A stretch of DNA of 64,000 nucleotides, taken from positions 682,001-746,000 of the forward strand of contig NZ_CP132335.1 in assembly GCF_030758295.1 (NCBI RefSeq), written 5' to 3'. Within the stretch, counting starts at the first letter, position 1, and each line of letters opens with the position of its first letter. The notes beneath the pieces were generated by a model. It had not been told where the DNA came from. It did not search any database and was given only the letters and a program-made list of their open reading frames with translations. The position numbers and the translations under genes are program-made. Shown here piece by piece: positions 1 through 64,000 of this stretch. This DNA comes from Pararhizobium sp. IMCC21322 (GTDB lineage Bacteria; Pseudomonadota; Alphaproteobacteria; Rhizobiales; GCA-2746425).

Positions 1-1
1 C

Positions 2-379
2 TGGGTCTGGGTCTCTGGAAATCACGATCCCTACCCGCCCGATGCATTGGGTGGACGCGCATGTGACGAGTTGTCAATTGGCCCGATTACATTCCGGCAC
101 GAGCCGATACAAGGCGCAAAGGGAGAGATCGCCGGGCATCTGCACCCCTGCAGCAAGGTAAGAGGCCGTGCGCGGTCTGTGCGGCGGCCTTGTTTCATTG
201 AAGATGGAACGCGCGCTATCCTGCCCGCCTTCGGGGAACTGACCGGGGGGCTCAATATCCGTAATGATGCATTTTCAGGCCTGTTCGAGCAGCCGGACAC
301 GATTTGCATTCACATGCTGGGCGACCGGCAGATTTATTCCGTCAGCCCATCAAACTGCAGACCCGACAGACGCGGTTGA
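2..379 (+). CDS. pdeM: Ligase-associated metallophosphoesterase PdeM (3-prime part, runs in from the left edge)
   Basis: The reading frame is open from base 2 and stops at 377-379, so only the C-terminal 125 or so residues are present. It opens with WVWVSGNHDP, the GNHD metal-binding block of calcineurin-like phosphoesterases, and continues with GEIAGHLHP, which supplies later metal ligands, then RSVRRPCFIEDG and ILPAFGELTGGLNI. This pattern is typical of PdeM, the phosphoesterase usually encoded beside an ATP-dependent DNA ligase and helicase Lhr in proteobacteria and implicated in DNA end processing. That neighbourhood would lie left of the window and cannot be checked. A TTG at 47 is not the true start. 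The family call is fairly secure; the exact in vivo substrate is not known from sequence. Confidence 0.8.
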   Translation, partial: WVWVSGNHDPYPPDALGGRACDELSIGPITFRHEPIQGAKGEIAGHLHPCSKVRGRARSVRRPCFIEDGTRAILPAFGELTGGLNIRNDAFSGLFEQPDTICIHMLGDRQIYSVSPSNCRPDRRG

Positions 380-383
380 GCGG

Positions 384-872
384 CTACAGGAGTGCGGCGC
401 CGCCGATCAGGAGGAAGAGCGTGGCACCGGCTGTCAATTGCACCCGGAGCCGACCAAACCAGCGCGGAAGAATATTCTGTCGCATGGCATTCAGATCGAC
501 ATAGACCTGCCAGATATAGCCCAATATGAGCAGCAGCACGCCTGCAGAAACAAGGGGCAACAGCAGGCAACTCCATCCGAAGATGGAAGGAAGCACGCTG
601 AGCACAAAGTCACGGGTTTGCAGTCTGGTGTTGGGCGCATAAAGGGCGCGCCCCCAATGCGCGCCACCCAGAAAGGACAGGATGACAGCCCCATAGGCCA
701 AAAGGGCCCGGCCTGCTGTTTCCTGCAAAAACAGGTCTTCCCGAAAAACCACGACTGCCAATGCACAGGCCGCAAAGGGAATAAGCCCGGCATAACCCAG
801 CCAAAGCGCGGCTTTTGGCGGTGATTTACCAGAACGATCCGAGCTGATTGGCTCGTCAGACATCATTGTCAT
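384..872 (-). CDS. DUF3429 family inner-membrane protein
   Basis: This 162-aa protein has about five hydrophobic segments separated by short loops. The block FLGGAHWGRAL after the second segment is the hallmark of the DUF3429 family, found widely in alphaproteobacteria and of unknown function. The open frame extends further upstream, to 965, but that would overlap the preceding gene by 76 bp and adds a cysteine-rich stretch. The ATG at 872 (or the ATGs at 866 and 863) gives a clean start just after the stop of the TIGR02186 gene. It is the last gene of a minus-strand run and ends 4 bp from the convergent pdeM stop. No function is assigned. Confidence 0.75.
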   Translation of the reverse strand: MTMMSDEPISSDRSGKSPPKAALWLGYAGLIPFAACALAVVVFREDLFLQETAGRALLAYGAVILSFLGGAHWGRALYAPNTRLQTRDFVLSVLPSIFGWSCLLLPLVSAGVLLLILGYIWQVYVDLNAMRQNILPRWFGRLRVQLTAGATLFLLIGGAALL

Positions 873-889
873 GGGATGGGCGCTCCGAT

Positions 890-1657
890 CTATTCTCGTC
901 TGAACACAACGCCACCGAACCAGCCGACAAAAACCGCCAGAACCACAGCAATAACACCAAACCAAAGGCCTCTTTCACGACTGAAATCATAAATCAGCTG
1001 CTCCAGCCCGGCTTTGGAGATCCACAATGTCTGTTCATCATGAGCCACCAAAGCGCCCTGATCAAAGACAAAGACCTCAATGCTGTAAGTGCCAACTGAA
1101 ACGCGCCCCGGGATGCGAATGGTGGTTTTGAACAGGGTTGGCGTCAGCAACTCCATCCCTTCCACATCCATGGAAAACAGATCATTGTCCGCCTTCAGCC
1201 GCCGGTAGGCGAGTGCAAATTCGGTCGAATTACCAGGCGCTTCTATGCTGTCGGTCGCGACCGGGAAAATGATGTTTTCCAGTCCGATCTGGTTGGCCTG
1301 CAGGGCCTGGGACTGAGCAATATCGTCAGGCGGACGATTGGAAGACAGGGCGTAAAAGGAGGGCACACTGAGAAATGTCCGCGCATTCCGGTTGATCCAG
1401 ACCCCGAAAATACGCTCCTTCTTTCGTGTAACCACATCCACGGGTGGGCCTTTGACAACAGCCACAACATCGTAGCCATCTTCGCCCCTGTCATCGCCGC
1501 CATCTCCCTCGATACTGCCGAAAAGCGTGATATCCATTCCGGAAAAATTCGAGTTGATGGCAACCCGTTCAGATGAAACGGCCAGCACCACTCTTTCTGC
1601 AAAGGCAGCAGATGCCGTTACCATCAACATGATGCAAATTGCAATGAGACGTGCCAT
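890..1657 (-). CDS. TIGR02186 family membrane-anchored periplasmic protein
   Basis: The 255-aa product starts with a cleavable-looking signal peptide (about residues 1-20, ending SAAFA), has a beta-rich periplasmic body, and ends with one membrane helix (about 230-250) followed by a short RRE tail. The overall plan matches TIGR02186, an alphaproteobacterial family of unknown function that is commonly encoded next to a TauE/SafE permease, as it is here. Its ATG at 1657 overlaps the stop of the permease gene by one base (TGATG), so the two are almost certainly translationally coupled. A longer frame reaches back to 1849 but runs inside the permease gene and lacks the signal peptide at its start. 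A joint role with the permease in anion or sulfur-compound export is inference. Confidence 0.78.
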   Translation of the reverse strand: MARLIAICIMLMVTASAAFAERVVLAVSSERVAINSNFSGMDITLFGSIEGDGGDDRGEDGYDVVAVVKGPPVDVVTRKKERIFGVWINRNARTFLSVPSFYALSSNRPPDDIAQSQALQANQIGLENIIFPVATDSIEAPGNSTEFALAYRRLKADNDLFSMDVEGMELLTPTLFKTTIRIPGRVSVGTYSIEVFVFDQGALVAHDEQTLWISKAGLEQLIYDFSRERGLWFGVIAVVLAVFVGWFGGVVFRRE

Positions 1658-2589
1658 CAGCCCCCCACCATCAGCTTCAGAACGGAAAAGGAATACAACT
1701 CGTCCGGCTTCAGCACCAGATTGACCGCAAAGCGCATGCCAACGGCCAGCACCAGTAAGCCGAGCAGGGCGCGAATTTGTTCGCCCCGCAGCTTTTGGCC
1801 CAATTGCGCGCCGAATTGTGCCCCGAACACGCCGCCAATCATCAGGCAAAGCGCCAGCACAACATCCACCGTCTGGTTGGTGCTGGCATGCAGTACGGTG
1901 GCAACCGACATGGTGACAACAATGTAGAAAAGGGATGTGCCGATCACCATCGCTGTTGGCACACGCAGGAGGTAAATCAGGGCGGGAACCATAATAAACC
2001 CACCGCCAATGCCAAGCACCGATCCCATGAAACCGATGGAAATTCCAAGGCCGAGAACCGGCAGAACGCTGACATACAGCTTGGAGCGCCGGAACTTCAT
2101 CTTCAAAGGCAGGCCGAGAACCCAGCTGTGTTGGCCTGGCATTCTGGCAGGCGGGCGTTTGCCGTCGCGGTTTTTCAGCATGGCCCGAATGGATTCGCGC
2201 AGCATCAAAATGCCGATGGACGTCAGAAATGTCAGATAGGAAACCGAAATGATCAGGTCCAGCTGTCCGACTTCACGCAACAACCGAAACACAAACACGC
2301 CAAGTGCCGAGCCAACAATACCGCCCGAAATCAGCATGCTGGCCAGTTTCAGATCAATTGCCTGACGCCGCCAATAGGACAAGGCACCGGATGTTGATGA
2401 AGCAACGGTCTGCGAGGTAACGGTGGCCACGGCAACAGCGGGTGGTATGCCGGTGAATATCAGCAGGGGCGTCAAAAGGAATCCGCCACCAACACCAAAA
2501 AGCCCCGAAATAAAGCCCACCGCAGCACCCATGCCCAACAGCATCAAAATGCTGACCGGTAGTTCGGCTATGGGCAGGTAAATCTGCAC
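1657..2589 (-). CDS. TauE/SafE family anion (sulfite-type) exporter
   Basis: The 310-aa integral membrane protein has about eight hydrophobic segments and the two internally repeated motifs of the TauE/SafE family: GLFGVGGGFLLTPLL near residue 30 and GSVLGIGGGFIMVPALI near residue 190. These inverted-repeat halves form the transport path in family members, which move sulfite, sulfoacetate or other small organosulfur or organic anions. A polar loop of about 45 residues separates the halves. The gene is coupled by a 1-bp overlap to the TIGR02186 gene downstream, an arrangement common in Rhizobiales. The substrate cannot be read from sequence. Length is slightly above the family average because of the central loop. 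Confidence 0.88.
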   Translation of the reverse strand: MQIYLPIAELPVSILMLLGMGAAVGFISGLFGVGGGFLLTPLLIFTGIPPAVAVATVTSQTVASSTSGALSYWRRQAIDLKLASMLISGGIVGSALGVFVFRLLREVGQLDLIISVSYLTFLTSIGILMLRESIRAMLKNRDGKRPPARMPGQHSWVLGLPLKMKFRRSKLYVSVLPVLGLGISIGFMGSVLGIGGGFIMVPALIYLLRVPTAMVIGTSLFYIVVTMSVATVLHASTNQTVDVVLALCLMIGGVFGAQFGAQLGQKLRGEQIRALLGLLVLAVGMRFAVNLVLKPDELYSFSVLKLMVGG

Positions 2590-2745
2590 GAAGGTCTGTC
2601 TTTTTGGCTGGGCGCTGTAAAGCGCAAACTACAATCAATCCCGGTGTGAAATATGGATTCAAACGCAAATCAGGCTTGAAACCAAGGCCCTGATAAACGC
2701 CTGCTTTCGCGCGCTGTCAATGTCCAGAAGGCAACACAGTGTCGA

Positions 2746-5700
2746 TTAAATTGCAGATTCGTCAAACTTTGCCAGAGGAATGTCGCTGAGCCCGCCTTGC
2801 GGGTTCTGGAAATCCGCCCCTTGATTGCTGGCGATAGGCCCCGTATCGCTGATCTTTTCAGCGTGTTTCTTAAGCTGCGCTTCGGCATTTTTGGGAACCT
2901 TGACGGCAATCCAGCCTTCATTCGGCATGGAAACCATGTTGGCAGCTTTCGCTGGCCTGTCCGGGCCCCAATTGGCAACCGTCCCATCAATTTTGGCAAC
3001 AATATCTGCTTCCAGGTCCTGTGCCAGCGCGTCGCGTTTTGCTTTCGCATCCGGATCGCCGTCCTTGGCAGCAACAGCAAACCAGAAATAGGCTTTCTCA
3101 AGATCGGTGGCAACGCCCATGCCTCTGGCATACAGGATGGCCAGATTGAACTGGCTGTCTTTCACGCCTGCATTGGCAGCCATTCTGAACCATTTAGAGG
3201 CTTCAGTGAAATTTGGTTCGCCCAGCGTGCCCTGAGCATGAAGAACGCCCAGATTATACATCGCCTTGGTGTTCCCTTTTTCTGCTGCCTTTTTGTAAAG
3301 ATCTGCGGCGGCAGTCAGGTTCTTGGTAGTTCCCCGGCCATGTTCCAGCAGGCTGCCGAGGCGGTATTGTGCGGGGGCCAGGCCCTGATCAGAGGCACGG
3401 CGATACCACTCAACGGCTTTCGGCATATTGGGAGTTGTGCCAAACCCATCAGCATAACGGCTGCCAATTTCGAACTGCGCAACAGGATCGCCGATGACCG
3501 CTTTGTAACGCAGCGGCAGCGGACCGATATTGGTCGCTGGCGCCGGGGCAACAAACGTGCGCTGAAGTGGTGTGGTTGACGCTTTTCGTGTGATTTTTGG
3601 CTTGGCCACGGGTGTGGCAATTTTTGTCACTGCATTTCTTTCGGCAAAGACGCTGTCACCCAGCGCCTTGATCCGGTCTATACCGCCTGGCAAACGATCC
3701 GGCAGTTTCTGACCGGTCGGGATCGGAATTGGTTTGACCATCGCGCTGTTGGTGGTCAATTTTCTGTCTTTGCCAGGGTCGATCGGCTTGGAAATGCTGC
3801 CGGTGGCCAGATTGTCGTCTGGTCCCTGCTGCGACTGGTATGTTTTCAGCGCCAGCGCGACAGCGGCGACAATCAGCGTCAGACCAAGGCATACGCCCAG
3901 AATTTTCTTCCGGCGGGCTGGGTTGCGCTCGCGTTTCAGCTCTTCACGCTGCTGGGATAAAATGCCTTCGGCACGTTGCTTGATACCCTCAACCGATTTT
4001 GGATCTGCGGAAGCGGTTTTGCTGGCAGTCTTGCCGACTGTTTTGTTGGCAACGGGCGTTTTTTCGGTTGCAGCAGCTTTGCCAACAGGTGCGGCTGTCT
4101 GGCCGCCTTTTTTGGTGGCACGTCTTGCAGCCGCAATGTAATTCATCCCGACTTCAAGATCAGCGTCTTTTTCGGTCTTGGGCGTTGGTGCATTGCGCTT
4201 TGGCTCAGCCGCTTTGGGCGGAATAACATCAGCTTGCGCCTGTGCAGCCTTGCGGAACCTCGGGCGGCGGCTTTCTTCCTTGCCGGCTGCCGGTGTCAGC
4301 TTTTTCTGTGTGGCTTCCAGGCGATCCACGCCACTTTCCAGATCATGAATCTTGTTCAGCAAAATCGTCAGCGTATCGGGAACCGAGCTCAGCTGATTAT
4401 GCAGCGCATCATCAGAATTTGGTTTTTTGGCAGTTGATTTGACCAGAGCTGACAGATCATCCAGCGTCTGGCGGCTGCGCGCATCCAAGCCGCGCTCAAC
4501 CCGGTTCAGAGCCTCATTCAGTGGCACAACGACGGCATCTGAAACCGCTTTGGTGATCACGGAAGCATCAGGACCAGCCGGTGCGACAGGATCGGGTTTG
4601 GCCAGTTGCTGTCCTAATTGCTCCATCACGGTGGATAATTGGGTTTCAATCCGGGCCATGTCGTCTTGCATATGCTGATGCGCAGCATCTGCAGCAGCGG
4701 CCTGCTCACGGTTCTCGTTGGGCGCTTCTTCTATCCGGCGTTCCAGACTTTCAATCTGGGCCGTGAGCTGTTTGATAAATGACGTGTTCTGAGATTTTTG
4801 GTCTTTAAGATTTTCATCGGCACGACGATCAGCTTCCAGCGAAGCGGAATCAAACCGCTTCATTGTATCGTCGAGGCGCGACAGCAGCCCGTCAAACCGC
4901 TCTTTGAACATCTGCGTCTGATCGCCGATATTCATATCGCTGAGTGTGGTTTGCTGTTCCAGCATGATGCCTTCAAGCCGGCCAACCGTATGCTCGATCG
5001 ATTCAAGCGTTTCGCGGGGCGGCAGGAAGCTGATCAGGCTTTGTGCATTGGGCTGCTGCTGTGCGATTTCGGCCGGCAAATCTTTCAGCGTCTTTTCCAG
5101 CTGAGCAAGATGGGTTTGCAGTGCCGCATTGGTTACGGCATCAGGCTTGTTTCTGGCCGATTTCTCCAGCTTCTGGACAGTCAGGTCCAGAAGGCTTGCA
5201 ACATCTCTGGACAAAGCAGGCTTCATTGATTTCAGCGATGCTTCCAGCTTGCTGATCTGGTCCTGCAGCGCCGGGATCTGTGATGCAGTCTGTGATTGTG
5301 TGGCAGAATTCTGCAGACGGATATGGTCATCTGCCAGCTTTTTGAAGTTGCGGTCCAGCCGGGTCTGATCTTCCTGCAGCTTGACCTGCATTTTGGCCAT
5401 CGGCTGCAGAATTGCGACATCATTTCGGGTTGGCAACTCGGAAATCTTGCTCTCCAGCAGCGCCAGATTGCTGTCGAGCTGCTCGCGAATTTCGTCATTC
5501 TGAGATTTGGTCTCAGTGTCGGCCTTCTCAAGAAGCGTGTTTATTTTTTCGCCGAGCAGAGCGAAATGGGCTTCCATGGTCTCATTGAGGGCAGCTTCCT
5601 GTTGCGCTGCATTGTTGCGCGCTGGATCATCTTTCTGCTCATCATCTTCCTGATATCCGTAATCAGCCTCGTCGGCTAAATCATCTTCTTGATAATCTTC

Positions 5701-6429
5701 ATAGCCATCCAGCGTGACGGGTGGCGCTGTCGGTTGCAATGCAAGTTCCAACTCGTGTTCCAGATCATCATCGGAATAAATCTCTTCCTCTGGTAACGCA
5801 TGGATGGGCTCGGCTGGTCGTGCAGTTGTCTGCCTGATTTTTGTTTCAGGTGGCGTGGTATCAGAGGGAACAATGCGTTCCTTGAGCGCCAGAATGCGAG
5901 CACGCAATTCTTCGACGGTCTGGGCATCTTCCTGAATCGCGTTTTCCGGCGCGTCGGATGTATCGGATGGGTTTGGCACTGCCGCTTCGACGTGGCTGTC
6001 AAGAACGGCCTGACTTGCCGGGCGTAGTTCTGGCCTGTCAGCTTGTTTGGGCGCATCGAAGGCTTTCAGAGCGCCCAATTGTTGGCTCAAATCATCAATT
6101 GCGTGCATCAGGGCCTGACTTTCCGCGTCAGGTTCCTGGTCTGTGGGATCATCCAGCAACGCCTGCTCGGCAACCTGAGCGGCGCGTTCGGCCCCCTGGC
6201 GGCTTTGCCGCTGGGTTTGCAGTAACTTCTTCAATGTTAACTCATCCGGCGACAGATGATCTTCCTGAGCCTCGTTTTGCAGCACGGCATCCTGAAGCCA
6301 TGCTTCCAGGCTCATCCCGTTGCGTTGGGCGGCTTCTATGACACGGCTGAAAACATCACTGGGATCGTCACCGTGATGGCTGTCAACACGACCGGATATT
6401 GAGGGTGCTTTGCGCTGTAAAACGGCCAC
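2746..6429 (-). CDS. Large coiled-coil, single-TM, Sel1-repeat protein (PodJ-like polar factor)
   Basis: This 1227-aa protein starts at a GTG (6429) preceded by GGAAG. It opens with FSRVIEAAQRNGMSLEAWL, a motif seen at the N-terminus of alphaproteobacterial PodJ/Sel1 proteins. Residues about 60-260 are very acidic, and about 280-720 are heptad-rich coiled coil. A Lys/Ala/Thr-rich linker follows, then RRKK and one membrane helix near 843-863. The C-terminal third carries at least four Sel1 repeats (about 975-1130, with blocks such as YADGFGTTPNMPKAVEWYRRA and ILYARGMGVATDLEKAYFWF), so it should face the periplasm. In Caulobacter, PodJ has this topology and organises one cell pole. This protein lacks a clear C-terminal peptidoglycan-binding domain. 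The polar role is inferred from architecture only. Confidence 0.75.
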   Translation of the reverse strand: MAVLQRKAPSISGRVDSHHGDDPSDVFSRVIEAAQRNGMSLEAWLQDAVLQNEAQEDHLSPDELTLKKLLQTQRQSRQGAERAAQVAEQALLDDPTDQEPDAESQALMHAIDDLSQQLGALKAFDAPKQADRPELRPASQAVLDSHVEAAVPNPSDTSDAPENAIQEDAQTVEELRARILALKERIVPSDTTPPETKIRQTTARPAEPIHALPEEEIYSDDDLEHELELALQPTAPPVTLDGYEDYQEDDLADEADYGYQEDDEQKDDPARNNAAQQEAALNETMEAHFALLGEKINTLLEKADTETKSQNDEIREQLDSNLALLESKISELPTRNDVAILQPMAKMQVKLQEDQTRLDRNFKKLADDHIRLQNSATQSQTASQIPALQDQISKLEASLKSMKPALSRDVASLLDLTVQKLEKSARNKPDAVTNAALQTHLAQLEKTLKDLPAEIAQQQPNAQSLISFLPPRETLESIEHTVGRLEGIMLEQQTTLSDMNIGDQTQMFKERFDGLLSRLDDTMKRFDSASLEADRRADENLKDQKSQNTSFIKQLTAQIESLERRIEEAPNENREQAAAADAAHQHMQDDMARIETQLSTVMEQLGQQLAKPDPVAPAGPDASVITKAVSDAVVVPLNEALNRVERGLDARSRQTLDDLSALVKSTAKKPNSDDALHNQLSSVPDTLTILLNKIHDLESGVDRLEATQKKLTPAAGKEESRRPRFRKAAQAQADVIPPKAAEPKRNAPTPKTEKDADLEVGMNYIAAARRATKKGGQTAAPVGKAAATEKTPVANKTVGKTASKTASADPKSVEGIKQRAEGILSQQREELKRERNPARRKKILGVCLGLTLIVAAVALALKTYQSQQGPDDNLATGSISKPIDPGKDRKLTTNSAMVKPIPIPTGQKLPDRLPGGIDRIKALGDSVFAERNAVTKIATPVAKPKITRKASTTPLQRTFVAPAPATNIGPLPLRYKAVIGDPVAQFEIGSRYADGFGTTPNMPKAVEWYRRASDQGLAPAQYRLGSLLEHGRGTTKNLTAAADLYKKAAEKGNTKAMYNLGVLHAQGTLGEPNFTEASKWFRMAANAGVKDSQFNLAILYARGMGVATDLEKAYFWFAVAAKDGDPDAKAKRDALAQDLEADIVAKIDGTVANWGPDRPAKAANMVSMPNEGWIAVKVPKNAEAQLKKHAEKISDTGPIASNQGADFQNPQGGLSDIPLAKFDESAI

Positions 6430-6838
6430 TTGCTTCCACGCTTTCTCATCGGATCACATGAATTACCCGCCAAACAGAGCGATTCATGAGAGTTTCAATT
6501 ACCGAAAAGTCAACAATTATAGTAAACATGTCGTTAATTTCATCAGGAATACTGAATCAAAAAAGCTGCCCACCACAGGTCGGTGCTGCCAATTGCCCGG
6601 ATATCGGCAGCGGGTTTATCTGCTCCTGCGGACGAAACCAAAACTATAGATAAAAGAGTGCTAATCATAAGAATACAATTTGTAGTATGGACTCTGAACG
6701 TGTCTTCCGTTAATCGACAAAGGCTTTATTCTGGTTGGGAAAACGTATTGGTGTCATGAATGGCGCTAAGAATGATTGCCGATAGAGTATAGATCCTGAC
6801 GCTGTTGCTTGATCAATTTGCCGACCGGATAATACATA
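6430..6838. other. 409-bp intergenic region between divergent genes
   Basis: This AT-rich stretch separates the divergent PodJ-like gene (minus) and the MerR gene (plus), so it must hold both promoters. I see no RNA gene, no repeat, no convincing rho-independent terminator and no EcfG-type promoter in it. Short frames that cross it have no ribosome-binding site or recognisable product. Confidence 0.5.
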
Positions 6839-7321
6839 TTGTCATCCAAATTGGCTGAAAGTGATGCTGTGAACAAAGGTACAGAAACCGTCTCATCCAG
6901 AGCGCAACGAGCTGGGCAGGATGAGGACACCACAGAAAATTCCTTTTCGATTGGACAATTGGCGCGTGAGTTTCAGGTCACGTTGCGCACACTTCGCTTT
7001 TACGAGGATCGCGGTCTGGTCAGTCCCAAACGTGACGGTACGACGCGGGTTTACAGTCGGCGCGACAGAGCCAGACTCAAACTGGTCTTGATGGGCAAAA
7101 AGGTCGGTTTTTCGCTCACGGAAATTCGTGAAATGCTTGATCTGTATGATCTGAAAGATGGTCAGATTGTACAATTACGTGTCGCGCTGAAGCGGTTTCA
7201 GGAACAGGTTGATGTGCTGAAAGATCAGCGCAGTGACATCGAGCAGGCCATTGAAGAACTTGAGCGCACAGTTGATGTTGTCGCAGGTATGCTGCGCGAA
7301 AAAGAAACAGCAACCGGTTGA
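6839..7321 (+). CDS. MerR family transcriptional regulator (probable regulator of the beta-oxidation operon)
   Basis: The 160-aa frame has a winged-helix MerR domain beginning near residue 37 (FSIGQLAREFQVTLRTLRFY, then EDRGLVSPKRDG) and a C-terminal dimerisation coiled coil (about 105-150). It lacks the cysteine signatures of metal- or redox-sensing MerR proteins, which fits the group that controls fatty-acid or branched-chain acid breakdown (LiuR-like). There is no ATG before the domain: TTG at 6839 and 6851 and GTG at 6869 are all possible starts, so the first 10 residues are uncertain. It lies in the same direction as, and 127 bp ahead of, the acyl-CoA dehydrogenase gene, with a perfect palindrome between them. 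Control of that operon is inferred from position and the palindrome. Confidence 0.8.
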   Translation: MSSKLAESDAVNKGTETVSSRAQRAGQDEDTTENSFSIGQLAREFQVTLRTLRFYEDRGLVSPKRDGTTRVYSRRDRARLKLVLMGKKVGFSLTEIREMLDLYDLKDGQIVQLRVALKRFQEQVDVLKDQRSDIEQAIEELERTVDVVAGMLREKETATG

Positions 7322-7392
7322 CCAGACCTGTCGTATAAAACGTCTTTATCATGCAAAAGTGAAAGGACGTGCGCCAGCCCGCCTTTTAAAGT

Positions 7393-7406
7393 TGACGTTA
7401 ACGTCA
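7393..7406. promoter_or_regulatory. 14-bp perfect palindrome, candidate MerR/LiuR-type operator
   Basis: TGACGTTAACGTCA is a perfect palindrome lying 72 bp after the merR-like stop and 42 bp before the ATG of the acyl-CoA dehydrogenase. From memory it resembles ACGT-centred LiuR-type operators of MerR regulators of acyl-CoA catabolism. That the adjacent MerR protein binds it is inference. Confidence 0.6.
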
Positions 7407-7448
7407 TATATGCATTGAGAGACATCTTCATTTGTGAAGGGGTTAAAG

Positions 7449-9242
7449 ATGCCAACCTATCAAGCGCCACTGAAAGACACTCTGTTTTTGCTGAATGAAG
7501 TGTTCCCGATGGAACACTTCAAAACTTTGGACGGATTTGCGGATCTGACGCCGGATCTGCTTGAGGCCATTTTGGGCGAGGCAGCCCGGTTTTGCGAGCA
7601 GACCCTGCAACCGCTCAACAGCGTCGGGGATCTTGAGGGATGTCACCGCCTTGATGATGGCAGCGTCACAACGCCCAAGGGTTTCAAGGAAGCATTCGGG
7701 CTTTTTGCAGAAGGTGGCTGGTCCGGTCTCTCAGCCGATCCGGCCTATGGAGGTCAGGGGCTGCCGGGCACTTTGAGCAGCATTGTTCAGGAATTCATTT
7801 ACGCAGCCAATTTCTCCTGGGGGTTGTATCCGGTCCTGTCGCAAGGCGCTTACGCCGCCCTGAAAGTGCACGCTTCGGAAGAATTGCGACAGATTTACCT
7901 GCCGCCGCTGGCGTCGGGGAAATGGACCGGCACCATGAATATGACAGAGCCTCATGCCGGGACAGATCTGGGTCTTTTGAAAACCAAGGCACTGCCACAG
8001 GCAGATGGGTCCTACAACATCACCGGTCAGAAGATTTTCATCTCTTCCGGCGAGCATGATCTTGCAGAAAATATAGTGCATCTGGTGTTGGCCCGCATCG
8101 ACGGCGCGCCGGACGGCGTCAAAGGCCTCTCATTGTTTGTGGTTCCAAAATTCATTCCTGATGCAGATGGCAATCCCGGCCAGCGCAATGCACTGCAATG
8201 CGGATCTCTGGAAGAGAAAATGGGCATTCACGGCAATGCCACCTGTACCATGAATTATGACGGCGCGGCCGGCTGGCTGATCGGTGAAGAAGATCGCGGA
8301 CTGCCTGCCATGTTCGTCATGATGAATGAAGCGCGTCTGTCTGTTGGTATCCAGGGGTTGGGTATTTCGGAAGTGGCCTATCAAAATGCCGCCAGCTACG
8401 CCAGGGAGCGGCTGCAGGGCCGCGCTTTGGGCAAGCCCAAGGATAGCGATGCAAAGCCGGACCCCTTGGTGGTGCACCCGGATATCAGACGTATGCTGAT
8501 GAACATGCGGGCCTTCAATGAGGGCGCGCGCGCCCTGATGATCTGGACAGCGCTCAAAGCAGATGAGCTGCATAAATCAGAAGATGCAGCCATACGGCAG
8601 GCAGCTGACGATCATCTGGGTCTTATGACGCCGGTTATCAAAGGCGTGTTTACAGATGCCGGATTTGCCAATGCGGTACAGGCACAGCAGGTCTTTGGTG
8701 GCCACGGCTATATAACCGAATTGGGCATTGAACAATTTGTGCGCGATGCGCGCATTGCCATGATCTATGAAGGCACGAACGGCATTCAGGCGCTGGATCT
8801 GGTGGGCCGCAAATTGCCAAAGGATGGCGGGCGCGCCCTGAAAACATTTTTGACCGAAGTGACCCTGTTTCTTGCCGATATGAAAAAGGATGACGCTTTT
8901 GCGGTCTACGGCGAGCCCTTGGGCATGGCGGTTGATGATCTGCAATCGGCAACAGTCTGGCTGATGGAGAACAGTATCGCAGAACCCGACAATGCCGGAG
9001 CCGCTGCCAATGATTACATGCATCTGCTTGGTCTGGTGTCCCTTGGTTATATGTGGGCGCTTATGGCGAAGGTCAGCCAGGAGCGCCTGACAGATGAAAC
9101 TGGCGACCGGGCCTTCTTCGAGGCGAAGTTGACCACCGGGCGCTATTTCATGGAGCGGTGCCTGCCGAAAACCCAGACCCATCTGACGCGCATTTGCAGC
9201 GGTGCAGAGAGCATGATGGCGCTGCCCGCCGAGGCGTTTTGA
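7449..9242 (+). CDS. Acyl-CoA dehydrogenase, long form with C-terminal extension
   Basis: The 597-aa flavoenzyme catalyses FAD-dependent alpha,beta-dehydrogenation of an acyl-CoA thioester. The substrate and FAD-binding block TMNMTEPHAGTDLG lies near residue 160, ITGQKIFISSGEH near 193, and the catalytic-base region AMIYEGTNGIQALDLVGRK near 440, where the Glu of YEGT is the expected base. The final 130 residues form the extra helical domain seen in the 590-600-aa subfamily, which includes broad-range and methylmercaptopropionyl-CoA (DmdC-like) dehydrogenases. The ATG at 7449 is chosen because GAAGGGG lies six bases before it; a GTG at 7434 lacks such a site. It is first in an operon with thiolase and FadJ. 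Chain-length preference is unknown. Confidence 0.9.
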   Translation: MPTYQAPLKDTLFLLNEVFPMEHFKTLDGFADLTPDLLEAILGEAARFCEQTLQPLNSVGDLEGCHRLDDGSVTTPKGFKEAFGLFAEGGWSGLSADPAYGGQGLPGTLSSIVQEFIYAANFSWGLYPVLSQGAYAALKVHASEELRQIYLPPLASGKWTGTMNMTEPHAGTDLGLLKTKALPQADGSYNITGQKIFISSGEHDLAENIVHLVLARIDGAPDGVKGLSLFVVPKFIPDADGNPGQRNALQCGSLEEKMGIHGNATCTMNYDGAAGWLIGEEDRGLPAMFVMMNEARLSVGIQGLGISEVAYQNAASYARERLQGRALGKPKDSDAKPDPLVVHPDIRRMLMNMRAFNEGARALMIWTALKADELHKSEDAAIRQAADDHLGLMTPVIKGVFTDAGFANAVQAQQVFGGHGYITELGIEQFVRDARIAMIYEGTNGIQALDLVGRKLPKDGGRALKTFLTEVTLFLADMKKDDAFAVYGEPLGMAVDDLQSATVWLMENSIAEPDNAGAAANDYMHLLGLVSLGYMWALMAKVSQERLTDETGDRAFFEAKLTTGRYFMERCLPKTQTHLTRICSGAESMMALPAEAF

Positions 9243-9254
9243 AGGAGATTTGCG

Positions 9255-10463
9255 ATGAATGATGCCTTCATCTATGACGCGGTCCGCACACCGCGTGGAC
9301 GGGGCAAGCCTGATGGTGGGCTTCATACTGTAACAGCTGTCGAACTGGCAGCCACGCCGCTGCGCGCTTTGCGTCAGCGCCACGATTTGGCCACCGATCA
9401 GATTGACGATGTGATTCTGGGCTGCGTTGACCCGATCGGGGAAGCCGGTGGCAACATTGCCCGCGCTGCCGTTTTTGCAGCGGGCTTTGACCAATCCGTG
9501 CCGGGAATGCAGATCAACCGCTTCTGTGCATCGGGTCTGGATGCGGTAAACACTGCCTTTGCCCAGATTGCCAGTGGTCAGAACGAGTTGGTTGTGGCTG
9601 GCGGCGTTGAATCCATGAGCCGCATTGGCATTGGCGCGTCGGGCGGTGCATGGCCGGTCGATCCCAGCGTCGCGGTACCATCCTATTTCATGCCGCAGGG
9701 TGTTTCTGCCGATTTGATCGCCACCAAATACGGGTTTTCGCGGGATGATGTGGACGCCTATGCTGTGCAAAGCCAGCAGCGTGCAGACAAGGCCTGGCAG
9801 GAAGGCCGTTTTGCAAATTCCATTGTGCCGGTCCATGCGCCCCATGGTGATGTTCTGCTGGATCGTGACGAGCACATGCGTCCCGATACCAATATGCAGT
9901 CTCTGGCTGCCCTGCAGCCATCCTTTGCGCTGATGGGCGAAATGGGTGGTTTTGACGCCGTTGCCATTGAAGCGCATCCGGAGATCGAGCAAATCTACCA
10001 CATGCATCATGCGGGCAATTCGTCGGGGATTGTCGATGGCGCTGCAGCCGTACTGATTGGTTCCAAAGACGCTGGAAAGCGTGCCGGGTTAAAGCCACGT
10101 GCCCGCATCAGAGCTTGCGCCAGCATCGGTTCTGAACCGGCGTTGATGCTGACCGGACCGGTCGATGTCACGCGCAAGCTGTTCGCCAGAAGCGGCTTTT
10201 CCTTTGATGATCTGGATCTTATCGAGATCAACGAAGCGTTTGCCTCGGTGGTGCTGCGCTATCAACAGGCCTTTGATCTTGATCCTGAAAAAGTCAACGT
10301 TAATGGCGGCGCCATTGCCATGGGTCATCCATTGGGCGCGACCGGAGCCATGATCCTGGGCACGGTGCTGGATGAGCTGGAGCGGCGCGATCTCTCGACC
10401 GCCATTGTCACTCTGTGTATCGGTGCCGGAATGGGCACTGCAACCATCATCGAGCGGGTGTAA
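9255..10463 (+). CDS. fadA: Acetyl-CoA C-acyltransferase (thiolase, FadA type)
   Basis: This 402-aa thiolase cleaves 3-ketoacyl-CoA with CoA to give acetyl-CoA and a shortened acyl-CoA. The acyl-accepting cysteine is visible in NRFCASGLDAV near residue 90. NEAFA is near 325, the His of GGAIAMGHPLGATG near 355 and the second active-site cysteine in TLCIGAGMGTA near 388. The ATG follows a strong AAGGAG site and lies 12 bp after the dehydrogenase stop. The next gene starts two bases after its stop, so the three genes form a tight beta-oxidation operon. A biosynthetic acetoacetyl-CoA thiolase is less likely given the neighbours. Confidence 0.9.
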   Translation: MNDAFIYDAVRTPRGRGKPDGGLHTVTAVELAATPLRALRQRHDLATDQIDDVILGCVDPIGEAGGNIARAAVFAAGFDQSVPGMQINRFCASGLDAVNTAFAQIASGQNELVVAGGVESMSRIGIGASGGAWPVDPSVAVPSYFMPQGVSADLIATKYGFSRDDVDAYAVQSQQRADKAWQEGRFANSIVPVHAPHGDVLLDRDEHMRPDTNMQSLAALQPSFALMGEMGGFDAVAIEAHPEIEQIYHMHHAGNSSGIVDGAAAVLIGSKDAGKRAGLKPRARIRACASIGSEPALMLTGPVDVTRKLFARSGFSFDDLDLIEINEAFASVVLRYQQAFDLDPEKVNVNGGAIAMGHPLGATGAMILGTVLDELERRDLSTAIVTLCIGAGMGTATIIERV

Positions 10464-10465
10464 TT

Positions 10466-12712
10466 ATGGCGGGCTCCTACACTGCCTTTAGTATGGATAT
10501 CGACGCGGATGGCTGCGCGCTAATCATTTGGGATATGCCGGATCGTTCCATGAACGTCATCACGCCGACTGTGATGGAAGAGTTGGATGCGATCATTGAC
10601 CAAGTCGTGCAAACGGACGCCATCAAGGGTGCCGTCATTACGTCTGCCAAACCGGATTCCTTCACCGGGGGCGCAGACATCACAATGATCCAGTCGCTGA
10701 ACCAGACTGAAGGCCATAAGGAGTTCAAAAACGCTGCCAAAAATGCTGGGGCAGAACTTCTGGAAAAATCATCCAGCCTGTCGCGCCTCTACCGCAAGCT
10801 GGAAACCTGCGGCAAACCCTTTGTCGTTGCCATCAACGGAACCTGCCTTGGTGGCGGCACTGAATTGGCGCTGGCCGCTCATGGACGGGTCATGGTGGAT
10901 GACGGGAAAGCAAAGATTGGGCTGCCCGAAGTCCGGATCGGTATTTTCCCCGGTGCAGGCGGCACCCAGCGGGTGATGCGCATGACAGACCCGCAAGCGG
11001 GCCTGCAGATGCTGCTTCAGGGCAAAACGCTCACGGGCAAAAAAGCCAAAGCCATGGGTTTGGTGGATCAGCTTGTGTCTCAGCCAGGTGACCTCGTGCC
11101 CGCCGCAAAAACCATGCTGGCAGAAGGCCTGTCGGCTGAAAAACCATGGGATCAAAAGGGTTATAAACTCTCCGGCGCAGCAAATATCTATTCCAAAGCG
11201 GGCTTTCAGCTCTGGCCGGCAGCCAATGCGCTGTATCGTAAGGAAACCCACGATAATTATCCCGGCGCACGCGGCATCATGAAAGCGGTCTATGAGGGCC
11301 TGCTATTGCCTATGGATCAGGCGCTGGCCGTTGAAAGTCGCCATTTTGCGGCTGTCCTGCAAACGCCGGAAGCCAGCAACATGCTGCGTTCGTTGTTTAT
11401 CTCCATGCAGGCGCTTAACAAGGGCGCGCGGCGACCGCAGAACATTGCAACAGCGCAGCTTAAAACCATCGGCATTGTCGGTGCCGGGTTCATGGGTGCG
11501 GGTATTGCCTATGTCAGCGCCAAGGCGGGATTACAGGTTCTGCTACTTGACCGGACCAAAGAAGCTGCAGAAAAAGGCAAAGCCCATTCTGACGGGCTCA
11601 TGGAAAAAGCTGTGAAACGCGGATACGCGACGCCAGCAGACCATGAAGCTGTTTTGGCACGCATTGCCACAAGCGACGACTATGCGGATCTGGCAAAGTG
11701 CGATTTGGTCATCGAAGCGGTGTTCGAAGATCGTGCCACCAAGGCCGATGTCATCGCCAGCATTGGCGCTGCTTTGCCGGCAAATGTGACACTGGCTTCA
11801 AACACTTCGACCTTGCCCATCACCTCTTTGGCGCAGCACCATGTAAGCCCCGAGGATTTCATCGGTATTCATTTCTTCTCGCCGGTCGACAGGATGATGC
11901 TGGTAGAAATTATTTTAGGCGAGAAAACCGGCGATCAAGCGCTGGCACATGCTTTTGATTTTGTGCGCCTGATCAAGAAAACGCCGATTGTTGTCAATGA
12001 TGCGCGGGGCTTTTATGCCAACCGCTCGGTCATGGCCTATCTGCTGGAAGCGCATTTGCTTCTGACCGAAGGCGTTCCGGCCGCCATGATCGAAAACCTC
12101 GCATTGCAGGCGGGTATGCCCGTTGGCCCGCTGGCCCTGACAGATGAAGTGGCCGTTGATCTTGCCTGGAAAATTCTGCAGGCCACCAAGGCTGATTTGG
12201 GAGCTGAAGCGGTTCATCCCGCGCAGGAAAATCTGCTGCAGCAAATGGTCGTGGAGCTGGAACGCTTTGGCCGCAAAAATGGCAAGGGCTTTTACGATTA
12301 TGACGGGCGCGATAAGCGGCTTTGGCCGGGCCTGTCCAAACTTGTCCCCCAGCTTACCGACCCCGACCGGATTGATCAGATTGACCGGCAGGAGATCAAA
12401 AACCGGCTGTTGATCATTCAGGCGCTGGAGGCGGCTCGCTGCTTTGAGGAGGGCGTCATCACCGATGTGCGCGAAGCAGATGTGGGTTCAATACTCGGCT
12501 TTGGTTTTGCCCCCTTTACCGGCGGAACCCTGTCCTTCATCGATACAATGGGTGTCGCAAGTTTTGTTGATTTATGTGATGAACTGGCTGAAAAATATGG
12601 CGAGAGATTCCAGCCCAACGCGCTGTTGCGAGATTTGGCCGCCAGCAATGAGACTTTCTATAGCCGGTTCGCCAATGCATCTGCAGACGCATTTACGGGT
12701 GCCATAGAATAA
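10466..12712 (+). CDS. fadJ: Bifunctional enoyl-CoA hydratase / 3-hydroxyacyl-CoA dehydrogenase
   Basis: The 748-aa protein fuses a crotonase domain (about 1-190) to an NAD-dependent 3-hydroxyacyl-CoA dehydrogenase (about 330-720), so it performs hydration and the second oxidation of beta-oxidation. In the crotonase part, SFTGGADI and CLGGGTELALAAHGRV form the oxyanion-hole region, and GLPEVRIGIFPGAGGTQR carries the catalytic Glu region. The Rossmann motif GIVGAGFMGAGIAYVSA is near residue 335, and the HFFSPV block with the catalytic His near 472. The ATG at 10466 sits 2 bp after the thiolase stop; the open frame upstream overlaps the thiolase and is a shadow. Length matches FadJ/FadB alpha subunits. 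Confidence 0.93.
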   Translation: MAGSYTAFSMDIDADGCALIIWDMPDRSMNVITPTVMEELDAIIDQVVQTDAIKGAVITSAKPDSFTGGADITMIQSLNQTEGHKEFKNAAKNAGAELLEKSSSLSRLYRKLETCGKPFVVAINGTCLGGGTELALAAHGRVMVDDGKAKIGLPEVRIGIFPGAGGTQRVMRMTDPQAGLQMLLQGKTLTGKKAKAMGLVDQLVSQPGDLVPAAKTMLAEGLSAEKPWDQKGYKLSGAANIYSKAGFQLWPAANALYRKETHDNYPGARGIMKAVYEGLLLPMDQALAVESRHFAAVLQTPEASNMLRSLFISMQALNKGARRPQNIATAQLKTIGIVGAGFMGAGIAYVSAKAGLQVLLLDRTKEAAEKGKAHSDGLMEKAVKRGYATPADHEAVLARIATSDDYADLAKCDLVIEAVFEDRATKADVIASIGAALPANVTLASNTSTLPITSLAQHHVSPEDFIGIHFFSPVDRMMLVEIILGEKTGDQALAHAFDFVRLIKKTPIVVNDARGFYANRSVMAYLLEAHLLLTEGVPAAMIENLALQAGMPVGPLALTDEVAVDLAWKILQATKADLGAEAVHPAQENLLQQMVVELERFGRKNGKGFYDYDGRDKRLWPGLSKLVPQLTDPDRIDQIDRQEIKNRLLIIQALEAARCFEEGVITDVREADVGSILGFGFAPFTGGTLSFIDTMGVASFVDLCDELAEKYGERFQPNALLRDLAASNETFYSRFANASADAFTGAIE

Positions 12713-12781
12713 GCCATCTTGCGTTGGACGATCAGTCGGAAGAAAGCCTGATCAATTTTAAAACTTTGTCGGGATTACGAC

Positions 12782-13582
12782 TTGAAAGCGTTGTTCATTA
12801 AAACCGCGACTGCCGTTTCCCTGTGGGCAATGGCAAGTGACGCTGGAAGTGCGCAACAGGACCTCAATCCCGGTGTCAGCCGCGATGTGACGCCAAGGGG
12901 CATGACCCCGGCACCGCAAATCACCGCGCCGTTGAAACGTATTCCCGGTGTTGAACCACCAGCGGCGGAGGTGCGTGAACGCAACCTTTATCGCATTCGG
13001 GTGGTGGATACGGCGACATTTGAAGGGCGTTATCTCAATCGGGTCTGGCGGCTGGAATTACCGGGTGTGATTGGTGTGTCACAGAACGAGACATGCCAAC
13101 TTGGCCAAGCCGACCAAACAGGTCAATCTGACCAGGCAGAAAAGGGTGACTGGCCCTGCGGCGGGTTCATCACGCGCAGTCTGCAACGTCATATCAGATT
13201 GACGGCGCTGAATTGCGCCTTTGCCTGGCGGCCATCAGATCAGCCTTTGAAGATATCCTGCAGTTTGCGCGGGGCAGATCTGGCAGAGCTGGTGGTTTCC
13301 AAAGGCTGGGCGCGTGTCGCCACAGATGCCTCGACGGCGCTCAAGACCCTGGCGGACGAAGCCGAGCAGCAAGCACTTGGCATTCACCAGGCACCGCCAC
13401 GCGGATTGCAGAATTATCAGGCACTGACCCGGCAGGGTAGCAGCGCTGAACTGCCACCACCGCCGGATTTGCCAATTGCGGATATTAATGGCCCCTTGCG
13501 CCCGGCTGACGCGGACGAAGAGCTGGAAGACGGTTTAGCTGGTAACGAGGGACCCGGAGAGGGCCTCATCGATCAACCGTGA
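12782..13582 (+). CDS. Exported SNase-like (thermonuclease-fold) protein
   Basis: The 266-aa product begins at TTG 12782, the only start that preserves a signal peptide (about residues 1-24, ending AGSAQ). The body resembles the staphylococcal-nuclease-like OB fold: [12 protein letters not shown] is near residue 72, and [14 protein letters not shown], typical of the C-terminal half, is near 165-178. The catalytic Arg/Glu pattern of true thermonucleases is not obvious, so nuclease activity is doubtful. A Gln/Asp-rich insert ([15 protein letters not shown]) interrupts the domain. The tail is proline- and acid-rich. Its last 48 bp overlap the convergent lysK 3-prime end, so both C-termini are encoded by the same DNA. 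Its function is unknown. Confidence 0.65.
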
Positions 13583-15160
13583 GGTTTCATCCAGCCCGTA
13601 TAGCGCCGTGAAGGAGCCAAAACGCGGCCCCTGATCCTGCCCCAGCAGCACCTGATAGAGGGCTTGAAACCAGCCACGCAGGGGCTCGAATTCATGCGCT
13701 TTGCCGACCGCATAAACTTCGTTCTGAATGGTCTCGCCATCTGCATCACGCGGCAGGGCATCAAAGCGGGTTTTCAGATCAGCCAGCGCAGCGCGTTCTT
13801 GCTCGTTGGCCGTGCGGAACACTTTGCCCGGCTTCACGAAATCCTCAAAATACCGCACCGCATAGTCCACCATCTGATCCAGCTTGGGATGGCTTTGCGC
13901 ATTGGTTCCCGGCGCATAGCGGGAAATGAACCCCCACAGCACAGCTTTGTCAGACGCGTTTGATGCGCTGACCAGATTAAGCAGCATGGCAAATGACACA
14001 GGCATTTCCACGTCCGGTGCCTTGCCCATATGAATGTGCCAGATCGGGCTGGAAAGCTGCTTGTCAGCTTCCAGCCCCTCAAACGAGGCCAGATGTGAAA
14101 AATACTCATCCACCGTTTTTGGAATAATGTCGAAATGCAGTCGTTTCGCCGTCTTTGGTTTGACATACATATATTGCGACAGGCTTTCAGGCGTCGCGTA
14201 AGACAGCCAGTCTTCAATCGTCAGGCCATTGCCTTTTGATTTGGAAATTTTCTGACCGCTCTCATCCAGGAACAGCTCGTAATTGAACCCTTCCGGTGGT
14301 CGTTTACCAAGTGCCCGGCAGATTTTCCCGGATAGCTGCACGGAATCGATGAGATCCTTGCCAGCCATTTCATAGCTCACATCCAGCGCTGCCCAGCGCA
14401 TCGCCCAATCGGCTTTCCACTGGCATTTCACAGCACCACCGGTAACCGGCGTTTCCACCAGTTCACTGGTTTCCGGATCGCGATAGGAAATCGTACCCGC
14501 TTCCACATTGCGTGCTTCCATGGGCACTTGCAGCACCACACCGGTGCGCTTGCAGATTGGCAGAAACGGTGAATAGGTCGCCCGCCGGTCTGGCCCAAGG
14601 GTCGGCAGAATGATGTTCATGATGTCATCATAAACCGCCAGCATTTTCAGCAGTGTTTCATCGAACACGCCGCTTTTGTAATACTCGGTTGAACTGGCAA
14701 ACTCATAGTCAAACCCAAAGCCATCCAGAAATGCACGCAGTCGCGCATTATTGGCAGCACCGAACGAGCCATGCTCGCTGCCAAACGGGTCGGGTACAAC
14801 GGATAGTGGCTGGCCGAGATAGGCTGTCATTTGCTCTTTATTGGGAACATTATCCGGCACTTTGCGCAGTCCATCCATATCATCGGAGAAGGACAGAAGG
14901 CGCGTTGCAATCTTGTCTTGTGTCAACAGACGGAAGGCATTGCGCACCATGCTGGTGCGCGCCACTTCGCCGAAGGTGCCGATATGTGGAAGGCCGGAGG
15001 GGCCGTAACCGGTTTCAAACAAAACCGGTTTGTCTGGCGTTTTGCCATTCAATCGCTTGACGATTTTACGCGCTTCTTCAAAGGGCCAGGCTTTGGAAGT
15101 CTGGGCCGCCGCAACCAGTGTGTCGTCCATTGGAATCGCCTCTAGCGTCGGGGAAGTCAT
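13535..15160 (-). CDS. lysK: Lysyl-tRNA synthetase, class I
   Basis: The 541-aa enzyme charges tRNA-Lys using a class I Rossmann catalytic domain. The HIGH-type signature appears as [14 protein letters not shown] near residue 55, and the KMSKS loop as [11 protein letters not shown] near 310. This LysRS form is typical of archaea and alphaproteobacteria; most other bacteria use the unrelated class II enzyme. The chosen start, MTSPTLEA, is an ATG at 15160. The C-terminal end overlaps the convergent SNase-like gene by 48 bp. No other lysyl synthetase is seen in the window, so this is probably the housekeeping enzyme. Regulation is not apparent. Confidence 0.95.
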
Positions 15161-15344
15161 GTAAATTCTCTCACGATGTCGACCAGCGGGTTGAATTTCA
15201 TGGCAAAAGGCTGGTCATGTCATTTGTTTTGCGCCATTTATGCGCCCATATGTATCGCGAACAGCCAAGCGGTCAATCGACAGCAGCAAGAATTATAGCG
15301 TCATCAGGTATTGAGCCGGGCGCGAAGACAGGAAAGAAGCCCTT

Positions 15345-15767
15345 ATGTCTGAACCAATCGCAATCCAGGAAGCGTTGATTTACGCAATGGTCACCGTGTC
15401 GGCCGCCGACAGCAACATGACGGATGCCGAGTTGAAAACCATTGGCGATCTGGTCAAGGGCCTGCCGATCTTCCACAATTACGATCCTGAAGCTTTATTG
15501 CTGACCGCTTCGTCCTGCGGGGAACGGCTGCAAGGTGAAAACGGCCTGTCAGATGTTCTGACCATCATCGCCGAAAGCCTTCCCAGCCGCCTTTACGACA
15601 CCGCCTATGCTTTGGCCGTGGAAGTCGCTGCCGCCGATGGTCAGCTGGAACGCGAAGAACTCCGCTTCCTGCAAATGCTCCGCAACCGGCTGGGGCTAGA
15701 CCGCCTCACGGTTGCTGCGATCGAACGCAGCGCCATCGCGCGGTTCCGCACGACAAAACAGTCCTGA
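15345..15767 (+). CDS. TerB-like (tellurite-resistance TerB family) protein
   Basis: The 140-aa all-helical protein has the TerB pattern of two similar helical halves, each with an acidic loop: VSAADSNMTDAELKTIGDLV near residue 20 and VEVAAADGQLEREELRFL near 90. In the family the acidic residues bind divalent metal, and the proteins link to membrane or stress functions; tellurite resistance itself is not implied. The gene is divergent from lysK, and no other ter gene is present. The start ATG at 15345 follows GAAAGAAG. It is probably cytoplasmic, and its role is unknown. Confidence 0.8.
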   Translation: MSEPIAIQEALIYAMVTVSAADSNMTDAELKTIGDLVKGLPIFHNYDPEALLLTASSCGERLQGENGLSDVLTIIAESLPSRLYDTAYALAVEVAAADGQLEREELRFLQMLRNRLGLDRLTVAAIERSAIARFRTTKQS

Positions 15768-15804
15768 AAAGAGATTTGCTCTTAATAAAACGGCCGGCCG
15801 GAAG

Positions 15805-15830
15805 GGAACATATCTACAGGGTCAGCCGTT
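15805..15830 (+). promoter_or_regulatory. Exact EcfG-type promoter upstream of the DUF2945 gene
   Basis: GGAAC at 15805-15809 and CGTT at 15827-15830 are separated by 17 bp. This is an exact match to the alphaproteobacterial general-stress sigma (EcfG) consensus, and it lies 30 bp before the ATG at 15861. It implies membership of the same regulon as the stress region at 50-64 kb. Confidence 0.75.
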
Positions 15831-15860
15831 AGCATTCTTGAACAAATTTGAGGGCTTATA

Positions 15861-16079
15861 ATGAGTGACTATACGCATGGCACCATCGTGGAATGGGACT
15901 GGGGAAACGGCTCTGCCAAGGGCAAGGTTGATGAAAAGTTCACGGAGAAAGTCACTCGGACGATTAAAGGTACTGAGGTGACGCGCAACGCAACCAAGGA
16001 TGATCCTGCGTATTTGGTCAAACAATCAGATGGTGACGTTGTGCTGAAAAGCGGCAGCGAATTGCGCAAGGGTTCATAA
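15861..16079 (+). CDS. DUF2945 (HVA1/TUDOR-like) small protein
   Basis: The 72-aa protein begins YTHGTIVEWDWGNGSAKG and has the short basic beta-barrel pattern of DUF2945, with KVTRTIKGTEVTRNATKDDPAYLVKQSDG and a final VLKSGSEL. The family is common in alphaproteobacteria and some fungi; the fungal members are called hypervirulence-associated, and the bacterial role is unknown. It stands alone, preceded by an exact EcfG promoter (15805-15830) and followed by a hairpin at 16221-16259, which suggests a monocistronic general-stress transcript. The TUDOR-like fold could bind nucleic acid or protein, which is inference. Confidence 0.82.
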   Translation: MSDYTHGTIVEWDWGNGSAKGKVDEKFTEKVTRTIKGTEVTRNATKDDPAYLVKQSDGDVVLKSGSELRKGS

Positions 16080-16220
16080 CAGGCAGCAGAGGCGACTGCC
16101 GTAATCACCTCTGCGATATTTCATTTACACGATTCTGACTTGGTGTATGCCCCACGTGTTTCAGGCACTCTGTCACAACAATAATCGAACCAGATGCATC
16201 AGGAACCGGGATCTGTTGTA

Positions 16221-16259
16221 AAGCCCGGACACTGTGTATCAACACATGTGCCCGGGCTT
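16221..16259. terminator. Hairpin between convergent genes, possible bidirectional terminator
   Basis: AAGCCCGG and CCGGGCTT form an 8-bp stem that can extend through ACAC/GTG with one bulged base. It sits between the convergent DUF2945 and PfpI-like genes. There is no strong T run on either side, so termination is likely but not certain. Confidence 0.5.
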
Positions 16260-16272
16260 GATATGACAATCG

Positions 16273-16833
16273 TCAGGCAGCGTCGCGTTCGTGTTCGCCT
16301 TCTCGGACTTCTTCGATAATCTTGGCAACGAAGGCCTCAAGGTCATTGGGATCACGGCTTGTGATGATCCCGTTGGAAATCGCTACTTCCTTGTCCACCA
16401 CGTTTGCGCCGGCATTTTTCAGATCAGTTCGAATGGATTTGTAACTGGTCATCTCGCGCCCTTTCACCACGTCCGCTTCGATTAGAAGCCAAGGTGCATG
16501 ACAGATTGCGGCGACAATCTTGTTGCCGGTTACAAAGTCGCGCACTTTGTTGACGGTCGTTTCATCAGCGCGCAGGATATCCGGGTTGATCTGCCCGCCC
16601 GGCAGGACCAGAGCAATGTAGTCATCGACATTCACGTCGGAGATTTTGAGGTCAGCCTCGACGGAGTCACCCCAATCATTGTCATCCCAACCCCGGATCG
16701 ACTTGCCATCCAGCGTAGCTACCTCAACTGTTGCGCCATGTTCGCGCAAGGCGTGCAGCGGCGTTTCCAGCTCAGACTGTTCGAACCCATGGGTGGACAT
16801 TATAAGGATTTTGGCTTGGGAAAGTTTTGGCAT
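16273..16833 (-). CDS. PfpI/DJ-1 family type 1 glutamine amidotransferase-like protein
   Basis: The 186-aa single-domain protein has the DJ-1/PfpI fold. The nucleophile elbow AAICHAPWLL near residue 110 contains the Cys-His pair, and PGGQINPDILR near 78 is the preceding family block. The N-terminal AKILIMSTHGFEQSELETPL supplies the acidic partner region. Homologues act as stress-induced deglycases, chaperones or glyoxalases, and the sequence does not choose among these. A near-match to the EcfG promoter lies upstream (16863-16887), which fits the frequent stress control of this family. It is a single gene, convergent with DUF2945. Confidence 0.88.
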   Translation of the reverse strand: MPKLSQAKILIMSTHGFEQSELETPLHALREHGATVEVATLDGKSIRGWDDNDWGDSVEADLKISDVNVDDYIALVLPGGQINPDILRADETTVNKVRDFVTGNKIVAAICHAPWLLIEADVVKGREMTSYKSIRTDLKNAGANVVDKEVAISNGIITSRDPNDLEAFVAKIIEEVREGEHERDAA

Positions 16834-16862
16834 TTATTTTCTCCTCGTTGTTGAGTCCAAAC

Positions 16863-16887
16863 AACCAACGAAGCGTATGAAAGTTCC
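16863..16887 (-). promoter_or_regulatory. Near-match EcfG promoter upstream of the PfpI-like gene
   Basis: Read on the minus strand, GGAAC (16887-16883), 16 bp, then GGTT (16866-16863) differs from the EcfG consensus only in the first base of CGTT. It lies 30 bp before the start codon at 16833. Confidence 0.45.
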
Positions 16888-16957
16888 ATCCAAACAGGTT
16901 TATTTATGACGGGCCGGTTCTGGCGAGGTCTAATCCCGCCAATATCCAAAAAGTGCC

Positions 16958-17668
16958 CTAGTCGGTAAGCTGGCCAGACGCGCGCCAGCGATACGCGATC
17001 ATGGCAAGCATAAGAATAACGGCTATTCCTGACAGAACCGCAACAAGCGTATTTGTCCCCGAATTCGCAAAAGCGATTCCCAGAAAACCCCAGGCAACCG
17101 CAGCGCTGTAGCACCAGTGCCCCAGTCTGTGAAAATTATACATCGCAAATACCACGGCCAGCACCAGCGCAATAATGGCAGCTGTTATTTCCGATGTTAT
17201 TCCATAGCCTGCCAGAAGCAGACCGATAGACACAAAGGATGCAGCGGAAAGCCATCCGGCATAAAGCGCCACAGGCCAGCTGGCTGACCATACGGGTTGC
17301 GCAGATTGTGTCTGGTACAGGGAAACCAGCACACTGATCAGCATCACCCAGATCAGAACCGTGGCCCAAATCGGCGAGAGCAGCGCAATTGGCAACCAGA
17401 TTGATCCGACAGCCAGAGAGATGAACAGGGCAATGCGGCCGCGGTCCCAAACGGCATCATCCTTGTGTCTGAAAACACCAATCCCTGCATGCATGATCAG
17501 GGCGAGATAGATCAGACCCCAAATTGAAAATGCCCAGCCCGCAGGCTGCACAGGTGGGTCATTTTGAGGTATGGGGTAGCGCTCAGGGTCAAAACCACCG
17601 AACTCAGGTGACAGGAACGGTGATATGGCAAATGCAACCGCTGCAATTAATACGAGATAAGCTTTCAT
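16958..17668 (-). CDS. TspO/MBR-like tryptophan-rich membrane protein
   Basis: The 236-aa protein has about seven hydrophobic segments and the TspO-like block PAGWAFSIWGLIYLALI near residue 43. Further Trp-rich segments follow (ALLSPIWATVLIWV, VWSASWPVALYAGW). Canonical TspO proteins have five helices and about 160 residues, so this belongs to the longer TspO-related group, whose ligands are unknown. The ATG at 17668 directly precedes the signal-like first helix. It is transcribed alone; the 327 bp upstream contain no recognised promoter. A transport or sensory role in the inner membrane is inference. Confidence 0.7.
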   Translation of the reverse strand: MKAYLVLIAAVAFAISPFLSPEFGGFDPERYPIPQNDPPVQPAGWAFSIWGLIYLALIMHAGIGVFRHKDDAVWDRGRIALFISLAVGSIWLPIALLSPIWATVLIWVMLISVLVSLYQTQSAQPVWSASWPVALYAGWLSAASFVSIGLLLAGYGITSEITAAIIALVLAVVFAMYNFHRLGHWCYSAAVAWGFLGIAFANSGTNTLVAVLSGIAVILMLAMIAYRWRASGQLTD

Positions 17669-17995
17669 GGTTTCAAGAGGTCCTTAAGTACATGTTCGTT
17701 ACGGTTCCAATCACCGCAGCCTGGCGTGTGAAGATGTGGGCAGCCTTGCAGGCGTCTCAAAATGCAGACATATCCTGAAAGCTCCCAAAACTTCGACATA
17801 GGGGAGGTTGGGTGTTGTTCAAGCGTGTTGAAGTGAGAATGCTGATCAGAAAACAGCACTGTCACATGAACGGCCTTGTTGGGTTGGCTCTGGCATATCA
17901 CACGGTCAGGATCTCAACGCATGCCTTTGGCGAAGGAATTGTGAGGCCAACGATGGTCCTGTCTGTCAGGCCAATGAATTGAGCTGGAGGGTCAT
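17669..17995. other. 327-bp intergenic region between divergent genes
   Basis: This region separates the TspO-like gene (minus) from the interrupted exported protein gene (plus). I see only the GGAGG ribosome-binding site at 17986-17990 that belongs to the downstream gene. A GTTCC at 17704 has no matching EcfG minus-10 element. No RNA gene or repeat was recognised. Confidence 0.4.
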
Positions 17996-18781
17996 ATGAT
18001 GTCACAAAAATTCGTTCTCAGCCAATCGTGCGGCAATTGGATCGGCGTAATTTATACGGTCTTTGCCCTGCAATTTGCCCTGCTGTCCGGTGCCAATGCG
18101 ACGCCGGACCCCGGTATAGTGATCTCCGATCAGATCATTGGCACCACACCCAACACGTTTTTCGTCATCAGAACCACGACATTGCGCCCGCCAAGCCACT
18201 ATGAATACAAAAAGCGCGTAGAGCTGGTTGAGTTGTCCATTCCGTCCGGAAAGATCGAGCAACAATGTCTCGTTCGGGAAACGGAATATCATTATGATTT
18301 TGAAGCCAGCCAGGAAACCTGGACGTAGGCCGAACTGATGACATCCGGGTGCCGGGTTTTCGATGTTCTGACAAAGCGCGGCGCAAACTATATTGAACCT
18401 GAACAAAAGCGGCCTCACTACTATGAAATCCAGCTGGCAGATGACGGGGTTTCTTTGAGGAAAACTGATTTTGACGATCCGCGCCCCTGGCAGTTGCTTC
18501 TGAAACAGACTGACATAAAAACGCGCGCTGCCGAGCTGACGAAATTCTCAAGCTCAACCCTGTCCTGGCGAACACATGAAGATTTGAAAGACATTTTCAG
18601 CCTGATCGACCCGGCTGGTGAATACGAGACTTTGTCGGGCATATGCGAATTGAACGCTGAGCCCCTTAGCGCATTGCGGCAGGACTGGCTGTTCCAGAAA
18701 TTCATCTGCTGGTCAGGCGATGATGATTCTTACGGAGCGATTTTCTACCTGCCCATCAAACATCCCGTAGCGGATGAATAG
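17996..18781 (+). pseudogene. Exported hypothetical protein interrupted by an in-frame amber codon
   Basis: One continuous frame runs from ATG 17996 (GGAGG at 17986-17990) to the stop at 18781, broken only by TAG at 18326-18328 (codon 111). The first part has a signal peptide or membrane anchor (about residues 15-36, ending GANA). Coding character continues after the TAG for another 150 codons, with acidic and aromatic residues and no further stop. An ATG at 18338, ten bases after the TAG and still in frame, lacks a ribosome-binding site and a signal peptide. The simplest reading is a recent nonsense mutation in a 261-codon gene; readthrough or a base-call error cannot be excluded. I do not recognise the family. 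Confidence 0.6.
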
Positions 18782-18982
18782 GTTTGGAGCAGATTGAAAC
18801 AGAACAGTCGGGAGGCCCCTGTTGCGCTGTCGCGGCTTTCACACAAAGTCCAGACCCTAATTGTTTGGTCCCGGAGTGTGGTGTCTTGGCCATTTGCGAG
18901 ATTGGGCGCTGTCAAACAACGCTGAATTGCCCTAGAATACGAAGCTGAATAGCGCCTAACCAAGAGTAGAATTTAACCGCAA

Positions 18983-20065
18983 ATGGCAATCTGGACACTT
19001 ATTACGCTCGCGGGCCTGTGCCTGTTGATCAGCCTGTTGCCGTTGATACGGCTGCCGCATGGCATATTCCGCGTCTTTGATTTTCCGCGTCCACAGATAT
19101 CTATCATTTGTCTGCTGGTGGGCGCGTCTGCGCTGGCGCTGGGAGTTTCTGGCAGCCATTTGATAGTGGTCCTGGGAATGCTGGCTTGTGCATTGGCGAT
19201 TCAGCTTGCGCACATTCTTCGATTTTCACCGATCTGGCCGCGCGGCGTGCGGCGTTTCTCTGGCAGTCCTGAATCCGTGCCGACGCTGCGGATTCTTGTT
19301 TCCAATGTAAAACAGAGCAACAGCCATTACGACCGCCTTATTGAGACGGTAAAGCGCACGAAGCCGGATATTGTGCTCTTCATGGAAACGGACGAGACAT
19401 GGGCAGAGGCGCTTCGGCCGATAGCCGATGATATGGACATCTGTTTGAGCCATCCACTCGATAATACCTACGGCATGGTTTTGTACGCACGGCTACCGGT
19501 TGTCAAAAAACAAATCCGCTTTCTGACCAATCCCGAAGTGCCAAGCTTTGATTGCGATGTGGAACTGGAAGATGGCACGGTGTTCAGGCTTCTTACTGTG
19601 CATCCCGAACCCCCGATCGTACATGGCGATACCATTGGCCGTGATGCCGAAATCGCAAAGATTGCCCAACTAGCGCAAGACGAGGACCGACCGGTTATTG
19701 TCACAGGTGATCTGAATGATGTTGCATGGTCACCTGGAACCCGTCGGTTTGTGCGCATATCCCGCCTGTTGGACCCGCGCGAGGGACGCGGTCAGTATAA
19801 TTCGTTTGACGCACGTTTCTTTTTTCTTCGGTGGCCCCTGGATCACATTTTTCTGGCACCCCAGTTTCAGGTGATATCGATGAAACGCCTGCCTTTTATT
19901 GGCTCGGATCATTTTCCGATGCTGTATGACCTTGCCCTTGTCGCTGACGAACAACCCTATCGTGAACCGGACGCCGTCAAATCGTCTGATATGGAAGTGG
20001 CCGAAGACCTGGTCGCAACGGAACGGTCCCGAGACCGCCACCCGGTTGGCCATGATTGGGAATAA
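18983..20065 (+). CDS. Membrane-anchored endonuclease/exonuclease/phosphatase (EEP) family protein
   Basis: The 360-aa protein starts with three hydrophobic segments (about residues 2-22, 33-55 and 58-78) and continues with an EEP domain. Visible catalytic blocks are LRILVSNVKQSN (Asn) near 107, IVLFMETDETW (metal-binding Glu) near 132, TVHPEPP near 215, VTGDLNDVAWSP (Asp/Asn) near 250 and the terminal GSDHFPM (Asp-His) near 313. The arrangement resembles YafD-like proteins with the active site outside the membrane. Substrates in the family range from DNA to phospholipids and inositol phosphates, so none is assigned. The C-terminal 40 residues are acidic and unconserved-looking. It is a single gene with no recognised promoter. 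Confidence 0.85.
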   Translation: MAIWTLITLAGLCLLISLLPLIRLPHGIFRVFDFPRPQISIICLLVGASALALGVSGSHLIVVLGMLACALAIQLAHILRFSPIWPRGVRRFSGSPESVPTLRILVSNVKQSNSHYDRLIETVKRTKPDIVLFMETDETWAEALRPIADDMDICLSHPLDNTYGMVLYARLPVVKKQIRFLTNPEVPSFDCDVELEDGTVFRLLTVHPEPPIVHGDTIGRDAEIAKIAQLAQDEDRPVIVTGDLNDVAWSPGTRRFVRISRLLDPREGRGQYNSFDARFFFLRWPLDHIFLAPQFQVISMKRLPFIGSDHFPMLYDLALVADEQPYREPDAVKSSDMEVAEDLVATERSRDRHPVGHDWE

Positions 20066-20261
20066 AGCGGCAACTGACATGTCGGCCGCAAAAACCGCGT
20101 TGGAGGTGCCGGATAGAAAAATCCCGCTTTGCCGGGATAGTCCCTGCTCCACTGGCATGGTCCCCACTTTTCTGCATGGTTAAGGAAGACCGATGCCCTA
20201 TAATTCAGAAGATACCAAACTCTCAAATGGGTTTGGACCCTGACAAACCGAGAGAACCCTT

Positions 20262-21146
20262 ATGAACTGGAATGTCGAGCCACTAAGCATCCTGGCTGAA
20301 CAACTCAACAGCCTTCTGCGCAGTACCGTCGAATTGGCTCCTAACATCGTGGCGGCCTTGCTTTTGCTGCTGGTTACCTGGCTGATTGCCCGTCTATTGG
20401 GTGGTGCAATCCGAAAAGTGCTGGTGAGCTCGCAATCTCGTCCTTCGCTTGTTGTTGCGCTTGCCAAATTGGTGCGTATCTTTGTCTGGGTCATTGGAAT
20501 TCTGCTCACAGCCACTCTGGTGTTTCCGGGCCTCACACCCACAAAGCTTTTGGCTGGCCTGGGAATTGGATCGATTGCAATCGGTCTTGCATTCAAGGAC
20601 ATCTTTGAGAACTTCCTTGCCGGGTTTCTGATTTTGCTGCGCAAACCGATGCGCATTGGCGATGACATTGAGTGCGAAGATCTGAGCGGCCGGGTGGAAC
20701 AGATATCAGTCCGCGATACATTTTTGCGAAAGCGGTCTGGAGAACTCGTGCTGGTTCCCAACAGTTGCATTTACAAGAATCCGGTCCGTATCCTGACGGA
20801 CCACGCGCACCGGCGAATTTCAATCATTGTCGGCGTTGCCTATGGGGAGAATGTGGATGCAGCCAGGGACGTGATTTCCAAAGCCCTTGAAAACATTGAA
20901 ACCCGCAATCGTGAGAAACCGGTTGAGGTCTTTGCACAAGAATTCAACTCGTCATCTATTGATTTCATGGTTCGCTGGTGGACCGGCAGTACACCCTTGC
21001 AGGAACATCAATCCCGCGATCAGGCTGTTGCCGCCATTAAAGCGGCTCTGGATGAAGCTGGAATTGAAATTCCGTTCCCGTACAGAACGCTGACATTTGC
21101 GCAGCCGCTGACCATCAACACTGAATCCGGAGGAGACCAAAAATGA
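20262..21146 (+). CDS. Small-conductance mechanosensitive channel, MscS family
   Basis: The 294-aa protein has three N-terminal helices (about residues 25-48, 62-88 and 93-125). The pore helix follows the Gly/Ala pattern KLLAGLGIGSIAIGLAFKD, and the beta domain continues with KPMRIGDDIE and LVLVPNSCIYKNPVRI, both classical MscS blocks. A C-terminal alpha/beta domain ends at FPYRTL. It should open under membrane tension and release solutes on hypo-osmotic shock. The next gene overlaps its stop by 4 bp (ATGA), so the two are co-translated. The length is typical for MscS. Confidence 0.93.
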   Translation: MNWNVEPLSILAEQLNSLLRSTVELAPNIVAALLLLLVTWLIARLLGGAIRKVLVSSQSRPSLVVALAKLVRIFVWVIGILLTATLVFPGLTPTKLLAGLGIGSIAIGLAFKDIFENFLAGFLILLRKPMRIGDDIECEDLSGRVEQISVRDTFLRKRSGELVLVPNSCIYKNPVRILTDHAHRRISIIVGVAYGENVDAARDVISKALENIETRNREKPVEVFAQEFNSSSIDFMVRWWTGSTPLQEHQSRDQAVAAIKAALDEAGIEIPFPYRTLTFAQPLTINTESGGDQK

Positions 21147-21868
21147 GCGACAAAGAACCGAAACCGCCCGCCGACTACTCGGATCTCAAGGCGCTTTATC
21201 TGAACACCACTTTGAAGAAGGGCAAGGATCCCTCGCACACCGAAGATCTCATGTGCCGATCAATGGCGATCATGGAGGAAAATAAGATATCAACCGATAT
21301 GCTCCGTCTCACCGACCACCAGATTGCCTTCGGCGTTTATCCCGATATGACGGAACATGGCTGGGACCGGGACGACTGGCCGGCCATTCAGGAAAAGGTC
21401 ATGCAGGCAGACATCCTCGTCATCGGCACGCCGATTTGGCTGGGTGAGGAATCCTCCATATGCCGACTGGTTATCGAACGGCTCTACGGCAATTCAGGCA
21501 ATCTCAACGATGCGGGGCAATACGCCTACTACGGCAGGGTTGGCGGATGTCTGGTTACCGGAAATGAAGACGGTATCAAACATTGCGCCATGACGGTGCT
21601 GTACGCACTTCAGCATCTGGGATATTCGATACCGCCACAGGCGGATGCCGGCTGGATTGGTGAGGCTGGGCCTGGTCCGTCTTACGGCGATGATGGTGCG
21701 GGTTATGACAATGAATTCACGCAGAGAAACACAACATTCATGACGTGGAACCTGATTCATCTCGCGCGTATTCTCAAGGATGCAGGCGGAATACCAGCCC
21801 ATGGCAACCAACGCTCAAAATGGGAGGCCGGCTGCCGGTTTGACTATCCCAATCCGGACTATCGCTAA
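21143..21868 (+). CDS. Flavodoxin-like NAD(P)H-dependent oxidoreductase
   Basis: The 241-aa protein has the flavodoxin-like fold of NADPH-dependent FMN reductases. It has an N-terminal phosphate-binding region after LKALYLNTTLKK and the isoalloxazine-contact block ADILVIGTPIWLGEES near residue 95. GRVGGCLVTGNEDG near 135 and GYSIPPQADAGWIGEAG near 160 follow. It probably binds FMN and reduces quinones or other small acceptors. Its ATG overlaps the MscS stop by 4 bp, so it is likely made in step with the channel, an unusual partner for a reductase. No special promoter is seen. The substrate is unknown. Confidence 0.82.
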   Translation: MSDKEPKPPADYSDLKALYLNTTLKKGKDPSHTEDLMCRSMAIMEENKISTDMLRLTDHQIAFGVYPDMTEHGWDRDDWPAIQEKVMQADILVIGTPIWLGEESSICRLVIERLYGNSGNLNDAGQYAYYGRVGGCLVTGNEDGIKHCAMTVLYALQHLGYSIPPQADAGWIGEAGPGPSYGDDGAGYDNEFTQRNTTFMTWNLIHLARILKDAGGIPAHGNQRSKWEAGCRFDYPNPDYR

Positions 21869-21924
21869 GCCTCGGGAAGACGCGCATGAACCAGGGCCGC
21901 AGCGCTTGCAGTTTTATGCCTAGC

Positions 21925-22197
21925 CTTAGGGTGCGGACCCTTTATGGGTGGTGAAATAGTCGGGATCGGTTTGTTTGCAGACTAGGAGCAAAGAAGCAGG
22001 AAGTCTGAAGACTTTCAAGCCTTTGCGACGCGGGTTGCGGGCAAACAGGCCCGATCCTTGATGGACAGAAAAATGGCTGCTACCTGCGGCGTCAAAGCAC
22101 TTGACCGGGCAGAAAGCCCGCTCTGCGCGCATTTCCTTGCATCTCTTTGCCATTTGTTCTGCTATTTCATCAACCATAAAGGGTCCGCACCCTAAGC
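21925..22197. mobile_element. MITE-like element with 35-bp terminal inverted repeats
   Basis: The segments 21925-21959 and 22163-22197 are inverted repeats of each other: 33 of 35 positions match and the outer 23 match exactly, beginning CTTAGGGTGCGGACCC. Each end also contains the small inverted repeat GGGT-GCGG-ACCC. The 203-bp core holds no transposase. A frame spans most of it on the minus strand (22177-21926), starting and ending inside the repeats, with no ribosome-binding site or known domain; I treat it as incidental. The outer bases can be read as TA next to GGG at both ends, which would fit a TA target duplication of IS630/mariner-type elements, but this is a guess. It fills the gap between the reductase and DapA-like genes. 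Confidence 0.75.
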
Positions 22198-22218
22198 GGC
22201 AGCCCTCTGATCACTGTC

Positions 22219-23121
22219 TCACATCAGGGCGCTCTGCTTGAGGAATTCCAGCATGGTTGCCTGCTGTTTTTCGGTGAGCGGCCAGGCGGAAGGCGGGCGC
22301 GTTGGTCCGCAATCAAGACCGAGCGCCTGCAAAGCCGCTTTGACGCCGGTCACATTGGTGCCGTTCAATTCTTCTGCACGTATGTCTTCAAAGGCACGCA
22401 TTCCTTTAATGAGCTCATTTGCTTTGACATAATCGCCGCTGTCGAGCGCTGCATGAATTGCAACAGAACGTTCAGGCCACACATTGATCAGACCAGAGGT
22501 AAAACCGCGCGCGCCGACCGCATAAAGCGGTGGAGCCCAAACCTCAGCAAGCCCGCAAACCCAAACGATTGATGGATCGCAAGCGGCAATGGCTGCAGCC
22601 AATTTCAACGGATTCGGAGTTGCCCACTTAACGCCTTTAACACCCGGCAGGTCGCACATGGCTTTGATAGCGTCGATGCCAATAGCATCGTTCCGCAGAT
22701 ACAGCATCATCGGCAGGCCGCCACTCGCGTCACTAACCGCTTTGAGATAGTCCAGAGTGCCGCGTGGCGCCACAAACGGGTCTGGTGGTTGGTGGATCAT
22801 CAATGCTGAAGCGCCTGCATCGGCGGATTCTCTTGCAAGACGGCATGCATCACGGATACCACGACCGATACCAGCCAGAAGCGGTGCACGCCCGTTGATC
22901 ATTTCTGAAACGGATTTTACCATGGCGCAGGCTTCATCCGTCGTCAGCGCATAGAACTCGCTGGTATTTCCATTGACGACTGGAATGTGCATGCCAGCAC
23001 CCAGCGCCCTGTCAATAATCGGCTTGAGCCTTTGTGGTGCGATGTTGCCATCAGCACCGTAGGGCGTGACGAGAATGCCCGAAATTCCGGTTAAAGCTTC
23101 GTCGAGATTATGTGCCATCAA
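22219..23121 (-). CDS. DapA superfamily lyase (sugar-acid aldolase or dehydratase)
   Basis: The 300-aa protein belongs to the class I aldolase/dihydrodipicolinate synthase superfamily. PVVNGNTSEFYALTTDE near residue 47 is the substrate-carboxylate region, LPMMLYLRN near 138 holds the conserved Tyr, and the Schiff-base lysine is in PGVKGVKWATP near 162-165. Its start overlaps the IlvD-type dehydratase stop by 4 bp (ATGA). This pairing is typical of non-phosphorylated sugar-acid breakdown, where a dehydratase makes a 2-keto-3-deoxy acid and a DapA-like enzyme cleaves or dehydrates it. The transporter and LacI regulator nearby support that. True lysine biosynthesis is unlikely in this setting. 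The exact substrate is open. Confidence 0.85.
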   Translation of the reverse strand: MMAHNLDEALTGISGILVTPYGADGNIAPQRLKPIIDRALGAGMHIPVVNGNTSEFYALTTDEACAMVKSVSEMINGRAPLLAGIGRGIRDACRLARESADAGASALMIHQPPDPFVAPRGTLDYLKAVSDASGGLPMMLYLRNDAIGIDAIKAMCDLPGVKGVKWATPNPLKLAAAIAACDPSIVWVCGLAEVWAPPLYAVGARGFTSGLINVWPERSVAIHAALDSGDYVKANELIKGMRAFEDIRAEELNGTNVTGVKAALQALGLDCGPTRPPSAWPLTEKQQATMLEFLKQSALM

Positions 23122-24863
23122 TGTATATCCGGTTCGCCAGCGGCAGTCCCAAAACCACGCTCAAGAAAATCGAAATCACAGCCCTTGTCAGCCTGGGTCA
23201 CGTGTTTGGAGAACATGTAACCCCAACCGCGTTCAAAACGCGGGGCCGGGACTTTCCAATTCGCCTTTCGCTGCGCCAGTTCAGCCTCGTCCACCAGCAT
23301 GTCGAGCGTGCGATTGGGTAGATCGAGCCGAACGATATCACCTGTCTTGAGCAGCGCCAACGGCCCGCCGATAAAGCTCTCCGGCGCGACATGCAGAACA
23401 CACGCACCATAGGATGTGCCAGACATGCGCGCGTCAGAAATGCGGAGCATGTCCCGGTGACCCTGTTTGATGAGCGCCTTGGGGATTGGCAGCATGCCCC
23501 ATTCGGGAAAGCCGGGGCCGCCCAGTGGACCGGCATTGCGCAGAACCAGAACGTGATCAGGTGAGACGTCGAGATCCTCGTCGTCAATCGCCTCTTTCAT
23601 CTCCGGGTAGCTATCGAAAACAAGCGCTGGCCCCTCATGCACATGGTATTTTGGATCGCAGGCCGCAGGCTTGATAACGGCACCGTCGGGACACAGATTG
23701 CCGCGCAGCAACGCAAGTGAACCTTCGGCGTAAACCGGATTGGAAAGCGGACGAATGACGTCGTCATTATAGACCACCGCGCCTTCAAGGTTTTCACCCA
23801 TGGTCTTGCCCGTGACCGTCAGCACCGAGGTATCAAGGCGTTCTTCCATCTGCTTCATGAGGGCGCGCAATCCACCGGCATAGAAGAAATCCTCCATCAG
23901 ATAGTCTTTCCCCGATGGGCGAATATTTGCGATCAGCGGCGTGACGCGGCCAAGCTCATCCAGATCATCCAGCGTGAATTCCACGCCGGCGCGGCGTGCC
24001 ATGGCAATCAGATGCACCACGGCATTTGTGGAGCAACCGGTTGCCATGGCAACAATAGCTGCATTGCGAACCGATGCATCATTGATGATTTTGTCAGGTG
24101 TCAGATCTTCCCAGACCATGTCAACGATGCGGCGACCACTGTCGCTTGCCATCCGTTGATGGCCTGCATCGGCTGCCGGAATAGACGAGGCACCCGGTAA
24201 CGTCAGTCCCATCGCATCACTGATGGCTGTCATTGTCGAGGCTGTGCCCATTGTCATGCAGGTGCCGACGGAGCGCGCTATGCCGCCCTGAATGCCAACC
24301 CACTCTTCATCTGTGATGTTACCGGCACGGCGTTCATCCCAGTATTTCCATGCGTCCGATCCTGACCCCAGGATGCGTCCGGCATAGTGACCGCGCAACA
24401 TGGGTCCCGCTGGCATGAAGATGAAAGGAACCGCTGCCGTAATTGCCCCCATGACGAGGCCGGGTGTTGTCTTGTCACAGCCGCCCAGCAGCACCACGCC
24501 ATCAAGCGGGTGAGACCGGATCATCTCCTCGGTCTCCATGGCCAGCATGTTGCGATAAAGCATGGAGGTGGGTTTTGTAAAACTTTCATCGACTGACAGG
24601 GCAGGCATTTCGACAGCAAAGCCGCCAGCTTGCAGAACACCGCGGCGGACATTTTCCACCCGCTCTGGAAAGTGACCGTGACAGGAGTTGAGCTCGGACC
24701 AGGTATTCAAAATGCCAATGATTGGCCGGTCGCGATAATCATCTTCCGAATAGCCAAGTTGCATCATCCGCGACCGGTGCCCGAATGACCTCAGGTCATC
24801 GGGCGCAAACCAACGCGCGCTGCGCAATTCTGAGGCAGCCTTCTTTGTCGGGTGATCTGGCAT
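23118..24863 (-). CDS. IlvD/Edd family sugar-acid dehydratase (L-arabonate dehydratase-like)
   Basis: The 581-aa protein is an Fe-S dehydratase of the IlvD/Edd family. The cluster cysteines are visible in LNTWSELNSCHGHF near residue 60, LLGGCDKTTPG near 128 and GTCMTMGTASTM near 200. The last 100 residues carry the family block ISDARMSGTSYGACVLHVAPE. Length and sequence character (SGTSYGACVLHV rather than the IlvD form) fit the sugar-acid branch that includes L-arabonate, D-xylonate and D-gluconate dehydratases. It would convert an aldonate to a 2-keto-3-deoxy acid for the coupled DapA-like enzyme. The ATG follows AGGAAA. It is divergent from the TTT transporter, with operators between. Confidence 0.87.
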   Translation of the reverse strand: MPDHPTKKAASELRSARWFAPDDLRSFGHRSRMMQLGYSEDDYRDRPIIGILNTWSELNSCHGHFPERVENVRRGVLQAGGFAVEMPALSVDESFTKPTSMLYRNMLAMETEEMIRSHPLDGVVLLGGCDKTTPGLVMGAITAAVPFIFMPAGPMLRGHYAGRILGSGSDAWKYWDERRAGNITDEEWVGIQGGIARSVGTCMTMGTASTMTAISDAMGLTLPGASSIPAADAGHQRMASDSGRRIVDMVWEDLTPDKIINDASVRNAAIVAMATGCSTNAVVHLIAMARRAGVEFTLDDLDELGRVTPLIANIRPSGKDYLMEDFFYAGGLRALMKQMEERLDTSVLTVTGKTMGENLEGAVVYNDDVIRPLSNPVYAEGSLALLRGNLCPDGAVIKPAACDPKYHVHEGPALVFDSYPEMKEAIDDEDLDVSPDHVLVLRNAGPLGGPGFPEWGMLPIPKALIKQGHRDMLRISDARMSGTSYGACVLHVAPESFIGGPLALLKTGDIVRLDLPNRTLDMLVDEAELAQRKANWKVPAPRFERGWGYMFSKHVTQADKGCDFDFLERGFGTAAGEPDIH

Positions 24864-24889
24864 GGTTTTTCCTAAATAGATTGAGATTT

Positions 24890-24905
24890 ATGTATGCGCA
24901 TACAT
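24890..24905. promoter_or_regulatory. 16-bp perfect palindrome, candidate LacI-family operator 1
   Basis: ATGTATGCGCATACAT is a perfect palindrome with the central CG step typical of LacI-family operators. It lies 27 bp upstream of the dehydratase start. A second site at 24988-25003 matches 14 of 16 positions, 98 bp away. The LacI protein encoded downstream of the transporter is the natural candidate to bind. Confidence 0.7.
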
Positions 24906-24987
24906 TTTATATTGTCAACTGCGTCCAATTCTAGATTATACCTTTATAACCTTGATCTTGACACATAATTACGAACCGTGTCATGCA

Positions 24988-25003
24988 ATGAATGCGAATA
25001 CAT
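24988..25003. promoter_or_regulatory. Candidate LacI-family operator 2
   Basis: ATGAATGCGAATACAT differs from the palindrome at 24890-24905 at two symmetry-breaking positions. It lies 82 bp before the start of the transporter solute-binding gene. Paired sites across a divergent promoter region would allow both operons to be repressed together, possibly by looping. Confidence 0.55.
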
Positions 25004-25084
25004 AAACAGTTCATAGGACGACCTGTGTCTCGGGCTGTTTTTCAAATGGTGCCGCCAATGTGTGGCACAAACGGGAGGAATACC

Positions 25085-26131
25085 ATGACTTTTACACGCA
25101 GAATGATTCTGTCCTTCGCGGCTGCGACGGTGCTTTCCGCATCATCCTATGTTGCGGTAGCGCAGGAATTGCCACGCAATGTGCGCCTTGTGATTGGCTC
25201 AAAATCAACCGGCGGCGACACCTATCAGAATTCGGCGATTGTCGCTGAGGCTCTGGCTGAGAAGCTGGGTATCAATGTGAAGGTGGATGCAGTTGGCGCG
25301 ACCGAAGCATTCAAAGCGCTTAACCGCGATAGCCGCGGCACAACGCTGATGATTTTCCACGATCAGTCTTATCTTGGCAATTTGTATGGGGTGCAGGGAT
25401 ACGCAAATCCGTTTGAAGGTTACAAGATAGGGCCAACGGTCGCGATCAATCCTGGCAACGCATATCTCGTTCCAAAAAGTTCGAAATATCAATCCATGGA
25501 TGATATTTTTGCGGCAGCCAAAGCCGGTGACAAGGTGCGTGTAGCAATCCAGCCTGGCGGTGTTTCCGAAATTGGCTTCTCCGCAATGAAAAATGCCGCA
25601 AAGGTACTTTCACCCGGTTCTGAAGCAAACATTGTCGCGGTCAACACTGGCTCGCAGTCAGACAAGAATCAAACCATGTGGGACGATCTTGCTGATGTGA
25701 TAAACGGCTCCATTCAGGCAAATGAGCAATTCACGCAACTGCCGGACGATGATCGCAAGGCGATGCGGTTTGTCTGGATCACAGCGCGTCCTGCCACTTT
25801 GGAACAGGCACCCGCACAAGGCATGGGCAACACCACCCGCGACCAGATGTTAAAATTTGCGGCTCCGGAAACAAAAGTTCCGCTTGATGACAGTGAAAAC
25901 TTCACTTTCGACAAGGAATTTTTCTTTCTTTACAATCAGGATATGGATGACGCAATCGTTCAACAGATTGACACAGCGTTGACTGAAATTTACGCCGCTG
26001 GCGAGATTCAGAAACGCCAGAAGGAAGCCTTCTTCATTCCAAACTTCCTGCCATCAGGCGAAGCGCTTGCACATCTCCAGGCCAAGCGCTCCACATATGA
26101 GCAGGTTATCAAAGACATCACTTCGAATTAA
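25085..26131 (+). CDS. tctC: Tripartite tricarboxylate transporter solute-binding protein (TctC-like)
   Basis: The 348-aa protein has a signal peptide (about residues 1-26, ending VAVAQ) and the extracytoplasmic binding fold of the TctC/Bug family. It should capture a carboxylated substrate and deliver it to the TctAB permease. Recognisable blocks include VRLVIGSKSTGGDTYQNSAI near residue 32 and the later RVAIQPGGVSEIGF. The chosen ATG (25085) has GGGAGGA six bases upstream; an open frame back to 24992 lacks a ribosome-binding site and would hide the signal peptide. It is first in the order tctC-tctB-tctA, with an intercistronic hairpin after it. A sugar acid is the likely ligand, by context. 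Confidence 0.85.
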   Translation: MTFTRRMILSFAAATVLSASSYVAVAQELPRNVRLVIGSKSTGGDTYQNSAIVAEALAEKLGINVKVDAVGATEAFKALNRDSRGTTLMIFHDQSYLGNLYGVQGYANPFEGYKIGPTVAINPGNAYLVPKSSKYQSMDDIFAAAKAGDKVRVAIQPGGVSEIGFSAMKNAAKVLSPGSEANIVAVNTGSQSDKNQTMWDDLADVINGSIQANEQFTQLPDDDRKAMRFVWITARPATLEQAPAQGMGNTTRDQMLKFAAPETKVPLDDSENFTFDKEFFFLYNQDMDDAIVQQIDTALTEIYAAGEIQKRQKEAFFIPNFLPSGEALAHLQAKRSTYEQVIKDITSN

Positions 26132-26147
26132 TGCATAGTCTCAATAC

Positions 26148-26179
26148 GATAAACGCGGTCTGATCAGGCCGCGTTTATC
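26148..26179 (+). promoter_or_regulatory. Intercistronic hairpin after the solute-binding gene
   Basis: GATAAACGCGG and CCGCGTTTATC form an 11-bp stem with a 10-nt loop between tctC and tctB. It lacks a U run, so it more likely protects the upstream message or partly attenuates transcription, giving more binding protein than permease. Confidence 0.6.
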
Positions 26180-26203
26180 ACTCTCGGTCGCATGGAGGCG
26201 CGC

Positions 26204-26623
26204 ATGGGTGAATTGACCAAGGTGACCATAGACTTTCAGTCGTCGCACCTGCTGTTTCCGATTATCATAGGCTGCGTACTGGCTGTTCTGGGGCTTGCTA
26301 TTGTCGTAAGAGAGCGCAGCCGGATCACCACATCGGGAAGCCATTGGCACCGAATTTTCACACAGATGGACAAATTTCGGTTTTTCGGAACCCTGGCGCT
26401 GACTCTGGCCTATTTCTCGCTGATGGTGCCGGTGGGCGACTTTTGGCCCAACACGGGCCTTGGCTTTCTGTTCTGTTCCATGCCCTTCGTTTTCCTCGCC
26501 GGTCTGCTGTTTATGCACGTTTGGACTGCGCGTTCGGTGTTGGTTCTTGCAACCGTTGCTGTGTTGGTCCCGTCTTTGATCTGGTGGCTGTTCACTGAAG
26601 TCTTTTTCCTGACATTACCCTGA
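26204..26623 (+). CDS. tctB: Tripartite tricarboxylate transporter small permease subunit (TctB-like)
   Basis: The 139-aa protein has four hydrophobic segments, near residues 15-37, 60-75, 85-105 and 110-135, the plan of TctB subunits. FPIIIGCVLAVLGL near residue 18 and the second-half FCSMPFVFLAGLLF are typical. An upstream in-frame ATG at 26192 precedes the GGAGG at 26194-26198, so the ATG at 26204, five bases after it, is the start. It lies between tctC and tctA with 11 bp to the next gene. It is needed with TctA to form the cation-coupled permease. Confidence 0.82.
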   Translation: MGELTKVTIDFQSSHLLFPIIIGCVLAVLGLAIVVRERSRITTSGSHWHRIFTQMDKFRFFGTLALTLAYFSLMVPVGDFWPNTGLGFLFCSMPFVFLAGLLFMHVWTARSVLVLATVAVLVPSLIWWLFTEVFFLTLP

Positions 26624-26634
26624 AAGGCGTGCCG

Positions 26635-28125
26635 ATGCCGTTCTTCGAATTTATCACGCCGCTCTTCCTTCTGCTCATTGTTGGCGGCACATTCGTAGGC
26701 ATTATTTTTGGGGCGATCCCCGGCATGACCGCCACAATGGCAGTGGCAGTCTGCCTGCCGCTGACCTATCCGCTTGGTCTGGAAAATGGTCTGGCCCTGT
26801 TGCTGGGTCTTTATGTTGGCGGAATTTCAGGCGGGCTTGTGCCCGCAATCCTTCTCAACATTCCCGGCACGCCGTCTTCGATCACCACCACCTTTGATGG
26901 CTATCCCATGACCCAAAAGGGTGAGGGTGAAAAAGCGCTCAAAATTGGCATTTGTGCATCATTTGCTGGCGGCATCATTTCGCTGATCGCTCTGTATCTG
27001 TTTGCGCCCGCACTGGCGGATTTTGCGATCCGGTTTTCCTATGTGGAGAAATTCCTGATCATTCTGTTTGCGTTAAGTGTCATGGGTGCGCTTTCCACCA
27101 ACATGCTCATCGGCATCTTCTCCGGCTTTCTCGGTATTTTCATCAGCCTGATTGGAGCCTATGATATTTCCTCCGGCGGAAATGGCAAACACAGGCTCAT
27201 CCCGCCGGGCACGGAATACTGGCTGGACAGTGGGTTTTCGCTTCTGCCGGTTCTCATCGGCATTTTCGGCCTCAGCGCAATTTTGCATCAGGCAGAGGCT
27301 GGCATGCCGCCTGGCCTGTCGCGCGATAACGTTAAAATCGGCAAGTCTTCGAAGTTCTCGTTTTCCATCTTCAAAGGGCAGATCCTGAATGTAATACGGT
27401 CATCCGGCATCGGAACATTCGTCGGGATTCTGCCCGGTGTTGGCGGCTCTGCCGCCTCCATTCTGGCTTACACCAACGCCAAGACATTCTCCAAAAACCC
27501 GGAAAATTTTGGCAAGGGTGAACCGGCAGGCATCATTGCCTCTGAATCCGGAAACAACGGCTTAACCGGTGGTGCGCTGGTGCCACTGCTGTCGCTCGGC
27601 ATTCCCGGGGATTCGACAACCGCATTGCTGATCGGCGCCTTCACGCTGCAGGGAATTCAGGTCGGGCCGCTGTTTATCGGCAACAACCCACAGACATGGA
27701 CCGCCATGATCTTTGCAATGCTTATTGCCAATATCGTCATGTTCATGATGATGTTCTACGCAATCCGATATGTCGCGCTGATCGTTACCATCCCAAAGCA
27801 CATCCTGTTTCCCATCATTCTGATGATGTGCGTGATCGGCGCCTATACGATTAATTATGGCATCATGTTTGATGTCTGGACGCTTCTGATCTTCGGGTTG
27901 TTTGGCTGGCTGGCGCTGAAAATCCGGCTAGAAATCGCGCCCTTTATCATTGGCTTTATTCTCGGCCCCTCCGCAGAAATCTATTTCGTGAAAAGTCTGG
28001 AGTCTTTTGGAGATCTGTCGATCTTTTTCACGAAAAGTTGGATTGCAGTGTTGCTCTGGGTTTTGATCCTGGGGTCAATTGCCGGGTCTGCCTTTATCAA
28101 CAGCAAAGCCAGGCAAGCGGAATAA
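26635..28125 (+). CDS. tctA: Tripartite tricarboxylate transporter large permease subunit (TctA-like)
   Basis: The 496-aa protein has about 11-12 membrane segments and the duplicated TctA motif: GAIPGMTATMAVAVCLPLTY near residue 27 and GILPGVGGSAASILAYTNA near 265. The later block SGNNGLTGGALVPLLSLGIP is also typical of the family. It forms the transport channel with TctB and uses an ion gradient. A GTG at 26629 is only one base from the GAAAGG site, so the ATG at 26635 is preferred. It ends 66 bp before the LacI gene. With the dehydratase and DapA-like genes across the divergent promoter, it probably imports an aldonate or related acid. Confidence 0.92.
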   Translation: MPFFEFITPLFLLLIVGGTFVGIIFGAIPGMTATMAVAVCLPLTYPLGLENGLALLLGLYVGGISGGLVPAILLNIPGTPSSITTTFDGYPMTQKGEGEKALKIGICASFAGGIISLIALYLFAPALADFAIRFSYVEKFLIILFALSVMGALSTNMLIGIFSGFLGIFISLIGAYDISSGGNGKHRLIPPGTEYWLDSGFSLLPVLIGIFGLSAILHQAEAGMPPGLSRDNVKIGKSSKFSFSIFKGQILNVIRSSGIGTFVGILPGVGGSAASILAYTNAKTFSKNPENFGKGEPAGIIASESGNNGLTGGALVPLLSLGIPGDSTTALLIGAFTLQGIQVGPLFIGNNPQTWTAMIFAMLIANIVMFMMMFYAIRYVALIVTIPKHILFPIILMMCVIGAYTINYGIMFDVWTLLIFGLFGWLALKIRLEIAPFIIGFILGPSAEIYFVKSLESFGDLSIFFTKSWIAVLLWVLILGSIAGSAFINSKARQAE

Positions 28126-28190
28126 CACCGGTCTGGTTTTCCCGGTCCGGATATTATACACACCATCTCTAATTCATTGGGTAAGCGGCT

Positions 28191-29225
28191 TTGGGAAATT
28201 TGAGGACAGGAGGCGCGAGGGGAGGCCAGGCGAGTGGCCGCGTGACAATGGCAACCGTCGGGCGCATCGCCGGCGTGTCTCAAGTCACAGTCTCACGTGC
28301 GTTAAGTGATCCATCGAAGGTCTCATCGCTGACTTTGAAGAAGATTGAAGATGCCATCCACGCAACCGGCTTCGTTCCCAATGCGCTTGCCGGTGCGCTT
28401 GCCTCGCAGCAGAGCCACCTTGTATCTGCACTTGTTCCCTCGCTGACCAACATTGTCTATTCATCCGTGGTGAAAACATTCAGCCAGAGAATGCGGGAAT
28501 TCGGATATCAGATACTGCTTTCCGAAACAGGATTTGACCTTGCAGAAGAAGAGGTTTTTGTCTCGGGCCATTTGTCGAGGCAGCCGGATGCTGTTCTCCT
28601 GACCGGTATTCAACATTCAGCGCAGACTCGGCGAATGCTCCTTGGGGCAGGGATTCCGATCGTCGAAGTGTGGGACATCACAGCCTCTCCGATCGACATG
28701 TGTGTGGGCTTTTCCCATGCCGATGCCGGGCGCGCTGTTGCGGACTTTGCAATTGACGCTGGGTTTGCTTTCGGTGGGACAGTGACCGCCAATGATGAAC
28801 GCGCAAAATTGCGACGCGATTCTTTCACAAGCAGGTTTTTACAGAAAGAAGGACAGTCTGTTTCCGCCCATGATTGTCCCGGTGCTGCCAGCATGGGGGC
28901 AGGACGCGCAGCCCTTGCCGATTTGATTGATAATCAGGGACTGAAGTCCGGGATTGTGTTTTGCAGTTCGGATGTTTTGGCACAGGGGCTTTTGATTGAA
29001 GCCCATGCACGCGGCCTGAAAATACCGGGCGATCTGTCCATTGTCGGTTTCGGAGATCAGGAATTCGCCAAGGATCTGGAGCCGGCACTCACCACTGTTC
29101 GCGTTGATCGTGAACTTTTAGGACGAACGGCAGCTGATGCAATTCTCGCCAGGATTATGGGAACAGAATTCCCTCAGCCTGTTTCCGATCTTGGGTTTGA
29201 AATTGTGCGCCGAATGTCGGCATAA
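28191..29225 (+). CDS. LacI family transcriptional regulator
   Basis: The protein has an N-terminal LacI helix-turn-helix (MATVGRIAGVSQVTVSRAL, the last part being the recognition helix) and hinge region IEDAIHATGFVPNALAGALA. A periplasmic-binding-protein-like effector domain follows (about residues 80-340) with the GIVFCSSDVLAQG and LSIVGFGDQEFAKDL blocks. Starts are uncertain: TTG 28191 gives 344 aa, while GTG 28242 or ATG 28248 give a shorter N-terminus closer to the usual LacI length. It follows tctA and probably represses both the transporter and the divergent dehydratase operon through the palindromes at 24890 and 24988. The effector is probably the sugar acid or a breakdown product. 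Confidence 0.88.
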   Translation: MGNLRTGGARGGQASGRVTMATVGRIAGVSQVTVSRALSDPSKVSSLTLKKIEDAIHATGFVPNALAGALASQQSHLVSALVPSLTNIVYSSVVKTFSQRMREFGYQILLSETGFDLAEEEVFVSGHLSRQPDAVLLTGIQHSAQTRRMLLGAGIPIVEVWDITASPIDMCVGFSHADAGRAVADFAIDAGFAFGGTVTANDERAKLRRDSFTSRFLQKEGQSVSAHDCPGAASMGAGRAALADLIDNQGLKSGIVFCSSDVLAQGLLIEAHARGLKIPGDLSIVGFGDQEFAKDLEPALTTVRVDRELLGRTAADAILARIMGTEFPQPVSDLGFEIVRRMSA

Positions 29226-29258
29226 AATACCTGGCGGATGATGCGACTGTCTGGAAAC

Positions 29259-30110
29259 TCATTTCTTGATGGCCCCCATTGTGAGGCCGCGAACGAGATG
29301 TTTCTGCATCAATAAAATGAAAATAAATGCCGGAACGAGCGCAGAAGTGCCGAGCGCAGTGGTAAATCCAGAGAGTCCCCAACCTGGCAGGATACTCATC
29401 TTGACCGGGATCGTTGTGATTGAGTTTGTCAGAAAAATAGCGAGCAAAAACTCGGTCCAGGAAAAAATGAAACACAGGAGCGCGGTTGATGCCACGCCGC
29501 CTCTGATCATTGGCAATAGAACCAATTTGAAAGATTGAAACCGGGTCGCGCCATCAATCATGGCTGCGTCTTCAATTTCAATTGGAACATCATCAATGAA
29601 AGACTTCAGCAGCAATATGGCAATGGGCAGATTGATCACGGTATGGGCGACAATCAATCCCAGATGAGTGTTGAGAATACCGAGATCGCGGTAGAGCAAC
29701 ACAAGAGGGATGACGATGGCAATTGGCGGCAGACATCTGAGCGTTACAAGCCAATATTGCAGTCTATGCACACCGCGATTTATCAAACGCGATAAAGCAT
29801 AGGCTGCCCATAGTGCAATTGACGTTGTCAGAATAGTTGATGCCACCGCAACAATGGTGGACGAGGCAATGGAAGCCCGGCCGTCAAATATTTCAAACTC
29901 GCCAAATTGACCCAATACGGTGATCAGATAATTATCAAAGGTCGGATTAAAATCGAACCAGATAACATCATGACGGTTAAACCAAACGGACATTGGTTTG
30001 ATTGAACTCAGCGCCCACCAAAAAATTGGAAACATGAAAACCGCAACCACTGCGATAGACAATAAATAACGTAAGAAAGTGGCCAGAGATTTTGCGATTG
30101 TCACGTCCAT
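29259..30110 (-). CDS. Orphan sugar ABC transporter permease (MalG/CUT1 type)
   Basis: The 283-aa protein has six membrane helices and the CUT1 inner-permease motif IEDAAMIDGATRFQSFKLVLL near residue 190, the loop that contacts the ATPase. Family members always work with a second permease, a binding protein and an ATPase. None is adjacent: the gene is convergent with the LacI gene, and upstream (higher coordinates) there is only about 217 bp of non-coding DNA before a tRNA fragment. The operon has therefore probably lost its upstream genes, or an insertion has separated them. The gene itself looks intact. Starts with ATG at 30110. Confidence 0.85.
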   Translation of the reverse strand: MDVTIAKSLATFLRYLLSIAVVAVFMFPIFWWALSSIKPMSVWFNRHDVIWFDFNPTFDNYLITVLGQFGEFEIFDGRASIASSTIVAVASTILTTSIALWAAYALSRLINRGVHRLQYWLVTLRCLPPIAIVIPLVLLYRDLGILNTHLGLIVAHTVINLPIAILLLKSFIDDVPIEIEDAAMIDGATRFQSFKLVLLPMIRGGVASTALLCFIFSWTEFLLAIFLTNSITTIPVKMSILPGWGLSGFTTALGTSALVPAFIFILLMQKHLVRGLTMGAIKK

Positions 30111-30423
30111 TCAGTTTTACGCAGGCAGCTGAATTTTACGATGTAACAGTCGCTTTTACATCAGAAAACTGCAAATTCTTGCATAGGCCGAGACGCTCGT
30201 GGCGATCAATATCAATGAATTGGAGACCATTCGGCTTATCTTCATGCTATTTACATATCAATCAGAGGAAGCAGGCCGGTGGGCGTCAAACCGATTCCAG
30301 CCATCTGAATGAAAAAGTAATCAAATTATGGTGGACCGGTGGGGATTCGAACCAGTGAACTATGTCTTCAGGCCGGACAAAAGCTGCCTTTCACTAAGTC
30401 CGGCACCTGACTTCTGCACAGGA
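30111..30423. other. 313-bp gap holding the tRNA fragment and no gene
   Basis: Between the orphan permease start and the YraQ/ArsP-like permease stop I see the tRNA 3-prime fragment (30327-30352) and, 22 bp beyond it, an imperfect inverted repeat GCCGGAC/GTCCGGC with a 19-nt spacer (30373-30405). There is no U run for a terminator and no coding frame with a ribosome-binding site. A small frame starting at 30328 uses the tRNA fragment as its start and is rejected. Confidence 0.5.
30327..30352 (-). repeat. 3-prime tRNA fragment (T-loop, acceptor strand and CCA), probable attachment-site remnant
   Basis: On the minus strand these 26 bases read as a T loop beginning GGTTCGAATC, the rest of the T stem, an acceptor 3-prime strand CCGGTCC, discriminator A and CCA. 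The part that should precede it (5-prime T stem, anticodon arm, D arm, 5-prime acceptor strand GGACCGG) is not found in the next 90 bases. This is the usual look of an att site left by a tRNA-targeting integrase, where only the tRNA 3-prime end is duplicated. The acceptor sequence would suit a tRNA-Ser, but this is tentative. No integrase is in the window. Confidence 0.6.
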
Positions 30424-31446
30424 TCAAACAACCCATTCGAAAAGGTATCCCGCTGCCAGAGATCCAACGACCGCAAGGCCCAGATACAGAAGGAACGGTT
30501 TCAGCTTCAGGATCGGAGCAATGGCCATTGCACCCCAGATGCTGACCACACCACCGGATACCATGAATGCCATGGCCGCGCCTGAAGACATGCCGTTCTC
30601 AATCAGGCTTCTGGCCAGAGGCAGTGCCGCATAGCCGTCGATGTAAGCGGGCGCACCGACGAAGACTGCAGCGGGGATTGCCCACCACTGGTCCTGGCCC
30701 ACGTAACTGGCAAGCGATCCGGGTGTCAGCGTTGCATTCAGCGCATATTCTGCGGCAAACGCCGGGGTCAGGCAGATGAGGATCAGTCTGGTTGTGGCCC
30801 AGGCCTGATTGGTAAAAGAGGTCCATCGGCTCTGCGTCCGCCAGAGCCAAGGGTCGAACGGCAGATCCGCACCGCAGCGCGCAGTGCTCAATTGGCGGGC
30901 AAGCCCGGTGTCGCGGAGTGCATTTTGAGCCCAGGCCCGCCGCGCAAACAGAGCTGTCACAGCGCCTCCGAACAGGCCCAGACCGAACGCTGCCACTGTC
31001 TTGCCCACGGCAAAAGACAGGCCTAGGGTGGCGACGGTTGTGGCCAGCATGGCGGGATCGGTGACGGGAGATGACAGCCAGAAAGCCATGATCGGAGCCA
31101 GTGGTATACCCGCCGCCAAGAGGCCTGCCATCAACGGCAGTACCGTCACCCCGCAAACGGGCGTGATGGCGCCAATCAGCGACGCAGCCACAATCGTCCG
31201 AGCGGTTCGCCCTTCAAATGCGCGAGAGATATGAGCATCTGCGCCGCTTGCGATGATCCATGCTGCGACCAGGATACCGGGCACGACAATCGGCGCGACA
31301 AAGACCAGACCCCAGACAATAAACTTCACCGCAGGAACGATGTGCGCCGGCCAGATCGCGGCAATCACCAATAGTGTTCCTGCGCCCAATACTCCAAGGA
31401 TATGGGGGCGGTATGTTCGCGGTACGGTGGTTGTTTGGTCGGGCAT
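30424..31446 (-). CDS. Permease of the YraQ/ArsP (DUF318) family
   Basis: The 340-aa protein has about nine hydrophobic segments. Family blocks include the first-half SLIGAITPVCGVTVLPLMAGLL near residue 95, with the TPVCG motif, and SSPVTDPAMLATTVATLG near 130. The second half mirrors it (GAPAYIDGYAALPLARSLI, AMAFMVSGGVVSIWG). Members with TP-C-G motifs include the organoarsenical exporter ArsP and uncharacterised YraQ proteins. Divergent from a LysR regulator 85 bp away, it is a likely regulated exporter, but no arsenic genes are nearby, so arsenic resistance is not claimed. Starts with ATG at 31446 preceded by GGAG. Confidence 0.8.
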   Translation of the reverse strand: MPDQTTTVPRTYRPHILGVLGAGTLLVIAAIWPAHIVPAVKFIVWGLVFVAPIVVPGILVAAWIIASGADAHISRAFEGRTARTIVAASLIGAITPVCGVTVLPLMAGLLAAGIPLAPIMAFWLSSPVTDPAMLATTVATLGLSFAVGKTVAAFGLGLFGGAVTALFARRAWAQNALRDTGLARQLSTARCGADLPFDPWLWRTQSRWTSFTNQAWATTRLILICLTPAFAAEYALNATLTPGSLASYVGQDQWWAIPAAVFVGAPAYIDGYAALPLARSLIENGMSSGAAMAFMVSGGVVSIWGAMAIAPILKLKPFLLYLGLAVVGSLAAGYLFEWVV

Positions 31447-31531
31447 GGTGGGCTCCTCAATACTTGCAAGATAGAGTGAGGAATGTCATATATAAATCGA
31501 ATAGTTTAAATATCAGCCATTGGAAAAACAG

Positions 31532-32380
31532 ATGGAATGTCTCGACAGCGAGCTTCTGCGCACCTTCATCGCGGTCACCAAAGCAGGCAGCGTCACCGAT
31601 GGTGCTGCACAAATCCATCGCTCCCAATCGGCCACCAGTCTTCAGATCAAGCGTTTGGAAACCATCATTGGACGCGCCGTCTTTGAGCGGCACGGGCGCG
31701 GTGTGGTATTGACCGAAACCGGGCGATATCTGCTTCCGGTCGCCGACGAAGTGACCGCACGTTTGGATGGCGCGCTTCGCGATATGTCCCAACAGGCAGT
31801 GCGCGGGAAATTGAGGCTTGGTATTCCGGACGATCACGGGCGTGCCAAACTGGCGCAGATCATAGCCACCTTTACCCGTGCTCACCCTCAGGTCGAACTG
31901 GAGGTCACCTGCGCCTTGAGTCCCGAATTTCCTGATGCGCTGGAAAAGGGCCGTCTTGATATGGCCGTCTATGAGGTCGAGCACCCGGCACAGGGAGAAG
32001 AGCTTCTCTGTGAAGATCCGACGTGCTGGGTTGCATCGGATCACACCGACTTTTCCGCGACCGTCCCACTTCCTGTTGCCTTGTTTGACCATGCTTGTTG
32101 GTGGCGCGACGCAGCGATTGCATCATTGCAGGCGCGGGGCAGGCCCTTTCGGGTGGTTTACTCAAGCCAAAGCGTGTCCGGGGTGATCGCCGCAGTTGAG
32201 GCCGGTGTGGCGGTTGGCCTTGTCGGGCGCTCCTCTATCAAGCCCGGCCTGTCCAGGGTGTCCTCCGCGTTCGGTTTTGACCCGACGCCAACATCCAAGC
32301 TCGTTCTGGCAACAGGCAACTTGCAAAATCCCGATCTCATAATTGCAATGAAATCGGCCATTCGGTCAGCACTGAATTGA
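31532..32380 (+). CDS. LysR family transcriptional regulator
   Basis: The 282-aa protein has an N-terminal LysR winged helix (LLRTFIAVTKAGSVTDGAAQ, then IHRSQSATSLQIKRLE) and a C-terminal type 2 periplasmic-binding fold with RGKLRLGIPDDHG near 94 and AGVAVGLVGRSSI near 232. The effector lobe is similar to regulators of the Glu/aromatic class; no ligand is inferred. The ATG at 31532 is preferred over the TTG at 31520. It is divergent from the YraQ/ArsP-like permease and probably controls it. A damaged copy of its last 220 bp or so lies downstream at 33297-33424. Confidence 0.87.
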   Translation: MECLDSELLRTFIAVTKAGSVTDGAAQIHRSQSATSLQIKRLETIIGRAVFERHGRGVVLTETGRYLLPVADEVTARLDGALRDMSQQAVRGKLRLGIPDDHGRAKLAQIIATFTRAHPQVELEVTCALSPEFPDALEKGRLDMAVYEVEHPAQGEELLCEDPTCWVASDHTDFSATVPLPVALFDHACWWRDAAIASLQARGRPFRVVYSSQSVSGVIAAVEAGVAVGLVGRSSIKPGLSRVSSAFGFDPTPTSKLVLATGNLQNPDLIIAMKSAIRSALN

Positions 32381-32679
32381 AAAATTCAGACCGGACATGG
32401 GCAGCACTCCGCTGCTACATATTATCAGAACTCTGTTAGTCGCCTTTCTCAACAGGCAGGTCTGAAGCCGCCAAGTTGAGAGCCATTGCGTCATAGCTTC
32501 TTCATTCGCAACCTATTCGGTAACCTGAATTGTTGAGCAACTGTTCTCAGCGCAAATTAATCTGTTCTTAGGCCAAAAAACATTGGCTCGTAGCGGTGTG
32601 CAAAAGATGGCGGAAATTGCGTGGAAATAAGCTAATATGGCGAGGCTGTGGGGGGCTCTTCCAATGAGAGGACGTCTCG

Positions 32680-33171
32680 ATGAGTACGCAAAATATCATT
32701 ATTCAACAGCCGCAACCCTTCGATCTGGTGGGAAGCGACATACTGATCGCCGGGATTGCCGTTGCCTTTGAGGGCACGCTGACCATCAATGTGAGCGAGG
32801 GGCATGACGAGTATGCGTCTTTCACCACCGTTGGTTCGCTCGCCCTGAAACAATTTCAGGGCCACATCGCCATTCCTGCAACCAATTCCTTTCAACTCAG
32901 TCGCCTGTTTGTGCGGCTGGCAGATGACACAGGGAATGAGGATGGCCCTGCAATTACAATCCCGGTTCTGTTCGGGCCCAAAATTCTGCCCGGTTATACA
33001 GGATACCGGAACTACACGGTGGTTTCGGGAGACAATTTGACGAAAATTGCGCAAAGCGAATACGGCAACAATGACTTTCAGCCTATCTTGCAAGCGAACC
33101 AAAATATCATCAGCGATCCGAACCTGATCCTGGTCGGTCAGACATTGCGCATTCCCCGCAATGACACGTGA
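32680..33171 (+). CDS. Gmad2-like immunoglobulin domain plus LysM protein
   Basis: The 163-aa protein combines a beta-sandwich domain (about residues 8-98) of the type found in Gmad2 modules, with IAGIAVAFEGTLTINV and later RLADDTGNEDGPAITIPV, with a C-terminal LysM (about 108-158: YTVVSGDNLTKIAQSEYGN, then PNLILVGQTLRIP). LysM binds N-acetylglucosamine polymers such as peptidoglycan. No signal peptide or membrane helix is visible, so the location is uncertain, although LysM usually acts in the envelope. The 299 bp upstream are otherwise empty. It sits between the LysR gene and a decayed duplicate of the LysR 3-prime end. A 9-bp inverted repeat at 33208-33241 may terminate it. Confidence 0.8.
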   Translation: MSTQNIIIQQPQPFDLVGSDILIAGIAVAFEGTLTINVSEGHDEYASFTTVGSLALKQFQGHIAIPATNSFQLSRLFVRLADDTGNEDGPAITIPVLFGPKILPGYTGYRNYTVVSGDNLTKIAQSEYGNNDFQPILQANQNIISDPNLILVGQTLRIPRNDT

Positions 33172-33207
33172 TCATGGTGTAGCGGCATGTGGTGATTAGG
33201 ATGTGAG

Positions 33208-33241
33208 CGCCGTCAGTGGATAATGACGCCTGCTGACGGCG
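33208..33241 (+). terminator. Inverted repeat after the LysM gene, possible terminator
   Basis: CGCCGTCAG (33208-33216) and CTGACGGCG (33233-33241) form a perfect 9-bp stem with a 16-nt loop, 37 bp after the LysM stop. No clear U run follows, so termination is plausible rather than certain. Confidence 0.45.
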
Positions 33242-33296
33242 GCCGTTTCCAGTCTTTTCTGTTGGATGCCCACACATCACCACAGACGCCATATGC

Positions 33297-33424
33297 TACT
33301 CAAGCCAAAGCGTGTCCGGGATGTCTTCAGCGTTCGGTTTTGACCCGACACCAACATCCAAGCTGGTACTGGCAACAGGCGACTTGCAAAATCCAGATCT
33401 CACAATTGCGATGAATTCGGCCAT
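33297..33424 (+). pseudogene. Decayed partial copy of the LysR regulator 3-prime end
   Basis: Bases 33297-33424 repeat the 3-prime part of the LysR gene at 32159-32356 in the same orientation. About 24 bp match 32159-32182, then about 76 bp of the original are missing, then about 110 bp match 32259 onward at roughly 90 percent by eye. The reading frame is not maintained as a gene and there is no start. The two copies flank the LysM gene, which points to a tandem duplication with partial deletion or recombination between homologous segments. Confidence 0.75.
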
Positions 33425-33451
33425 ATTTGACTGCAGTCATCCCGAAATATG

Positions 33452-34651
33452 TCAGGAGATTTGATCGGGCGAAATCTGTCTGAGCATGCTGCGCCGGGCG
33501 AGTTCCATACCAAATCCGGGCGCGTCGGGGATTTCCAGACGGCCATTCACTGGAACAGGCTCGCCTTCCATCAATGTGCCGAAAACGGGCAGGATTGAGC
33601 GGCCGTCAGCGCTGGCAGCGACATATTCGCAAAAAGCGGGTTCAGTGCGGCTTGCAATGAAATGATAGGAATAGGGGCCGCTGCCATGGGGCACGATGGG
33701 AACGTCATAGGCTCCGGCATGGGCTGCAATCCGCAGTGTTTCGGACAGGCCGCCTACCCACATCACATCCGGCTGGAGGATGTCGAGCAAGCGGTCCTCG
33801 ATCAGTTTCCGGAACCCGTAACGGGTATATTCATGCTCACCCGTTGTCCATTTCAAGCCGGGGTGGGCCTGTCGCAGCCTTCGGTAGCCCTCATTGTCTT
33901 CGGGGGAAAGCGGTTCTTCCCACCAATAGATGTCCAACTCGGCGCATGCGGTGGCAAGGCGGCTTGCATAGGGCACATCAAGCGACATGTAGCAATCCAC
34001 CATCAGCGGAAAACCCGGACCAATCGCTTCGCGCTGACTTTTGAGAAACGCGACGTTTCTCTGAAGTCCGGCCTCACCATCGAACGGGCCTTCGGGCAAG
34101 GGGACCTTGGCGCCCCAAAATCCCATTTCCTTGATGGCAGCGGCATCGGGTCCGGTACAGTAGAATTCTATTTCGTTGCGGACCTTGCCACCAATCAGAT
34201 TGAAGACCGGCTCGTCCCGAACTTTGCCGTTCAAATCCCAAAGAGCAAGGTCCACTGCACTGATAGCCAGAATGGGGATGCCTTTGCGCCCGTATGGCAG
34301 GCTTGAGCGGTACATCTGATCCCAGATCAGATTGATATTGCGCGCATCCTGACCAACGATGAATCGGCTGAAATGGTTGGCAATAATCCAGGCCGCCGGT
34401 ACGCCGCCGCTTCCCGTCGCAACCCCGGTCTTGCCTGATTCTGTTTCCAGTTCGACGACAATGCTGTCGAGAGCGTTGATGCCCCAGCTAGAGCGTCGAG
34501 CGCGATAAGGGGCGTGGCCGGACATCGGATTTGCGATCAGACTATCGACCAGCCAGTGCTCGGACTTTCCCTGCTGAAAATAGGTGCCGGCCTCGGAGCT
34601 GGGTTCGACCACGTAAACGCGCATATCCTTGATGCGGAAATCCTTGTTCAT
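33452..34651 (-). CDS. rhmD: Enolase-superfamily sugar-acid dehydratase, L-rhamnonate dehydratase-like
   Basis: The 399-aa protein is a mandelate racemase/muconate lactonising enzyme type dehydratase. It has a capping N-terminal domain and an alpha/beta barrel whose metal ligands appear as PLMVDCYMSLD near 210, YWWEEPLSPED near 240 and WTTGEHEYTRYGF near 267 (Asp, Glu, Glu). The catalytic His is expected in IVPHGSGPYSYHF near 325. The TGEHEYTRYGF block is typical of L-rhamnonate dehydratase (RhmD), which yields 2-keto-3-deoxy-L-rhamnonate. It overlaps the GntR gene by 4 bp and is the last gene of a minus-strand operon with a lactonase and a second superfamily member. The substrate call rests on similarity and context. 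Confidence 0.8.
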   Translation of the reverse strand: MNKDFRIKDMRVYVVEPSSEAGTYFQQGKSEHWLVDSLIANPMSGHAPYRARRSSWGINALDSIVVELETESGKTGVATGSGGVPAAWIIANHFSRFIVGQDARNINLIWDQMYRSSLPYGRKGIPILAISAVDLALWDLNGKVRDEPVFNLIGGKVRNEIEFYCTGPDAAAIKEMGFWGAKVPLPEGPFDGEAGLQRNVAFLKSQREAIGPGFPLMVDCYMSLDVPYASRLATACAELDIYWWEEPLSPEDNEGYRRLRQAHPGLKWTTGEHEYTRYGFRKLIEDRLLDILQPDVMWVGGLSETLRIAAHAGAYDVPIVPHGSGPYSYHFIASRTEPAFCEYVAASADGRSILPVFGTLMEGEPVPVNGRLEIPDAPGFGMELARRSMLRQISPDQIS

Positions 34652-35463
34652 TTATCGCTTTCTGCGTGCTTTTGGGTGAAGTCAATGGCCCGTCTGGTTG
34701 TTTCCGACACGTGTTCAAGGTGCATGCGATAGGTTCGGGCAGCCCTTTCCGCGTCACCTTCCAGAACAGCGTCTGCCACTTCGATATGCTGGCTTACCGA
34801 GAGTTCGATCACCCCAGGCAAGGCACTTGCAATCCGGCGCATATCAAGTCCCAGATCATACAGGCTCTGTGCCAGATCCGCGAGAAGCCGGTGCTTTGAG
34901 CCTTCGTTCAAAGAGCGGTGGAATTCGATGTCGAGAAGTCTGAACGCTGCGGGATCGTTGTAGAATTCACGACCGTCCAGCGCGAGCTGCATAATGCGCT
35001 TCCGCTGCGCATCTGTGGCGTTAACGGCGCAAAGGCGCGTCAGCTCAAGATCAATCAATGCGCGGGCTTCGAAATGTTCCTTGAGGTCATAATCGTTCAC
35101 CGACAACATTGCGTTGAACGGGGCAGCCATGCGCGTGGGTGATAGATCGGTGACGGTGTAACGTCCACCCTGACGGCTTTCCAGAACCCCCATCAGCGTG
35201 AGCGCTTTCAATGCTTCGCGCAGTGGCGGGCGCGAGATGCCAAAGGCGACGCACATCTTGGCTTCGGTCGGCAATTTGTCAGCCGATTTCAAATTGCCGC
35301 TTTTTATCATTGCCATAATGCGGGAGGTGACTTGTTCGGAGATTGATTTCCTTTCCAGCGTGCCCCCCAACTGCTTTGTGTCAGCCATGTCCGGCACACC
35401 GCCGGCGGCTGCTGCGAAAACAGCTTCGACGTTGGGGTCAGGCGGCAGTGGGTTGGTAGGCAT
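34648..35463 (-). CDS. GntR family regulator, FadR/FCD subfamily
   Basis: The 271-aa protein has an N-terminal winged helix (SEQVTSRIMAMIKSGNLKSA, then DKLPTEAKMCVAFGISRPPLREALKAL) and a C-terminal helical FCD effector domain (about 110-255) with DYDLKEHFEARALIDLELT and the metal-binding His region near FHRSLNEGSKH. ATG 35463, with GGAG upstream, is preferred over TTG 35487, which would overlap the lactonase by 4 bp. FCD regulators control sugar-acid operons and respond to pathway acids. It probably binds TTGTCTGACAA at 37921, which fits the FadR-family core TNGTNNNACNA, between the two divergent operons of this locus. Confidence 0.88.
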   Translation of the reverse strand: MPTNPLPPDPNVEAVFAAAAGGVPDMADTKQLGGTLERKSISEQVTSRIMAMIKSGNLKSADKLPTEAKMCVAFGISRPPLREALKALTLMGVLESRQGGRYTVTDLSPTRMAAPFNAMLSVNDYDLKEHFEARALIDLELTRLCAVNATDAQRKRIMQLALDGREFYNDPAAFRLLDIEFHRSLNEGSKHRLLADLAQSLYDLGLDMRRIASALPGVIELSVSQHIEVADAVLEGDAERAARTYRMHLEHVSETTRRAIDFTQKHAESDK

Positions 35464-35483
35464 GGCTGAGTTCTCCGATTCTA

Positions 35484-36359
35484 TCAAAGACCGAGACGAT
35501 AGAAGCTATTGGCGTTGTCGCGATAAAACTTTTTCAATTCCGGCTCGCTGAAAGTCGCTAATGCGCGGTCCAGGACTTCAACCCACTGAGGTATGTTGGT
35601 TGCCTGCAGGCAAATGGGCCAATCATTGGCGAAAATCGTTCGGTCCATACCGAAATGCTCAATCGTTGTGTCGATAAATGGTCTGAGGTCCTGCTCACTC
35701 CAGGAATCATGTTTCGCTTCGACCGGAAGATCAGACAGCTTGATCCACAGGTTCGGGTGTTTGGACAGTTCGGCAAGATCGTCGCGATATTGCGCGATCT
35801 CGCCTTCTTCAATCCCCGGCTTTCCGCAATGGTCCAGGATCATAGGGACATCGGGAATATGACGCACGAATTCGCGAATGATGTCCATTTGGGTGTGGTT
35901 CACATTGATCTCGAAATGCAGGCCGAACTTATGCAGCAGATTGACGCCCTCAATGAACCCGTCAGACAGGGTCAAGGCGCGGGGATCATCGTCAAATTCC
36001 ATGATCCTCCTGATGCCTTTCACCTTCGGAAATCGCTCTACCATCTCCGCAAGGAGTGGCTCTACGGCACGGCCCTTTTCCAGCGGGGCCATCGGTACGA
36101 TGCCCTTGATGCGCGGGTCTCGTTTGGCTTCGTCTTCAACGAACTCAATTTCTTCGATGTACTGGCCGCTTTCGGCATTGAAGTCGCAATAGCATTCCAG
36201 GAACACCATCGCTTCGACATCGACATCCCCGCAATCCCGCTGATAGTCCTCGACATGGTAGGATTTGCCAAACAGCGGGTGGCCTTCAAACAGGCTGTAT
36301 TTAAGACGTTTAAAATCCCAAACGTGAAGGTGCGTGTCAATAATCGGAAAGTTGGGCAT
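35484..36359 (-). CDS. Amidohydrolase-superfamily lactonase (L-rhamnono/L-fucono-lactonase-like)
   Basis: The 291-aa protein starts IIDTHLHVWDFKRLKYS, the HxH metal-site motif of COG3618 hydrolases, and continues with MILDHCGKPG near 170 (His) and IFANDWPICLQ near 245 (Asp). This family includes L-fuconolactonase, L-rhamnono-1,4-lactonase and 2-pyrone-4,6-dicarboxylate lactonase. Set between two sugar-acid dehydratases, it most likely opens the aldonolactone made by the sugar 1-dehydrogenase. It is 7 bp from the upstream dehydratase gene. It is a cytoplasmic enzyme that needs one divalent metal. Substrate stereochemistry cannot be read from sequence. Confidence 0.85.
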   Translation of the reverse strand: MPNFPIIDTHLHVWDFKRLKYSLFEGHPLFGKSYHVEDYQRDCGDVDVEAMVFLECYCDFNAESGQYIEEIEFVEDEAKRDPRIKGIVPMAPLEKGRAVEPLLAEMVERFPKVKGIRRIMEFDDDPRALTLSDGFIEGVNLLHKFGLHFEINVNHTQMDIIREFVRHIPDVPMILDHCGKPGIEEGEIAQYRDDLAELSKHPNLWIKLSDLPVEAKHDSWSEQDLRPFIDTTIEHFGMDRTIFANDWPICLQATNIPQWVEVLDRALATFSEPELKKFYRDNANSFYRLGL

Positions 36360-36366
36360 GGGGTGC

Positions 36367-37539
36367 TCACTTTGTCAGTTTGAAATTCTCATCCGGTGTT
36401 TTCAGGGTCAGGCCAAAGCCGGGCTTGTCATCGGCAAGGTTGACGAACCCGTTTTCAGCAACCGGCTCGCCGTCAAAAATGTACCAGAAAAGCTCGTTGC
36501 CAACCTCAACCGGAACTTTTGGAAAGTATTCAGAGATCGGTGCCGCGTAGCTGGACATCGACAAATGGTAGTTGTGCATTTGCCCAGCGTGGGGAATGAC
36601 GGGAATGTCATGCGCTTCGCACAGATCGGCGATCTTCTTGGCGGCGGTGATGCCGCCCACCCGGTTCACATCAAACTGGACGATGTCGTAAGCGCCGAGA
36701 TCCAGTGCATGGCGGAAGCCCTGAAGCGTGTATTCATGTTCGCCACCCGAAATCGCAACCATATTGAGTGCCTTCAATTCAGCATAGCCTGCAAGGTCAT
36801 CGGCAATGACAGGCTCTTCAACCCATCGCATGTTAAGAGGCTCCAGCAGCCGGAGCATGCGTTTGGCATATTCAACATTCCAGCCCATGTAACAATCGGC
36901 CATGATATCAATGGTTTCGCCAACGGCTTCGCGGGCTGCAGTGACAAGCTCCAGGTTCTTGTACATGCCTTCGCGACCGTCCTTCGGTCCCCAGCCAAAC
37001 CGCAACTTGATCGCCTTGAAGCCCTGGTCGACGTAATTCTTTGCCTCAAGGGCAAGACTGTCGACGGGCTGGCTGTAAAGCCGGCTCGCATAGACCGGGA
37101 GTTTGGGTTTGGTGCGGCCACCCAGCAGCCTGAACACTGGCTGGTTCAAAATTTTGCCCTTCGCATCCCAAATGGCCAGATCAACCGCGCTGATCGCAGT
37201 CATGCCGATGCCTTTGCGCCCGAATGGCAGGGTGCGCCGATACATGCTTTGCCAGATATATTCGCTGTCCATCGGATCAGTGCCGATGAGCAGGGGCTTT
37301 AGATAGGTATCTATGGTTGCCTTGGTGGCATGTGGTGCCAGAGCGGCATTACCGATGCCGACCGTGCCATCGTCCAGTTCGATTTCGACGATGAGCCAGC
37401 CAAGAAAACGGAAGCCTGCGATGGACCCGGTGACATCCGTCACGAGATCGCCTGCCGTGGTGCAAAAGTGGGGCGGCATGGGTTCGACGGGCCCGACCCA
37501 TTCCCAGATTGTCGTTTTTACATCAGTGATCCTGGCCAT
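36367..37539 (-). CDS. Second enolase-superfamily sugar-acid dehydratase
   Basis: The 390-aa protein is a paralogue in fold of the rhmD-like enzyme three genes downstream. Metal ligands are seen in IDIMADCYMGWN near 215, MRWVEEPVIADD near 242 and AISGGEHEYTLQGF near 270, with the His of VIPHAGQMHNYHL near 328. The N-terminal 30 residues (TTIWEWVGPVEPMPPHF) differ strongly from the other copy. Rhamnonate, fuconate or a closely related acid are the best substrate guesses. AGGAA precedes the ATG at 37539. It is the first intact gene of the minus-strand operon, downstream of a decayed DapA-like gene. Confidence 0.82.
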   Translation of the reverse strand: MARITDVKTTIWEWVGPVEPMPPHFCTTAGDLVTDVTGSIAGFRFLGWLIVEIELDDGTVGIGNAALAPHATKATIDTYLKPLLIGTDPMDSEYIWQSMYRRTLPFGRKGIGMTAISAVDLAIWDAKGKILNQPVFRLLGGRTKPKLPVYASRLYSQPVDSLALEAKNYVDQGFKAIKLRFGWGPKDGREGMYKNLELVTAAREAVGETIDIMADCYMGWNVEYAKRMLRLLEPLNMRWVEEPVIADDLAGYAELKALNMVAISGGEHEYTLQGFRHALDLGAYDIVQFDVNRVGGITAAKKIADLCEAHDIPVIPHAGQMHNYHLSMSSYAAPISEYFPKVPVEVGNELFWYIFDGEPVAENGFVNLADDKPGFGLTLKTPDENFKLTK

Positions 37540-37558
37540 CGTGCATTCCTGTTCGTGT

Positions 37559-37840
37559 TCAGTGGGTCAGCGGACCCGATTCGTCTGCCACGCAGGCTTC
37601 CCATGCGTCGCTACGGGCATTTCCGCACAAGGACGGAAGTCGAGAGGCACTCCGTTCGATGTCAGGCAGATGCGCAGTAATCCGCGTTCCGCGAAGTAGG
37701 CGATGCCGCGCATGATGAACATCGCGGTGGGCCGCATATTGTATGGCCAGCCGGGCATCGATAGCACTGAAATCCAGCATGCCATCCTTGCGAAAGAAGG
37801 TGTGAATCATCGGGTATGTGCCACACATCTGTGGTGTCAT
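37559..37840 (-). pseudogene. Truncated DapA-superfamily gene at the head of the sugar-acid operon
   Basis: A frame starts at ATG 37840 with a strong AGGAGG six bases before it and reads CGTYPMIHTFFRKDG, then MLDFSAIDARLAIQYA, the typical N-terminus of DapA-like aldolases and dehydratases. Family similarity then stops. The remaining 55 or so codons look shifted, and another frame over the same DNA (MFIMRGIAYFAERGLLR) recalls a DapA C-terminus, as if a large internal deletion with frameshift joined the two ends. A functional enzyme of about 300 aa is impossible here. Its position suggests it once supplied the 2-keto-3-deoxy acid aldolase for this operon. The N-terminal match is convincing, the C-terminal part is tentative. 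Confidence 0.62.
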
Positions 37841-37920
37841 GAATCCTCCTGATCGGTGACTCATTCGCCCCCAAGTCTGTCGATATTGCACGGAAAAGAA
37901 AAAACTTGTCAAATCAATTT

Positions 37921-37931
37921 TTGTCTGACAA
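37921..37931. promoter_or_regulatory. FadR/GntR-type operator between the divergent sugar operons
   Basis: TTGTCTGACAA is an 11-bp palindrome matching the FadR-subfamily core TNGTNNNACNA. It forms part of a larger inverted repeat: AACTTGTCA at 37913-37921 and TGACAAGTT at 37926-37934 are exact reverse complements. It lies 80 bp before one operon and 81 bp before the other, so a single GntR dimer or pair could regulate both. Confidence 0.65.
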
Positions 37932-38000
37932 GTTTTACGAAATGACGGAAGAGGCGGTCCAAAGAGGCTGTCCCAAGTCTGCGTTTGAGAGGGGGAGCCT

Positions 38001-39038
38001 ATGATCTCGGTGAGGACCAAAAGGACGGTTGGAGCAACCGGGCTTGAACTGCCGGTCTTTGGCTTCGGTGGCGCTCATATCGGCGAATTATACGGAACTG
38101 TCGAAGAAAGCGTAGCACGTGAAACCCTGCAGGCAGCCTGGGATGCAGGCTTGCGCTATTTTGATACTGCTCCATGGTATGGCAGGGGCCTCAGCGAACA
38201 TCGCCTGGGAGGCTTTTTGCGAACTCTGCCCCGGGACAAGTTCCACGTTAGCACCAAGGTCGGTCGTACGCTTCACCGGCCTGCCAATCCTGCAACGTTT
38301 GATCGAAGCCCCTGGGTTGGCGGTCTGAATTTTGAAGTCAAATTTGACTATAGCCGTGATGGCATCATGCGCTCATACGAGCAGGCATTGCAGCGCCTGG
38401 CGCTGGACACGGTAGATGTTCTTGTTATCCACGATCTGGATGCAGCCTATCATGACGTCGACGAATATGCGCGTCATCGCAAAGATCTGCTGGAGACAGG
38501 GATTCCCGCTCTGGAAGAGCTGAAGAAGTCGTCCGACATCAAGGCATTTGGCATGGGCATCAACACGAATGAGGCCTTCGAGGTGGTAGCTCCCAGTGTG
38601 GATGTTGATTTCTTCCTTGTGGCGATGCCGTACACATTGGCAGATCAGGGCAGCCTTCACCGAGGCATGGCGGATTGTGTGAAACGGGGAATCAGCGTTG
38701 TTGTCGGCGCGCCCTTCGCATCCGGCATTCTGGCGACGGGTGCAGGCGAGAACGCAACATACGGGTATGCTTCGGCCTCAGCAGAAATGCAGAAAAAAGT
38801 CCGCGATATCAGCGAAGTTGCTGACAAGCATGGCGTTTCATTGCCAAGCGCAGCGTTACAATTCCCGCTGGCTCACCAGGCCGTTGTGTCGGTCATTCCA
38901 GGTGCTGCGAAAGCCTCGGAAATTATCCAGAATACCGAAAGCCTCAGTGCTGAAATTCCGGATGCGTTTTGGACGGAACTCAAGGAGCGCGCCTTGATTG
39001 TGGCCGACGCTCCGGTGCCAATGCAGGGCGGACACTAA
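38001..39038 (+). CDS. Aldo/keto reductase (aldose 1-dehydrogenase, L-fucose dehydrogenase-like)
   Basis: The 345-aa TIM-barrel oxidoreductase has the AKR tetrad region: GLRYFDTAPWYGRGLSEHRL near residue 50 (Asp, Tyr), HVSTKVGR near 82 (Lys) and DVLVIHDLD near 137 (His). It resembles D-threo-aldose or L-fucose 1-dehydrogenases and pyridoxal 4-dehydrogenases. In this locus it would oxidise the 6-deoxyhexose (after mutarotation) to the lactone opened by the COG3618 enzyme. It is first in a nine-gene plus-strand operon running to 47417 and starts with ATG after GGGGGAG. The cofactor is NAD(P); preference unknown. Confidence 0.83.
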   Translation: MISVRTKRTVGATGLELPVFGFGGAHIGELYGTVEESVARETLQAAWDAGLRYFDTAPWYGRGLSEHRLGGFLRTLPRDKFHVSTKVGRTLHRPANPATFDRSPWVGGLNFEVKFDYSRDGIMRSYEQALQRLALDTVDVLVIHDLDAAYHDVDEYARHRKDLLETGIPALEELKKSSDIKAFGMGINTNEAFEVVAPSVDVDFFLVAMPYTLADQGSLHRGMADCVKRGISVVVGAPFASGILATGAGENATYGYASASAEMQKKVRDISEVADKHGVSLPSAALQFPLAHQAVVSVIPGAAKASEIIQNTESLSAEIPDAFWTELKERALIVADAPVPMQGGH

Positions 39039-39041
39039 TCA

Positions 39042-40640
39042 ATGGATGCAACCAATCAGTCGCCAGACGCCGAGACTTTCATCTCGGCCCGTGGAATTTC
39101 CAAGCAGTTCGCTGGCGTTGAGGTTCTGAGCGATGTCGATCTGGACCTGCGCAGCGGCGAAATTCACGCTCTCCTGGGCGAGAACGGCGCGGGCAAATCA
39201 ACTTTCGCCAAAATTCTGGCGGGTGTTCACAACCCGACAAGGGGCACGATCGCGATCAACGGCAAGAAGGTTGATGTTGGCTCTCCGCTCAACGCACAGC
39301 GCCTTGGCATAACGCTGATCCATCAGGAACCAATTTCGTTTCCCGATCTCTCGGTCGCGGAAAATCTGGTTCTTGGCAGGAGTCAGGATGCCGTTCTTGG
39401 ACGTGTTCGCTGGTCGGAAATTGCAGCGCGAGCGCGTGAGCTCATGGACATGCTGGGCATTCGGATTGATGTAACTCGCTCGATGCGGGGGCTGTCGATT
39501 GCTGACCAGCAGATGGTCGAAATCGCGCGGGCGCTGGATAGTGACGCGCGCCTTATAATAATGGATGAGCCGACAGCGCCGCTAACCCCTAAAGAGGTTG
39601 GAACCCTGTTCGGCATCGCCCGCAAACTGCGTGATGAAGGGCGGACGATCGTCTTTATCTCGCACCGGCTCGAGGAAGTCAGGGCACTTTGTGACCGCGC
39701 TACGGTATTCAGAGATGGCGTGCTCGTGGGCACTGAAATTGTTGCGGACCTCAATGATGACGATATCATACGGATGATGATCGGCCGACCCGTCAAAGAC
39801 TATAAGCATGCCAAGGAAGCCGAGATTGGCGACGTTGCACTTGAAGTCAAAAACCTGACCTCGCGCGGTGCATTCCGCGACATTTCGATTTCTGTCCGAA
39901 AAGGCGAAATTGTTGGGCTTGCGGGATTGGTTGGTGCGGGGCGTACTGATGTGGCCCGCGCCATATTCGGTGTGGCTCCTGCCGATAGCGGCTCGATCCA
40001 CGTCGCCGGTTCCGAAGTCAAGATCGACGATCCGAGCAAGGCAATCGGTCTGGGGCTGGCATTTGTGCCGGAAGACCGTGCGGCTGCCGGAATTTTTGCC
40101 ACAATGTCAGTTGAAAATAACATCACCGCAGCCGTGCCTGACAAGATCGCACCGCGCGGGTTCATCAAAGCGTCGCTCGTGCGGCAACTTGCGCAGGCGT
40201 CGGTAGAGCAACTGAAGATCAGATTGGCCAGTCTGCGCCAGCCGATCATGGAATTGTCCGGTGGCAATCAACAAAAGGCAATTCTTGCCAGGTGGCTTCA
40301 CACCGATCCATCGGTTCTGATTCTGGATGAACCGACCCGGGGTATCGATGTTGGTGTAAAAGCCGAATTCTACGATATGATCGGCGCTCTTGCCGCCGAA
40401 GGAAAAGCAATTCTGTTGATTTCTTCTGAGCTTCCCGAGTTGCTTGCCCTTTGCGATCGTATTCTGGTCATGGCGGAAGGCCAGTTGACAGCGGAGCTTC
40501 CGCGCAAGGATGCAACGCAAGAACTCATCATGCAGGCTGCGGTGCCGCGCACCGGATCGCACGCTTCAAACCCAAATCCCGATCAGGGCCCAAATTCCGA
40601 TCAGGGCCCAAATTCCTCTCAGGGAGTGGCCGCCCAATGA
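39042..40640 (+). CDS. rhaT: Sugar ABC transporter ATP-binding protein (RhaT/RbsA type)
   Basis: The 532-aa protein carries two ABC domains of the CUT2 family. Domain 1 has Walker A GENGAGKST near residue 46, the signature region LSIADQQMVEIARAL and Walker B RLIIMDEPT. Domain 2 has a degenerate Walker A (GLVGAGRTDVAR near 290) but an intact signature LSGGNQQKAILARW and Walker B VLILDEPTRGID, as is usual for RbsA-like proteins. The C-terminus ends in an unusual Asp-Gln-Gly-Pro-Asn-Ser repeat encoded by two exact 18-bp units (40581-40616). It overlaps the first permease gene by 4 bp. With the mutarotase in the operon, a rhamnose-type transporter is likely. Confidence 0.9.
   Translation: MDATNQSPDAETFISARGISKQFAGVEVLSDVDLDLRSGEIHALLGENGAGKSTFAKILAGVHNPTRGTIAINGKKVDVGSPLNAQRLGITLIHQEPISFPDLSVAENLVLGRSQDAVLGRVRWSEIAARARELMDMLGIRIDVTRSMRGLSIADQQMVEIARALDSDARLIIMDEPTAPLTPKEVGTLFGIARKLRDEGRTIVFISHRLEEVRALCDRATVFRDGVLVGTEIVADLNDDDIIRMMIGRPVKDYKHAKEAEIGDVALEVKNLTSRGAFRDISISVRKGEIVGLAGLVGAGRTDVARAIFGVAPADSGSIHVAGSEVKIDDPSKAIGLGLAFVPEDRAAAGIFATMSVENNITAAVPDKIAPRGFIKASLVRQLAQASVEQLKIRLASLRQPIMELSGGNQQKAILARWLHTDPSVLILDEPTRGIDVGVKAEFYDMIGALAAEGKAILLISSELPELLALCDRILVMAEGQLTAELPRKDATQELIMQAAVPRTGSHASNPNPDQGPNSDQGPNSSQGVAAQ
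40581..40616 (+). repeat. Two exact 18-bp tandem repeats at the end of the ABC ATPase gene
   Basis: GATCAGGGCCCAAATTCC occurs twice in tandem (40581-40598 and 40599-40616), flanked by partial copies. Each adds Asp-Gln-Gly-Pro-Asn-Ser to the C-terminus in frame, so copy number can vary without disrupting the protein. Confidence 0.9.
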
Positions 40641-41632
40641 GCCGCCTTTTGAATGAACTCCTGCACAGACGCGAAGCTGGTATCTTCCTGATGATCGTGC
40701 TCATCACCATTGTCGTGGGCATCATCGAACCACGCTTTATCTCGTTTGAAACATTGCGAATAACAGCGCTCGCCATACCGTTGATCCTGATTGCGGCGAT
40801 GGGGCAGATGATGGTTTTGGTCGCGCGCCACGTCGATCTTTCGATAGGCTCGATCCTGGCGTTTTCCTCCATCATTGCGGGAATGATTTTTCGCGATATG
40901 CCTGAATTGCCTGTGATCGTCGGGGTCCTTGTCGCTATTGGACTGGGCGCGATGCTGGGATTGTTCAACGGGGTGCTGGTCGTGCTGTTCCGGCTGCCAT
41001 CCATCATTGTGACACTGGGCACACTGAGCCTGTTCAGAGGGTTTGTATTCCTCGTCTCGGGCGCGCGTCAGGTTGATCCGCAATTCATCCCTCGTTCGCT
41101 GATCCAAATGTCCCAGACATCACCCATTTTCGGAATTCCATGGCTTGTGATCATTGCCTTTCTGGTCGCCTGTGTGACGTATCTCTTCCTTGATCACACG
41201 CGTCTTGGCCGCCAGATTTATGCTCTTGGGTCAAACCCGGTTGCGGCACCCTTGCGCGGGATTAATGTGGTCCCTGTCACGCTGCTTGTGTTCTCTCTGT
41301 CTGGGGCACTGGCAGGCCTTGCCGGTGTCATGTACGCATCGCGTTTCGGATATGTGAATCCGGGAATAACCGGCGTGGGCTTCGAGTTCACAGTCATCGC
41401 CGCGGTGGTCGTTGGCGGTGTGTCCATCAATGGTGGGGTGGGCACTGTCCTGGGAACGGTTCTGGGCGTGCTTTTGCTTGGCATGGTTTCGGTCGCGCTT
41501 CCAATCCTGGGCGTTTCGGCATTCTGGCAAGATGTCTTCAATGGCGCGGTCATTGTGCTTGCTCTTCTGATTGACAGAACGGTTCGCGAACGCAGCATTC
41601 GAGCCATTGCAGAAGCGAGGACCTCGGCATGA
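40637..41632 (+). CDS. rhaP: Sugar ABC transporter permease (RhaP type)
   Basis: The 331-aa permease has about 9-10 hydrophobic segments and the CUT2 (RbsC-like) permease blocks: GQMMVLVARHVDLSIGSILA near 58, FRLPSIIVTLGTLSLFRGF near 118 and the GVMYASRFGYVNPGI region near 230. It starts with ATG 40637, overlapping the ATPase stop by 4 bp; the long frame further upstream is out of phase with the ATPase and is a shadow. It forms a heterodimer with the following permease. Its stop overlaps the next start by 4 bp as well, giving a fully coupled transporter operon. Confidence 0.9.
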   Translation: MSRLLNELLHRREAGIFLMIVLITIVVGIIEPRFISFETLRITALAIPLILIAAMGQMMVLVARHVDLSIGSILAFSSIIAGMIFRDMPELPVIVGVLVAIGLGAMLGLFNGVLVVLFRLPSIIVTLGTLSLFRGFVFLVSGARQVDPQFIPRSLIQMSQTSPIFGIPWLVIIAFLVACVTYLFLDHTRLGRQIYALGSNPVAAPLRGINVVPVTLLVFSLSGALAGLAGVMYASRFGYVNPGITGVGFEFTVIAAVVVGGVSINGGVGTVLGTVLGVLLLGMVSVALPILGVSAFWQDVFNGAVIVLALLIDRTVRERSIRAIAEARTSA

Positions 41633-42663
41633 CCGACAATCCAACCAATAAAGGCCTGGCAACCGATCCGGTAGCGCCCGTCGAACACACAGCTTCGCTA
41701 GGCGCAACCGAAGTGAGGCCACTCTGGCAGGTCATCCTGATCCGTCCTGAAGTCATGACCTTCGTGCTGCTGCTCATCGCGTTTGCTGTTGCCACACAAT
41801 TATCGCCATTTTTTGCCGACACGACCTTCATTCTGGAAAGCGCTACCTTTTACGTCGAATACGCGATCATCGCGCTTGTGCTGACGCTCATTATCATTGC
41901 AGGCGAGATCGATCTCTCGCCGGCTGCAATGATGGCATTTTCGGCCTGTGTGTTCGCGTCGCTTTTCAAGCTTGGGCTGCCGATTGGGTTTGCCATGGTG
42001 GCATCCGTCATCACCGGTGCCCTCATGGGTGCGTTCAACGGCATTCTCGTGCTCAAATTTCGACTGCCCTCGATTATCGTCACAATCGGCACGCTGACAC
42101 TTTACCGGGGCCTTGCGCAGGTACTTGCCGGTGACCGTTCTATCAGCGGATTCCCCACATGGTTCATCGGGATCGACTGGAAATACTGGTTCGGTGTGCC
42201 GATACCTGTCGTCTTGTTCCTCATCGCAACCATTATTCTCGCGGTATTTCTGGCCTTCACAGTCACGGGCCGGCAGATCTATCAGATCGGCACATCGCCT
42301 GAAGCTGCAAGACATGCCGGCATTCGTGTTCAGCGCATCAAGATGGGCCTTTTTGTCCTGCTCGGCGTCGTCAGTTCGTTTGCAGGCATGCTAACGGCGT
42401 CACGTCTGGCGTCAGTGCGCTATGACATGGCGACCGGTGGCGAACTTCAAATGGTGCTTATGGTCATGCTTGGCGGCACCTACATTTTCGGCGGACGCGG
42501 CTCGATTGCGGGCACCTTCCTTGCGGCTTGGCTTTTGATTGTCATCGCAACAGGAATGAACGTCGCCAATATCCAGATCACCTCGCAGTTGATCGTGATG
42601 GGCTTTCTGCTCATTGTCTCGATCATCGCGACCAATGCAATCTATGCCCGAACCCAGAGGTGA
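41629..42663 (+). CDS. rhaQ: Sugar ABC transporter permease (RhaQ type)
   Basis: The 344-aa permease is a paralogue of the preceding gene. It has a longer N-terminal cytoplasmic tail (about 35 residues) and the CUT2 blocks LIIIAGEIDLSPAAMMAF near 88, LKFRLPSIIVTIGTLTLYRG near 142 and MVMLGGTYIFGGRGSIAGT near 278. Together the two permeases make the membrane channel for the sugar. ATGA overlap with rhaP; 56 bp separate it from the binding-protein gene, which has its own GGAGG. Family assignment is secure, the sugar is inferred. Confidence 0.9.
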   Translation: MTDNPTNKGLATDPVAPVEHTASLGATEVRPLWQVILIRPEVMTFVLLLIAFAVATQLSPFFADTTFILESATFYVEYAIIALVLTLIIIAGEIDLSPAAMMAFSACVFASLFKLGLPIGFAMVASVITGALMGAFNGILVLKFRLPSIIVTIGTLTLYRGLAQVLAGDRSISGFPTWFIGIDWKYWFGVPIPVVLFLIATIILAVFLAFTVTGRQIYQIGTSPEAARHAGIRVQRIKMGLFVLLGVVSSFAGMLTASRLASVRYDMATGGELQMVLMVMLGGTYIFGGRGSIAGTFLAAWLLIVIATGMNVANIQITSQLIVMGFLLIVSIIATNAIYARTQR

Positions 42664-42719
42664 ATACGGGTCGGGCAAACCGCTCCATATGGAGCACACT
42701 AATGGAGGAATTGAGAACC

Positions 42720-43721
42720 ATGAAACATATCACCAAGCTGGCTATCCTTGCCGTAAGTGCGTCGATTTTCGCAGCACCGGCAATCGCCCAGGATCCGGTC
42801 AACATCGTCTACATTCCAAAAAACACAGGCAACCCGTATTTCGACAGCCTGGTTGCTGGCTTTGAAGACGCCTGCAAGGAGATCAACTGCACGTTCAGTC
42901 AGGCTGCTCCGGCAACGGCAGAAGCGACTTCGCAGATCCCGTTCATCACAGCGCAAATCCAGCGCGGTGTGGATGTTATTACGATCTCGCCAAACAGCCC
43001 GGACGCTCTCAACCAGGTGCTTGACCGCGCCCGCTCGCGTGGCATCCTCGTGCTTGCTGTAAACGGCGATCTTGTCGACAATGAAGAGCACCGCGATGCA
43101 GCCATTCTGCCAGTCGATTTTACGAAAACCGGGCCTGGTCAGGTCGAGCTTCTTGGGTCGATGATCGACTATGAAGGTGAGATCGCAATCTTGTCGGCGA
43201 CAACAGATGCGCCGGATCAGAACGCCTGGATCGGCGCGATGGTAGAGACTCTGAAGAATGATCCAAAATACGCAAAGATGACGCTTGTCGCGACTGTCTA
43301 TGGTGATGATGAGCCTCAGAAATCCACGACAGAAGCTGAGGCATTGCTTCAGACTTATCCCAACCTTCGCGGCATCATCTCGCCGACGACTGTGGGTGTC
43401 GCCGCTGCGGCACAGGTTATCCAGTCAGCCGGAAAGGCCGAGCAGGTCAAACTCACCGGTCTTGGAACGCCAAACCAGATGCGCCCATTCATCAAGGATG
43501 GCACCGTCGAGGCATTTCAACTCTGGAGCCCTTACAATGAGGGATGGCTTGCGGCTCACTTTGCCGTTGGTCTGAAAAACGGCGAGATCGCGAATGAAGT
43601 TGGCGGCACGTTCGAAGTGCCAAATCTTGGTGAAGTAACGATCCTGGAGAAGAACGTTATGAACACTCAGCCAGAGCTGACAACGTTCGACAGCGACAAT
43701 ATCGACGATTTCGACTTCTGA
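42720..43721 (+). CDS. rhaS: Sugar ABC transporter solute-binding protein (RhaS type)
   Basis: The 333-aa periplasmic protein has a signal peptide (about residues 1-23, ending APAIAQ) and the two-lobed type 1 binding fold: NIVYIPKNTGNPYFDSLVAG near 28, DVITISPNSPDALNQ near 87, LVLAVNGD near 113, AIDVVGTP-like GLGTPNQMRPFI near 245. It is closest in style to rhamnose and AI-2 binding proteins (RhaS/LsrB). The ATG at 42720 is chosen because it begins the signal peptide; an ATG 18 bp upstream is possible. A strong hairpin (43743-43769) follows it, as often seen after abundant binding-protein genes. Confidence 0.88.
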   Translation: MKHITKLAILAVSASIFAAPAIAQDPVNIVYIPKNTGNPYFDSLVAGFEDACKEINCTFSQAAPATAEATSQIPFITAQIQRGVDVITISPNSPDALNQVLDRARSRGILVLAVNGDLVDNEEHRDAAILPVDFTKTGPGQVELLGSMIDYEGEIAILSATTDAPDQNAWIGAMVETLKNDPKYAKMTLVATVYGDDEPQKSTTEAEALLQTYPNLRGIISPTTVGVAAAAQVIQSAGKAEQVKLTGLGTPNQMRPFIKDGTVEAFQLWSPYNEGWLAAHFAVGLKNGEIANEVGGTFEVPNLGEVTILEKNVMNTQPELTTFDSDNIDDFDF

Positions 43722-43742
43722 TCCTCGCATTAAAAATGAACA

Positions 43743-43769
43743 GTTCCGGGGCGCTTTGCGGCCCGGAAC
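43743..43769 (+). promoter_or_regulatory. Strong intercistronic hairpin after the binding-protein gene
   Basis: GTTCCGGG pairs with CCCGGAAC, and the stem continues with one G-G mismatch through CGC/GCG to a TTT loop. No U run follows and the next start is 20 bp away, so it probably stabilises the upstream message rather than ending transcription. Confidence 0.65.
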
Positions 43770-43788
43770 ACCTTTCAGGAGGGATGGT

Positions 43789-44103
43789 ATGGAACGCGTT
43801 GGCTTCAAGATGAAACTGCATCCTGGCATGGAGGCGGAATACAAGAAACGGCATGATGAAATCTGGCCGGAGCTTTCAGAGCTTTTGGCCGCTTACGGTA
43901 TTCGCAACTACGTGATTTTCCACGATCCCGAGACGAATATTCTATTCGCCACTTTTCAAAAGACCGAGACCAACCGGCTTGATGAGCTGGCGGACGCGCC
44001 TGTGATGAAAAAATGGTGGGCCTTCATGGGCGACATTATGGATACCAATCCGGATACGTCACCGGTACAGAAGCCGCTTGATTGCGTCTTCGATATTGCT
44101 TGA
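43789..44103 (+). CDS. rhaM: L-rhamnose mutarotase
   Basis: The 104-aa protein matches the small dimeric RhaM/RhaU family. RVGFKMKLHPGMEAEYKKRH near the N-terminus holds the conserved His, DEIWPELSELL follows, then IFHDPETNILFA and the closing PVMKKWWAFMGDIMDTNPD. It interconverts the alpha and beta anomers of L-rhamnose (or L-fucose) so that the 1-dehydrogenase gets the right form. AGGAGGG lies five bases before the ATG at 43789; the open frame upstream starts inside the hairpin and is not used. It is the clearest sign that the surrounding operon handles a 6-deoxyhexose. Confidence 0.92.
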   Translation: MERVGFKMKLHPGMEAEYKKRHDEIWPELSELLAAYGIRNYVIFHDPETNILFATFQKTETNRLDELADAPVMKKWWAFMGDIMDTNPDTSPVQKPLDCVFDIA

Positions 44104-44112
44104 GGGGCAACC

Positions 44113-44874
44113 ATGAAAAATCGCAACAGTTACAATTTTGAGGGACGCACGGCTGTCATCACCGGTGGCGGGCAGGGCATCGGTCTGACCACAGCTGAGC
44201 GCATTCTGGAAGGCGGCGGCGCTGTTTCGATCTGGGACCGTGATCAAGACCTGCTTTCAAAGCTCAAGGAGAAATATTCTGACGAGACCCGTGTGCTTAC
44301 GCAGCCTGTGGATATCGGCGATCTTGCTGCCGTCAAGGCTGCGACCGCGAACACAGTCAGTCATTTCGGTCGGATCGATATCCTGGTGAACAATGCCGCG
44401 ATTGTCGGTCCCAATGCCAGTGTTGTGGATTATCCGCCGGAAGCCTTTGAACAGGTGATTCACATCGGCCTGACGGGCACTTTTTACGTTTCGCAAAGTG
44501 TCGTGCCGCATATGCTGGAAGCAGGCTATGGCCGGATCGTGAATGTCGCATCCGTGGCAGGCAAGGAAGGCAACCCGAACGCGTCCGCCTATTCCTCCAT
44601 GAAAGCCGGAGTGCTGGCCTTCACCAAGTCGCTTGGCAAGGAATTGGCGGACAGTGATATCGCAGTCAATGCCGTCACACCTGCAGTTGCGAAAACCACC
44701 CTCGCGCTGCAGCAGAGCGAAGAGCATATCGCTTATATGCTCGCCAAAATTCCACGTGGCCGGATGCTGGAACTGGACGAAGCGTCTTCAATGATTTGCT
44801 GGCTTGCAACAGAGGAAAACAGCTTCACAACGGGCGCTGTATTCGACCTTTCCGGCGGTCGCGCCACTTACTAA
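44113..44874 (+). CDS. SDR family oxidoreductase of the 6-deoxyhexose operon
   Basis: The 253-aa short-chain dehydrogenase has the NAD(P) motif TGGGQGIG near residue 17, NNAA near 95, the catalytic Ser (VASVAG) near 145 and the Tyr-Lys pair in ASAYSSMKAG near 158-162. Two roles fit the pathway: L-rhamnose 1-dehydrogenase, or 2-keto-3-deoxy-L-rhamnonate 4-dehydrogenase of the diketo route. Because the aldo/keto reductase can take the first role and the local aldolase gene is decayed, the second is attractive but unproven. It lies 9 bp after rhaM and 84 bp before the FAD oxidase gene. Confidence 0.85.
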   Translation: MKNRNSYNFEGRTAVITGGGQGIGLTTAERILEGGGAVSIWDRDQDLLSKLKEKYSDETRVLTQPVDIGDLAAVKAATANTVSHFGRIDILVNNAAIVGPNASVVDYPPEAFEQVIHIGLTGTFYVSQSVVPHMLEAGYGRIVNVASVAGKEGNPNASAYSSMKAGVLAFTKSLGKELADSDIAVNAVTPAVAKTTLALQQSEEHIAYMLAKIPRGRMLELDEASSMICWLATEENSFTTGAVFDLSGGRATY

Positions 44875-44958
44875 GCGCCGCTTAAAAAGCGCTAGAAACG
44901 TCTTTCGAAAAAAGTTTGGCGACAAGAATCTTTGAACGCGCCAACAGGAGTTGCAGCG

Positions 44959-46383
44959 ATGAGTGAGATGATAGGGGAGCTTACGCAGGAGCTTGGTGCT
45001 GGCAATGTCCTCACCGGCGACGACACCCGCAAATGGCAAAGTGACTGGACCCATAGCATTTCCTGGGTGCCTTCCGCAGTATTACGCCCGAAGTCGACCG
45101 AAGAAGTTTCGGCAATCATGCGCATTGCATCGCGTTACAAGATGCCGGTCGTTCCTGTATCAGGCAACACCGGACTTTCCGGCGGAACCAAGGGCGAAGG
45201 TGCGCTCATGCTTTCGCTTGACCGTCTCAACAAGATCGAAGAAATCCGTGCCGACTCTCGGACTGCCCGGGTTCAGTCCGGTGTTATTCTCGAAGATATT
45301 CACACAATGACTGCCGAGCATGGGCTTGTCTTTCCGCTGACGTTCGGCGCGCGCGGGTCGGCCCAGATCGGCGGGTGCCTTGCCACCAATGCAGGCGGAT
45401 CCAACGTGTTGCGCTACGGCAATGCACGGGATTTGTGCCTCGGTCTGGAAGTCGTGCTCGCCTCAGGGGAGGTGCTTGATTTGATGACCAGTCTCCACAA
45501 AGACAATACCGGCCTCGATCTCAGGCATCTTTTCGTTGGTTCGGAAGGTATTCTTGGCATCATTACCGGCGCCGTTCTGAAGCTCCATCCCAAACCCAAA
45601 GCCTATGCGACGGCCATGATTGCAGCCGCGCGCCTGGAGGACGGACTGACCATACTGAACCGTCTGCAGGAAGAGACCGGTGGTATGGTGGAAGCATTCG
45701 AGTATATGCCACGCTTGTACATTGAGCAGCACCTCAAACATGATCCCACGGCGCGAGAGCCGTTCGACAGTGCATATGACGTCAATCTGATGATTGAATT
45801 GGGGGCGACGTCACCAAAAGATGCGACCGAAGATGACGATGGCAGTGTGCCGATTGTTGAACGGCTTATGTCAATGCTGATGGACATGATGGAAGAGGGG
45901 CTCCTGCTTGATGCGACCGTCGCACAAAATGAAGCGCAGCGTATTGAGATGTGGCACCGTCGCGAGCTTGCTGGCGAACTGACCGTGACCGTCGATGATT
46001 TGGTAATCAACGACATCTCGTTGCCATTGCATGCGGTCGCGCCTTTTCTTGTCAGAGCGGAACAGGATCTCCTGAAATACGATCCGGGTGCCCGTTTCTT
46101 TGTCGTGTCTCATCTCGGTGACGGCAATGTGCATTTCACCATCTGGCCTTCGCCAAGCGCTGCCGGAAAGCACGAGGAGCTACGGGCAATTCTGGAAAAT
46201 CTTGTCGAGGACTATGAGGGCAGTTTTTCGGCGGAGCATGGCATCGGGACCCTGAAGTTGGGATCTATGGCGCGCCGAAAGTCGGGCACTTCCCTGACGG
46301 TCATGCGTGCGATCAAGGATGCGCTTGATCCACTCGGGATCATGAACCCGGGAAAAGTGTTGCCTCCGCAGAAAACAGAATAA
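44959..46383 (+). CDS. FAD-linked oxidase (GlcD/D-2-hydroxyacid dehydrogenase type)
   Basis: The 474-aa protein has a PCMH-type FAD-binding domain (about residues 35-215) with the PVSGNTGLSGGT and GGCLATNAGGSNVLRYGNARD blocks. A vanillyl-alcohol-oxidase-like C-terminal domain contains VVSHLGDGNVHF near 380 and SAEHGIGTLK near 423. Family members oxidise glycolate, D-lactate or D-2-hydroxyglutarate. In this operon it could oxidise lactate or another hydroxy acid released from the sugar. AGGAG sits eight bases before ATG 44959; the in-frame TTG at 44932 is less likely. Electron acceptor and substrate are unknown. Confidence 0.85.
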   Translation: MSEMIGELTQELGAGNVLTGDDTRKWQSDWTHSISWVPSAVLRPKSTEEVSAIMRIASRYKMPVVPVSGNTGLSGGTKGEGALMLSLDRLNKIEEIRADSRTARVQSGVILEDIHTMTAEHGLVFPLTFGARGSAQIGGCLATNAGGSNVLRYGNARDLCLGLEVVLASGEVLDLMTSLHKDNTGLDLRHLFVGSEGILGIITGAVLKLHPKPKAYATAMIAAARLEDGLTILNRLQEETGGMVEAFEYMPRLYIEQHLKHDPTAREPFDSAYDVNLMIELGATSPKDATEDDDGSVPIVERLMSMLMDMMEEGLLLDATVAQNEAQRIEMWHRRELAGELTVTVDDLVINDISLPLHAVAPFLVRAEQDLLKYDPGARFFVVSHLGDGNVHFTIWPSPSAAGKHEELRAILENLVEDYEGSFSAEHGIGTLKLGSMARRKSGTSLTVMRAIKDALDPLGIMNPGKVLPPQKTE

Positions 46384-46433
46384 CGCCCTCCCTGCTTAAC
46401 TAACAATGTAGCTACAAGAATTTGGAGCAAACA

Positions 46434-47417
46434 ATGCGAACACAAGCGATGGTTCATCCAGAAAAAGGCATGACGGAGCTTGCTGAGGTTGATCTGCCTC
46501 GGCCCGGTCCCGGTGAGGTTCAGGTCAGGACAACGATGTCGGCCATCAGCGTCGGTACCGAAGGCTGGATGATGAACGACGTCTTTTCCTGGATTCCGAC
46601 GCAATTTCCATGTGTTCCCGGATATCAGAGAGTGGGCGTCGTCACCGAACTTGGCGAAGGTGTCTCAGATATAGAATTGGGCAATCGGGTTGTTGCTACC
46701 GAGAGCAGCTGGCAAAGCCCACTGACAGGCCAATGGGGATCACACGCGGCATTTGGAAACACAGCTGCGACCGAGATTTACCAAATACCAGATGGCGTCG
46801 CCGACGAAGACGCAGCTGCCTGCGTCATTGCTCAGGTGGGCTGGAATGCTGCCAGTCGCGTCATCATGGATAAGAATGATTGGGTTCTGGTCTATGGCGA
46901 TGGTTTGATCGGACAACTCGCGGCACAGGCCGCAAGGGGCCGGGGCGCACGCGTTGCCATTATAGGGCACCGGCCCGAACGCCTGGCGATTGCCGAGCGA
47001 TGCTCGGCAGATGTGGCGATCAACAACAATTCGGCTGATGTTGCGACCGAGATGGCGCGTCACGCGCCGGAAGGCATTCGGGCGGTCATCGACACGACGC
47101 AAAACCTTGACGCGCAGCTGGAGTTTTCACCATTACTGCAACACGGGACCGGTCAAGTGGTCTATTCCGGGTTCACAACAGGCACCCATTGGGGAGACAT
47201 GGCACGTCTGCAGCAAGATGAATTCACAGTTCATTTTGTGTCTGGCTGGACAAGGCCGCGCATGTTGGCAACGCTCGACTGTTTTGCGGACAAAACCATG
47301 AGCTTTTCCAACCTGATTACGCACAGAGCCAAGCCAATTGACGCCCCTAAGCTTTACGCCATGATAAATACAAAGGATGAGCCGTTTCTGGGATTGTTGC
47401 TTGATTGGAGGCCGTGA
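46434..47417 (+). CDS. Medium-chain dehydrogenase/reductase superfamily protein
   Basis: The 327-aa protein has the GroES-like N-terminus (LPRPGPGEVQVRTTMSAISVGTEG), the VPGYQRVGVVTELGEGV block and a Rossmann nucleotide-binding domain (VYGDGLIGQLAAQAARGRGA near 152). The usual catalytic zinc Cys/His set and the four-cysteine structural loop are not evident, so it is probably a zinc-independent member, of the type that includes bacteriochlorophyllide oxidoreductase BchC-like and quinone oxidoreductase-like proteins. It starts at ATG 46434 with GGAG seven bases ahead and ends the nine-gene operon. Its step in the pathway is unknown. Confidence 0.75.
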   Translation: MRTQAMVHPEKGMTELAEVDLPRPGPGEVQVRTTMSAISVGTEGWMMNDVFSWIPTQFPCVPGYQRVGVVTELGEGVSDIELGNRVVATESSWQSPLTGQWGSHAAFGNTAATEIYQIPDGVADEDAAACVIAQVGWNAASRVIMDKNDWVLVYGDGLIGQLAAQAARGRGARVAIIGHRPERLAIAERCSADVAINNNSADVATEMARHAPEGIRAVIDTTQNLDAQLEFSPLLQHGTGQVVYSGFTTGTHWGDMARLQQDEFTVHFVSGWTRPRMLATLDCFADKTMSFSNLITHRAKPIDAPKLYAMINTKDEPFLGLLLDWRP

Positions 47418-47640
47418 GTTGAGCCGCTTGGCGCTGGAAAACTAACCCTCTTGACGCCGACATCCGGTCTTGGTTCTTGCATTTAATATTTGTGTTACAA
47501 AGTAGCATGAAGGCAACGACTATCAGGCGCTGTTACAGAGCACACGATATCGCGACCACCGTTCAGCCACTAAACGATTAGCGCAACGCTCAATCGGTGG
47601 CTGGCTGAAAAGGTCGCACTGGCCGTGTCAGCATTGACGG

Positions 47641-48012
47641 CTAATCCTTCGTCGATTGCAATAATGCTTTTTGCAGATCAACTTTGGATATCGGTTTCTT
47701 CAGGACACGATCAGTTTCGTCGACGAAACTCACTTGGTTTGCATCATACGCAGTGATGTAAACATATGGAATTCCGCGGTCTTTCAGAATTTTCGCAATA
47801 GGTTCTGAGGTCTTGCCGTTCCCGAGATTCACGTCGAGACATGCCACATCAATTTCTTCGTCTTCGGCGCGTGAAAGTGCGTCTGATAATTGCGTAGACG
47901 GTCCAACGACCTCGAAGCCAAGGTCTTCAAGGGTGTCGGCCATCTCGAACGCGATTATGGTTTCATCATCGACTATAAAAATTTTTTTAGTGTCCGTCTT
48001 CATGGTCCTCAT
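47641..48012 (-). CDS. Single-domain response regulator
   Basis: The 123-aa protein consists of one receiver domain: FIVDDETIIAFEMADTLEDL near residue 12 (acidic pocket), the phosphoacceptor Asp in VACLDVNLGNG near 60, YITAYD near 88 (Thr) and the Lys of VLKKPIS near 105. There is no output domain. It overlaps the upstream HWE kinase gene by 26 bp (or 17 bp if the second ATG at 48003 is used), so the two are partners. Related Rhizobiales pairs feed phosphate into or out of the PhyR-based stress pathway. The 223 bp downstream to the sugar operon contain only an imperfect inverted repeat. Confidence 0.88.
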   Translation of the reverse strand: MRTMKTDTKKIFIVDDETIIAFEMADTLEDLGFEVVGPSTQLSDALSRAEDEEIDVACLDVNLGNGKTSEPIAKILKDRGIPYVYITAYDANQVSFVDETDRVLKKPISKVDLQKALLQSTKD

Positions 48013-49093
48013 CTTCGTTCTTTAACGGCATTTCCAATCTCCATTCATACCCTGTTTCTGGGTAGCTCATGGTAACATTTCCGTTTGTTTCTGCGGCAAG
48101 GACGCGACCAATAATCCGCGAACCAAAACCTTTGGTCGTAGGTTCAACGGGTTGAGGTCCATTATGTTCCATCCATTCGATACTAAGCGACGTTTGGCTG
48201 GCATCTGCAAAGCCCCATACCATCGAAACATGTCCTTCTGGTACTGAAAGGCTGCCATGCTTCAGTGCGTTTGTTGCCAGTTCGTAGAACGCCATGGATA
48301 GGGACAAGCCAATTTTCGACGGGAGTTCAATGTCGGGCCCTGTGAACGAAATACGTCCGTCCGATATCTGTCCGATGGTGTCATTTGCGATGTTCGAAAT
48401 GAGGGCACGGTCCCAGCGATTTCCGATGAGCTGCGAGTGCGCCTTGGCATAGGCTCCAAGTCGACTGTCAATTGTATCTCTGACATCAGGCGAGGCTTCA
48501 GATCCACGAAGTGATTGGCTGACAATTGACTTTACCACCGTGAACGCATTCTTGACCCGGTGATTGAGCTCTCCAATCAGTATTTCTTGTTGAGCAATCA
48601 AGTGCCGCTCATGGTCAATATCAAGGATCGCAACAGCCGCGCCTACAACGTTTCCATCTTCTCCGATGACCGGACGTCCGATGATCCGCATCCAGAACTT
48701 TGTTCCGTCGCCACGTTGATAGTTGACGTCCAGCTCTGAATAATTCTTCCCGTCCTTTATCACTCGTGAAAGGGGATATTCATGGCTTTCCACTCTGCTC
48801 CCGTTTTCGTGGTATGAGACCCATTCGCCGTAAGAATCAACATCTTTGGATTCGTAAATGGCATGGCGTACCAACTCTTCCGCTCGCTTGTTCCCCATCA
48901 GTATCTTGCCGCTTGGCGCGTGCGCCATTACGACACCAATTGGCATCGTCTCCAGCATGGCTTCCAAAAACACGGATCGCTGTTTCGCGATATCAGCATT
49001 GCGGAGATGCTTAGCGCGCTCCTTGACAGAGGCGGCCAATTCTAGCTTCAGCCGCTCGTTTTCTGCGATGATTTCACCAATTGATTGGTCCAT
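47987..49093 (-). CDS. PAS-domain HWE/HisKA_2-type sensor histidine kinase
   Basis: The 368-aa soluble kinase starts with a coiled coil (about 5-40). A PAS domain follows (about 45-165: MLETMPIGVVMAHAPSGKIL, MRIIGRPVIGEDGNVVGA), then the kinase core. The phosphoacceptor is in LIGELNHRVKNAFTVV near 176, the N box in AFYELATNALKHGSL near 275, and the G box is GFGSRIIGRV. The HWE-type residues (Arg after the H box, WxE-like EWMEHNG) place it in the family that drives alphaproteobacterial stress and light responses. The ATG at 49093 is favoured over TTG 49129. It overlaps its receiver partner. No transmembrane segment is present. Confidence 0.88.
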   Translation of the reverse strand: MDQSIGEIIAENERLKLELAASVKERAKHLRNADIAKQRSVFLEAMLETMPIGVVMAHAPSGKILMGNKRAEELVRHAIYESKDVDSYGEWVSYHENGSRVESHEYPLSRVIKDGKNYSELDVNYQRGDGTKFWMRIIGRPVIGEDGNVVGAAVAILDIDHERHLIAQQEILIGELNHRVKNAFTVVKSIVSQSLRGSEASPDVRDTIDSRLGAYAKAHSQLIGNRWDRALISNIANDTIGQISDGRISFTGPDIELPSKIGLSLSMAFYELATNALKHGSLSVPEGHVSMVWGFADASQTSLSIEWMEHNGPQPVEPTTKGFGSRIIGRVLAAETNGNVTMSYPETGYEWRLEMPLKNEDEDHEDGH

Positions 49094-49227
49094 CAGTCTG
49101 CCCCAGGTCAAATTTGACGCGTAGATCAACGTCGTATCCAGTATTTAGCATTTGTGCTCGCCACTATCTATTCCAAATTTTGGGGTGTCTGAATGGCAGA
49201 TGGTTTATTCCAGCGTTTCTATCAGCG

Positions 49228-50340
49228 TCAGTTCCGGCGCGAGAGCAGGCGATGGACAATATCCAGCCGTTTGCTCTCGTCTGAGATTGCTTTTGCAAGC
49301 ACCAGAAGCGGCACTGCGATCAGCAGTCCAATCACACCCCAGACCCAACCCCAGAAAATCAGTGCCAGAACCACTGCAATCGGCGCAATCTTCATCTGAT
49401 TGCCGATGATAGAAGGTGTCACGAAATTGGCTTCCACAAGGTTGATCGCCAGATAGGTGACGGGCGGCAGAAGTGCCAGAAAAAGCGTGTCATATGTCAC
49501 AATCGATACCAGAGACAACGCTGTTGCGCCGATCAGAAGTCCCACAAGCGGCATGAAGTTCAACAGCGCCGCAGCGGTTCCCCAAAAGGCTGGCGCTGGC
49601 ATGCCGTAGGCCCAAAGCGCCAGTCCGACAACCAGCCCGAGCCCAGCATTGATCGCCGCAGTGGCCAGAAAGTAACGCGCGATCCGCCTTTCTGCACTAC
49701 GCCATGTCTCGGCTGCGTGCCGTTTGGATGTAAATCCGGAAAAAGGCACGGTTGCCAGGATAAGGAATGGGTTTCGGGCGACGAGCATGAAGCTCACAAA
49801 CACCACAGTCAGCGCAAAAATGGATGCGATTTCGACGAAAGAGAGAGCGGCCTGGGTCATGAAGCTGGGCTCCCTGACGACAACTTCGGGAACCGCTTCT
49901 TCTCCCACAATGGCTGTCACATCGGCAGCGGCCTTTTTGATGGATTCAGTTGCGTCTTCTGCATCACGGAAGGAGTGTCGCAACTCCTGCAACTTATCAC
50001 TCAGATCGCCTTGGAGGCGAGGCACATCACCTAACAATTGCTGGGCGGGCACCAGCGCAAATTGATAAATGGCCCAGCCTGCGGCCAGAACAAACAAAAT
50101 GACCGCAATAACGGCTGCACGCCTTGGAACCCCCCGAATTTCCGCCGCTTTAACGGGCATTTGCAGGATGAGCGCCAGAAAAATGCCAAGCGCCAGAGGC
50201 TGCAAAATGGGCGCGCCCATGACAAGCACAAATGTTGTGAGGCTTATCAGTGAGAGAACAATTAACGGTTTCAAGAGTGGAACGAGTTGACGCAAGGAGT
50301 ATATCCTGATGTTGGAAAGCCGCGCGCCGCCGGCACACAA
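49228..50340 (-). CDS. AI-2E family transporter
   Basis: The 370-aa protein has about eight hydrophobic segments and the AI-2E (PerM/YdiK/TqsA) pattern: paired N-terminal helices, a soluble loop (about 95-160), and the conserved region ALLNFMPLVGLLIGATALSLV near 250, then NLVEANFVTPSIIG near 300. Members export diverse solutes, including the signal AI-2 or Na+/Li+ in exchange for H+. Export of autoinducer is not implied. The start is GTG 50340. A near-match EcfG promoter (50371-50395) sits 30 bp upstream, tying it to the stress genes next door. Confidence 0.87.
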   Translation of the reverse strand: MCAGGARLSNIRIYSLRQLVPLLKPLIVLSLISLTTFVLVMGAPILQPLALGIFLALILQMPVKAAEIRGVPRRAAVIAVILFVLAAGWAIYQFALVPAQQLLGDVPRLQGDLSDKLQELRHSFRDAEDATESIKKAAADVTAIVGEEAVPEVVVREPSFMTQAALSFVEIASIFALTVVFVSFMLVARNPFLILATVPFSGFTSKRHAAETWRSAERRIARYFLATAAINAGLGLVVGLALWAYGMPAPAFWGTAAALLNFMPLVGLLIGATALSLVSIVTYDTLFLALLPPVTYLAINLVEANFVTPSIIGNQMKIAPIAVVLALIFWGWVWGVIGLLIAVPLLVLAKAISDESKRLDIVHRLLSRRN

Positions 50341-50370
50341 TCCCGAACATAACTGGCGGGATAATACTTT

Positions 50371-50395
50371 AACTTCCCACTCGCGATTCCGTTCC
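50371..50395 (-). promoter_or_regulatory. Near-match EcfG promoter upstream of the AI-2E family transporter
   Basis: On the minus strand GGAAC (50395-50391), 16 bp and AGTT (50374-50371) differ from consensus only in the first base of CGTT. Placement is ideal relative to the GTG at 50340. Confidence 0.45.
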
Positions 50396-50490
50396 CAAGT
50401 TTTCAGCGTTAGAGCGGGTTGCCGTTGGAGTTACTTTTGGAACGCATCTTCATTTCCGGCTCGTCACGACATTTTTGCTGATGATCGAAC

Positions 50491-50515
50491 GGAACCAATT
50501 CCGTGCCCCGCCGTT
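50491..50515 (+). promoter_or_regulatory. Exact EcfG promoter upstream of the 106-aa protein
   Basis: GGAAC at 50491-50495, 16 bp, CGTT at 50512-50515. It lies 22 bp before ATG 50538 and could also drive the phospholipase D gene that follows. Confidence 0.75.
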
Positions 50516-50537
50516 GTGTCAGCGAAGGAGATTTGAA

Positions 50538-50858
50538 ATGGAAACCACATTCGCTGTCATGTTGTTGTTGGGCTGTAGTCACGACTTGTCCCAGTGTGAG
50601 ACGATTGAGGAAGTAGCCTCCAAGTACGTGTCGGTAGACGCGTGCGAACGAGACATCGAGAATAATTTCAGAATGGATTCCGATTATCCAATGCTTATGG
50701 GCCAGTGTCTGGAAGCTCCTGCGGGCGAGACTATCGCCACGGTAGAGATTGACTGGCAGGTTACCGAAGATGGCAATCTTTTGGCGCAACTGGTTAATCC
50801 AAACAGGCAATATGCATCGCTGGATCAGCAATCAGGCGGGACGCCTGCTGGCAACTGA
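50538..50858 (+). CDS. Small cysteine-containing protein of the stress regulon
   Basis: This 106-aa protein is not assigned to a known family. It starts at ATG 50538 with AAGGAG seven bases upstream. The N-terminus is hydrophobic (TTFAVMLLLGCS), and four cysteines are spread over the first 70 residues (LGCSHDLSQC, DACERDIE, MGQCLEA), which suggests disulfide bonds outside the cytoplasm. The C-terminal 35 residues are polar and unstructured-looking. An exact EcfG promoter precedes it. It lies 24 bp from the ATG of the phospholipase D-like gene, so the two may be co-transcribed. Confidence 0.7.
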   Translation: METTFAVMLLLGCSHDLSQCETIEEVASKYVSVDACERDIENNFRMDSDYPMLMGQCLEAPAGETIATVEIDWQVTEDGNLLAQLVNPNRQYASLDQQSGGTPAGN

Positions 50859-50873
50859 ACATTTCATGACTGA

Positions 50874-52691
50874 GTGAGGGAAATGAAGCTGCAGCAAACG
50901 TTCGCAGCTCCCTCATCAGAGACGGATAGTTATTTACGGCTGAACCATACGGATTGTCCGATCCGGGCCGATGCGGGTCGTATGTATGGAACACAGGCTT
51001 GGAATATGGTGATGGACGCAGCCCCTGCCTCCAAAGTGGCAGACATTCTTATTACGGCAGCGGAAGCATATCCAGCTATGGAACGCCTCATTTTGGGGGC
51101 GCATTCCCACATCTGCCTTTCCCTTCATGCTTTGTCCTTTTCAACGCCGGTCAAGAGTAAAGAGGCTCAATCCGCAGGGCTTTGCACCTGGTTGGATCTC
51201 CTGTCCCATGCCGCCCACAGGCATGTGGACATCTATCTCTTGCTAACCGACTTCGATCCGGTCGGCGCTCATGAACTTCACGAAGAAGTCTGGTCCCGGA
51301 CGGATGTGCTGCTGGAGCATTTATCAACACTCCCCCATCCGGTCGCAAAACGGTTTCATCTCCAGGTTTCCTTTCCGGGAGGCCGGGCAGGTTCGATGCT
51401 GCAACACGGTTTCTGGCCGTTTGTCAGACACAAGGCAGCGGATCTCCTGGACGGTAGGGATATTGGTACTCGCTTGCCGCCCGGACTGGCAGTCCTTGCC
51501 GGAAGAAACGGGCGGGTCCGGCTGGCGCCGTCAAAGCCCCTTTATTCGCAATCCTTTCATCAGAAATTTCTGATTGCTGACCACAAGGCGGCCATGATAG
51601 GCGGCCTGGACGTGGATCCGCGACGATTTGATGATCCGGCGCACGACCGAACCGCTGAGGAAACCTGGCATGATGTGGATTTGCACATCGAGGGCCCCGT
51701 CGTATCGGAACTCTTGGCGCATTTTCAATTCAGTTGGTCAACGGCACGGAATTTCGGCTTTTCCTTTTTGCCACACTATCTGGAACAGCATTATCCGGAT
51801 CTCGGCTTTTTGACCGACCCAAACTCTCTTGACTCAGACTCTCTTGACCCAGACTCTCTTGACCCAGGCTCTCTTGATTTAGCCTCTTCCCAGGAAATGG
51901 CGGATACCAGCCAGGCCGGGGCACAGATCAAGCTCGTTACGACGTCGGGACGGAACGCACCTGGACTGTTGAGTTGGGGCGCAGAGTTGCCAGTCACAGA
52001 CCTTGAACAGGCGCATCTGGACATGATCGGCTCTGCGCGACAGCAAATCTATCTGGAATCCCAGTTTCTGCGCTCCAGAACCATTGTGGAGGCTCTGTCG
52101 GAGGCAGGGCGCAAAACGCCATCCCTCAAATTAATTGCCTTGCTGCCAGCGGCTCCTGAAGATGTGGCTTTCGGTGGTGGCACATCCAGTGTTCATCGTT
52201 TTGGTGAGTGGCTTCAGATCAAAGCCCTCGAACGCTTGAAAACTGGGTTTGGAGATCGTTTCGGGGTGTTTTGCCTGACAAATGATGTCCGGCAAACAAA
52301 AGACCAGGACCGGGATTCCCTGTACGGCCATTCGATGGTTTACATCCATTCCAAAGTCATGCTGATCGATGATGCCGTTGGGCTGGTTTCTTCAGCCAAT
52401 CTCAACGGACGATCCATGCGATTTGATTTTGAGGCGGGCGTTCTGATCAATTCTGCCGAGGATGTCGGTTTACTGCGGCGTCGTCTGTGGGCAGCTCATT
52501 TCAGTGCAACACATGATAGCCTGATTCAGGAATTGTCGCTTGATGACGGCCTGTCGTTTTGGCGGCAAAAAGCGGCCGAGCGTGCAGCTTTGGGAGATCA
52601 GGCCAAAGGGGTCGGTGTCGTTCCGTTTCCTGCCCGGAAAACAAGACGGTTTTCGCTGCCAAATCCATTTTTGTCAGAGAATCTCGTCTGA
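50874..52691 (+). CDS. Phospholipase D family protein with two HKD motifs
   Basis: The 605-aa protein contains both catalytic HKD repeats: SFHQKFLIADHKAAMIGG near residue 228 and YIHSKVMLIDDAVGLVSSAN near 490. Phospholipases, cardiolipin synthases and some nucleases share this fold, and the length fits the long phospholipase D-like group. There is no signal peptide. Between the repeats lies a tail of four 15-bp units (51823-51882) encoding SLDPD-type repeats. Start choice is uncertain: GTG 50874 or ATG 50883, with GAGGG unusually close to the latter. It follows the 106-aa gene and probably shares its EcfG promoter, which suggests a role in membrane remodelling under stress. Confidence 0.85.
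   Translation: MREMKLQQTFAAPSSETDSYLRLNHTDCPIRADAGRMYGTQAWNMVMDAAPASKVADILITAAEAYPAMERLILGAHSHICLSLHALSFSTPVKSKEAQSAGLCTWLDLLSHAAHRHVDIYLLLTDFDPVGAHELHEEVWSRTDVLLEHLSTLPHPVAKRFHLQVSFPGGRAGSMLQHGFWPFVRHKAADLLDGRDIGTRLPPGLAVLAGRNGRVRLAPSKPLYSQSFHQKFLIADHKAAMIGGLDVDPRRFDDPAHDRTAEETWHDVDLHIEGPVVSELLAHFQFSWSTARNFGFSFLPHYLEQHYPDLGFLTDPNSLDSDSLDPDSLDPGSLDLASSQEMADTSQAGAQIKLVTTSGRNAPGLLSWGAELPVTDLEQAHLDMIGSARQQIYLESQFLRSRTIVEALSEAGRKTPSLKLIALLPAAPEDVAFGGGTSSVHRFGEWLQIKALERLKTGFGDRFGVFCLTNDVRQTKDQDRDSLYGHSMVYIHSKVMLIDDAVGLVSSANLNGRSMRFDFEAGVLINSAEDVGLLRRRLWAAHFSATHDSLIQELSLDDGLSFWRQKAAERAALGDQAKGVGVVPFPARKTRRFSLPNPFLSENLV
51823..51882 (+). repeat. Four in-frame 15-bp tandem repeats inside the phospholipase D gene
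   Basis: Units ACTCTCTTGACTCAG, then ACTCTCTTGACCCAG twice, then a divergent fourth copy, at 51823-51837, 51838-51852, 51853-51867 and 51868-51882. Each adds five residues (Ser-Leu-Asp-Pro/Ser-Asp/Gly), so copy number can change without a frameshift. Confidence 0.9.
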
Positions 52692-52704
52692 ATCGCTGGC
52701 AAAG

Positions 52705-52729
52705 GGAACCTTTCCCTCAGACGTGCGTT
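52705..52729 (+). promoter_or_regulatory. Exact EcfG promoter upstream of the small membrane protein and dps
   Basis: GGAAC at 52705-52709, 16 bp, CGTT at 52726-52729, beginning 14 bp after the phospholipase D stop and 32 bp before ATG 52762. It should drive the 52762, dps and 53474 genes as one unit ending at the terminator at 53717-53757. Confidence 0.75.
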
Positions 52730-52761
52730 TGACTTGTGCAAAACACTTTCTGCGAGGAACA

Positions 52762-52890
52762 ATGAATAAGAACGAAACAAAACTTCCAGAACAGGACGCA
52801 AAACAGGGCAAAAAAGGGTTCCCAGTATTGTGGGTCCTCGTTTGCGGTTTGGCCCTCGCGGGCATCGCGGCGATATTTTTTGCGTTTTAG
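52762..52890 (+). CDS. 42-aa single-helix membrane protein ahead of dps
   Basis: This short gene encodes a polar, Lys-rich N-terminus (MNKNETKLPEQDAKQGKKG) and one membrane helix (VLWVLVCGLALAGIAAIFF) ending the protein, so it is a tail-anchored-type peptide. The ATG follows GAGGA. A longer frame from 52540 overlaps the phospholipase D gene and is not credible. Placed 33 bp after an exact EcfG promoter and 66 bp before dps, it appears to be the leading gene of the dps unit. I do not recognise a family; single-helix stress peptides of this kind are common and poorly described. Confidence 0.65.
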   Translation: MNKNETKLPEQDAKQGKKGFPVLWVLVCGLALAGIAAIFFAF

Positions 52891-52956
52891 TGTAAACGCG
52901 TCCTGAAGCGCTACAGACCTCCCCCAAAAAAATTCACCAAACAAGAGGAGAAGGCA

Positions 52957-53472
52957 ATGAACGCCTCCACTACAACAATAATGTCGCCCTCCCTGGGCGA
53001 TGAAAACGTCAATACCGGCCTCAACAAAGACGCCAGAGAACAGATTGCAGGTCATTTGTCGGAAATTCTGTCCGACACGTATATGCTGGTGATCAAAACG
53101 CACATCTATCACTGGAATGTGGTCGGCCCCATGTTCCACGCAGTTCACGAAATGACCGAGCAGCAATACGAAGATCTGTTCAAGGCAGCTGACGTGATTG
53201 CGGAACGAATTCGCGCACTCGGTTTCCGCGCGCCGTTATCTGATCACTCCGGACCGTCAGAAACGGTCGTCTCCCGGGCTGCAAAGGCAGAATCCGCACA
53301 TGAGATGGTGCATGATCTGATTGACGGGCACGAAGCTGCTATCCGCAAAATGCGCAAAGCCGCTGAGCTTGCTGAAAAGCACGATGATTTCGTATCACAC
53401 GACATGCTGGTGGGACGTATGACATTCCATGAGCAGGTCGTCTGGATGTTACGTTCTTTGGTTACGGAGTAA
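52957..53472 (+). CDS. dps: DNA-protecting ferritin-like protein Dps
   Basis: The 171-aa protein has the Dps signature THIYHWNVVGPMFHAVHEMT, with the ferroxidase His residues, followed by YEDLFKAADVIAERIRALG, which supplies the Asp and Glu ligands shared between subunits. The N-terminal tail (about 25 residues) is polar. Dps dodecamers bind DNA, store iron and detoxify peroxide in stationary phase. It belongs to a unit with an exact EcfG promoter at 52705, consistent with general-stress control known for dps in alphaproteobacteria. AGAGGAG precedes the ATG. The 61-aa PLD-N-like gene starts one base after its stop. Confidence 0.93.
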   Translation: MNASTTTIMSPSLGDENVNTGLNKDAREQIAGHLSEILSDTYMLVIKTHIYHWNVVGPMFHAVHEMTEQQYEDLFKAADVIAERIRALGFRAPLSDHSGPSETVVSRAAKAESAHEMVHDLIDGHEAAIRKMRKAAELAEKHDDFVSHDMLVGRMTFHEQVVWMLRSLVTE

Positions 53473-53473
53473 A

Positions 53474-53659
53474 ATGATGGGCATCGAAGTTGGTTTTTTT
53501 GGATTGCTGATTCTGATTGCGGACATCTATGCAATCGTAAAGACATTTGAATCCGGCGCATCCACTGGAACCAAGGTGATCTGGATTCTGCTGATCCTGC
53601 TGCTTCCTGTTGTGGGACTGATATTGTGGTTCATATTCGGGCCAGGCCGTAAACGGTAA
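53474..53659 (+). CDS. Small two-helix membrane protein, PLDc_N-type
   Basis: The 61-aa protein has two hydrophobic segments (about residues 4-22 and 30-55) and ends GLILWFIFGPGRKR, the closing block of the PLDc_N (phospholipase D N-terminal membrane) domain family, usually short stand-alone membrane proteins. Tandem ATGs at 53474 and 53477 directly follow the dps stop, so it is co-translated. A strong terminator follows. It probably forms part of the envelope response together with dps and the 42-aa peptide; the function is unknown. Confidence 0.72.
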   Translation: MMGIEVGFFGLLILIADIYAIVKTFESGASTGTKVIWILLILLLPVVGLILWFIFGPGRKR

Positions 53660-53716
53660 ACGGTCAGCTGAGGCCGGTTTAAGCGATCAGCCCAAACAGC
53701 CTCAATCGCACGCATC

Positions 53717-53757
53717 AAAAACCCATTTGCCTATTATTTGGCAAATGGGTTTTTTTT
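53717..53757. terminator. Strong bidirectional rho-independent terminator
   Basis: An 11-bp stem (ACCCATTTGCC with GGCAAATGGGT, 8-nt loop) extended by AAAA/TTTT to 15 bp, followed by a T run on the plus strand. It ends the dps unit and can also serve the convergent Crp/Fnr gene. Confidence 0.9.
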
Positions 53758-53782
53758 CGTATTCAGGCGATCCCGATCAGAT

Positions 53783-54538
53783 TCAGATAAAGGGCCGTTT
53801 GAGGTCCGGCAAGCCATCCCAGCTTGCGATATGTTTCAGCGTATCTATGTCCAGAATCGCGAAACCGGTATCTTTCCAGCTTATGATACCGCGATTCTGC
53901 AATTTTTTGAGCGTCTTGTTGGTGTGGACGAGCGAAAGGCCCAGCGTATCAGCCACATGCTGCTGGGTGAGCGGTGTGATGACATTTGTCTGGTTAAACA
54001 GACCGACCAGGTTGGCGCGCTGGTGCAGGAAGGCAAGCAGGTAGGCAGCACGCTCAAGCGCAGAACGGCGACCGATGCTCAGAAGATGTTCATCCAGCAT
54101 CTGTTCCTCACGTGCACCCAGCCAGGTAATGTCAAAACCCAGTGCTGGCTGTGCCTTGAACAGCTCAAACAGACGGTCCCTTTCAAACACACACAGAACC
54201 ATGTCTGACAGCGCTTCGACGGAATGTGACATCTCATCCAGAAGAGAGCCCTGCAATCCGAGGAAATCACCGGGCAGGGCATAATTCAAAATCTGTCGGC
54301 GACCATCTTCCAGTGTCATATATCTAAAGCCCCAACCGGAAATCACGGTGTAGAGATGGGGGCTGTTGGACCCTTCAACAAAAATGGCAGATCCGGCTTC
54401 CGCCACCAGTTCGCCGCGCTTGAACCCTGAGATGTATGACAGTTCCCCGCCTTCGAAGTCACGGAACGCTTCGCTTGCACATAAAGGACATTCTTCACAG
54501 GGAATGTTCCGGGTCTTTTTAGGCGCGCGTGTGCTCAT
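53783..54538 (-). CDS. Crp/Fnr family regulator with FNR-like cysteines
   Basis: The 251-aa protein has an N-terminal extension with PCEECPLC (Cys14, Cys17, Cys20) and a further Cys116 in VLCVFERD, the same layout as the four [4Fe-4S] ligands of FNR (three N-terminal plus one near residue 120). The cyclic-nucleotide-type beta barrel spans about 30-150, the dimer helix about 155-185, and the HTH is LTQQHVADTLGLSLVHTNKTL near 190-210. It should sense oxygen or NO and bind FNR-box DNA. It is transcribed alone, convergent with the dps unit, in the middle of the stress region. The cluster prediction rests on cysteine spacing only. Confidence 0.87.
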   Translation of the reverse strand: MSTRAPKKTRNIPCEECPLCASEAFRDFEGGELSYISGFKRGELVAEAGSAIFVEGSNSPHLYTVISGWGFRYMTLEDGRRQILNYALPGDFLGLQGSLLDEMSHSVEALSDMVLCVFERDRLFELFKAQPALGFDITWLGAREEQMLDEHLLSIGRRSALERAAYLLAFLHQRANLVGLFNQTNVITPLTQQHVADTLGLSLVHTNKTLKKLQNRGIISWKDTGFAILDIDTLKHIASWDGLPDLKRPFI

Positions 54539-54657
54539 GGGATTTTCTCCGCAGATTTATCGGGACACAATTTAAATTCAGATGTGTCAAAGTTAAATGA
54601 CGTCAAATTTGCCAGCCGTTAGATAAGAGGATTGAAGATTAACGACAGGCAGTGAAA

Positions 54658-55107
54658 ATGTGTTTGACAGAATGCCGTATTTTGGTGGTGGATGACGAGA
54701 GTCTCATAGCCTTTCAAATTGCAGATATTGTCAAGGCAATGGGTGTGGCTGATGTCACACTTTGCAAATCAACTGTTGCGATACAAACTCTCCAGGAGGC
54801 GGAAGGTTCCTTCCAACTGGCGATCGTCGACATTCGCAACGCGCACGCCGTATGTGCAGACGTGCTCCGAGAAATCTCGCGTCAGAGGGTTCCGGTTGTG
54901 CTGACAACCACCGATGATGAAATCGACACCGACCTGCTTACCAATAAAAGCTTGTTGCAAATAGTTGTGAAAAAGCCGTTTGGGAGTCAGGATATCAGCG
55001 ATGCGATTGAAGAAATCGTTTCACAGTCGGATGGCAGAAACAATGGTCAGAATGCCAGACTGGAAAGATCACTGCCGATGACCCCTACGTCAAATCGTGT
55101 CTGCTAA
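54658..55107 (+). CDS. Single-receiver response regulator with tail
   Basis: The 149-aa protein has a receiver domain: RILVVDDESLIAFQIADIVK near residue 6, the phosphoacceptor Asp in LAIVDIRNA near 58, TTT near 83 in place of the usual TS/TA and KKPFGSQDI near 107. The final 25 residues are polar. Start may be ATG 54658 or GTG 54652. It lies between the FNR-type gene and ecfG; its last 18 bp overlap the convergent ecfG 3-prime end. Position in the stress locus suggests a role in phosphate flow to or from PhyR, but no partner kinase is adjacent on the same strand. Confidence 0.8.
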   Translation: MCLTECRILVVDDESLIAFQIADIVKAMGVADVTLCKSTVAIQTLQEAEGSFQLAIVDIRNAHAVCADVLREISRQRVPVVLTTTDDEIDTDLLTNKSLLQIVVKKPFGSQDISDAIEEIVSQSDGRNNGQNARLERSLPMTPTSNRVC

Positions 55108-55650
55108 AGCCGGGCGCGACAGGATATGTGCCGACACATTGTCGGGGCCAAAATCTGTAACATCATCAATGCCGAGTATTTCGGTCAGCTGGCTTCTTGC
55201 TCTGGACACCCGGCTTTTGATGGTGCCGACTGCAACACCGCAAATTTCCGAAGCCTCTTCATAGGAAAGACCTGACGCGCCGACGAGAACAATTGCCTCT
55301 CTTTGGTCTTCGGGCAATGTCGCCAAAGCAGCTTTAAAGTCCTGAAGATCCATCTTGCCATTCTGTTCGGGGTGGGCAGCCATGCGCTCGGTGAGATTGC
55401 CCTCGGCATCTGAAATTTCCCGACCCTTCTTGCGCATCTGGCTGTAGAATTCATTGCGAAGGATTGTGAACAACCAGGCCTTGATGTTGGTCCCCATCTG
55501 AAATGATGATTGTTTATTCCAGGCTTTTACCAAAGTTTCCTGCACCAGATCATCTGCCGAGCTGCTGTTGCCCGAAAGCGAGAGAGCAAAGGCGCGCAGG
55601 TTTGGAATGGCCCCCAATAGAAGGTCCTTGAAATTCGCATCAGCGCTCAT
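55090..55650 (-). CDS. ecfG: General stress ECF sigma factor EcfG
   Basis: The 186-aa sigma factor has region 2 (LVQETLVKAW, FTILRNEFYSQMRKKGRE) and region 4 (LPEDQREAIVLVGASGLSYE, then IKSRVSRARSQL) with the spacing of ECF15 (EcfG) proteins. It directs RNA polymerase to GGAAC-N16/17-CGTT promoters. Its start overlaps the nepR stop by 4 bp (ATGA), the classic nepR-ecfG arrangement. An exact copy of that promoter lies upstream of nepR (55890-55914), giving positive autoregulation. NepR holds it inactive until phosphorylated PhyR binds NepR. Confidence 0.93.
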   Translation of the reverse strand: MSADANFKDLLLGAIPNLRAFALSLSGNSSSADDLVQETLVKAWNKQSSFQMGTNIKAWLFTILRNEFYSQMRKKGREISDAEGNLTERMAAHPEQNGKMDLQDFKAALATLPEDQREAIVLVGASGLSYEEASEICGVAVGTIKSRVSRARSQLTEILGIDDVTDFGPDNVSAHILSRPALADTI

Positions 55651-55835
55651 GAATCACCATCTTCCGGACTTGCTTTTTCGGAAGCTTCCAGAGTCGCCAG
55701 TAATGCGAGAAATTTGTCGGGAACCGGTTCTTTCACAACTTCTTCATAACCATCACGAAGTATCTTCCCGATTTCCGATTGTGCGAGTGGGTCCAGTACA
55801 GGACCGTCTTCACCGTCAGCTTTATCTCCACTCAT
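55647..55835 (-). CDS. nepR: Anti-sigma factor NepR
   Basis: The 62-aa protein carries the NepR core EIGKILRDGYEEVVKEPVPDKFLALLATLE, here split for length (two helices joined by a Pro-containing turn), flanked by acidic disordered tails. NepR binds EcfG under non-stress conditions and is sequestered by phosphorylated PhyR. It is encoded directly before ecfG with a 4-bp overlap and divergent from phyR. An exact EcfG promoter lies 55 bp upstream of its start. Confidence 0.93.
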   Translation of the reverse strand: MSGDKADGEDGPVLDPLAQSEIGKILRDGYEEVVKEPVPDKFLALLATLEASEKASPEDGDS

Positions 55836-55889
55836 TGCAATATCGCCTTTCGGTGTTTCAGGAAAGAATTATGGTTTTACATGCTTTAT

Positions 55890-55914
55890 AACGCAGAGAT
55901 TGAAAAAAAGTTCC
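55890..55914 (-). promoter_or_regulatory. Exact EcfG promoter of nepR-ecfG
   Basis: On the minus strand GGAAC (55914-55910), 16 bp, CGTT (55893-55890). It provides autoregulation of the stress sigma operon. Confidence 0.85.
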
Positions 55915-55923
55915 AGAAAAAGT

Positions 55924-55948
55924 GGAACAAAAGTGCCGCCCACACATT
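55924..55948 (+). promoter_or_regulatory. Near-match EcfG promoter of phyR
   Basis: GGAAC at 55924-55928, 16 bp, CATT at 55945-55948, one mismatch from CGTT. It lies 48 bp before the phyR ATG and only 9 bp from the divergent nepR promoter. Confidence 0.55.
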
Positions 55949-55996
55949 TACATAATGGTAAAGACACCTTTGCCGCATTTTCAAGGAAATCATGCC

Positions 55997-56794
55997 ATGT
56001 CGCTCGCTGCCGAAATTACCCCTCATATTCCTTATCTGAGACGCTTCGCCCGGGCACTGACTGGCGCGCAGTCGAGTGGCGACGCATATGTTGCTGCCGT
56101 CCTGGAGGCTCTGGTGTCAGATGCAGGAAGTTTCCCTAAGGAACTCGGTGCCAAGGTCGGCCTTTACAAATCTTTCATCACCATCTGGAAGTCGATTGAT
56201 TTGAATTTGAAGTCTGATCCCATACTTTCCGAGCTCAGCCCGCCATCGACAAAGAAACTCCAGGCCATTACCCCGGCAGCGCGGCAGGCGTTTCTTTTGA
56301 CAACAGTGGAAGATTTTTCGCACGCTGAAGCAGCTGCGGTTCTCGACGTAGCGCAGAACGAGCTTGAAGCACTGCTTGATCAGGCAAATCGTGAGATAGC
56401 CGCACAAGTGGCCACGAGCGTCATGATTATCGAAGATGAGCCCATCATCGCCATGGACATCGAATCGATGGTTGAGGATCTGGGCCATTCTGTCACCGGC
56501 ATTGCGCGGACCCACAAGGAAGCTATTGCCCTGTTCAAATCAGATCAACCAGGTATCGTTCTGGCTGACATTCAACTGGCCGATGGCAGTTCTGGACTGG
56601 AAGCAGTGAATGAATTGCTTGAGGATTTCGAAGTTCCAGTGATCTTTATCACCGCCTTCCCGGAACGACTGCTGACCGGCCAGCGACCGGAGCCTGCATT
56701 CCTTGTGACCAAACCATTTCAACCCGACATGGTCCGAGCATTGATCAGCCAGGCACTGTTTTTCAGTGAGCGGGATACTAGTAAGGCTGCTTAG
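55997..56794 (+). CDS. phyR: Anti-anti-sigma response regulator PhyR
   Basis: The 265-aa protein has an N-terminal sigma-like domain (about 1-125: EITPHIPYLRRFARALTGAQ, DVAQNELEALLDQA) that mimics EcfG. The C-terminal receiver domain (about 140-260) has VMIIEDEPIIAMDIESMV, the phosphoacceptor Asp in GIVLADIQLADG near 194, FITAFPERLL and the Lys of VTKPF. When phosphorylated it opens and captures NepR, freeing EcfG. The ATG at 55997 is chosen over frames starting at 55922 because it begins the known N-terminus MSLAAEI. It is divergent from nepR-ecfG. Confidence 0.95.
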   Translation: MSLAAEITPHIPYLRRFARALTGAQSSGDAYVAAVLEALVSDAGSFPKELGAKVGLYKSFITIWKSIDLNLKSDPILSELSPPSTKKLQAITPAARQAFLLTTVEDFSHAEAAAVLDVAQNELEALLDQANREIAAQVATSVMIIEDEPIIAMDIESMVEDLGHSVTGIARTHKEAIALFKSDQPGIVLADIQLADGSSGLEAVNELLEDFEVPVIFITAFPERLLTGQRPEPAFLVTKPFQPDMVRALISQALFFSERDTSKAA

Positions 56795-56964
56795 GGACGG
56801 ATCTGCTGACACGGTGAGAGCGGCTGCATCCTGATTGCAAACTTTGAGAGTCGATGAATGTGAAGGCTGAATCGGTTGGTTCATTTTTTGGGACGTAAGA
56901 CCGCCAGGGGGCATTATAGATCACGAACAAGATGGTGATCGATGAGGTGCGTCGTTTCTGACAG

Positions 56965-56990
56965 GGAACCATTTGGTGCCTTGCTGCGTT
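56965..56990 (+). promoter_or_regulatory. Exact EcfG promoter upstream of the DUF1328 gene
   Basis: GGAAC at 56965-56969, 17 bp, CGTT at 56987-56990. It lies 29 bp before ATG 57020. Confidence 0.75.
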
Positions 56991-57019
56991 TGGCTAGGTA
57001 ACATGATAAGGAGAATTCC

Positions 57020-57184
57020 ATGCTGCGTTGGGCCTTAATATTTCTGGTTGTTGCGCTGATCGCCGGAGTGCTTGGTTTCGGTGGCATTGCTGGTGCGTCC
57101 GTCGGTATCGCAAAAATTCTGTTTTACGTTTTCCTCGTTCTTTTGCTGGTTAGCGTTGCGCTGCATTTTGCCCGCCGTGCTTAA
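57020..57184 (+). CDS. DUF1328 (YtjA) family small membrane protein
   Basis: The 54-aa protein reads [20 protein letters not shown] at its start, then a glycine-rich turn ([12 protein letters not shown]) and a second helix ending LHFARRA. This is the DUF1328/YtjA family of two-helix inner-membrane proteins, often stress-induced and of unknown function. AAGGAG lies six bases before the ATG. An exact EcfG promoter lies 29 bp upstream and a GC-rich hairpin follows (57193-57216), so it is a one-gene transcript of the stress regulon, next to phyR. Confidence 0.85.
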
Positions 57185-57192
57185 ATCAAATC

Positions 57193-57216
57193 AGCCCGTC
57201 GGCAAGCCGACGGGCT
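57193..57216 (+). terminator. Hairpin terminator after the DUF1328 gene
   Basis: AGCCCGTCGGC and GCCGACGGGCT are perfect 11-bp arms separated by AA, 9 bp after the stop, followed by a weak T-rich stretch (CCTTTATTG). Confidence 0.65.
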
Positions 57217-57237
57217 ACAACCTTTATTGTGCATCAT

Positions 57238-58206
57238 ATGAGCTCTGAAAAAAACCATAATGACCTTATCGCCGAATCCATCCTGGGTACGCCGATCACG
57301 GTTTTCATGCAGGATGCGGACGGCATAACTGCATGGGTTTCGAACCCCCAATCCGGTTGGACCGAAGATTCATTTGTCGGCAAGCGAAACGACGAAATTT
57401 TCGACGAGAAGACAGCAGCTGCATTTGACGCGTCCAAATTGCTCGCCAATGAGAGCGGAGATGACCAGACGATCACGATAGAAGTGCACGCCGATGGCCG
57501 CGCGCGTTGGTTCAAAATTGTCATCAAACCGGTCAGGCAGGATTGTGGTCGCGCCCACTATCTATGTTCCTCTATCGAGATTACGAATGAGCGAGAGCGC
57601 GAAGAAACGCTCCGCGCTCTACTCATGGAAGTCAGCCATCGATCAAAGAACATGCTGTCGGTTGTGCTTAGCATTGCGGCTCAAACAGCCAAGAGTGCCA
57701 AGACGCCAGATCTTTTTCTGCGCAGGTTTACAGGGCGCGTGCAGTCTCTAGCCAAATCGCAGGATGTGATCGTCAACAGTAAATGGGTTGGCGCCACCTT
57801 AGAAGATCTCGTCAACAGACAGGTATCAAGATTTGGCCCCGACGTCAGCGCTCAGATAGTGCTGGAAGGTGAAAATTTGAAATTCAGCCCGAATGGGGCG
57901 ACTCATATTGGGCTGGCGTTACATGAGCTCTACACCAACTCCCTTACATTTGGTGCGCTATCCATACCGGATGGAAAGGTCGCTATTAAATGCAAGAAAA
58001 CAATAGTCGACGGCGCCGCCAGCGGCGAGTTGACCTGGGAGGAAAAACCGCGCGTTCGTCGTGATAAGGCCCCGGCGCAGTCATTCGGTCGAACAGCCCT
58101 TGAAAAAATCGTTCCGTCCGCCGTTAACGGCAAGGGCAAACTGTCTGTTGATCCTGACGGTGTACGCTACTGGCTGAAAATCGGCAGTTCCGAACTGATA
58201 GACTAG
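57238..58206 (+). CDS. PAS-domain HWE/HisKA_2-type histidine kinase (PhyK-like candidate)
   Basis: The 322-aa soluble kinase has a PAS domain (about 15-120: SILGTPITVFMQDADGITAW, MQDADG, RWFKIVIKPVRQ) and a kinase core with the phosphoacceptor in LLMEVSHRSKNMLSVV near 136. The N box is LHELYTNSLTFGALS near 230, and the ATP region lies near PAQSFGRTALEKI. The N box has Thr-Asn-Ser in place of the common Thr-Asn-Ala. It is the kinase closest to phyR (about 440 bp away), so it is a good candidate to phosphorylate PhyR; this is inference. Start is ATG 57238 with no clear Shine-Dalgarno, so expression may be low. Confidence 0.85.
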   Translation: MSSEKNHNDLIAESILGTPITVFMQDADGITAWVSNPQSGWTEDSFVGKRNDEIFDEKTAAAFDASKLLANESGDDQTITIEVHADGRARWFKIVIKPVRQDCGRAHYLCSSIEITNEREREETLRALLMEVSHRSKNMLSVVLSIAAQTAKSAKTPDLFLRRFTGRVQSLAKSQDVIVNSKWVGATLEDLVNRQVSRFGPDVSAQIVLEGENLKFSPNGATHIGLALHELYTNSLTFGALSIPDGKVAIKCKKTIVDGAASGELTWEEKPRVRRDKAPAQSFGRTALEKIVPSAVNGKGKLSVDPDGVRYWLKIGSSELID

Positions 58207-58738
58207 AGTTTTTCTATGTCGATGATCTTCCGGGGTAGAGACTTTCGTCACAGACACGATTTGCACTTCAGATTTGCTTGACTGATCGCCGGTGGGCGGT
58301 GCGCCAAGGGAGGGAGCATGGGAGGGCGTTGCAACCTGCGCTGCGTCCATCTTAACAGCGCTACATGTGACATCTGTCGTTGGGTGCCATTCCCCAGACC
58401 CATCAGATCAATCAAACACCAACTGCTGTCTGGCTCCCACAAAGTATGAACGCCCCTTGTTTGTAGCACTCGGAGGCCTGAGCGCCTGCAAGCCGACCTT
58501 GAGTGGCTGGCCGCGTGTGAGTTTTTGAACTCAAGTCCGGAGGGCAGCTTGTATGATGCGCGGGGAACGTACTGTCACGCCGACATCCCGTCAGCTGAGG
58601 CGAATTATAAACCAGATACACAGCTGCAATCGCAGGTTCGCCATCCGCGTCTACGTGTGTTGAAGCACAAAAAAGGCCGCTCGAAAGCGGCCTTTTCAAT
58701 CAGATTTATCGTTCAATCAGATTTGTCGTAATGTGAGA
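58207..58738. other. 532-bp gap with a terminator and no recognised gene
   Basis: Several short frames cross this stretch (for example 58292-58528), but none has a ribosome-binding site, sensible composition or family match. A strong hairpin (58671-58696) ends it on the csbD side, followed by two near-identical 17-bp direct copies of TCAATCAGATTTATCGT (second with one change) at 58695-58728. A GGAAC at 58562 has no CGTT at the right distance. A small RNA cannot be excluded. Confidence 0.4.
58671..58696. terminator. Bidirectional rho-independent terminator downstream of csbD
   Basis: AAAAGGCCGCT and AGCGGCCTTTT form an 11-bp stem with a CGAA tetraloop and T/A runs on both sides. It lies 43 bp beyond the csbD stop on its strand. 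Confidence 0.85.
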
Positions 58739-58936
58739 TTAGTTCTTGTCCAGCCAGTTGTCGATTTCCTGCTCGGCTTCTTCTTTGGTTTTGCCATACT
58801 GAGCCTGGATTTTTCCGGCCAGTGCTTCACGATTGCCGTCGACTTCCGCAAGTTCATCGTCTGTGAGCTTGCCCCACTGAGCTTTCGCTTTGCCGGTAAA
58901 CTCAGTCCATTTGCCTTCGATTTGGTCCCAGTTCAT
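58739..58936 (-). CDS. CsbD family stress protein
   Basis: The 65-aa highly charged protein matches CsbD: MNWDQIEGKWTEFTGKAKAQ, then WGKLTDDELAEVDGNREALAG and a final helix with YGKTKEEAEQEIDNWL. It is a soluble three-helix protein, abundant under general stress in many bacteria, function unknown. AAGGAG-like GGAGA precedes the ATG. It has its own exact EcfG promoter (58972-58996) and terminator, so it is a one-gene stress transcript. Confidence 0.95.
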   Translation of the reverse strand: MNWDQIEGKWTEFTGKAKAQWGKLTDDELAEVDGNREALAGKIQAQYGKTKEEAEQEIDNWLDKN

Positions 58937-58971
58937 TGAAATCTCCTTGGTTTTGTTTGTCTCGCTTAACT

Positions 58972-58996
58972 AACGAGCGACCCTTCAATAGGTTCC
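58972..58996 (-). promoter_or_regulatory. Exact EcfG promoter of the csbD gene
   Basis: On the minus strand GGAAC (58996-58992), 16 bp, CGTT (58975-58972), 36 bp before the start codon at 58936. Confidence 0.82.
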
Positions 58997-59028
58997 ATCT
59001 TTTTCAAATTTTTTCGGAAAAACTGATC

Positions 59029-60054
59029 TCAATCGGCTTTTGCCTGAAACACATGATCCGCCACGTAAGCGCCGCGTTCGCCAGGCGGCGAATCGGGTCC
59101 TATCGTTGTGTCCGGATAGGTCTGCAATTCCAGCTCCGCATTCAAAATTGCCCCGGCGACAAAAACCATCGAGGAGAAGTAGAGCCACAACATCAATATT
59201 GCAGCCGTGGCAATGGATCCGAATGTCGCCCCGTAATTCGCAAAATTCTCTATGTAGAAGGAAAACGCAATGGACCCGCCTAACCACAAAAGCGAAGCTG
59301 TTATGGCACCTGGCAGCACCCAGCGGAATTTCGGATCTCGGCGATGCGGTGCCGCTTTGTAAAGATAGGCGATTGCAAACAGAACGATCAGCGCGACAAC
59401 CGGCCAGCGTAGCCAGAGCGCCATTGTTTCCCCCTCGATCGGCAGCGGCAAAAGGGTCGTGACTGCCGGCAGAACTGCCACCGCGCCCAGAACAAGGATG
59501 CCGACCAGAAAGGCCGCAATCGTCAGACCGATGGATATAAGGGCGGCCAGAATAAAGGGCCGTTCATCCTCTTCCCGATAGGCCTTGGTCATGGCATGGA
59601 CAAGCGCATTTATGCCGCGTGATCCACTCCATAACGCAAGCACCAGACTGATGATCAGGCCGAGGGTCAGCGTTTCATCGCTCTCGGAAATGATCGCTTC
59701 CAGCCGCTCGGTAAACAGCTGTGTCACGCTGGAAGGCAGAAACTGGTCCGCAAGATACATCTGCTGGTTCAGTGTCTGAATGTCGGCGAACAGTCCATAG
59801 AGCGCGACACCCACGGCGACCGCAGGAAACAAAGACAGAAAACTGAAAAACGCAACCCCCGCGCACCGCAGAGAGACATCAGTCTCCGAAATACGAACCA
59901 TCGCCCGCTTCAAGGCCGTCCATACGCTGGAGAAGGAGAATGTGAAAGGCGACTTCGCCACACTCGCCCTGGCTCGGATTTCATCGGCAGTACCGGCATC
60001 TGTTTCCAGAAACTCAACGCTTACGATGCCCGGGCTTTGTTTGGCATTGTCCAT
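59029..60054 (-). CDS. YihY/BrkB family inner-membrane protein
   Basis: The 341-aa protein has six hydrophobic segments and family blocks SLRCAGVAFFSFLSLFPAVA near residue 60, LWSGSRGINALVHAMTKAY near 140 and the C-terminal FGSIATAAILMLWLYFSSMV near 275. YihY proteins were once called RNase BN by error; they are membrane proteins of unknown transport or envelope function. Its stop lies 33 bp upstream of the csbD promoter, in the same direction. No EcfG promoter was found in front of it, although it sits between two genes that have one. Confidence 0.85.
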   Translation of the reverse strand: MDNAKQSPGIVSVEFLETDAGTADEIRARASVAKSPFTFSFSSVWTALKRAMVRISETDVSLRCAGVAFFSFLSLFPAVAVGVALYGLFADIQTLNQQMYLADQFLPSSVTQLFTERLEAIISESDETLTLGLIISLVLALWSGSRGINALVHAMTKAYREEDERPFILAALISIGLTIAAFLVGILVLGAVAVLPAVTTLLPLPIEGETMALWLRWPVVALIVLFAIAYLYKAAPHRRDPKFRWVLPGAITASLLWLGGSIAFSFYIENFANYGATFGSIATAAILMLWLYFSSMVFVAGAILNAELELQTYPDTTIGPDSPPGERGAYVADHVFQAKAD

Positions 60055-60143
60055 AAAGCTAACTTTTTTGGGGGTTTGGAATCACCTGCCCATCAATACA
60101 CCATCAGGACCGGAGCAGGCAGGTGATATTTTGTCGCTTCTGA

Positions 60144-60317
60144 TCAGCCTTCCGGCAGGTCGACCTTAATATTGATATCGTTGGATGATGCGCCAAAAAT
60201 TGCGTCACGGAAAACGTAGCCGCCAACCAACAGCAGACAAATTGCAATAACGGCAATCACCCAGCCGGCACTCCCGCCAGAATTGACGACTTTTACCTTA
60301 GGATCTGGATCCGACAT
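60144..60317 (-). CDS. 57-aa single-helix membrane protein of the stress regulon
   Basis: The gene encodes a short cytoplasmic head (MSDPDPKVKVVNSGGSAG), one membrane helix (WVIAVIAICLLLVGGYVF) and a 20-residue outer tail with DINIKVDLPEG. AGGAAAA lies before the ATG at 60317. A frame extending to 60425 runs through the promoter and is rejected. An exact EcfG promoter is found at 60410-60434, giving a leader of about 85 nt. It resembles small hydrophobic alphaproteobacterial proteins but no named family is claimed. Confidence 0.72.
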   Translation of the reverse strand: MSDPDPKVKVVNSGGSAGWVIAVIAICLLLVGGYVFRDAIFGASSNDINIKVDLPEG

Positions 60318-60409
60318 AATATTTTCCTTTTGATGTTTCCGTTGACCGTAATCTATCGAGGCCAAGCGTGTTGTGGCGGTTCCTGTACGGGTTCGCCGTG
60401 TCAGTCTGC

Positions 60410-60434
60410 AACGTGCATACTGCAAAAAGGTTCC
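60410..60434 (-). promoter_or_regulatory. Exact EcfG promoter upstream of the 57-aa membrane protein
   Basis: On the minus strand GGAAC (60434-60430), 16 bp, CGTT (60413-60410). The core is exact; the distance to the start codon (93 bp) is longer than for the other sites. Confidence 0.7.
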
Positions 60435-60462
60435 AGAATCGAGGGACTATAGTTCCCGACTT

Positions 60463-60951
60463 TTATTGGGTTGGTTGAACTTCGGCGTTAAACAGCGGAA
60501 CCGTCGATATGGACATTTTCGCCGATCCGTCCTGAACCTGGCGGGAATGCGACAAATAAATCAATGTGTTGTTGGTCTCATCATAGACCCGTTTGACAAT
60601 CAACTTTTTCCAGATCAACGAGCGGCGGCTCTTGAATATCTCTTCGCCGTCCTTGTCCATGTCGATGTCGCCCACGCGAATTGGGCCGGTCTGGCTGCAG
60701 GCAATGGATGAGTTTGAAGGATCTTCGAACCAATTTCCCTTTTGAAGCCGGTCGATCAGGCCACGCTCAAAATAGGCAACATGGCAGGTAACACCTTCAA
60801 CATCCGGATCCTGCACAGCTTCAATGATGATATCATTGCCAAGCCAATCCACGCCGATCTCTCCGACCTCTTCAGCCTGCCCTGGTGTCAGGACGGTAGC
60901 ATAAAGGGCAAAGGCAGCGGCCGCGATCAGGCGTTTGTAATTTCGTATCAT
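60463..60951 (-). CDS. creA: CreA family periplasmic protein
   Basis: The 162-aa protein has a signal peptide (about residues 1-26, ending GQAEE) and the CreA pattern GEIGVDWLGNDIIIEAVQDP, VEGVTCHVAYFERGL, NSSIACSQTGPI, then SLIWKKLIVKRVYDETNNTL. Two cysteines could form a disulfide. CreA is widespread in proteobacteria and of unknown function despite its name from the E. coli cre locus. ATG 60951 is preferred to GTG 60981. It is the last gene of the minus-strand stress-membrane operon, 30 bp after the DUF4112 gene. Confidence 0.88.
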   Translation of the reverse strand: MIRNYKRLIAAAAFALYATVLTPGQAEEVGEIGVDWLGNDIIIEAVQDPDVEGVTCHVAYFERGLIDRLQKGNWFEDPSNSSIACSQTGPIRVGDIDMDKDGEEIFKSRRSLIWKKLIVKRVYDETNNTLIYLSHSRQVQDGSAKMSISTVPLFNAEVQPTQ

Positions 60952-60981
60952 GACTTTGATATCCTGTCTGATTTGGCCCAC

Positions 60982-61404
60982 TCAATTCTTGGTTGAGCGA
61001 TTTTCCAGGTGACGCAGTTCCTGCTTAAGCAGCTGAACGTTTTTTACATTGGATTTATAGGCAAAATCGAACAAATCACCAACCAGAGGTATTATGCCGA
61101 TGACCATATCTATTGCTGAGTTGGATGCCATGCGCACAAGTGTCCGTTTGCGCGCGCCCTTACGATGTGCATCGAAGATGATCAGAGCTGAAAGCCCCGC
61201 CGTCAGCGTATCGCCAATTCCCGGGATCAGACCGATCAATCCGTCGAGCCCGATGCGCACACCGGTGCCTGGGATCGCGAATTTTGAATCAAGCCAGCTT
61301 TCCAGTTGATCCAGTTGTTGCGGACTGAACAGGCCAGTCTCGACCTTTTGCGGCAAAGTGCTTGCGTTTGGGTTTTCGGGTTTTGCTTCAACAACAGGGT
61401 TCAT
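60982..61404 (-). CDS. DUF4112 family protein
   Basis: The 140-aa protein has the DUF4112 core: a helical start (LDQLESWLDSKFAIPGTG), the Gly-rich hydrophobic GLDGLIGLIPGIGDTLTAGL near residue 53, and a second GIIPLVGDLFDFAYKSNVKN near 105. The two Pro-Gly-x-Gly-Asp turns sit between hydrophobic helices, so it probably inserts in the membrane. The family has no known function and is common in alphaproteobacteria and algae. It lies between the YqaE and creA genes of the same operon, with gaps of 15 and 30 bp. Confidence 0.88.
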   Translation of the reverse strand: MNPVVEAKPENPNASTLPQKVETGLFSPQQLDQLESWLDSKFAIPGTGVRIGLDGLIGLIPGIGDTLTAGLSALIIFDAHRKGARKRTLVRMASNSAIDMVIGIIPLVGDLFDFAYKSNVKNVQLLKQELRHLENRSTKN

Positions 61405-61419
61405 GTGCCTGTTTCCGCT

Positions 61420-61578
61420 CTAGCGCCGGGCAATGATCCAGACCGCGTGGACGACACCTGGAATGTAACCCAGAAGCGTGAGAAGAATATTCAGCCAGAA
61501 CTGCGCACCAATGCCAACCTGGAGAAAGACGCCCAGTGGCGGCAACAATACGGACAAGATGATTCTGATAAGATCCAT
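61420..61578 (-). CDS. YqaE/Pmp3 family small membrane protein
   Basis: This 52-aa two-helix protein reads MDLIRIILSVLLPPLGVFLQ, then GIGAQFWLNILLTLLGYIPG, and ends HAVWIIARR, the complete Pmp3 signature. Members in yeast and plants counter membrane hyperpolarisation and salt stress; bacterial ones are induced by osmotic stress. GGGGT precedes the ATG. A 6-bp hairpin (61599-61624) separates it from the 24-aa gene, so part of the transcription may stop there. It belongs to the stress-membrane operon. Confidence 0.92.
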   Translation of the reverse strand: MDLIRIILSVLLPPLGVFLQVGIGAQFWLNILLTLLGYIPGVVHAVWIIARR

Positions 61579-61598
61579 GATTTTACCCCTTGAAGAGA

Positions 61599-61624
61599 GC
61601 CCGGCGCCAATTGCGACACCGGGC
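61599..61624 (-). promoter_or_regulatory. Intercistronic hairpin before the YqaE gene
   Basis: GCCCGG and CCGGGC form a 6-bp stem with a 14-nt loop between the 24-aa and YqaE genes. Without a U run it is more likely a stabiliser or weak attenuator than a terminator. Confidence 0.4.
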
Positions 61625-61657
61625 GATATTTAGTCAGCTTAAGTCTCGTACCAGCCC

Positions 61658-61732
61658 TCAGGCCAACCCGAGAAATGAAAGGAGTGCCAGTACAACGACG
61701 ACCACGCCTATAATGTAAAAAATGCTATGCAT
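61658..61732 (-). CDS. 24-aa hydrophobic peptide in the stress-membrane operon
   Basis: A 25-codon frame (including the stop) begins MHSIFYIIGVV and is a single valine- and leucine-rich membrane helix ending FLGLA. It is preceded by AAGGAGCG eight bases before the ATG, one of the best ribosome-binding sites in the operon. It lies 14 bp after the DUF3618 gene and 79 bp before YqaE. Size and hydrophobicity are those of single-helix small proteins that modulate membrane complexes. No family is claimed, but context and the ribosome-binding site make translation likely. Confidence 0.65.
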   Translation of the reverse strand: MHSIFYIIGVVVVVLALLSFLGLA

Positions 61733-61746
61733 GTCGTGTTCGCTCC

Positions 61747-62838
61747 TTAAGATTTTGAAATAGAGCCGGACCGGGACATTGTGTCTGCTCCCGTGCTCGG
61801 CGCTTTGCTTTCAGCATTCTTGCGAGACTCTGACGTCTTGCCTGCTGGTGTCGTCTTGCCGGTTTGGGTCGTCTTGCTTGAAGCCGATGGCTTGCGATTT
61901 GCCGGCTTGCGGGTGGCCGCATTAGATGCCTGACCTGATTTCGTCTTTGCTTTCGGCTTGGAAACCACTGGCGAGGACGGCTTGTAGGCAGGCATTGTTC
62001 GATCCGCCTGTGTCCGCAGGTCCGATGTTGACCCTTTGGGAAAATCATCAGGCGCCGGGATGTGGTGTGGCGTTACATCTGACTGCGGCAGCGGCTCGGA
62101 TTGTGCCGACGAGGTCTGTTTCTTGGCCGTCAACACGGTTGCTGCAGCTGCCCCGAGGGCCAGTGCCATCAGGCCCAGCGGAACTGGGTTTTCCTTTGCC
62201 CATTCCACAGCCTTTGAAGATGTGTCGCGCATCTGGTCAGGCACATCTCCCGCACGGCGTTTGAATGTCTCGCCGGTCGCGGACACACTGCCGCCGATGT
62301 GGCGCGCCTGTTCCCGGAGTTGGGAGGAGCCGCTTTCAACACTGTTTTTTGCATCGGCATAGACCCGTTTTGCTTCATCCGCCACATGATCCACCTTGTC
62401 ACCGACCGCCGCTTTCGCGCTCTCCAGCTTTTCGCTCGCCGTGGCTTTCAGCCGTTGTGCTTCGGATTTCAAATCCTCAACATGAGAGGCCACGCGCTCT
62501 GCCGGATGCGATGATGTTGCCGCGAAACTTGCGGGTGTCTGGTAGCCATTGGCATGCGGTGTTGTCGGGGCCACATCGCCAGATACGTTCGTTCGGGATT
62601 TCTGGCTGGCCAGCAGACCCACCAAGCCGGCACCAATCAGCGCTGCGGGTATCGGGTGCTGCTTCACCGTGTCGAACGCGGCATCCAACAGCTCTCCGGG
62701 ACTGTTGCCCTTGGCGCCCAGAGTGCGGGAGGCGAGGGAGGACAGATTCAGATCTTCCGAGATATTTTCCACTCTCGCGCTCATACGATCCTGAATACGC
62801 TTGATGTTGTTTTCAATGTCTTGTGTGTTCTGTCCCAT
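61747..62838 (-). CDS. DUF3618 family protein with long disordered tail
   Basis: The 363-aa protein begins with the DUF3618 region (DIENNIKRIQDRMSARVENI) and a short hydrophobic segment near 65-80 (HPIPAALIGAGLVGLLAS). A helical Ala/Lys-rich stretch resembling LEA-type repeats (about 115-200) follows, then a second hydrophobic segment near 225-243 and a Ser/Thr/Lys-rich tail. DUF3618 proteins accompany phage-holin-like DUF1469 proteins in alphaproteobacteria, as here: its ATG overlaps the upstream stop by one base (TAATG). It is probably membrane-tethered and stress-induced. The function is unknown. Confidence 0.87.
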   Translation of the reverse strand: MGQNTQDIENNIKRIQDRMSARVENISEDLNLSSLASRTLGAKGNSPGELLDAAFDTVKQHPIPAALIGAGLVGLLASQKSRTNVSGDVAPTTPHANGYQTPASFAATSSHPAERVASHVEDLKSEAQRLKATASEKLESAKAAVGDKVDHVADEAKRVYADAKNSVESGSSQLREQARHIGGSVSATGETFKRRAGDVPDQMRDTSSKAVEWAKENPVPLGLMALALGAAAATVLTAKKQTSSAQSEPLPQSDVTPHHIPAPDDFPKGSTSDLRTQADRTMPAYKPSSPVVSKPKAKTKSGQASNAATRKPANRKPSASSKTTQTGKTTPAGKTSESRKNAESKAPSTGADTMSRSGSISKS

Positions 62839-63218
62839 TATGCTGCATCCTTTATTGTCTCAGCGCTGTCGCGCATGGAATTGAGTGTCCGCTCGGGCAC
62901 CAGATTCTTGGCTTTGAGCTGCTCCGTGCCAGCTTTGACAGATATGTAGGCCAGGACCGCCAGTACGACGCCGACCAAAAGCGCAGCCAGAGAGGGGGCC
63001 ATGATGTTGGAAAGGGCGACGACCAGAGCCTGAAGCAGGATCAGAAGAGCGCAGAACGCCAGCAGCAATCCTGATACAATGCCAATCATGCCGATTTGGA
63101 CCTGTTCTATTTTCTCGCCGACTTCGGCGCGCGCCAGGCGTGCCTCTTGCTGAGCCAGCAATGCTGCATCGCTGACCAGTGATTTGACGGTATCGATGAT
63201 ATTTGGACTATTTGTCAT
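62838..63218 (-). CDS. Phage-holin-superfamily (DUF1469) membrane protein
   Basis: The 126-aa protein has an amphipathic N-terminus (LVSDAALLAQQEARLARAEV) and two adjacent membrane helices (about 40-65 and 70-95: GIVSGLLLAFCALLILLQAL, SLAALLVGVVLAVLAYISV). This is the DUF1469 (holin superfamily III) pattern, a chromosomal family that is not a phage lysis gene here. It is coupled by a 1-bp overlap to the DUF3618 gene. A 111-bp gap separates it from the upstream 148-aa gene, with no promoter recognised, so it is probably in that operon. Confidence 0.85.
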   Translation of the reverse strand: MTNSPNIIDTVKSLVSDAALLAQQEARLARAEVGEKIEQVQIGMIGIVSGLLLAFCALLILLQALVVALSNIMAPSLAALLVGVVLAVLAYISVKAGTEQLKAKNLVPERTLNSMRDSAETIKDAA

Positions 63219-63329
63219 ATTCTTACCCCGGTTTTAGTGGATGCCATGCGCGTGTGTCGGCTGCCAGGCTGCACCATTTGCATGGTTGCTATCCGGCAGA
63301 CTGCGCGCTTGGCTTTTATTGTCTGGTAT

Positions 63330-63776
63330 TTATTTCCCAGAGCGTGTGTTGACGAAGCTTGCCAGTGCGAAGCCAGCAACGGCCAGTATACCGGCTGCAG
63401 CCAAAGGCTTGTCGCGCACAAAATGTTCCACGCGCGCGGTGACGTTCTTGGGATTGAAGCCATCCACCTCGTCGGCAGCGCTACTGATACCGCGTGCCGC
63501 TGCACGGGCATATCCAGCTGTACCGAGCATGCCGTCGCGTTCCAAACTGGCACCGCCGGCATCAATTGCGCGTCCGATGGACTGCACCACCTGATTGATC
63601 TGGGATTGACCTTTCAAAGCCACCTCATCCGCCTTCAAGCGGGCCGCATCAATCGCTTCGGATGTGGCTTGCTCGGTTTTGTCCACAAGCTGCTCCGCCG
63701 CTTCAGCCGCAGTCTCCTTGGCCTTCTGGGCAGGGCTCTGTTTGCTGTTCTGCGTCTCAGTGTGCTGAATGCTCAC
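63330..63776 (-). CDS. Stress-induced helical protein with C-terminal anchor
   Basis: The start is GTG 63776, five bases after AGGAGA; the frame continues to 63908 but that part has no start or conservation. The 148-aa product is Ala-, Glu- and Lys-rich and almost entirely helical (KAKETAAEAAEQLVDKTEQA), ending with VRDKPLAAAGILAVAGFALA, a C-terminal membrane helix like those of ElaB/YqjD-type ribosome- and membrane-associated stress proteins. Rhizobial relatives are annotated as nutrient-deprivation-induced. It heads the stress-membrane operon (63776 down to 60463), and a near-match EcfG promoter lies upstream (63810-63834). Confidence 0.75.
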   Translation of the reverse strand: MSIQHTETQNSKQSPAQKAKETAAEAAEQLVDKTEQATSEAIDAARLKADEVALKGQSQINQVVQSIGRAIDAGGASLERDGMLGTAGYARAAARGISSAADEVDGFNPKNVTARVEHFVRDKPLAAAGILAVAGFALASFVNTRSGK

Positions 63777-63809
63777 GATTTCTCTCCTGCGGTTATTTGT
63801 TGCACTTAC

Positions 63810-63834
63810 AACAGCCAGGTCAGCAATTGGTTCC
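63810..63834 (-). promoter_or_regulatory. Near-match EcfG promoter of the stress-membrane operon
   Basis: On the minus strand GGAAC (63834-63830), 16 bp, TGTT (63813-63810), one mismatch from CGTT. It lies 34 bp before the GTG at 63776. Confidence 0.5.
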
Positions 63835-64000
63835 GAAGTTTTTTTTGGAAGGGTGAATAAATTGTGCCGTGGACATGCGGTGCCGGCCCGAAAGCGCCAG
63901 CGAGACAATCAAAGCACATTTGCATGCTGTGGCTTTTTCTGTGGGTGCCGTTCTAATTGAGTCCAGATCCTAATTCGCAGCCCCGGAATTTATACGCGTT

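Follow-up and report, generated by a model that had tools for sequence, protein, structure and literature searches.

A GSR regulon within a tRNA-Arg(CCG) insertion zone of Pararhizobium sp. IMCC21322, probably lost and regained as one island

The general stress response (GSR) is usually regarded as part of the core chromosomal make-up of free-living alphaproteobacteria. At the R. etli nepR-ecfG1/phyR locus the motif is GGAAC-N16-CGTT, and the sections of that report drawn on here describe the EcfG1 subgroup genes as all chromosomal and linked to the core genome (PMC3892343). GSR sets also occur on Rhodobacterales plasmids typed as non-mobilizable: pDSHI02 (153 kb), pRLO149_94 (94 kb), Gemmobacter fulvus p2 (311 kb) and a 78-kb plasmid of strain S2214. 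All four carry nepR-ecfG-kinase and phyR, as does the unit studied here, and they share varying parts of its toolkit (Dps, DUF1328, PLDc_N, PLD, AI-2E, CsbD, Crp, BrkB, holin), pRLO149_94 only BrkB in the stretch read; their PhyR copies are 49-51% identical to ours. Exact promoters number 7, 2, 10 and 0 in the respective plasmid stretches. The S2214 stretch has no exact GGAAC-N16/17-CGTT, and by eye its -10 element looks shifted; a spacing of 21/22 on that plasmid was considered and rejected, as no single spacing exceeded 3 sites once all were listed. Among the matches listed in a literature search of open-licence papers, no title or abstract opening concerned a GSR on a genomic island or ICE.

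In the window, the whole 64,000-nt stretch of DNA analysed here (Table 1), we find an ECF sigma factor with regions 2 and 4, a NepR-family protein, a PhyR with sigma-like and receiver domains, and EcfG-type sites before nepR-ecfG, phyR (one mismatch) and other genes. Three HWE_HK kinases (Pfam) lie near this core; HWE histidine kinase 2 may, from its position, be the PhyR kinase. The unit has the complete set of known core GSR parts (EcfG, NepR, PhyR, three HWE kinases, receiver proteins), accompanied by more than 20 further genes, several of them behind EcfG-type promoters. Three modules are joined in it: A (the ecfG-nepR-phyR core), B (csbD to the DUF883-like gene) and C (YkuD to PAP2). The gene at genome 755040-755882, which gave no NCBIfam family, is tentatively labelled PRC. 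The unit shares with the canonical Rhizobiales GSR locus the core genes and their divergent layout, the promoter motif, a kinase next to them and the local clustering of promoters; unlike that locus, the whole block studied here belongs to a tRNA-anchored zone that is missing from the nearest relative sampled.

Table 1. Features of the GSR unit and its left side, in window coordinates
Feature	Position	Strand	Basis or remark
Left edge of DNA absent in G002 at the same place	33303..33439		collinearity ends at genome 715303
14-kb module	33439..47424		88% DNA identity to G001 3278495-3292448
Single-domain response regulator RR_a	47641..48003	-	Response_reg
PAS-HWE histidine kinase 1	47987..49093	-	HWE_HK
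AI-2E family transporter	49228..50340	-	PF01594; start codon uncertain
One-mismatch EcfG-type site before AI-2E gene	50371..50395	-	
Exact EcfG-type promoter of orf106-PLD	50491..50515	+	motif
orf106, 106 aa	50538..50858	+	no Pfam or NCBIfam family
Phospholipase D-like protein	50883..52691	+	PLDc
Exact EcfG-type promoter of orf42-dps-PLDc_N	52705..52729	+	motif
orf42, small membrane-like protein	52762..52890	+	no Pfam or NCBIfam family
Dps (ferritin-like)	52957..53472	+	PF00210
PLDc_N small membrane protein	53474..53659	+	PLDc_N
Crp/Fnr regulator	53783..54538	-	
Receiver-domain protein RR_b	54658..55107	+	
EcfG sigma factor	55090..55650	-	Sigma70_r2, Sigma70_r4_2
NepR anti-sigma factor	55647..55835	-	PF18557
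Exact EcfG-type promoter of nepR-ecfG	55890..55914	-	motif
One-mismatch EcfG-type promoter of phyR	55924..55948	+	
PhyR anti-anti-sigma response regulator	55997..56794	+	PhyR_sigma2, PhyR_sigma-like, Response_reg
Exact EcfG-type promoter (N17) of DUF1328-HWE2	56965..56990	+	motif
DUF1328 protein	57020..57184	+	
HWE histidine kinase 2	57238..58206	+	HWE_HK
CsbD, first gene of module B	58739..58936	-	
Exact EcfG-type promoter of csbD	58972..58996	-	motif
BrkB/YihY-like membrane protein	59029..60054	-	second copy at genome 642099-643079
orf57 small membrane protein	60144..60317	-	no Pfam or NCBIfam family
Exact EcfG-type promoter of orf57	60410..60434	-	motif
CreA	60463..60951	-	
DUF4112	60982..61404	-	
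Pmp3	61420..61578	-	
363-aa protein, tentatively labelled DUF3618	61747..62838	-	no Pfam family
Phage_holin_3_6 family protein	62838..63218	-	
DUF883-like protein	63330..63776	-	weak, below Pfam cut-off
One-mismatch EcfG-type site before DUF883-like/holin genes	63810..63834	-	G003 likewise has a one-mismatch site

The promoter sites listed by an earlier, sequence-only reading of this DNA, six exact and three with one mismatch, all exist, and the six exact sites in 50371-63834 compare with 0.185 expected (Poisson 4.8e-8). The 64,000 nt contain 7 N16 sites where 0.52 would be expected, a count reached in 0 of 100 shuffles, and 2 N17 sites against 0.51; the N17 count alone is not significant, since 6 shuffles matched it. 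The cluster is also wider than the roughly 13.5 kb first described, extending over genome 729.4-760.05 kb, and the window stops at 746.0 kb. Genome 729424-760049 (30.6 kb), an interval picked once the sites were known, makes up 0.58% of the genome and contains 13 of its 78 exact sites, where 0.38 would be expected (Poisson 4e-16). A motif excess over the whole genome of 5,252,332 bp we reject, because the reversed control pattern gives 154 sites; the search which that reading had proposed thus returned local enrichment and no genome-wide excess.

Of the 13 cluster sites, 8 are intergenic and at most 200 nt 5' of a same-strand start (actual distances 22-92 nt, with a simple gene caller), as against 5.2% of 15,000 random positions. 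The site at 730146 (window 48146) is inside an HWE kinase gene, that at 758788 partly covers the PAP2 gene's end and lies 59 nt 5' of DUF1206, and for those at 748938, 757780 and 759636 the gene caller gave no clear start downstream. Of the 65 exact sites elsewhere in the genome, 10 are well placed, again against 5.2% by chance (P 0.002), which indicates that a modest scattered regulon remains. One-mismatch sites taken alone are weak evidence: the 13 entries in window 47-64 kb fall at 12 places, 9 of them inside genes. In 25 genomes a stricter pattern, GGAACNWWW-N12/13-CGTT, did not clearly separate GSR-bearing from GSR-less genomes by counts: 18 in the studied genome (G000), 14 and 15 in its congeners G001 and G003, 8 and 6 in the GSR-less congeners G002 and G004, and, among distant GSR-bearing genomes, 0 in G017, 2 in G021, 3 in G005 and 4 each in G009, G014 and G023. 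The same pattern located a second site cluster in G003.

The earlier view that a GSR regulon is normally scattered over the genome does not hold at short range. Our comparison set was 67 full-length named Rhizobiales ecfG neighbourhoods from the best 80 loci of a longer list, many of them near kin. Among the matches listed, 66 of the 67 have one or more exact sites no farther than about 10 kb from ecfG, the mean per neighbourhood of about 20 kb is 4.9, where six control patterns give 0.3-0.5, density drops to about the control level by 7-8 kb, spacings are 16 (270 sites) and 17 (57) against 2-25 for each of the other 20, and 16 of the 67 equal or exceed the 7 exact sites of our window. Also among the matches listed, upstream EcfG-type sites recur in those named loci where the gene has a match near ecfG: at DUF1328 (32/32; 31 exact, 1 one-mismatch), phyR (64/67; 57 exact, 7 one-mismatch), NepR (23/27 where NepR was found), CsbD (8/8; 7 exact, 1 one-mismatch), orf106 (9/11; 5 exact, 4 one-mismatch), AI-2E (4/4, all exact), the Crp/Fnr regulator (13/22), orf42 (3/5) and Dps (1/3); for RR_b the count is 0/10. 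At the 30-kb scale the studied genome is top of 13 compared, with 13 exact sites (next 11, 10 and 9), its searched stretch being longer (124 kb against 60-80 kb).

With local clustering the norm among these matches, the locus could have been inherited vertically as an ordinary Rhizobiales ecfG neighbourhood, its local regulon normal apart from a few extra promoters. We consider this very improbable: the block is absent from G002, tRNA-Arg remnants lie around it, and modules have been lost from their old sites. What is unusual is the setting in an island zone, not the local clustering. An integrase search around other GSR loci, over 80 named loci, 12 regions of ecfG and 3 of modules, gave one match (28%, in a G016 stretch), and 12 stretches, next to the GSR modules of G001 and G003 and including one of G002, contained a single tRNA gene, a tRNA-Leu.

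The zone that contains the GSR unit spans 712.3-857.3 kb and is built of elements stacked at tRNA-Arg(CCG). The genome is collinear at 634503-715303 and 857219-929999 with G002 contig C19 14-93846 and 96864-186244 (78-93% DNA identity, in pieces), so that about 142 kb here stands against about 3 kb in G002. At its right end the inserted stretch runs into the tRNA-Arg gene, which is intact at 857006-857082, and a displaced part at 857229-857268 matches the G002 tRNA. Remnants of the tRNA end in the same orientation lie at 712329, 777829 and 791377, matching 27-34 of 38 bases where six shuffled probes reached at most 23-24. The claim that the locus comes close to a self-contained stress island is supported, and more literally than the sequence-only reading could show, by a tRNA-Arg insertion zone and a near-empty site in the nearest relative sampled. 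On the left, the 14-kb G001-like module stops sharply at the start of the GSR unit. We rejected a simple G001 insertion junction for this flank: the match continues on neither side in the 160 kb of G001 compared, which makes the region a mosaic.

The near-empty site could also be due to deletion in G002, with the GSR block ancestral at the tRNA zone and about 142 kb lost at once or in several steps; in that case the cluster would predate the split of G000 and G002 and would not be a recent import. Islands in tandem at a tRNA are easily lost, a single deletion would give the same picture, and the remnant at 712329 is common to G002 (at 88054), hence older. We return to this main rival below.

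Within the zone, the neighbour of the GSR unit is a trb-type ICE at 791.4-857.0 kb, with an integrase beside the 791377 remnant, a coupling protein, T4SS genes of the TrbE, TrbL and TrbI families and a gene that we take, from DUF3363 only, to encode the relaxase; DNA matching it is annotated as trb genes in plasmid records. The integrase at a tRNA-end repeat, the coupling protein, the trb genes and the accretion at one tRNA are as in known trb-type ICEs and tandem tRNA islands. Unlike them, the GSR unit stands outside the ICE proper, its cargo is a stress regulon, and its gene calls (Pfam on most genes) include no integrase or transfer gene. Its G+C is 0.52-0.54, like the flanks, and window 47425-64000 has no close DNA match on plasmids; compared with the Rhodobacterales sets, it is instead a chromosomal tRNA island. 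CIMEs are ICE remnants mobilised in cis, which have flanking attachment sites and lack an integrase and transfer genes of their own. The unit resembles one in adjoining an ICE that uses the same tRNA and in the short sequence at 760049, its right edge, where 15 of 16 bases fit each real tRNA end before the match fades (23/38 over the full probe, within chance; 1 of 20 permuted probe pairs matched equally well somewhere in 308 kb). It differs in that at most one flank is marked, as neither its left edge (729424) nor 715.3 kb carries a tRNA-end remnant.

The genus sample consists of five genomes, G000 to G004, of which three hold the GSR core. Searches found neither NepR nor PhyR in G002 or G004, no close EcfG in either (best match in G002 41%) and no match to Dps; G002 is the nearest sampled relative in RpoB and in 13/13 compared genes of the 2003-2023 kb stretch. 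Modules B and/or C are separate from the core in two congeners, there too with EcfG-type promoters: the csbD promoter is kept in G001, where csbD is remote, and absent at the diverged G002 homologue, and the orf57 promoter is present in G001, with none found at the orf57 match in G003. At the site syntenic to G001, module B is reduced to orf57-BrkB in G000 and module C is missing; the decay of B is common to G000 and G002. In the EcfG+PhyR tree the studied genome groups with G003 (support 100), while the core of one further GSR-bearing congener groups with other families. EcfG and PhyR are 79-80% identical to their G003 counterparts, close to the housekeeping mean of 82.7%, and block A by itself is therefore no proof of import. 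Unlike module A, modules B (6/8) and C (5/6) have most comparable genes closer to G001 than to G003, in means that omit RR_a, HWE1, HWE3, Cph and genes without a match in both; for AI-2E, HWE2 and RR_c, at 29-34% identity, the G001 proteins are probably not true counterparts.

The absence of module C and most of B from the G001-syntenic sites, and the joined A+B of G003, would also fit native A, B and C having been moved to one place within the genome without horizontal transfer. We find this improbable, though somewhat less so than the ordinary locus, since the block sits among integrated elements and, in the tree, the island BrkB+orf57 stand apart from the relic copies. These sequences place the island copies, with low support, outside those of the G000 relic, G002 and G001 (74; 78 for BrkB alone, with one very distant sequence included). 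Deletion in G002 seems to us unlikely, yet the most serious of the alternatives. Decay of module B in both genomes is what it would predict if an island copy made the native one redundant. Against it, NepR and PhyR are missing from G004 too, and the modules must still have reached the tRNA zone at some earlier time, because in G001 B and C occupy other sites, from which most of their genes are missing in G000. This alternative alters the date of the island, not its existence.

The promoters, their enrichment and conserved position, the near-empty G002 site, the remnants, the ICE and the losses at old sites together argue for the island reading, to which we give a probability of roughly 0.65: this lineage lost the GSR and later got it back as a single island, whose donor was a congener. 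The GSR block would be a horizontally acquired unit in the tRNA-Arg zone. The ancestor of G000 and G002 would have lost the native GSR modules, and the G000 lineage would have regained them in one block, the transfer possibly driven by an ICE using the same tRNA. From known biology, stress would signal through an HWE kinase to give PhyR~P, which would sequester NepR and free EcfG, and the island promoters would then fire together. With sigma factor, regulators and targets kept together, one transfer would restore the response.

Here the evolution of a global stress regulon as one transferred unit can be put to the test, and matched relatives with and without a GSR make this a natural experiment. 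More tentatively, and short of an even chance in our view, the GSR may behave as a portable system, which this genus loses outright and regains, switch and effector regulon together, in one transfer on a tRNA-Arg island mobilised by a neighbouring ICE; the clustering of EcfG targets across Rhizobiales may then have been selected partly by repeated joint transfer.

All of the EcfG-type promoters (GGAAC-N16/17-CGTT) named by the sequence-only reading were found, six of them as perfect matches and the other three with a single mismatch, and the local enrichment it claimed holds for its interval (6 exact sites against 0.185 expected, P 4.8e-8). The G000 genome (Pararhizobium sp. IMCC21322, presumably of the Rhizobiales to judge by the nearest named ecfG loci; a single contig of 5,252,332 bp of which the window spans 682001-746000, its genes called with a simple codon-usage caller) shows no genome-wide excess of the motif, with 78 exact sites compared to 154 for the reversed control. 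The cluster extends past the window end, and 13 of the 78 sites crowd into 729424-760049; the rate elsewhere in the genome predicts 0.38 for that interval (P 4e-16, an after-the-fact figure, as the interval was chosen post hoc). The accompanying claim that the general stress response (GSR) regulon is normally scattered fails at short range: ecfG neighbourhoods of about 20 kb average 4.88 exact sites, compared to 0.30-0.51 for six control patterns, in 67 full-length named loci (left from the best 80 among the matches listed after 13 shorter ones were excluded) that are non-independent, many being close kin (Mesorhizobium, Rhizobium). At least 7 exact sites, equalling the window, occur at 16 of these 67. 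A spacing of 16 accounts for 270 sites and 17 for 57, the remaining 20 spacings for 2-25 each. In these 67, site density drops to near the control level 7-8 kb away from ecfG; 11 relatives read to 30 kb remain slightly higher than controls, having 0.03-0.055 sites per kb beyond 10 kb compared to 0-0.03. On the 30-kb scale G000, with 13 sites, is top of the 13 genomes compared, followed by 11, 10 and 9.

In G000 three modules (A, B and C) are contiguous; C also carries a third HWE kinase and the genes for cyanophycin synthetase and cyanophycinase. Signalling through the kinases and a partner switch would follow from the known biology of the named families. In the congener G003, A and B adjoin; its C, 1.6 Mb off, has 8 exact sites within or next to it, at 7 places. 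G001 has all three apart, at 32 kb (A), 4.60 Mb (B) and 1.51 Mb (C), with 2 exact sites each for B and C. Cyanophycin synthetase has only partial matches in the four congeners, the best-scoring at 24-30% identity. Near ecfG, the module B genes other than csbD gave a single match, Pmp3 at 1 of the 67 loci from the best 80.

Scoring an exact or one-mismatch site at most 250 nt upstream of a tblastn match at the same 67 loci, we found that the position of the predicted promoters is conserved across ecfG loci (see table), which we offer on the question of whether they function. Few sites stand directly before EcfG, as expected with nepR intervening. The csbD of G001 is remote from ecfG and retains an exact promoter 36 nt upstream; the sole homologue found in G002 (71%) is without one, and the search of G002 found no NepR, PhyR or close EcfG. 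This pair is a partial natural control for the EcfG-type promoter. The G002 gene is possibly no true counterpart, being at 71% compared to 89% for G001 though G002 is the nearer relative. The small protein orf106, without known domain, recurs downstream of EcfG-type sites. A short ORF matches at 45% a 111-aa G003 gene that has its own exact site and weak similarity to orf106; it may be a truncated orf106 relative.

Table. Features of the GSR unit and its surroundings (G000 genome coordinates unless stated), with ecfG loci having an upstream site per loci with a match
Feature	Location	Upstream site	Remark
Module A	AI-2E to HWE2		contains ecfG-nepR-phyR core
Module B	csbD to DUF883-like gene		
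Module C	g746891/YkuD to PAP2		
Cyanophycin synthetase	749658-752219		NCBIfam equivalog, inside GSR unit
Cyanophycinase	752640-753473		NCBIfam equivalog, inside GSR unit
DUF1328		32/32	
CsbD		8/8	
PhyR		64/67	all loci
NepR		23/27	
AI-2E		4/4	
orf106	window 50538-50858	9/11	
Crp		13/22	
orf42		3/5	small ORF
HWE2		31/63	HWE kinase
HWE1		14/50	HWE kinase
HWE3		17/63	HWE kinase
Dps		1/3	
RR_a		7/49	receiver protein
RR_b		0/10	receiver protein
RR_c		8/65	receiver protein
EcfG		12/67	all loci
Short ORF	749184-749330		
Island zone	715303-857219		
tRNA-Arg(CCG)	857006-857082		intact
Displaced tRNA-Arg part	857229-857268		
tRNA-end remnants	712329, 777829, 791377		same orientation
Weaker remnants	760049, 767762		
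trb-type ICE	791.4-857.0 kb		
Repeated module	847910-857010, 760239-767766		
hsdM + hsdR	770148-777011		type I restriction-modification
14-kb module	window 33439-47424		
Relic orf57-BrkB	641715-643079		
G001 EcfG+PhyR core	G001 contig C1 31155-32452		

The island zone corresponds to about 3 kb in G002, with collinearity on both flanks, and its right edge falls within tRNA-Arg(CCG), the displaced part matching the tRNA of G002. A deletion in G002 is possible as well, and would merely move the date of arrival. Three tRNA-end remnants match at 27-34 of 38 bases compared to a shuffled maximum of 23-24. The remnant at 760049, directly beyond module C, matches each real tRNA end at 15 of 16 bases; over the whole probe it reaches 23/38, which is within chance, and 1 of 20 permuted probe pairs was equally good. 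That at 767762 (23/38) is backed solely by flanking-sequence similarity, and no left attachment site of the GSR unit was found. The 9.1-kb module at the right end of the ICE, which there terminates at the tRNA, recurs in pieces 78-85% identical; it has putative GST-, TetR- and SRPBCC-like genes, named by sequence appearance. The hsdM and hsdR genes adjoin the 777829 remnant. The 14-kb module has sharp edges on both sides and is 88% identical in DNA to G001 sequence from another location; it is perhaps another mobile piece.

In our sample of five genomes of the genus, G002 is nearest to G000: all 14 proteins compared (13 from 2003-2023 kb and RpoB) are 93-99% identical between the two and score higher than their G001 and G003 counterparts; the RpoB tree by itself does not settle the within-genus order (support 60-62). 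In G001 and G003 module C is flanked by the same neighbour genes, and at that site G000 has 1.8 kb of other genes, and at the module B site of G001 only orf57-BrkB is left in G000, in common with G002. In trees, the island BrkB and orf57 fall outside the clade of these relic copies and G001 (support 74, which is low), and the island EcfG+PhyR core groups with G003 (support 100). The simplest account is that the GSR modules would have been lost in the G000/G002 lineage, and that A, B and C then returned together as one block; we put its probability near 0.65, reduced slightly to this level because the 760049 remnant is weak.

PhyR-like matches (E up to 1e-30) occur in 34 of 72,556 plasmid records, which include some replicons of 2-4.6 Mb and 11 from Azospirillum that share 33-35% identity. 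On four plasmid stretches from Rhodobacterales, nepR-ecfG-kinase and phyR stand together with a differing selection of the toolkit genes, and thus joint carriage on accessory replicons has parallels; the literature matches listed include no GSR on a tRNA island. The toolkit on the Rhodobacteraceae S2214 plasmid (CP081165.1) has no exact GGAAC-N16/17-CGTT in 30.8 kb, with GGAAC boxes before several genes and a -10 of different appearance. Within the genus, the G001 core groups with other families (support 100), unlike its housekeeping genes, which are close to those of G000. This placement suggests that the genus has exchanged its GSR core a second time, in a separate event.
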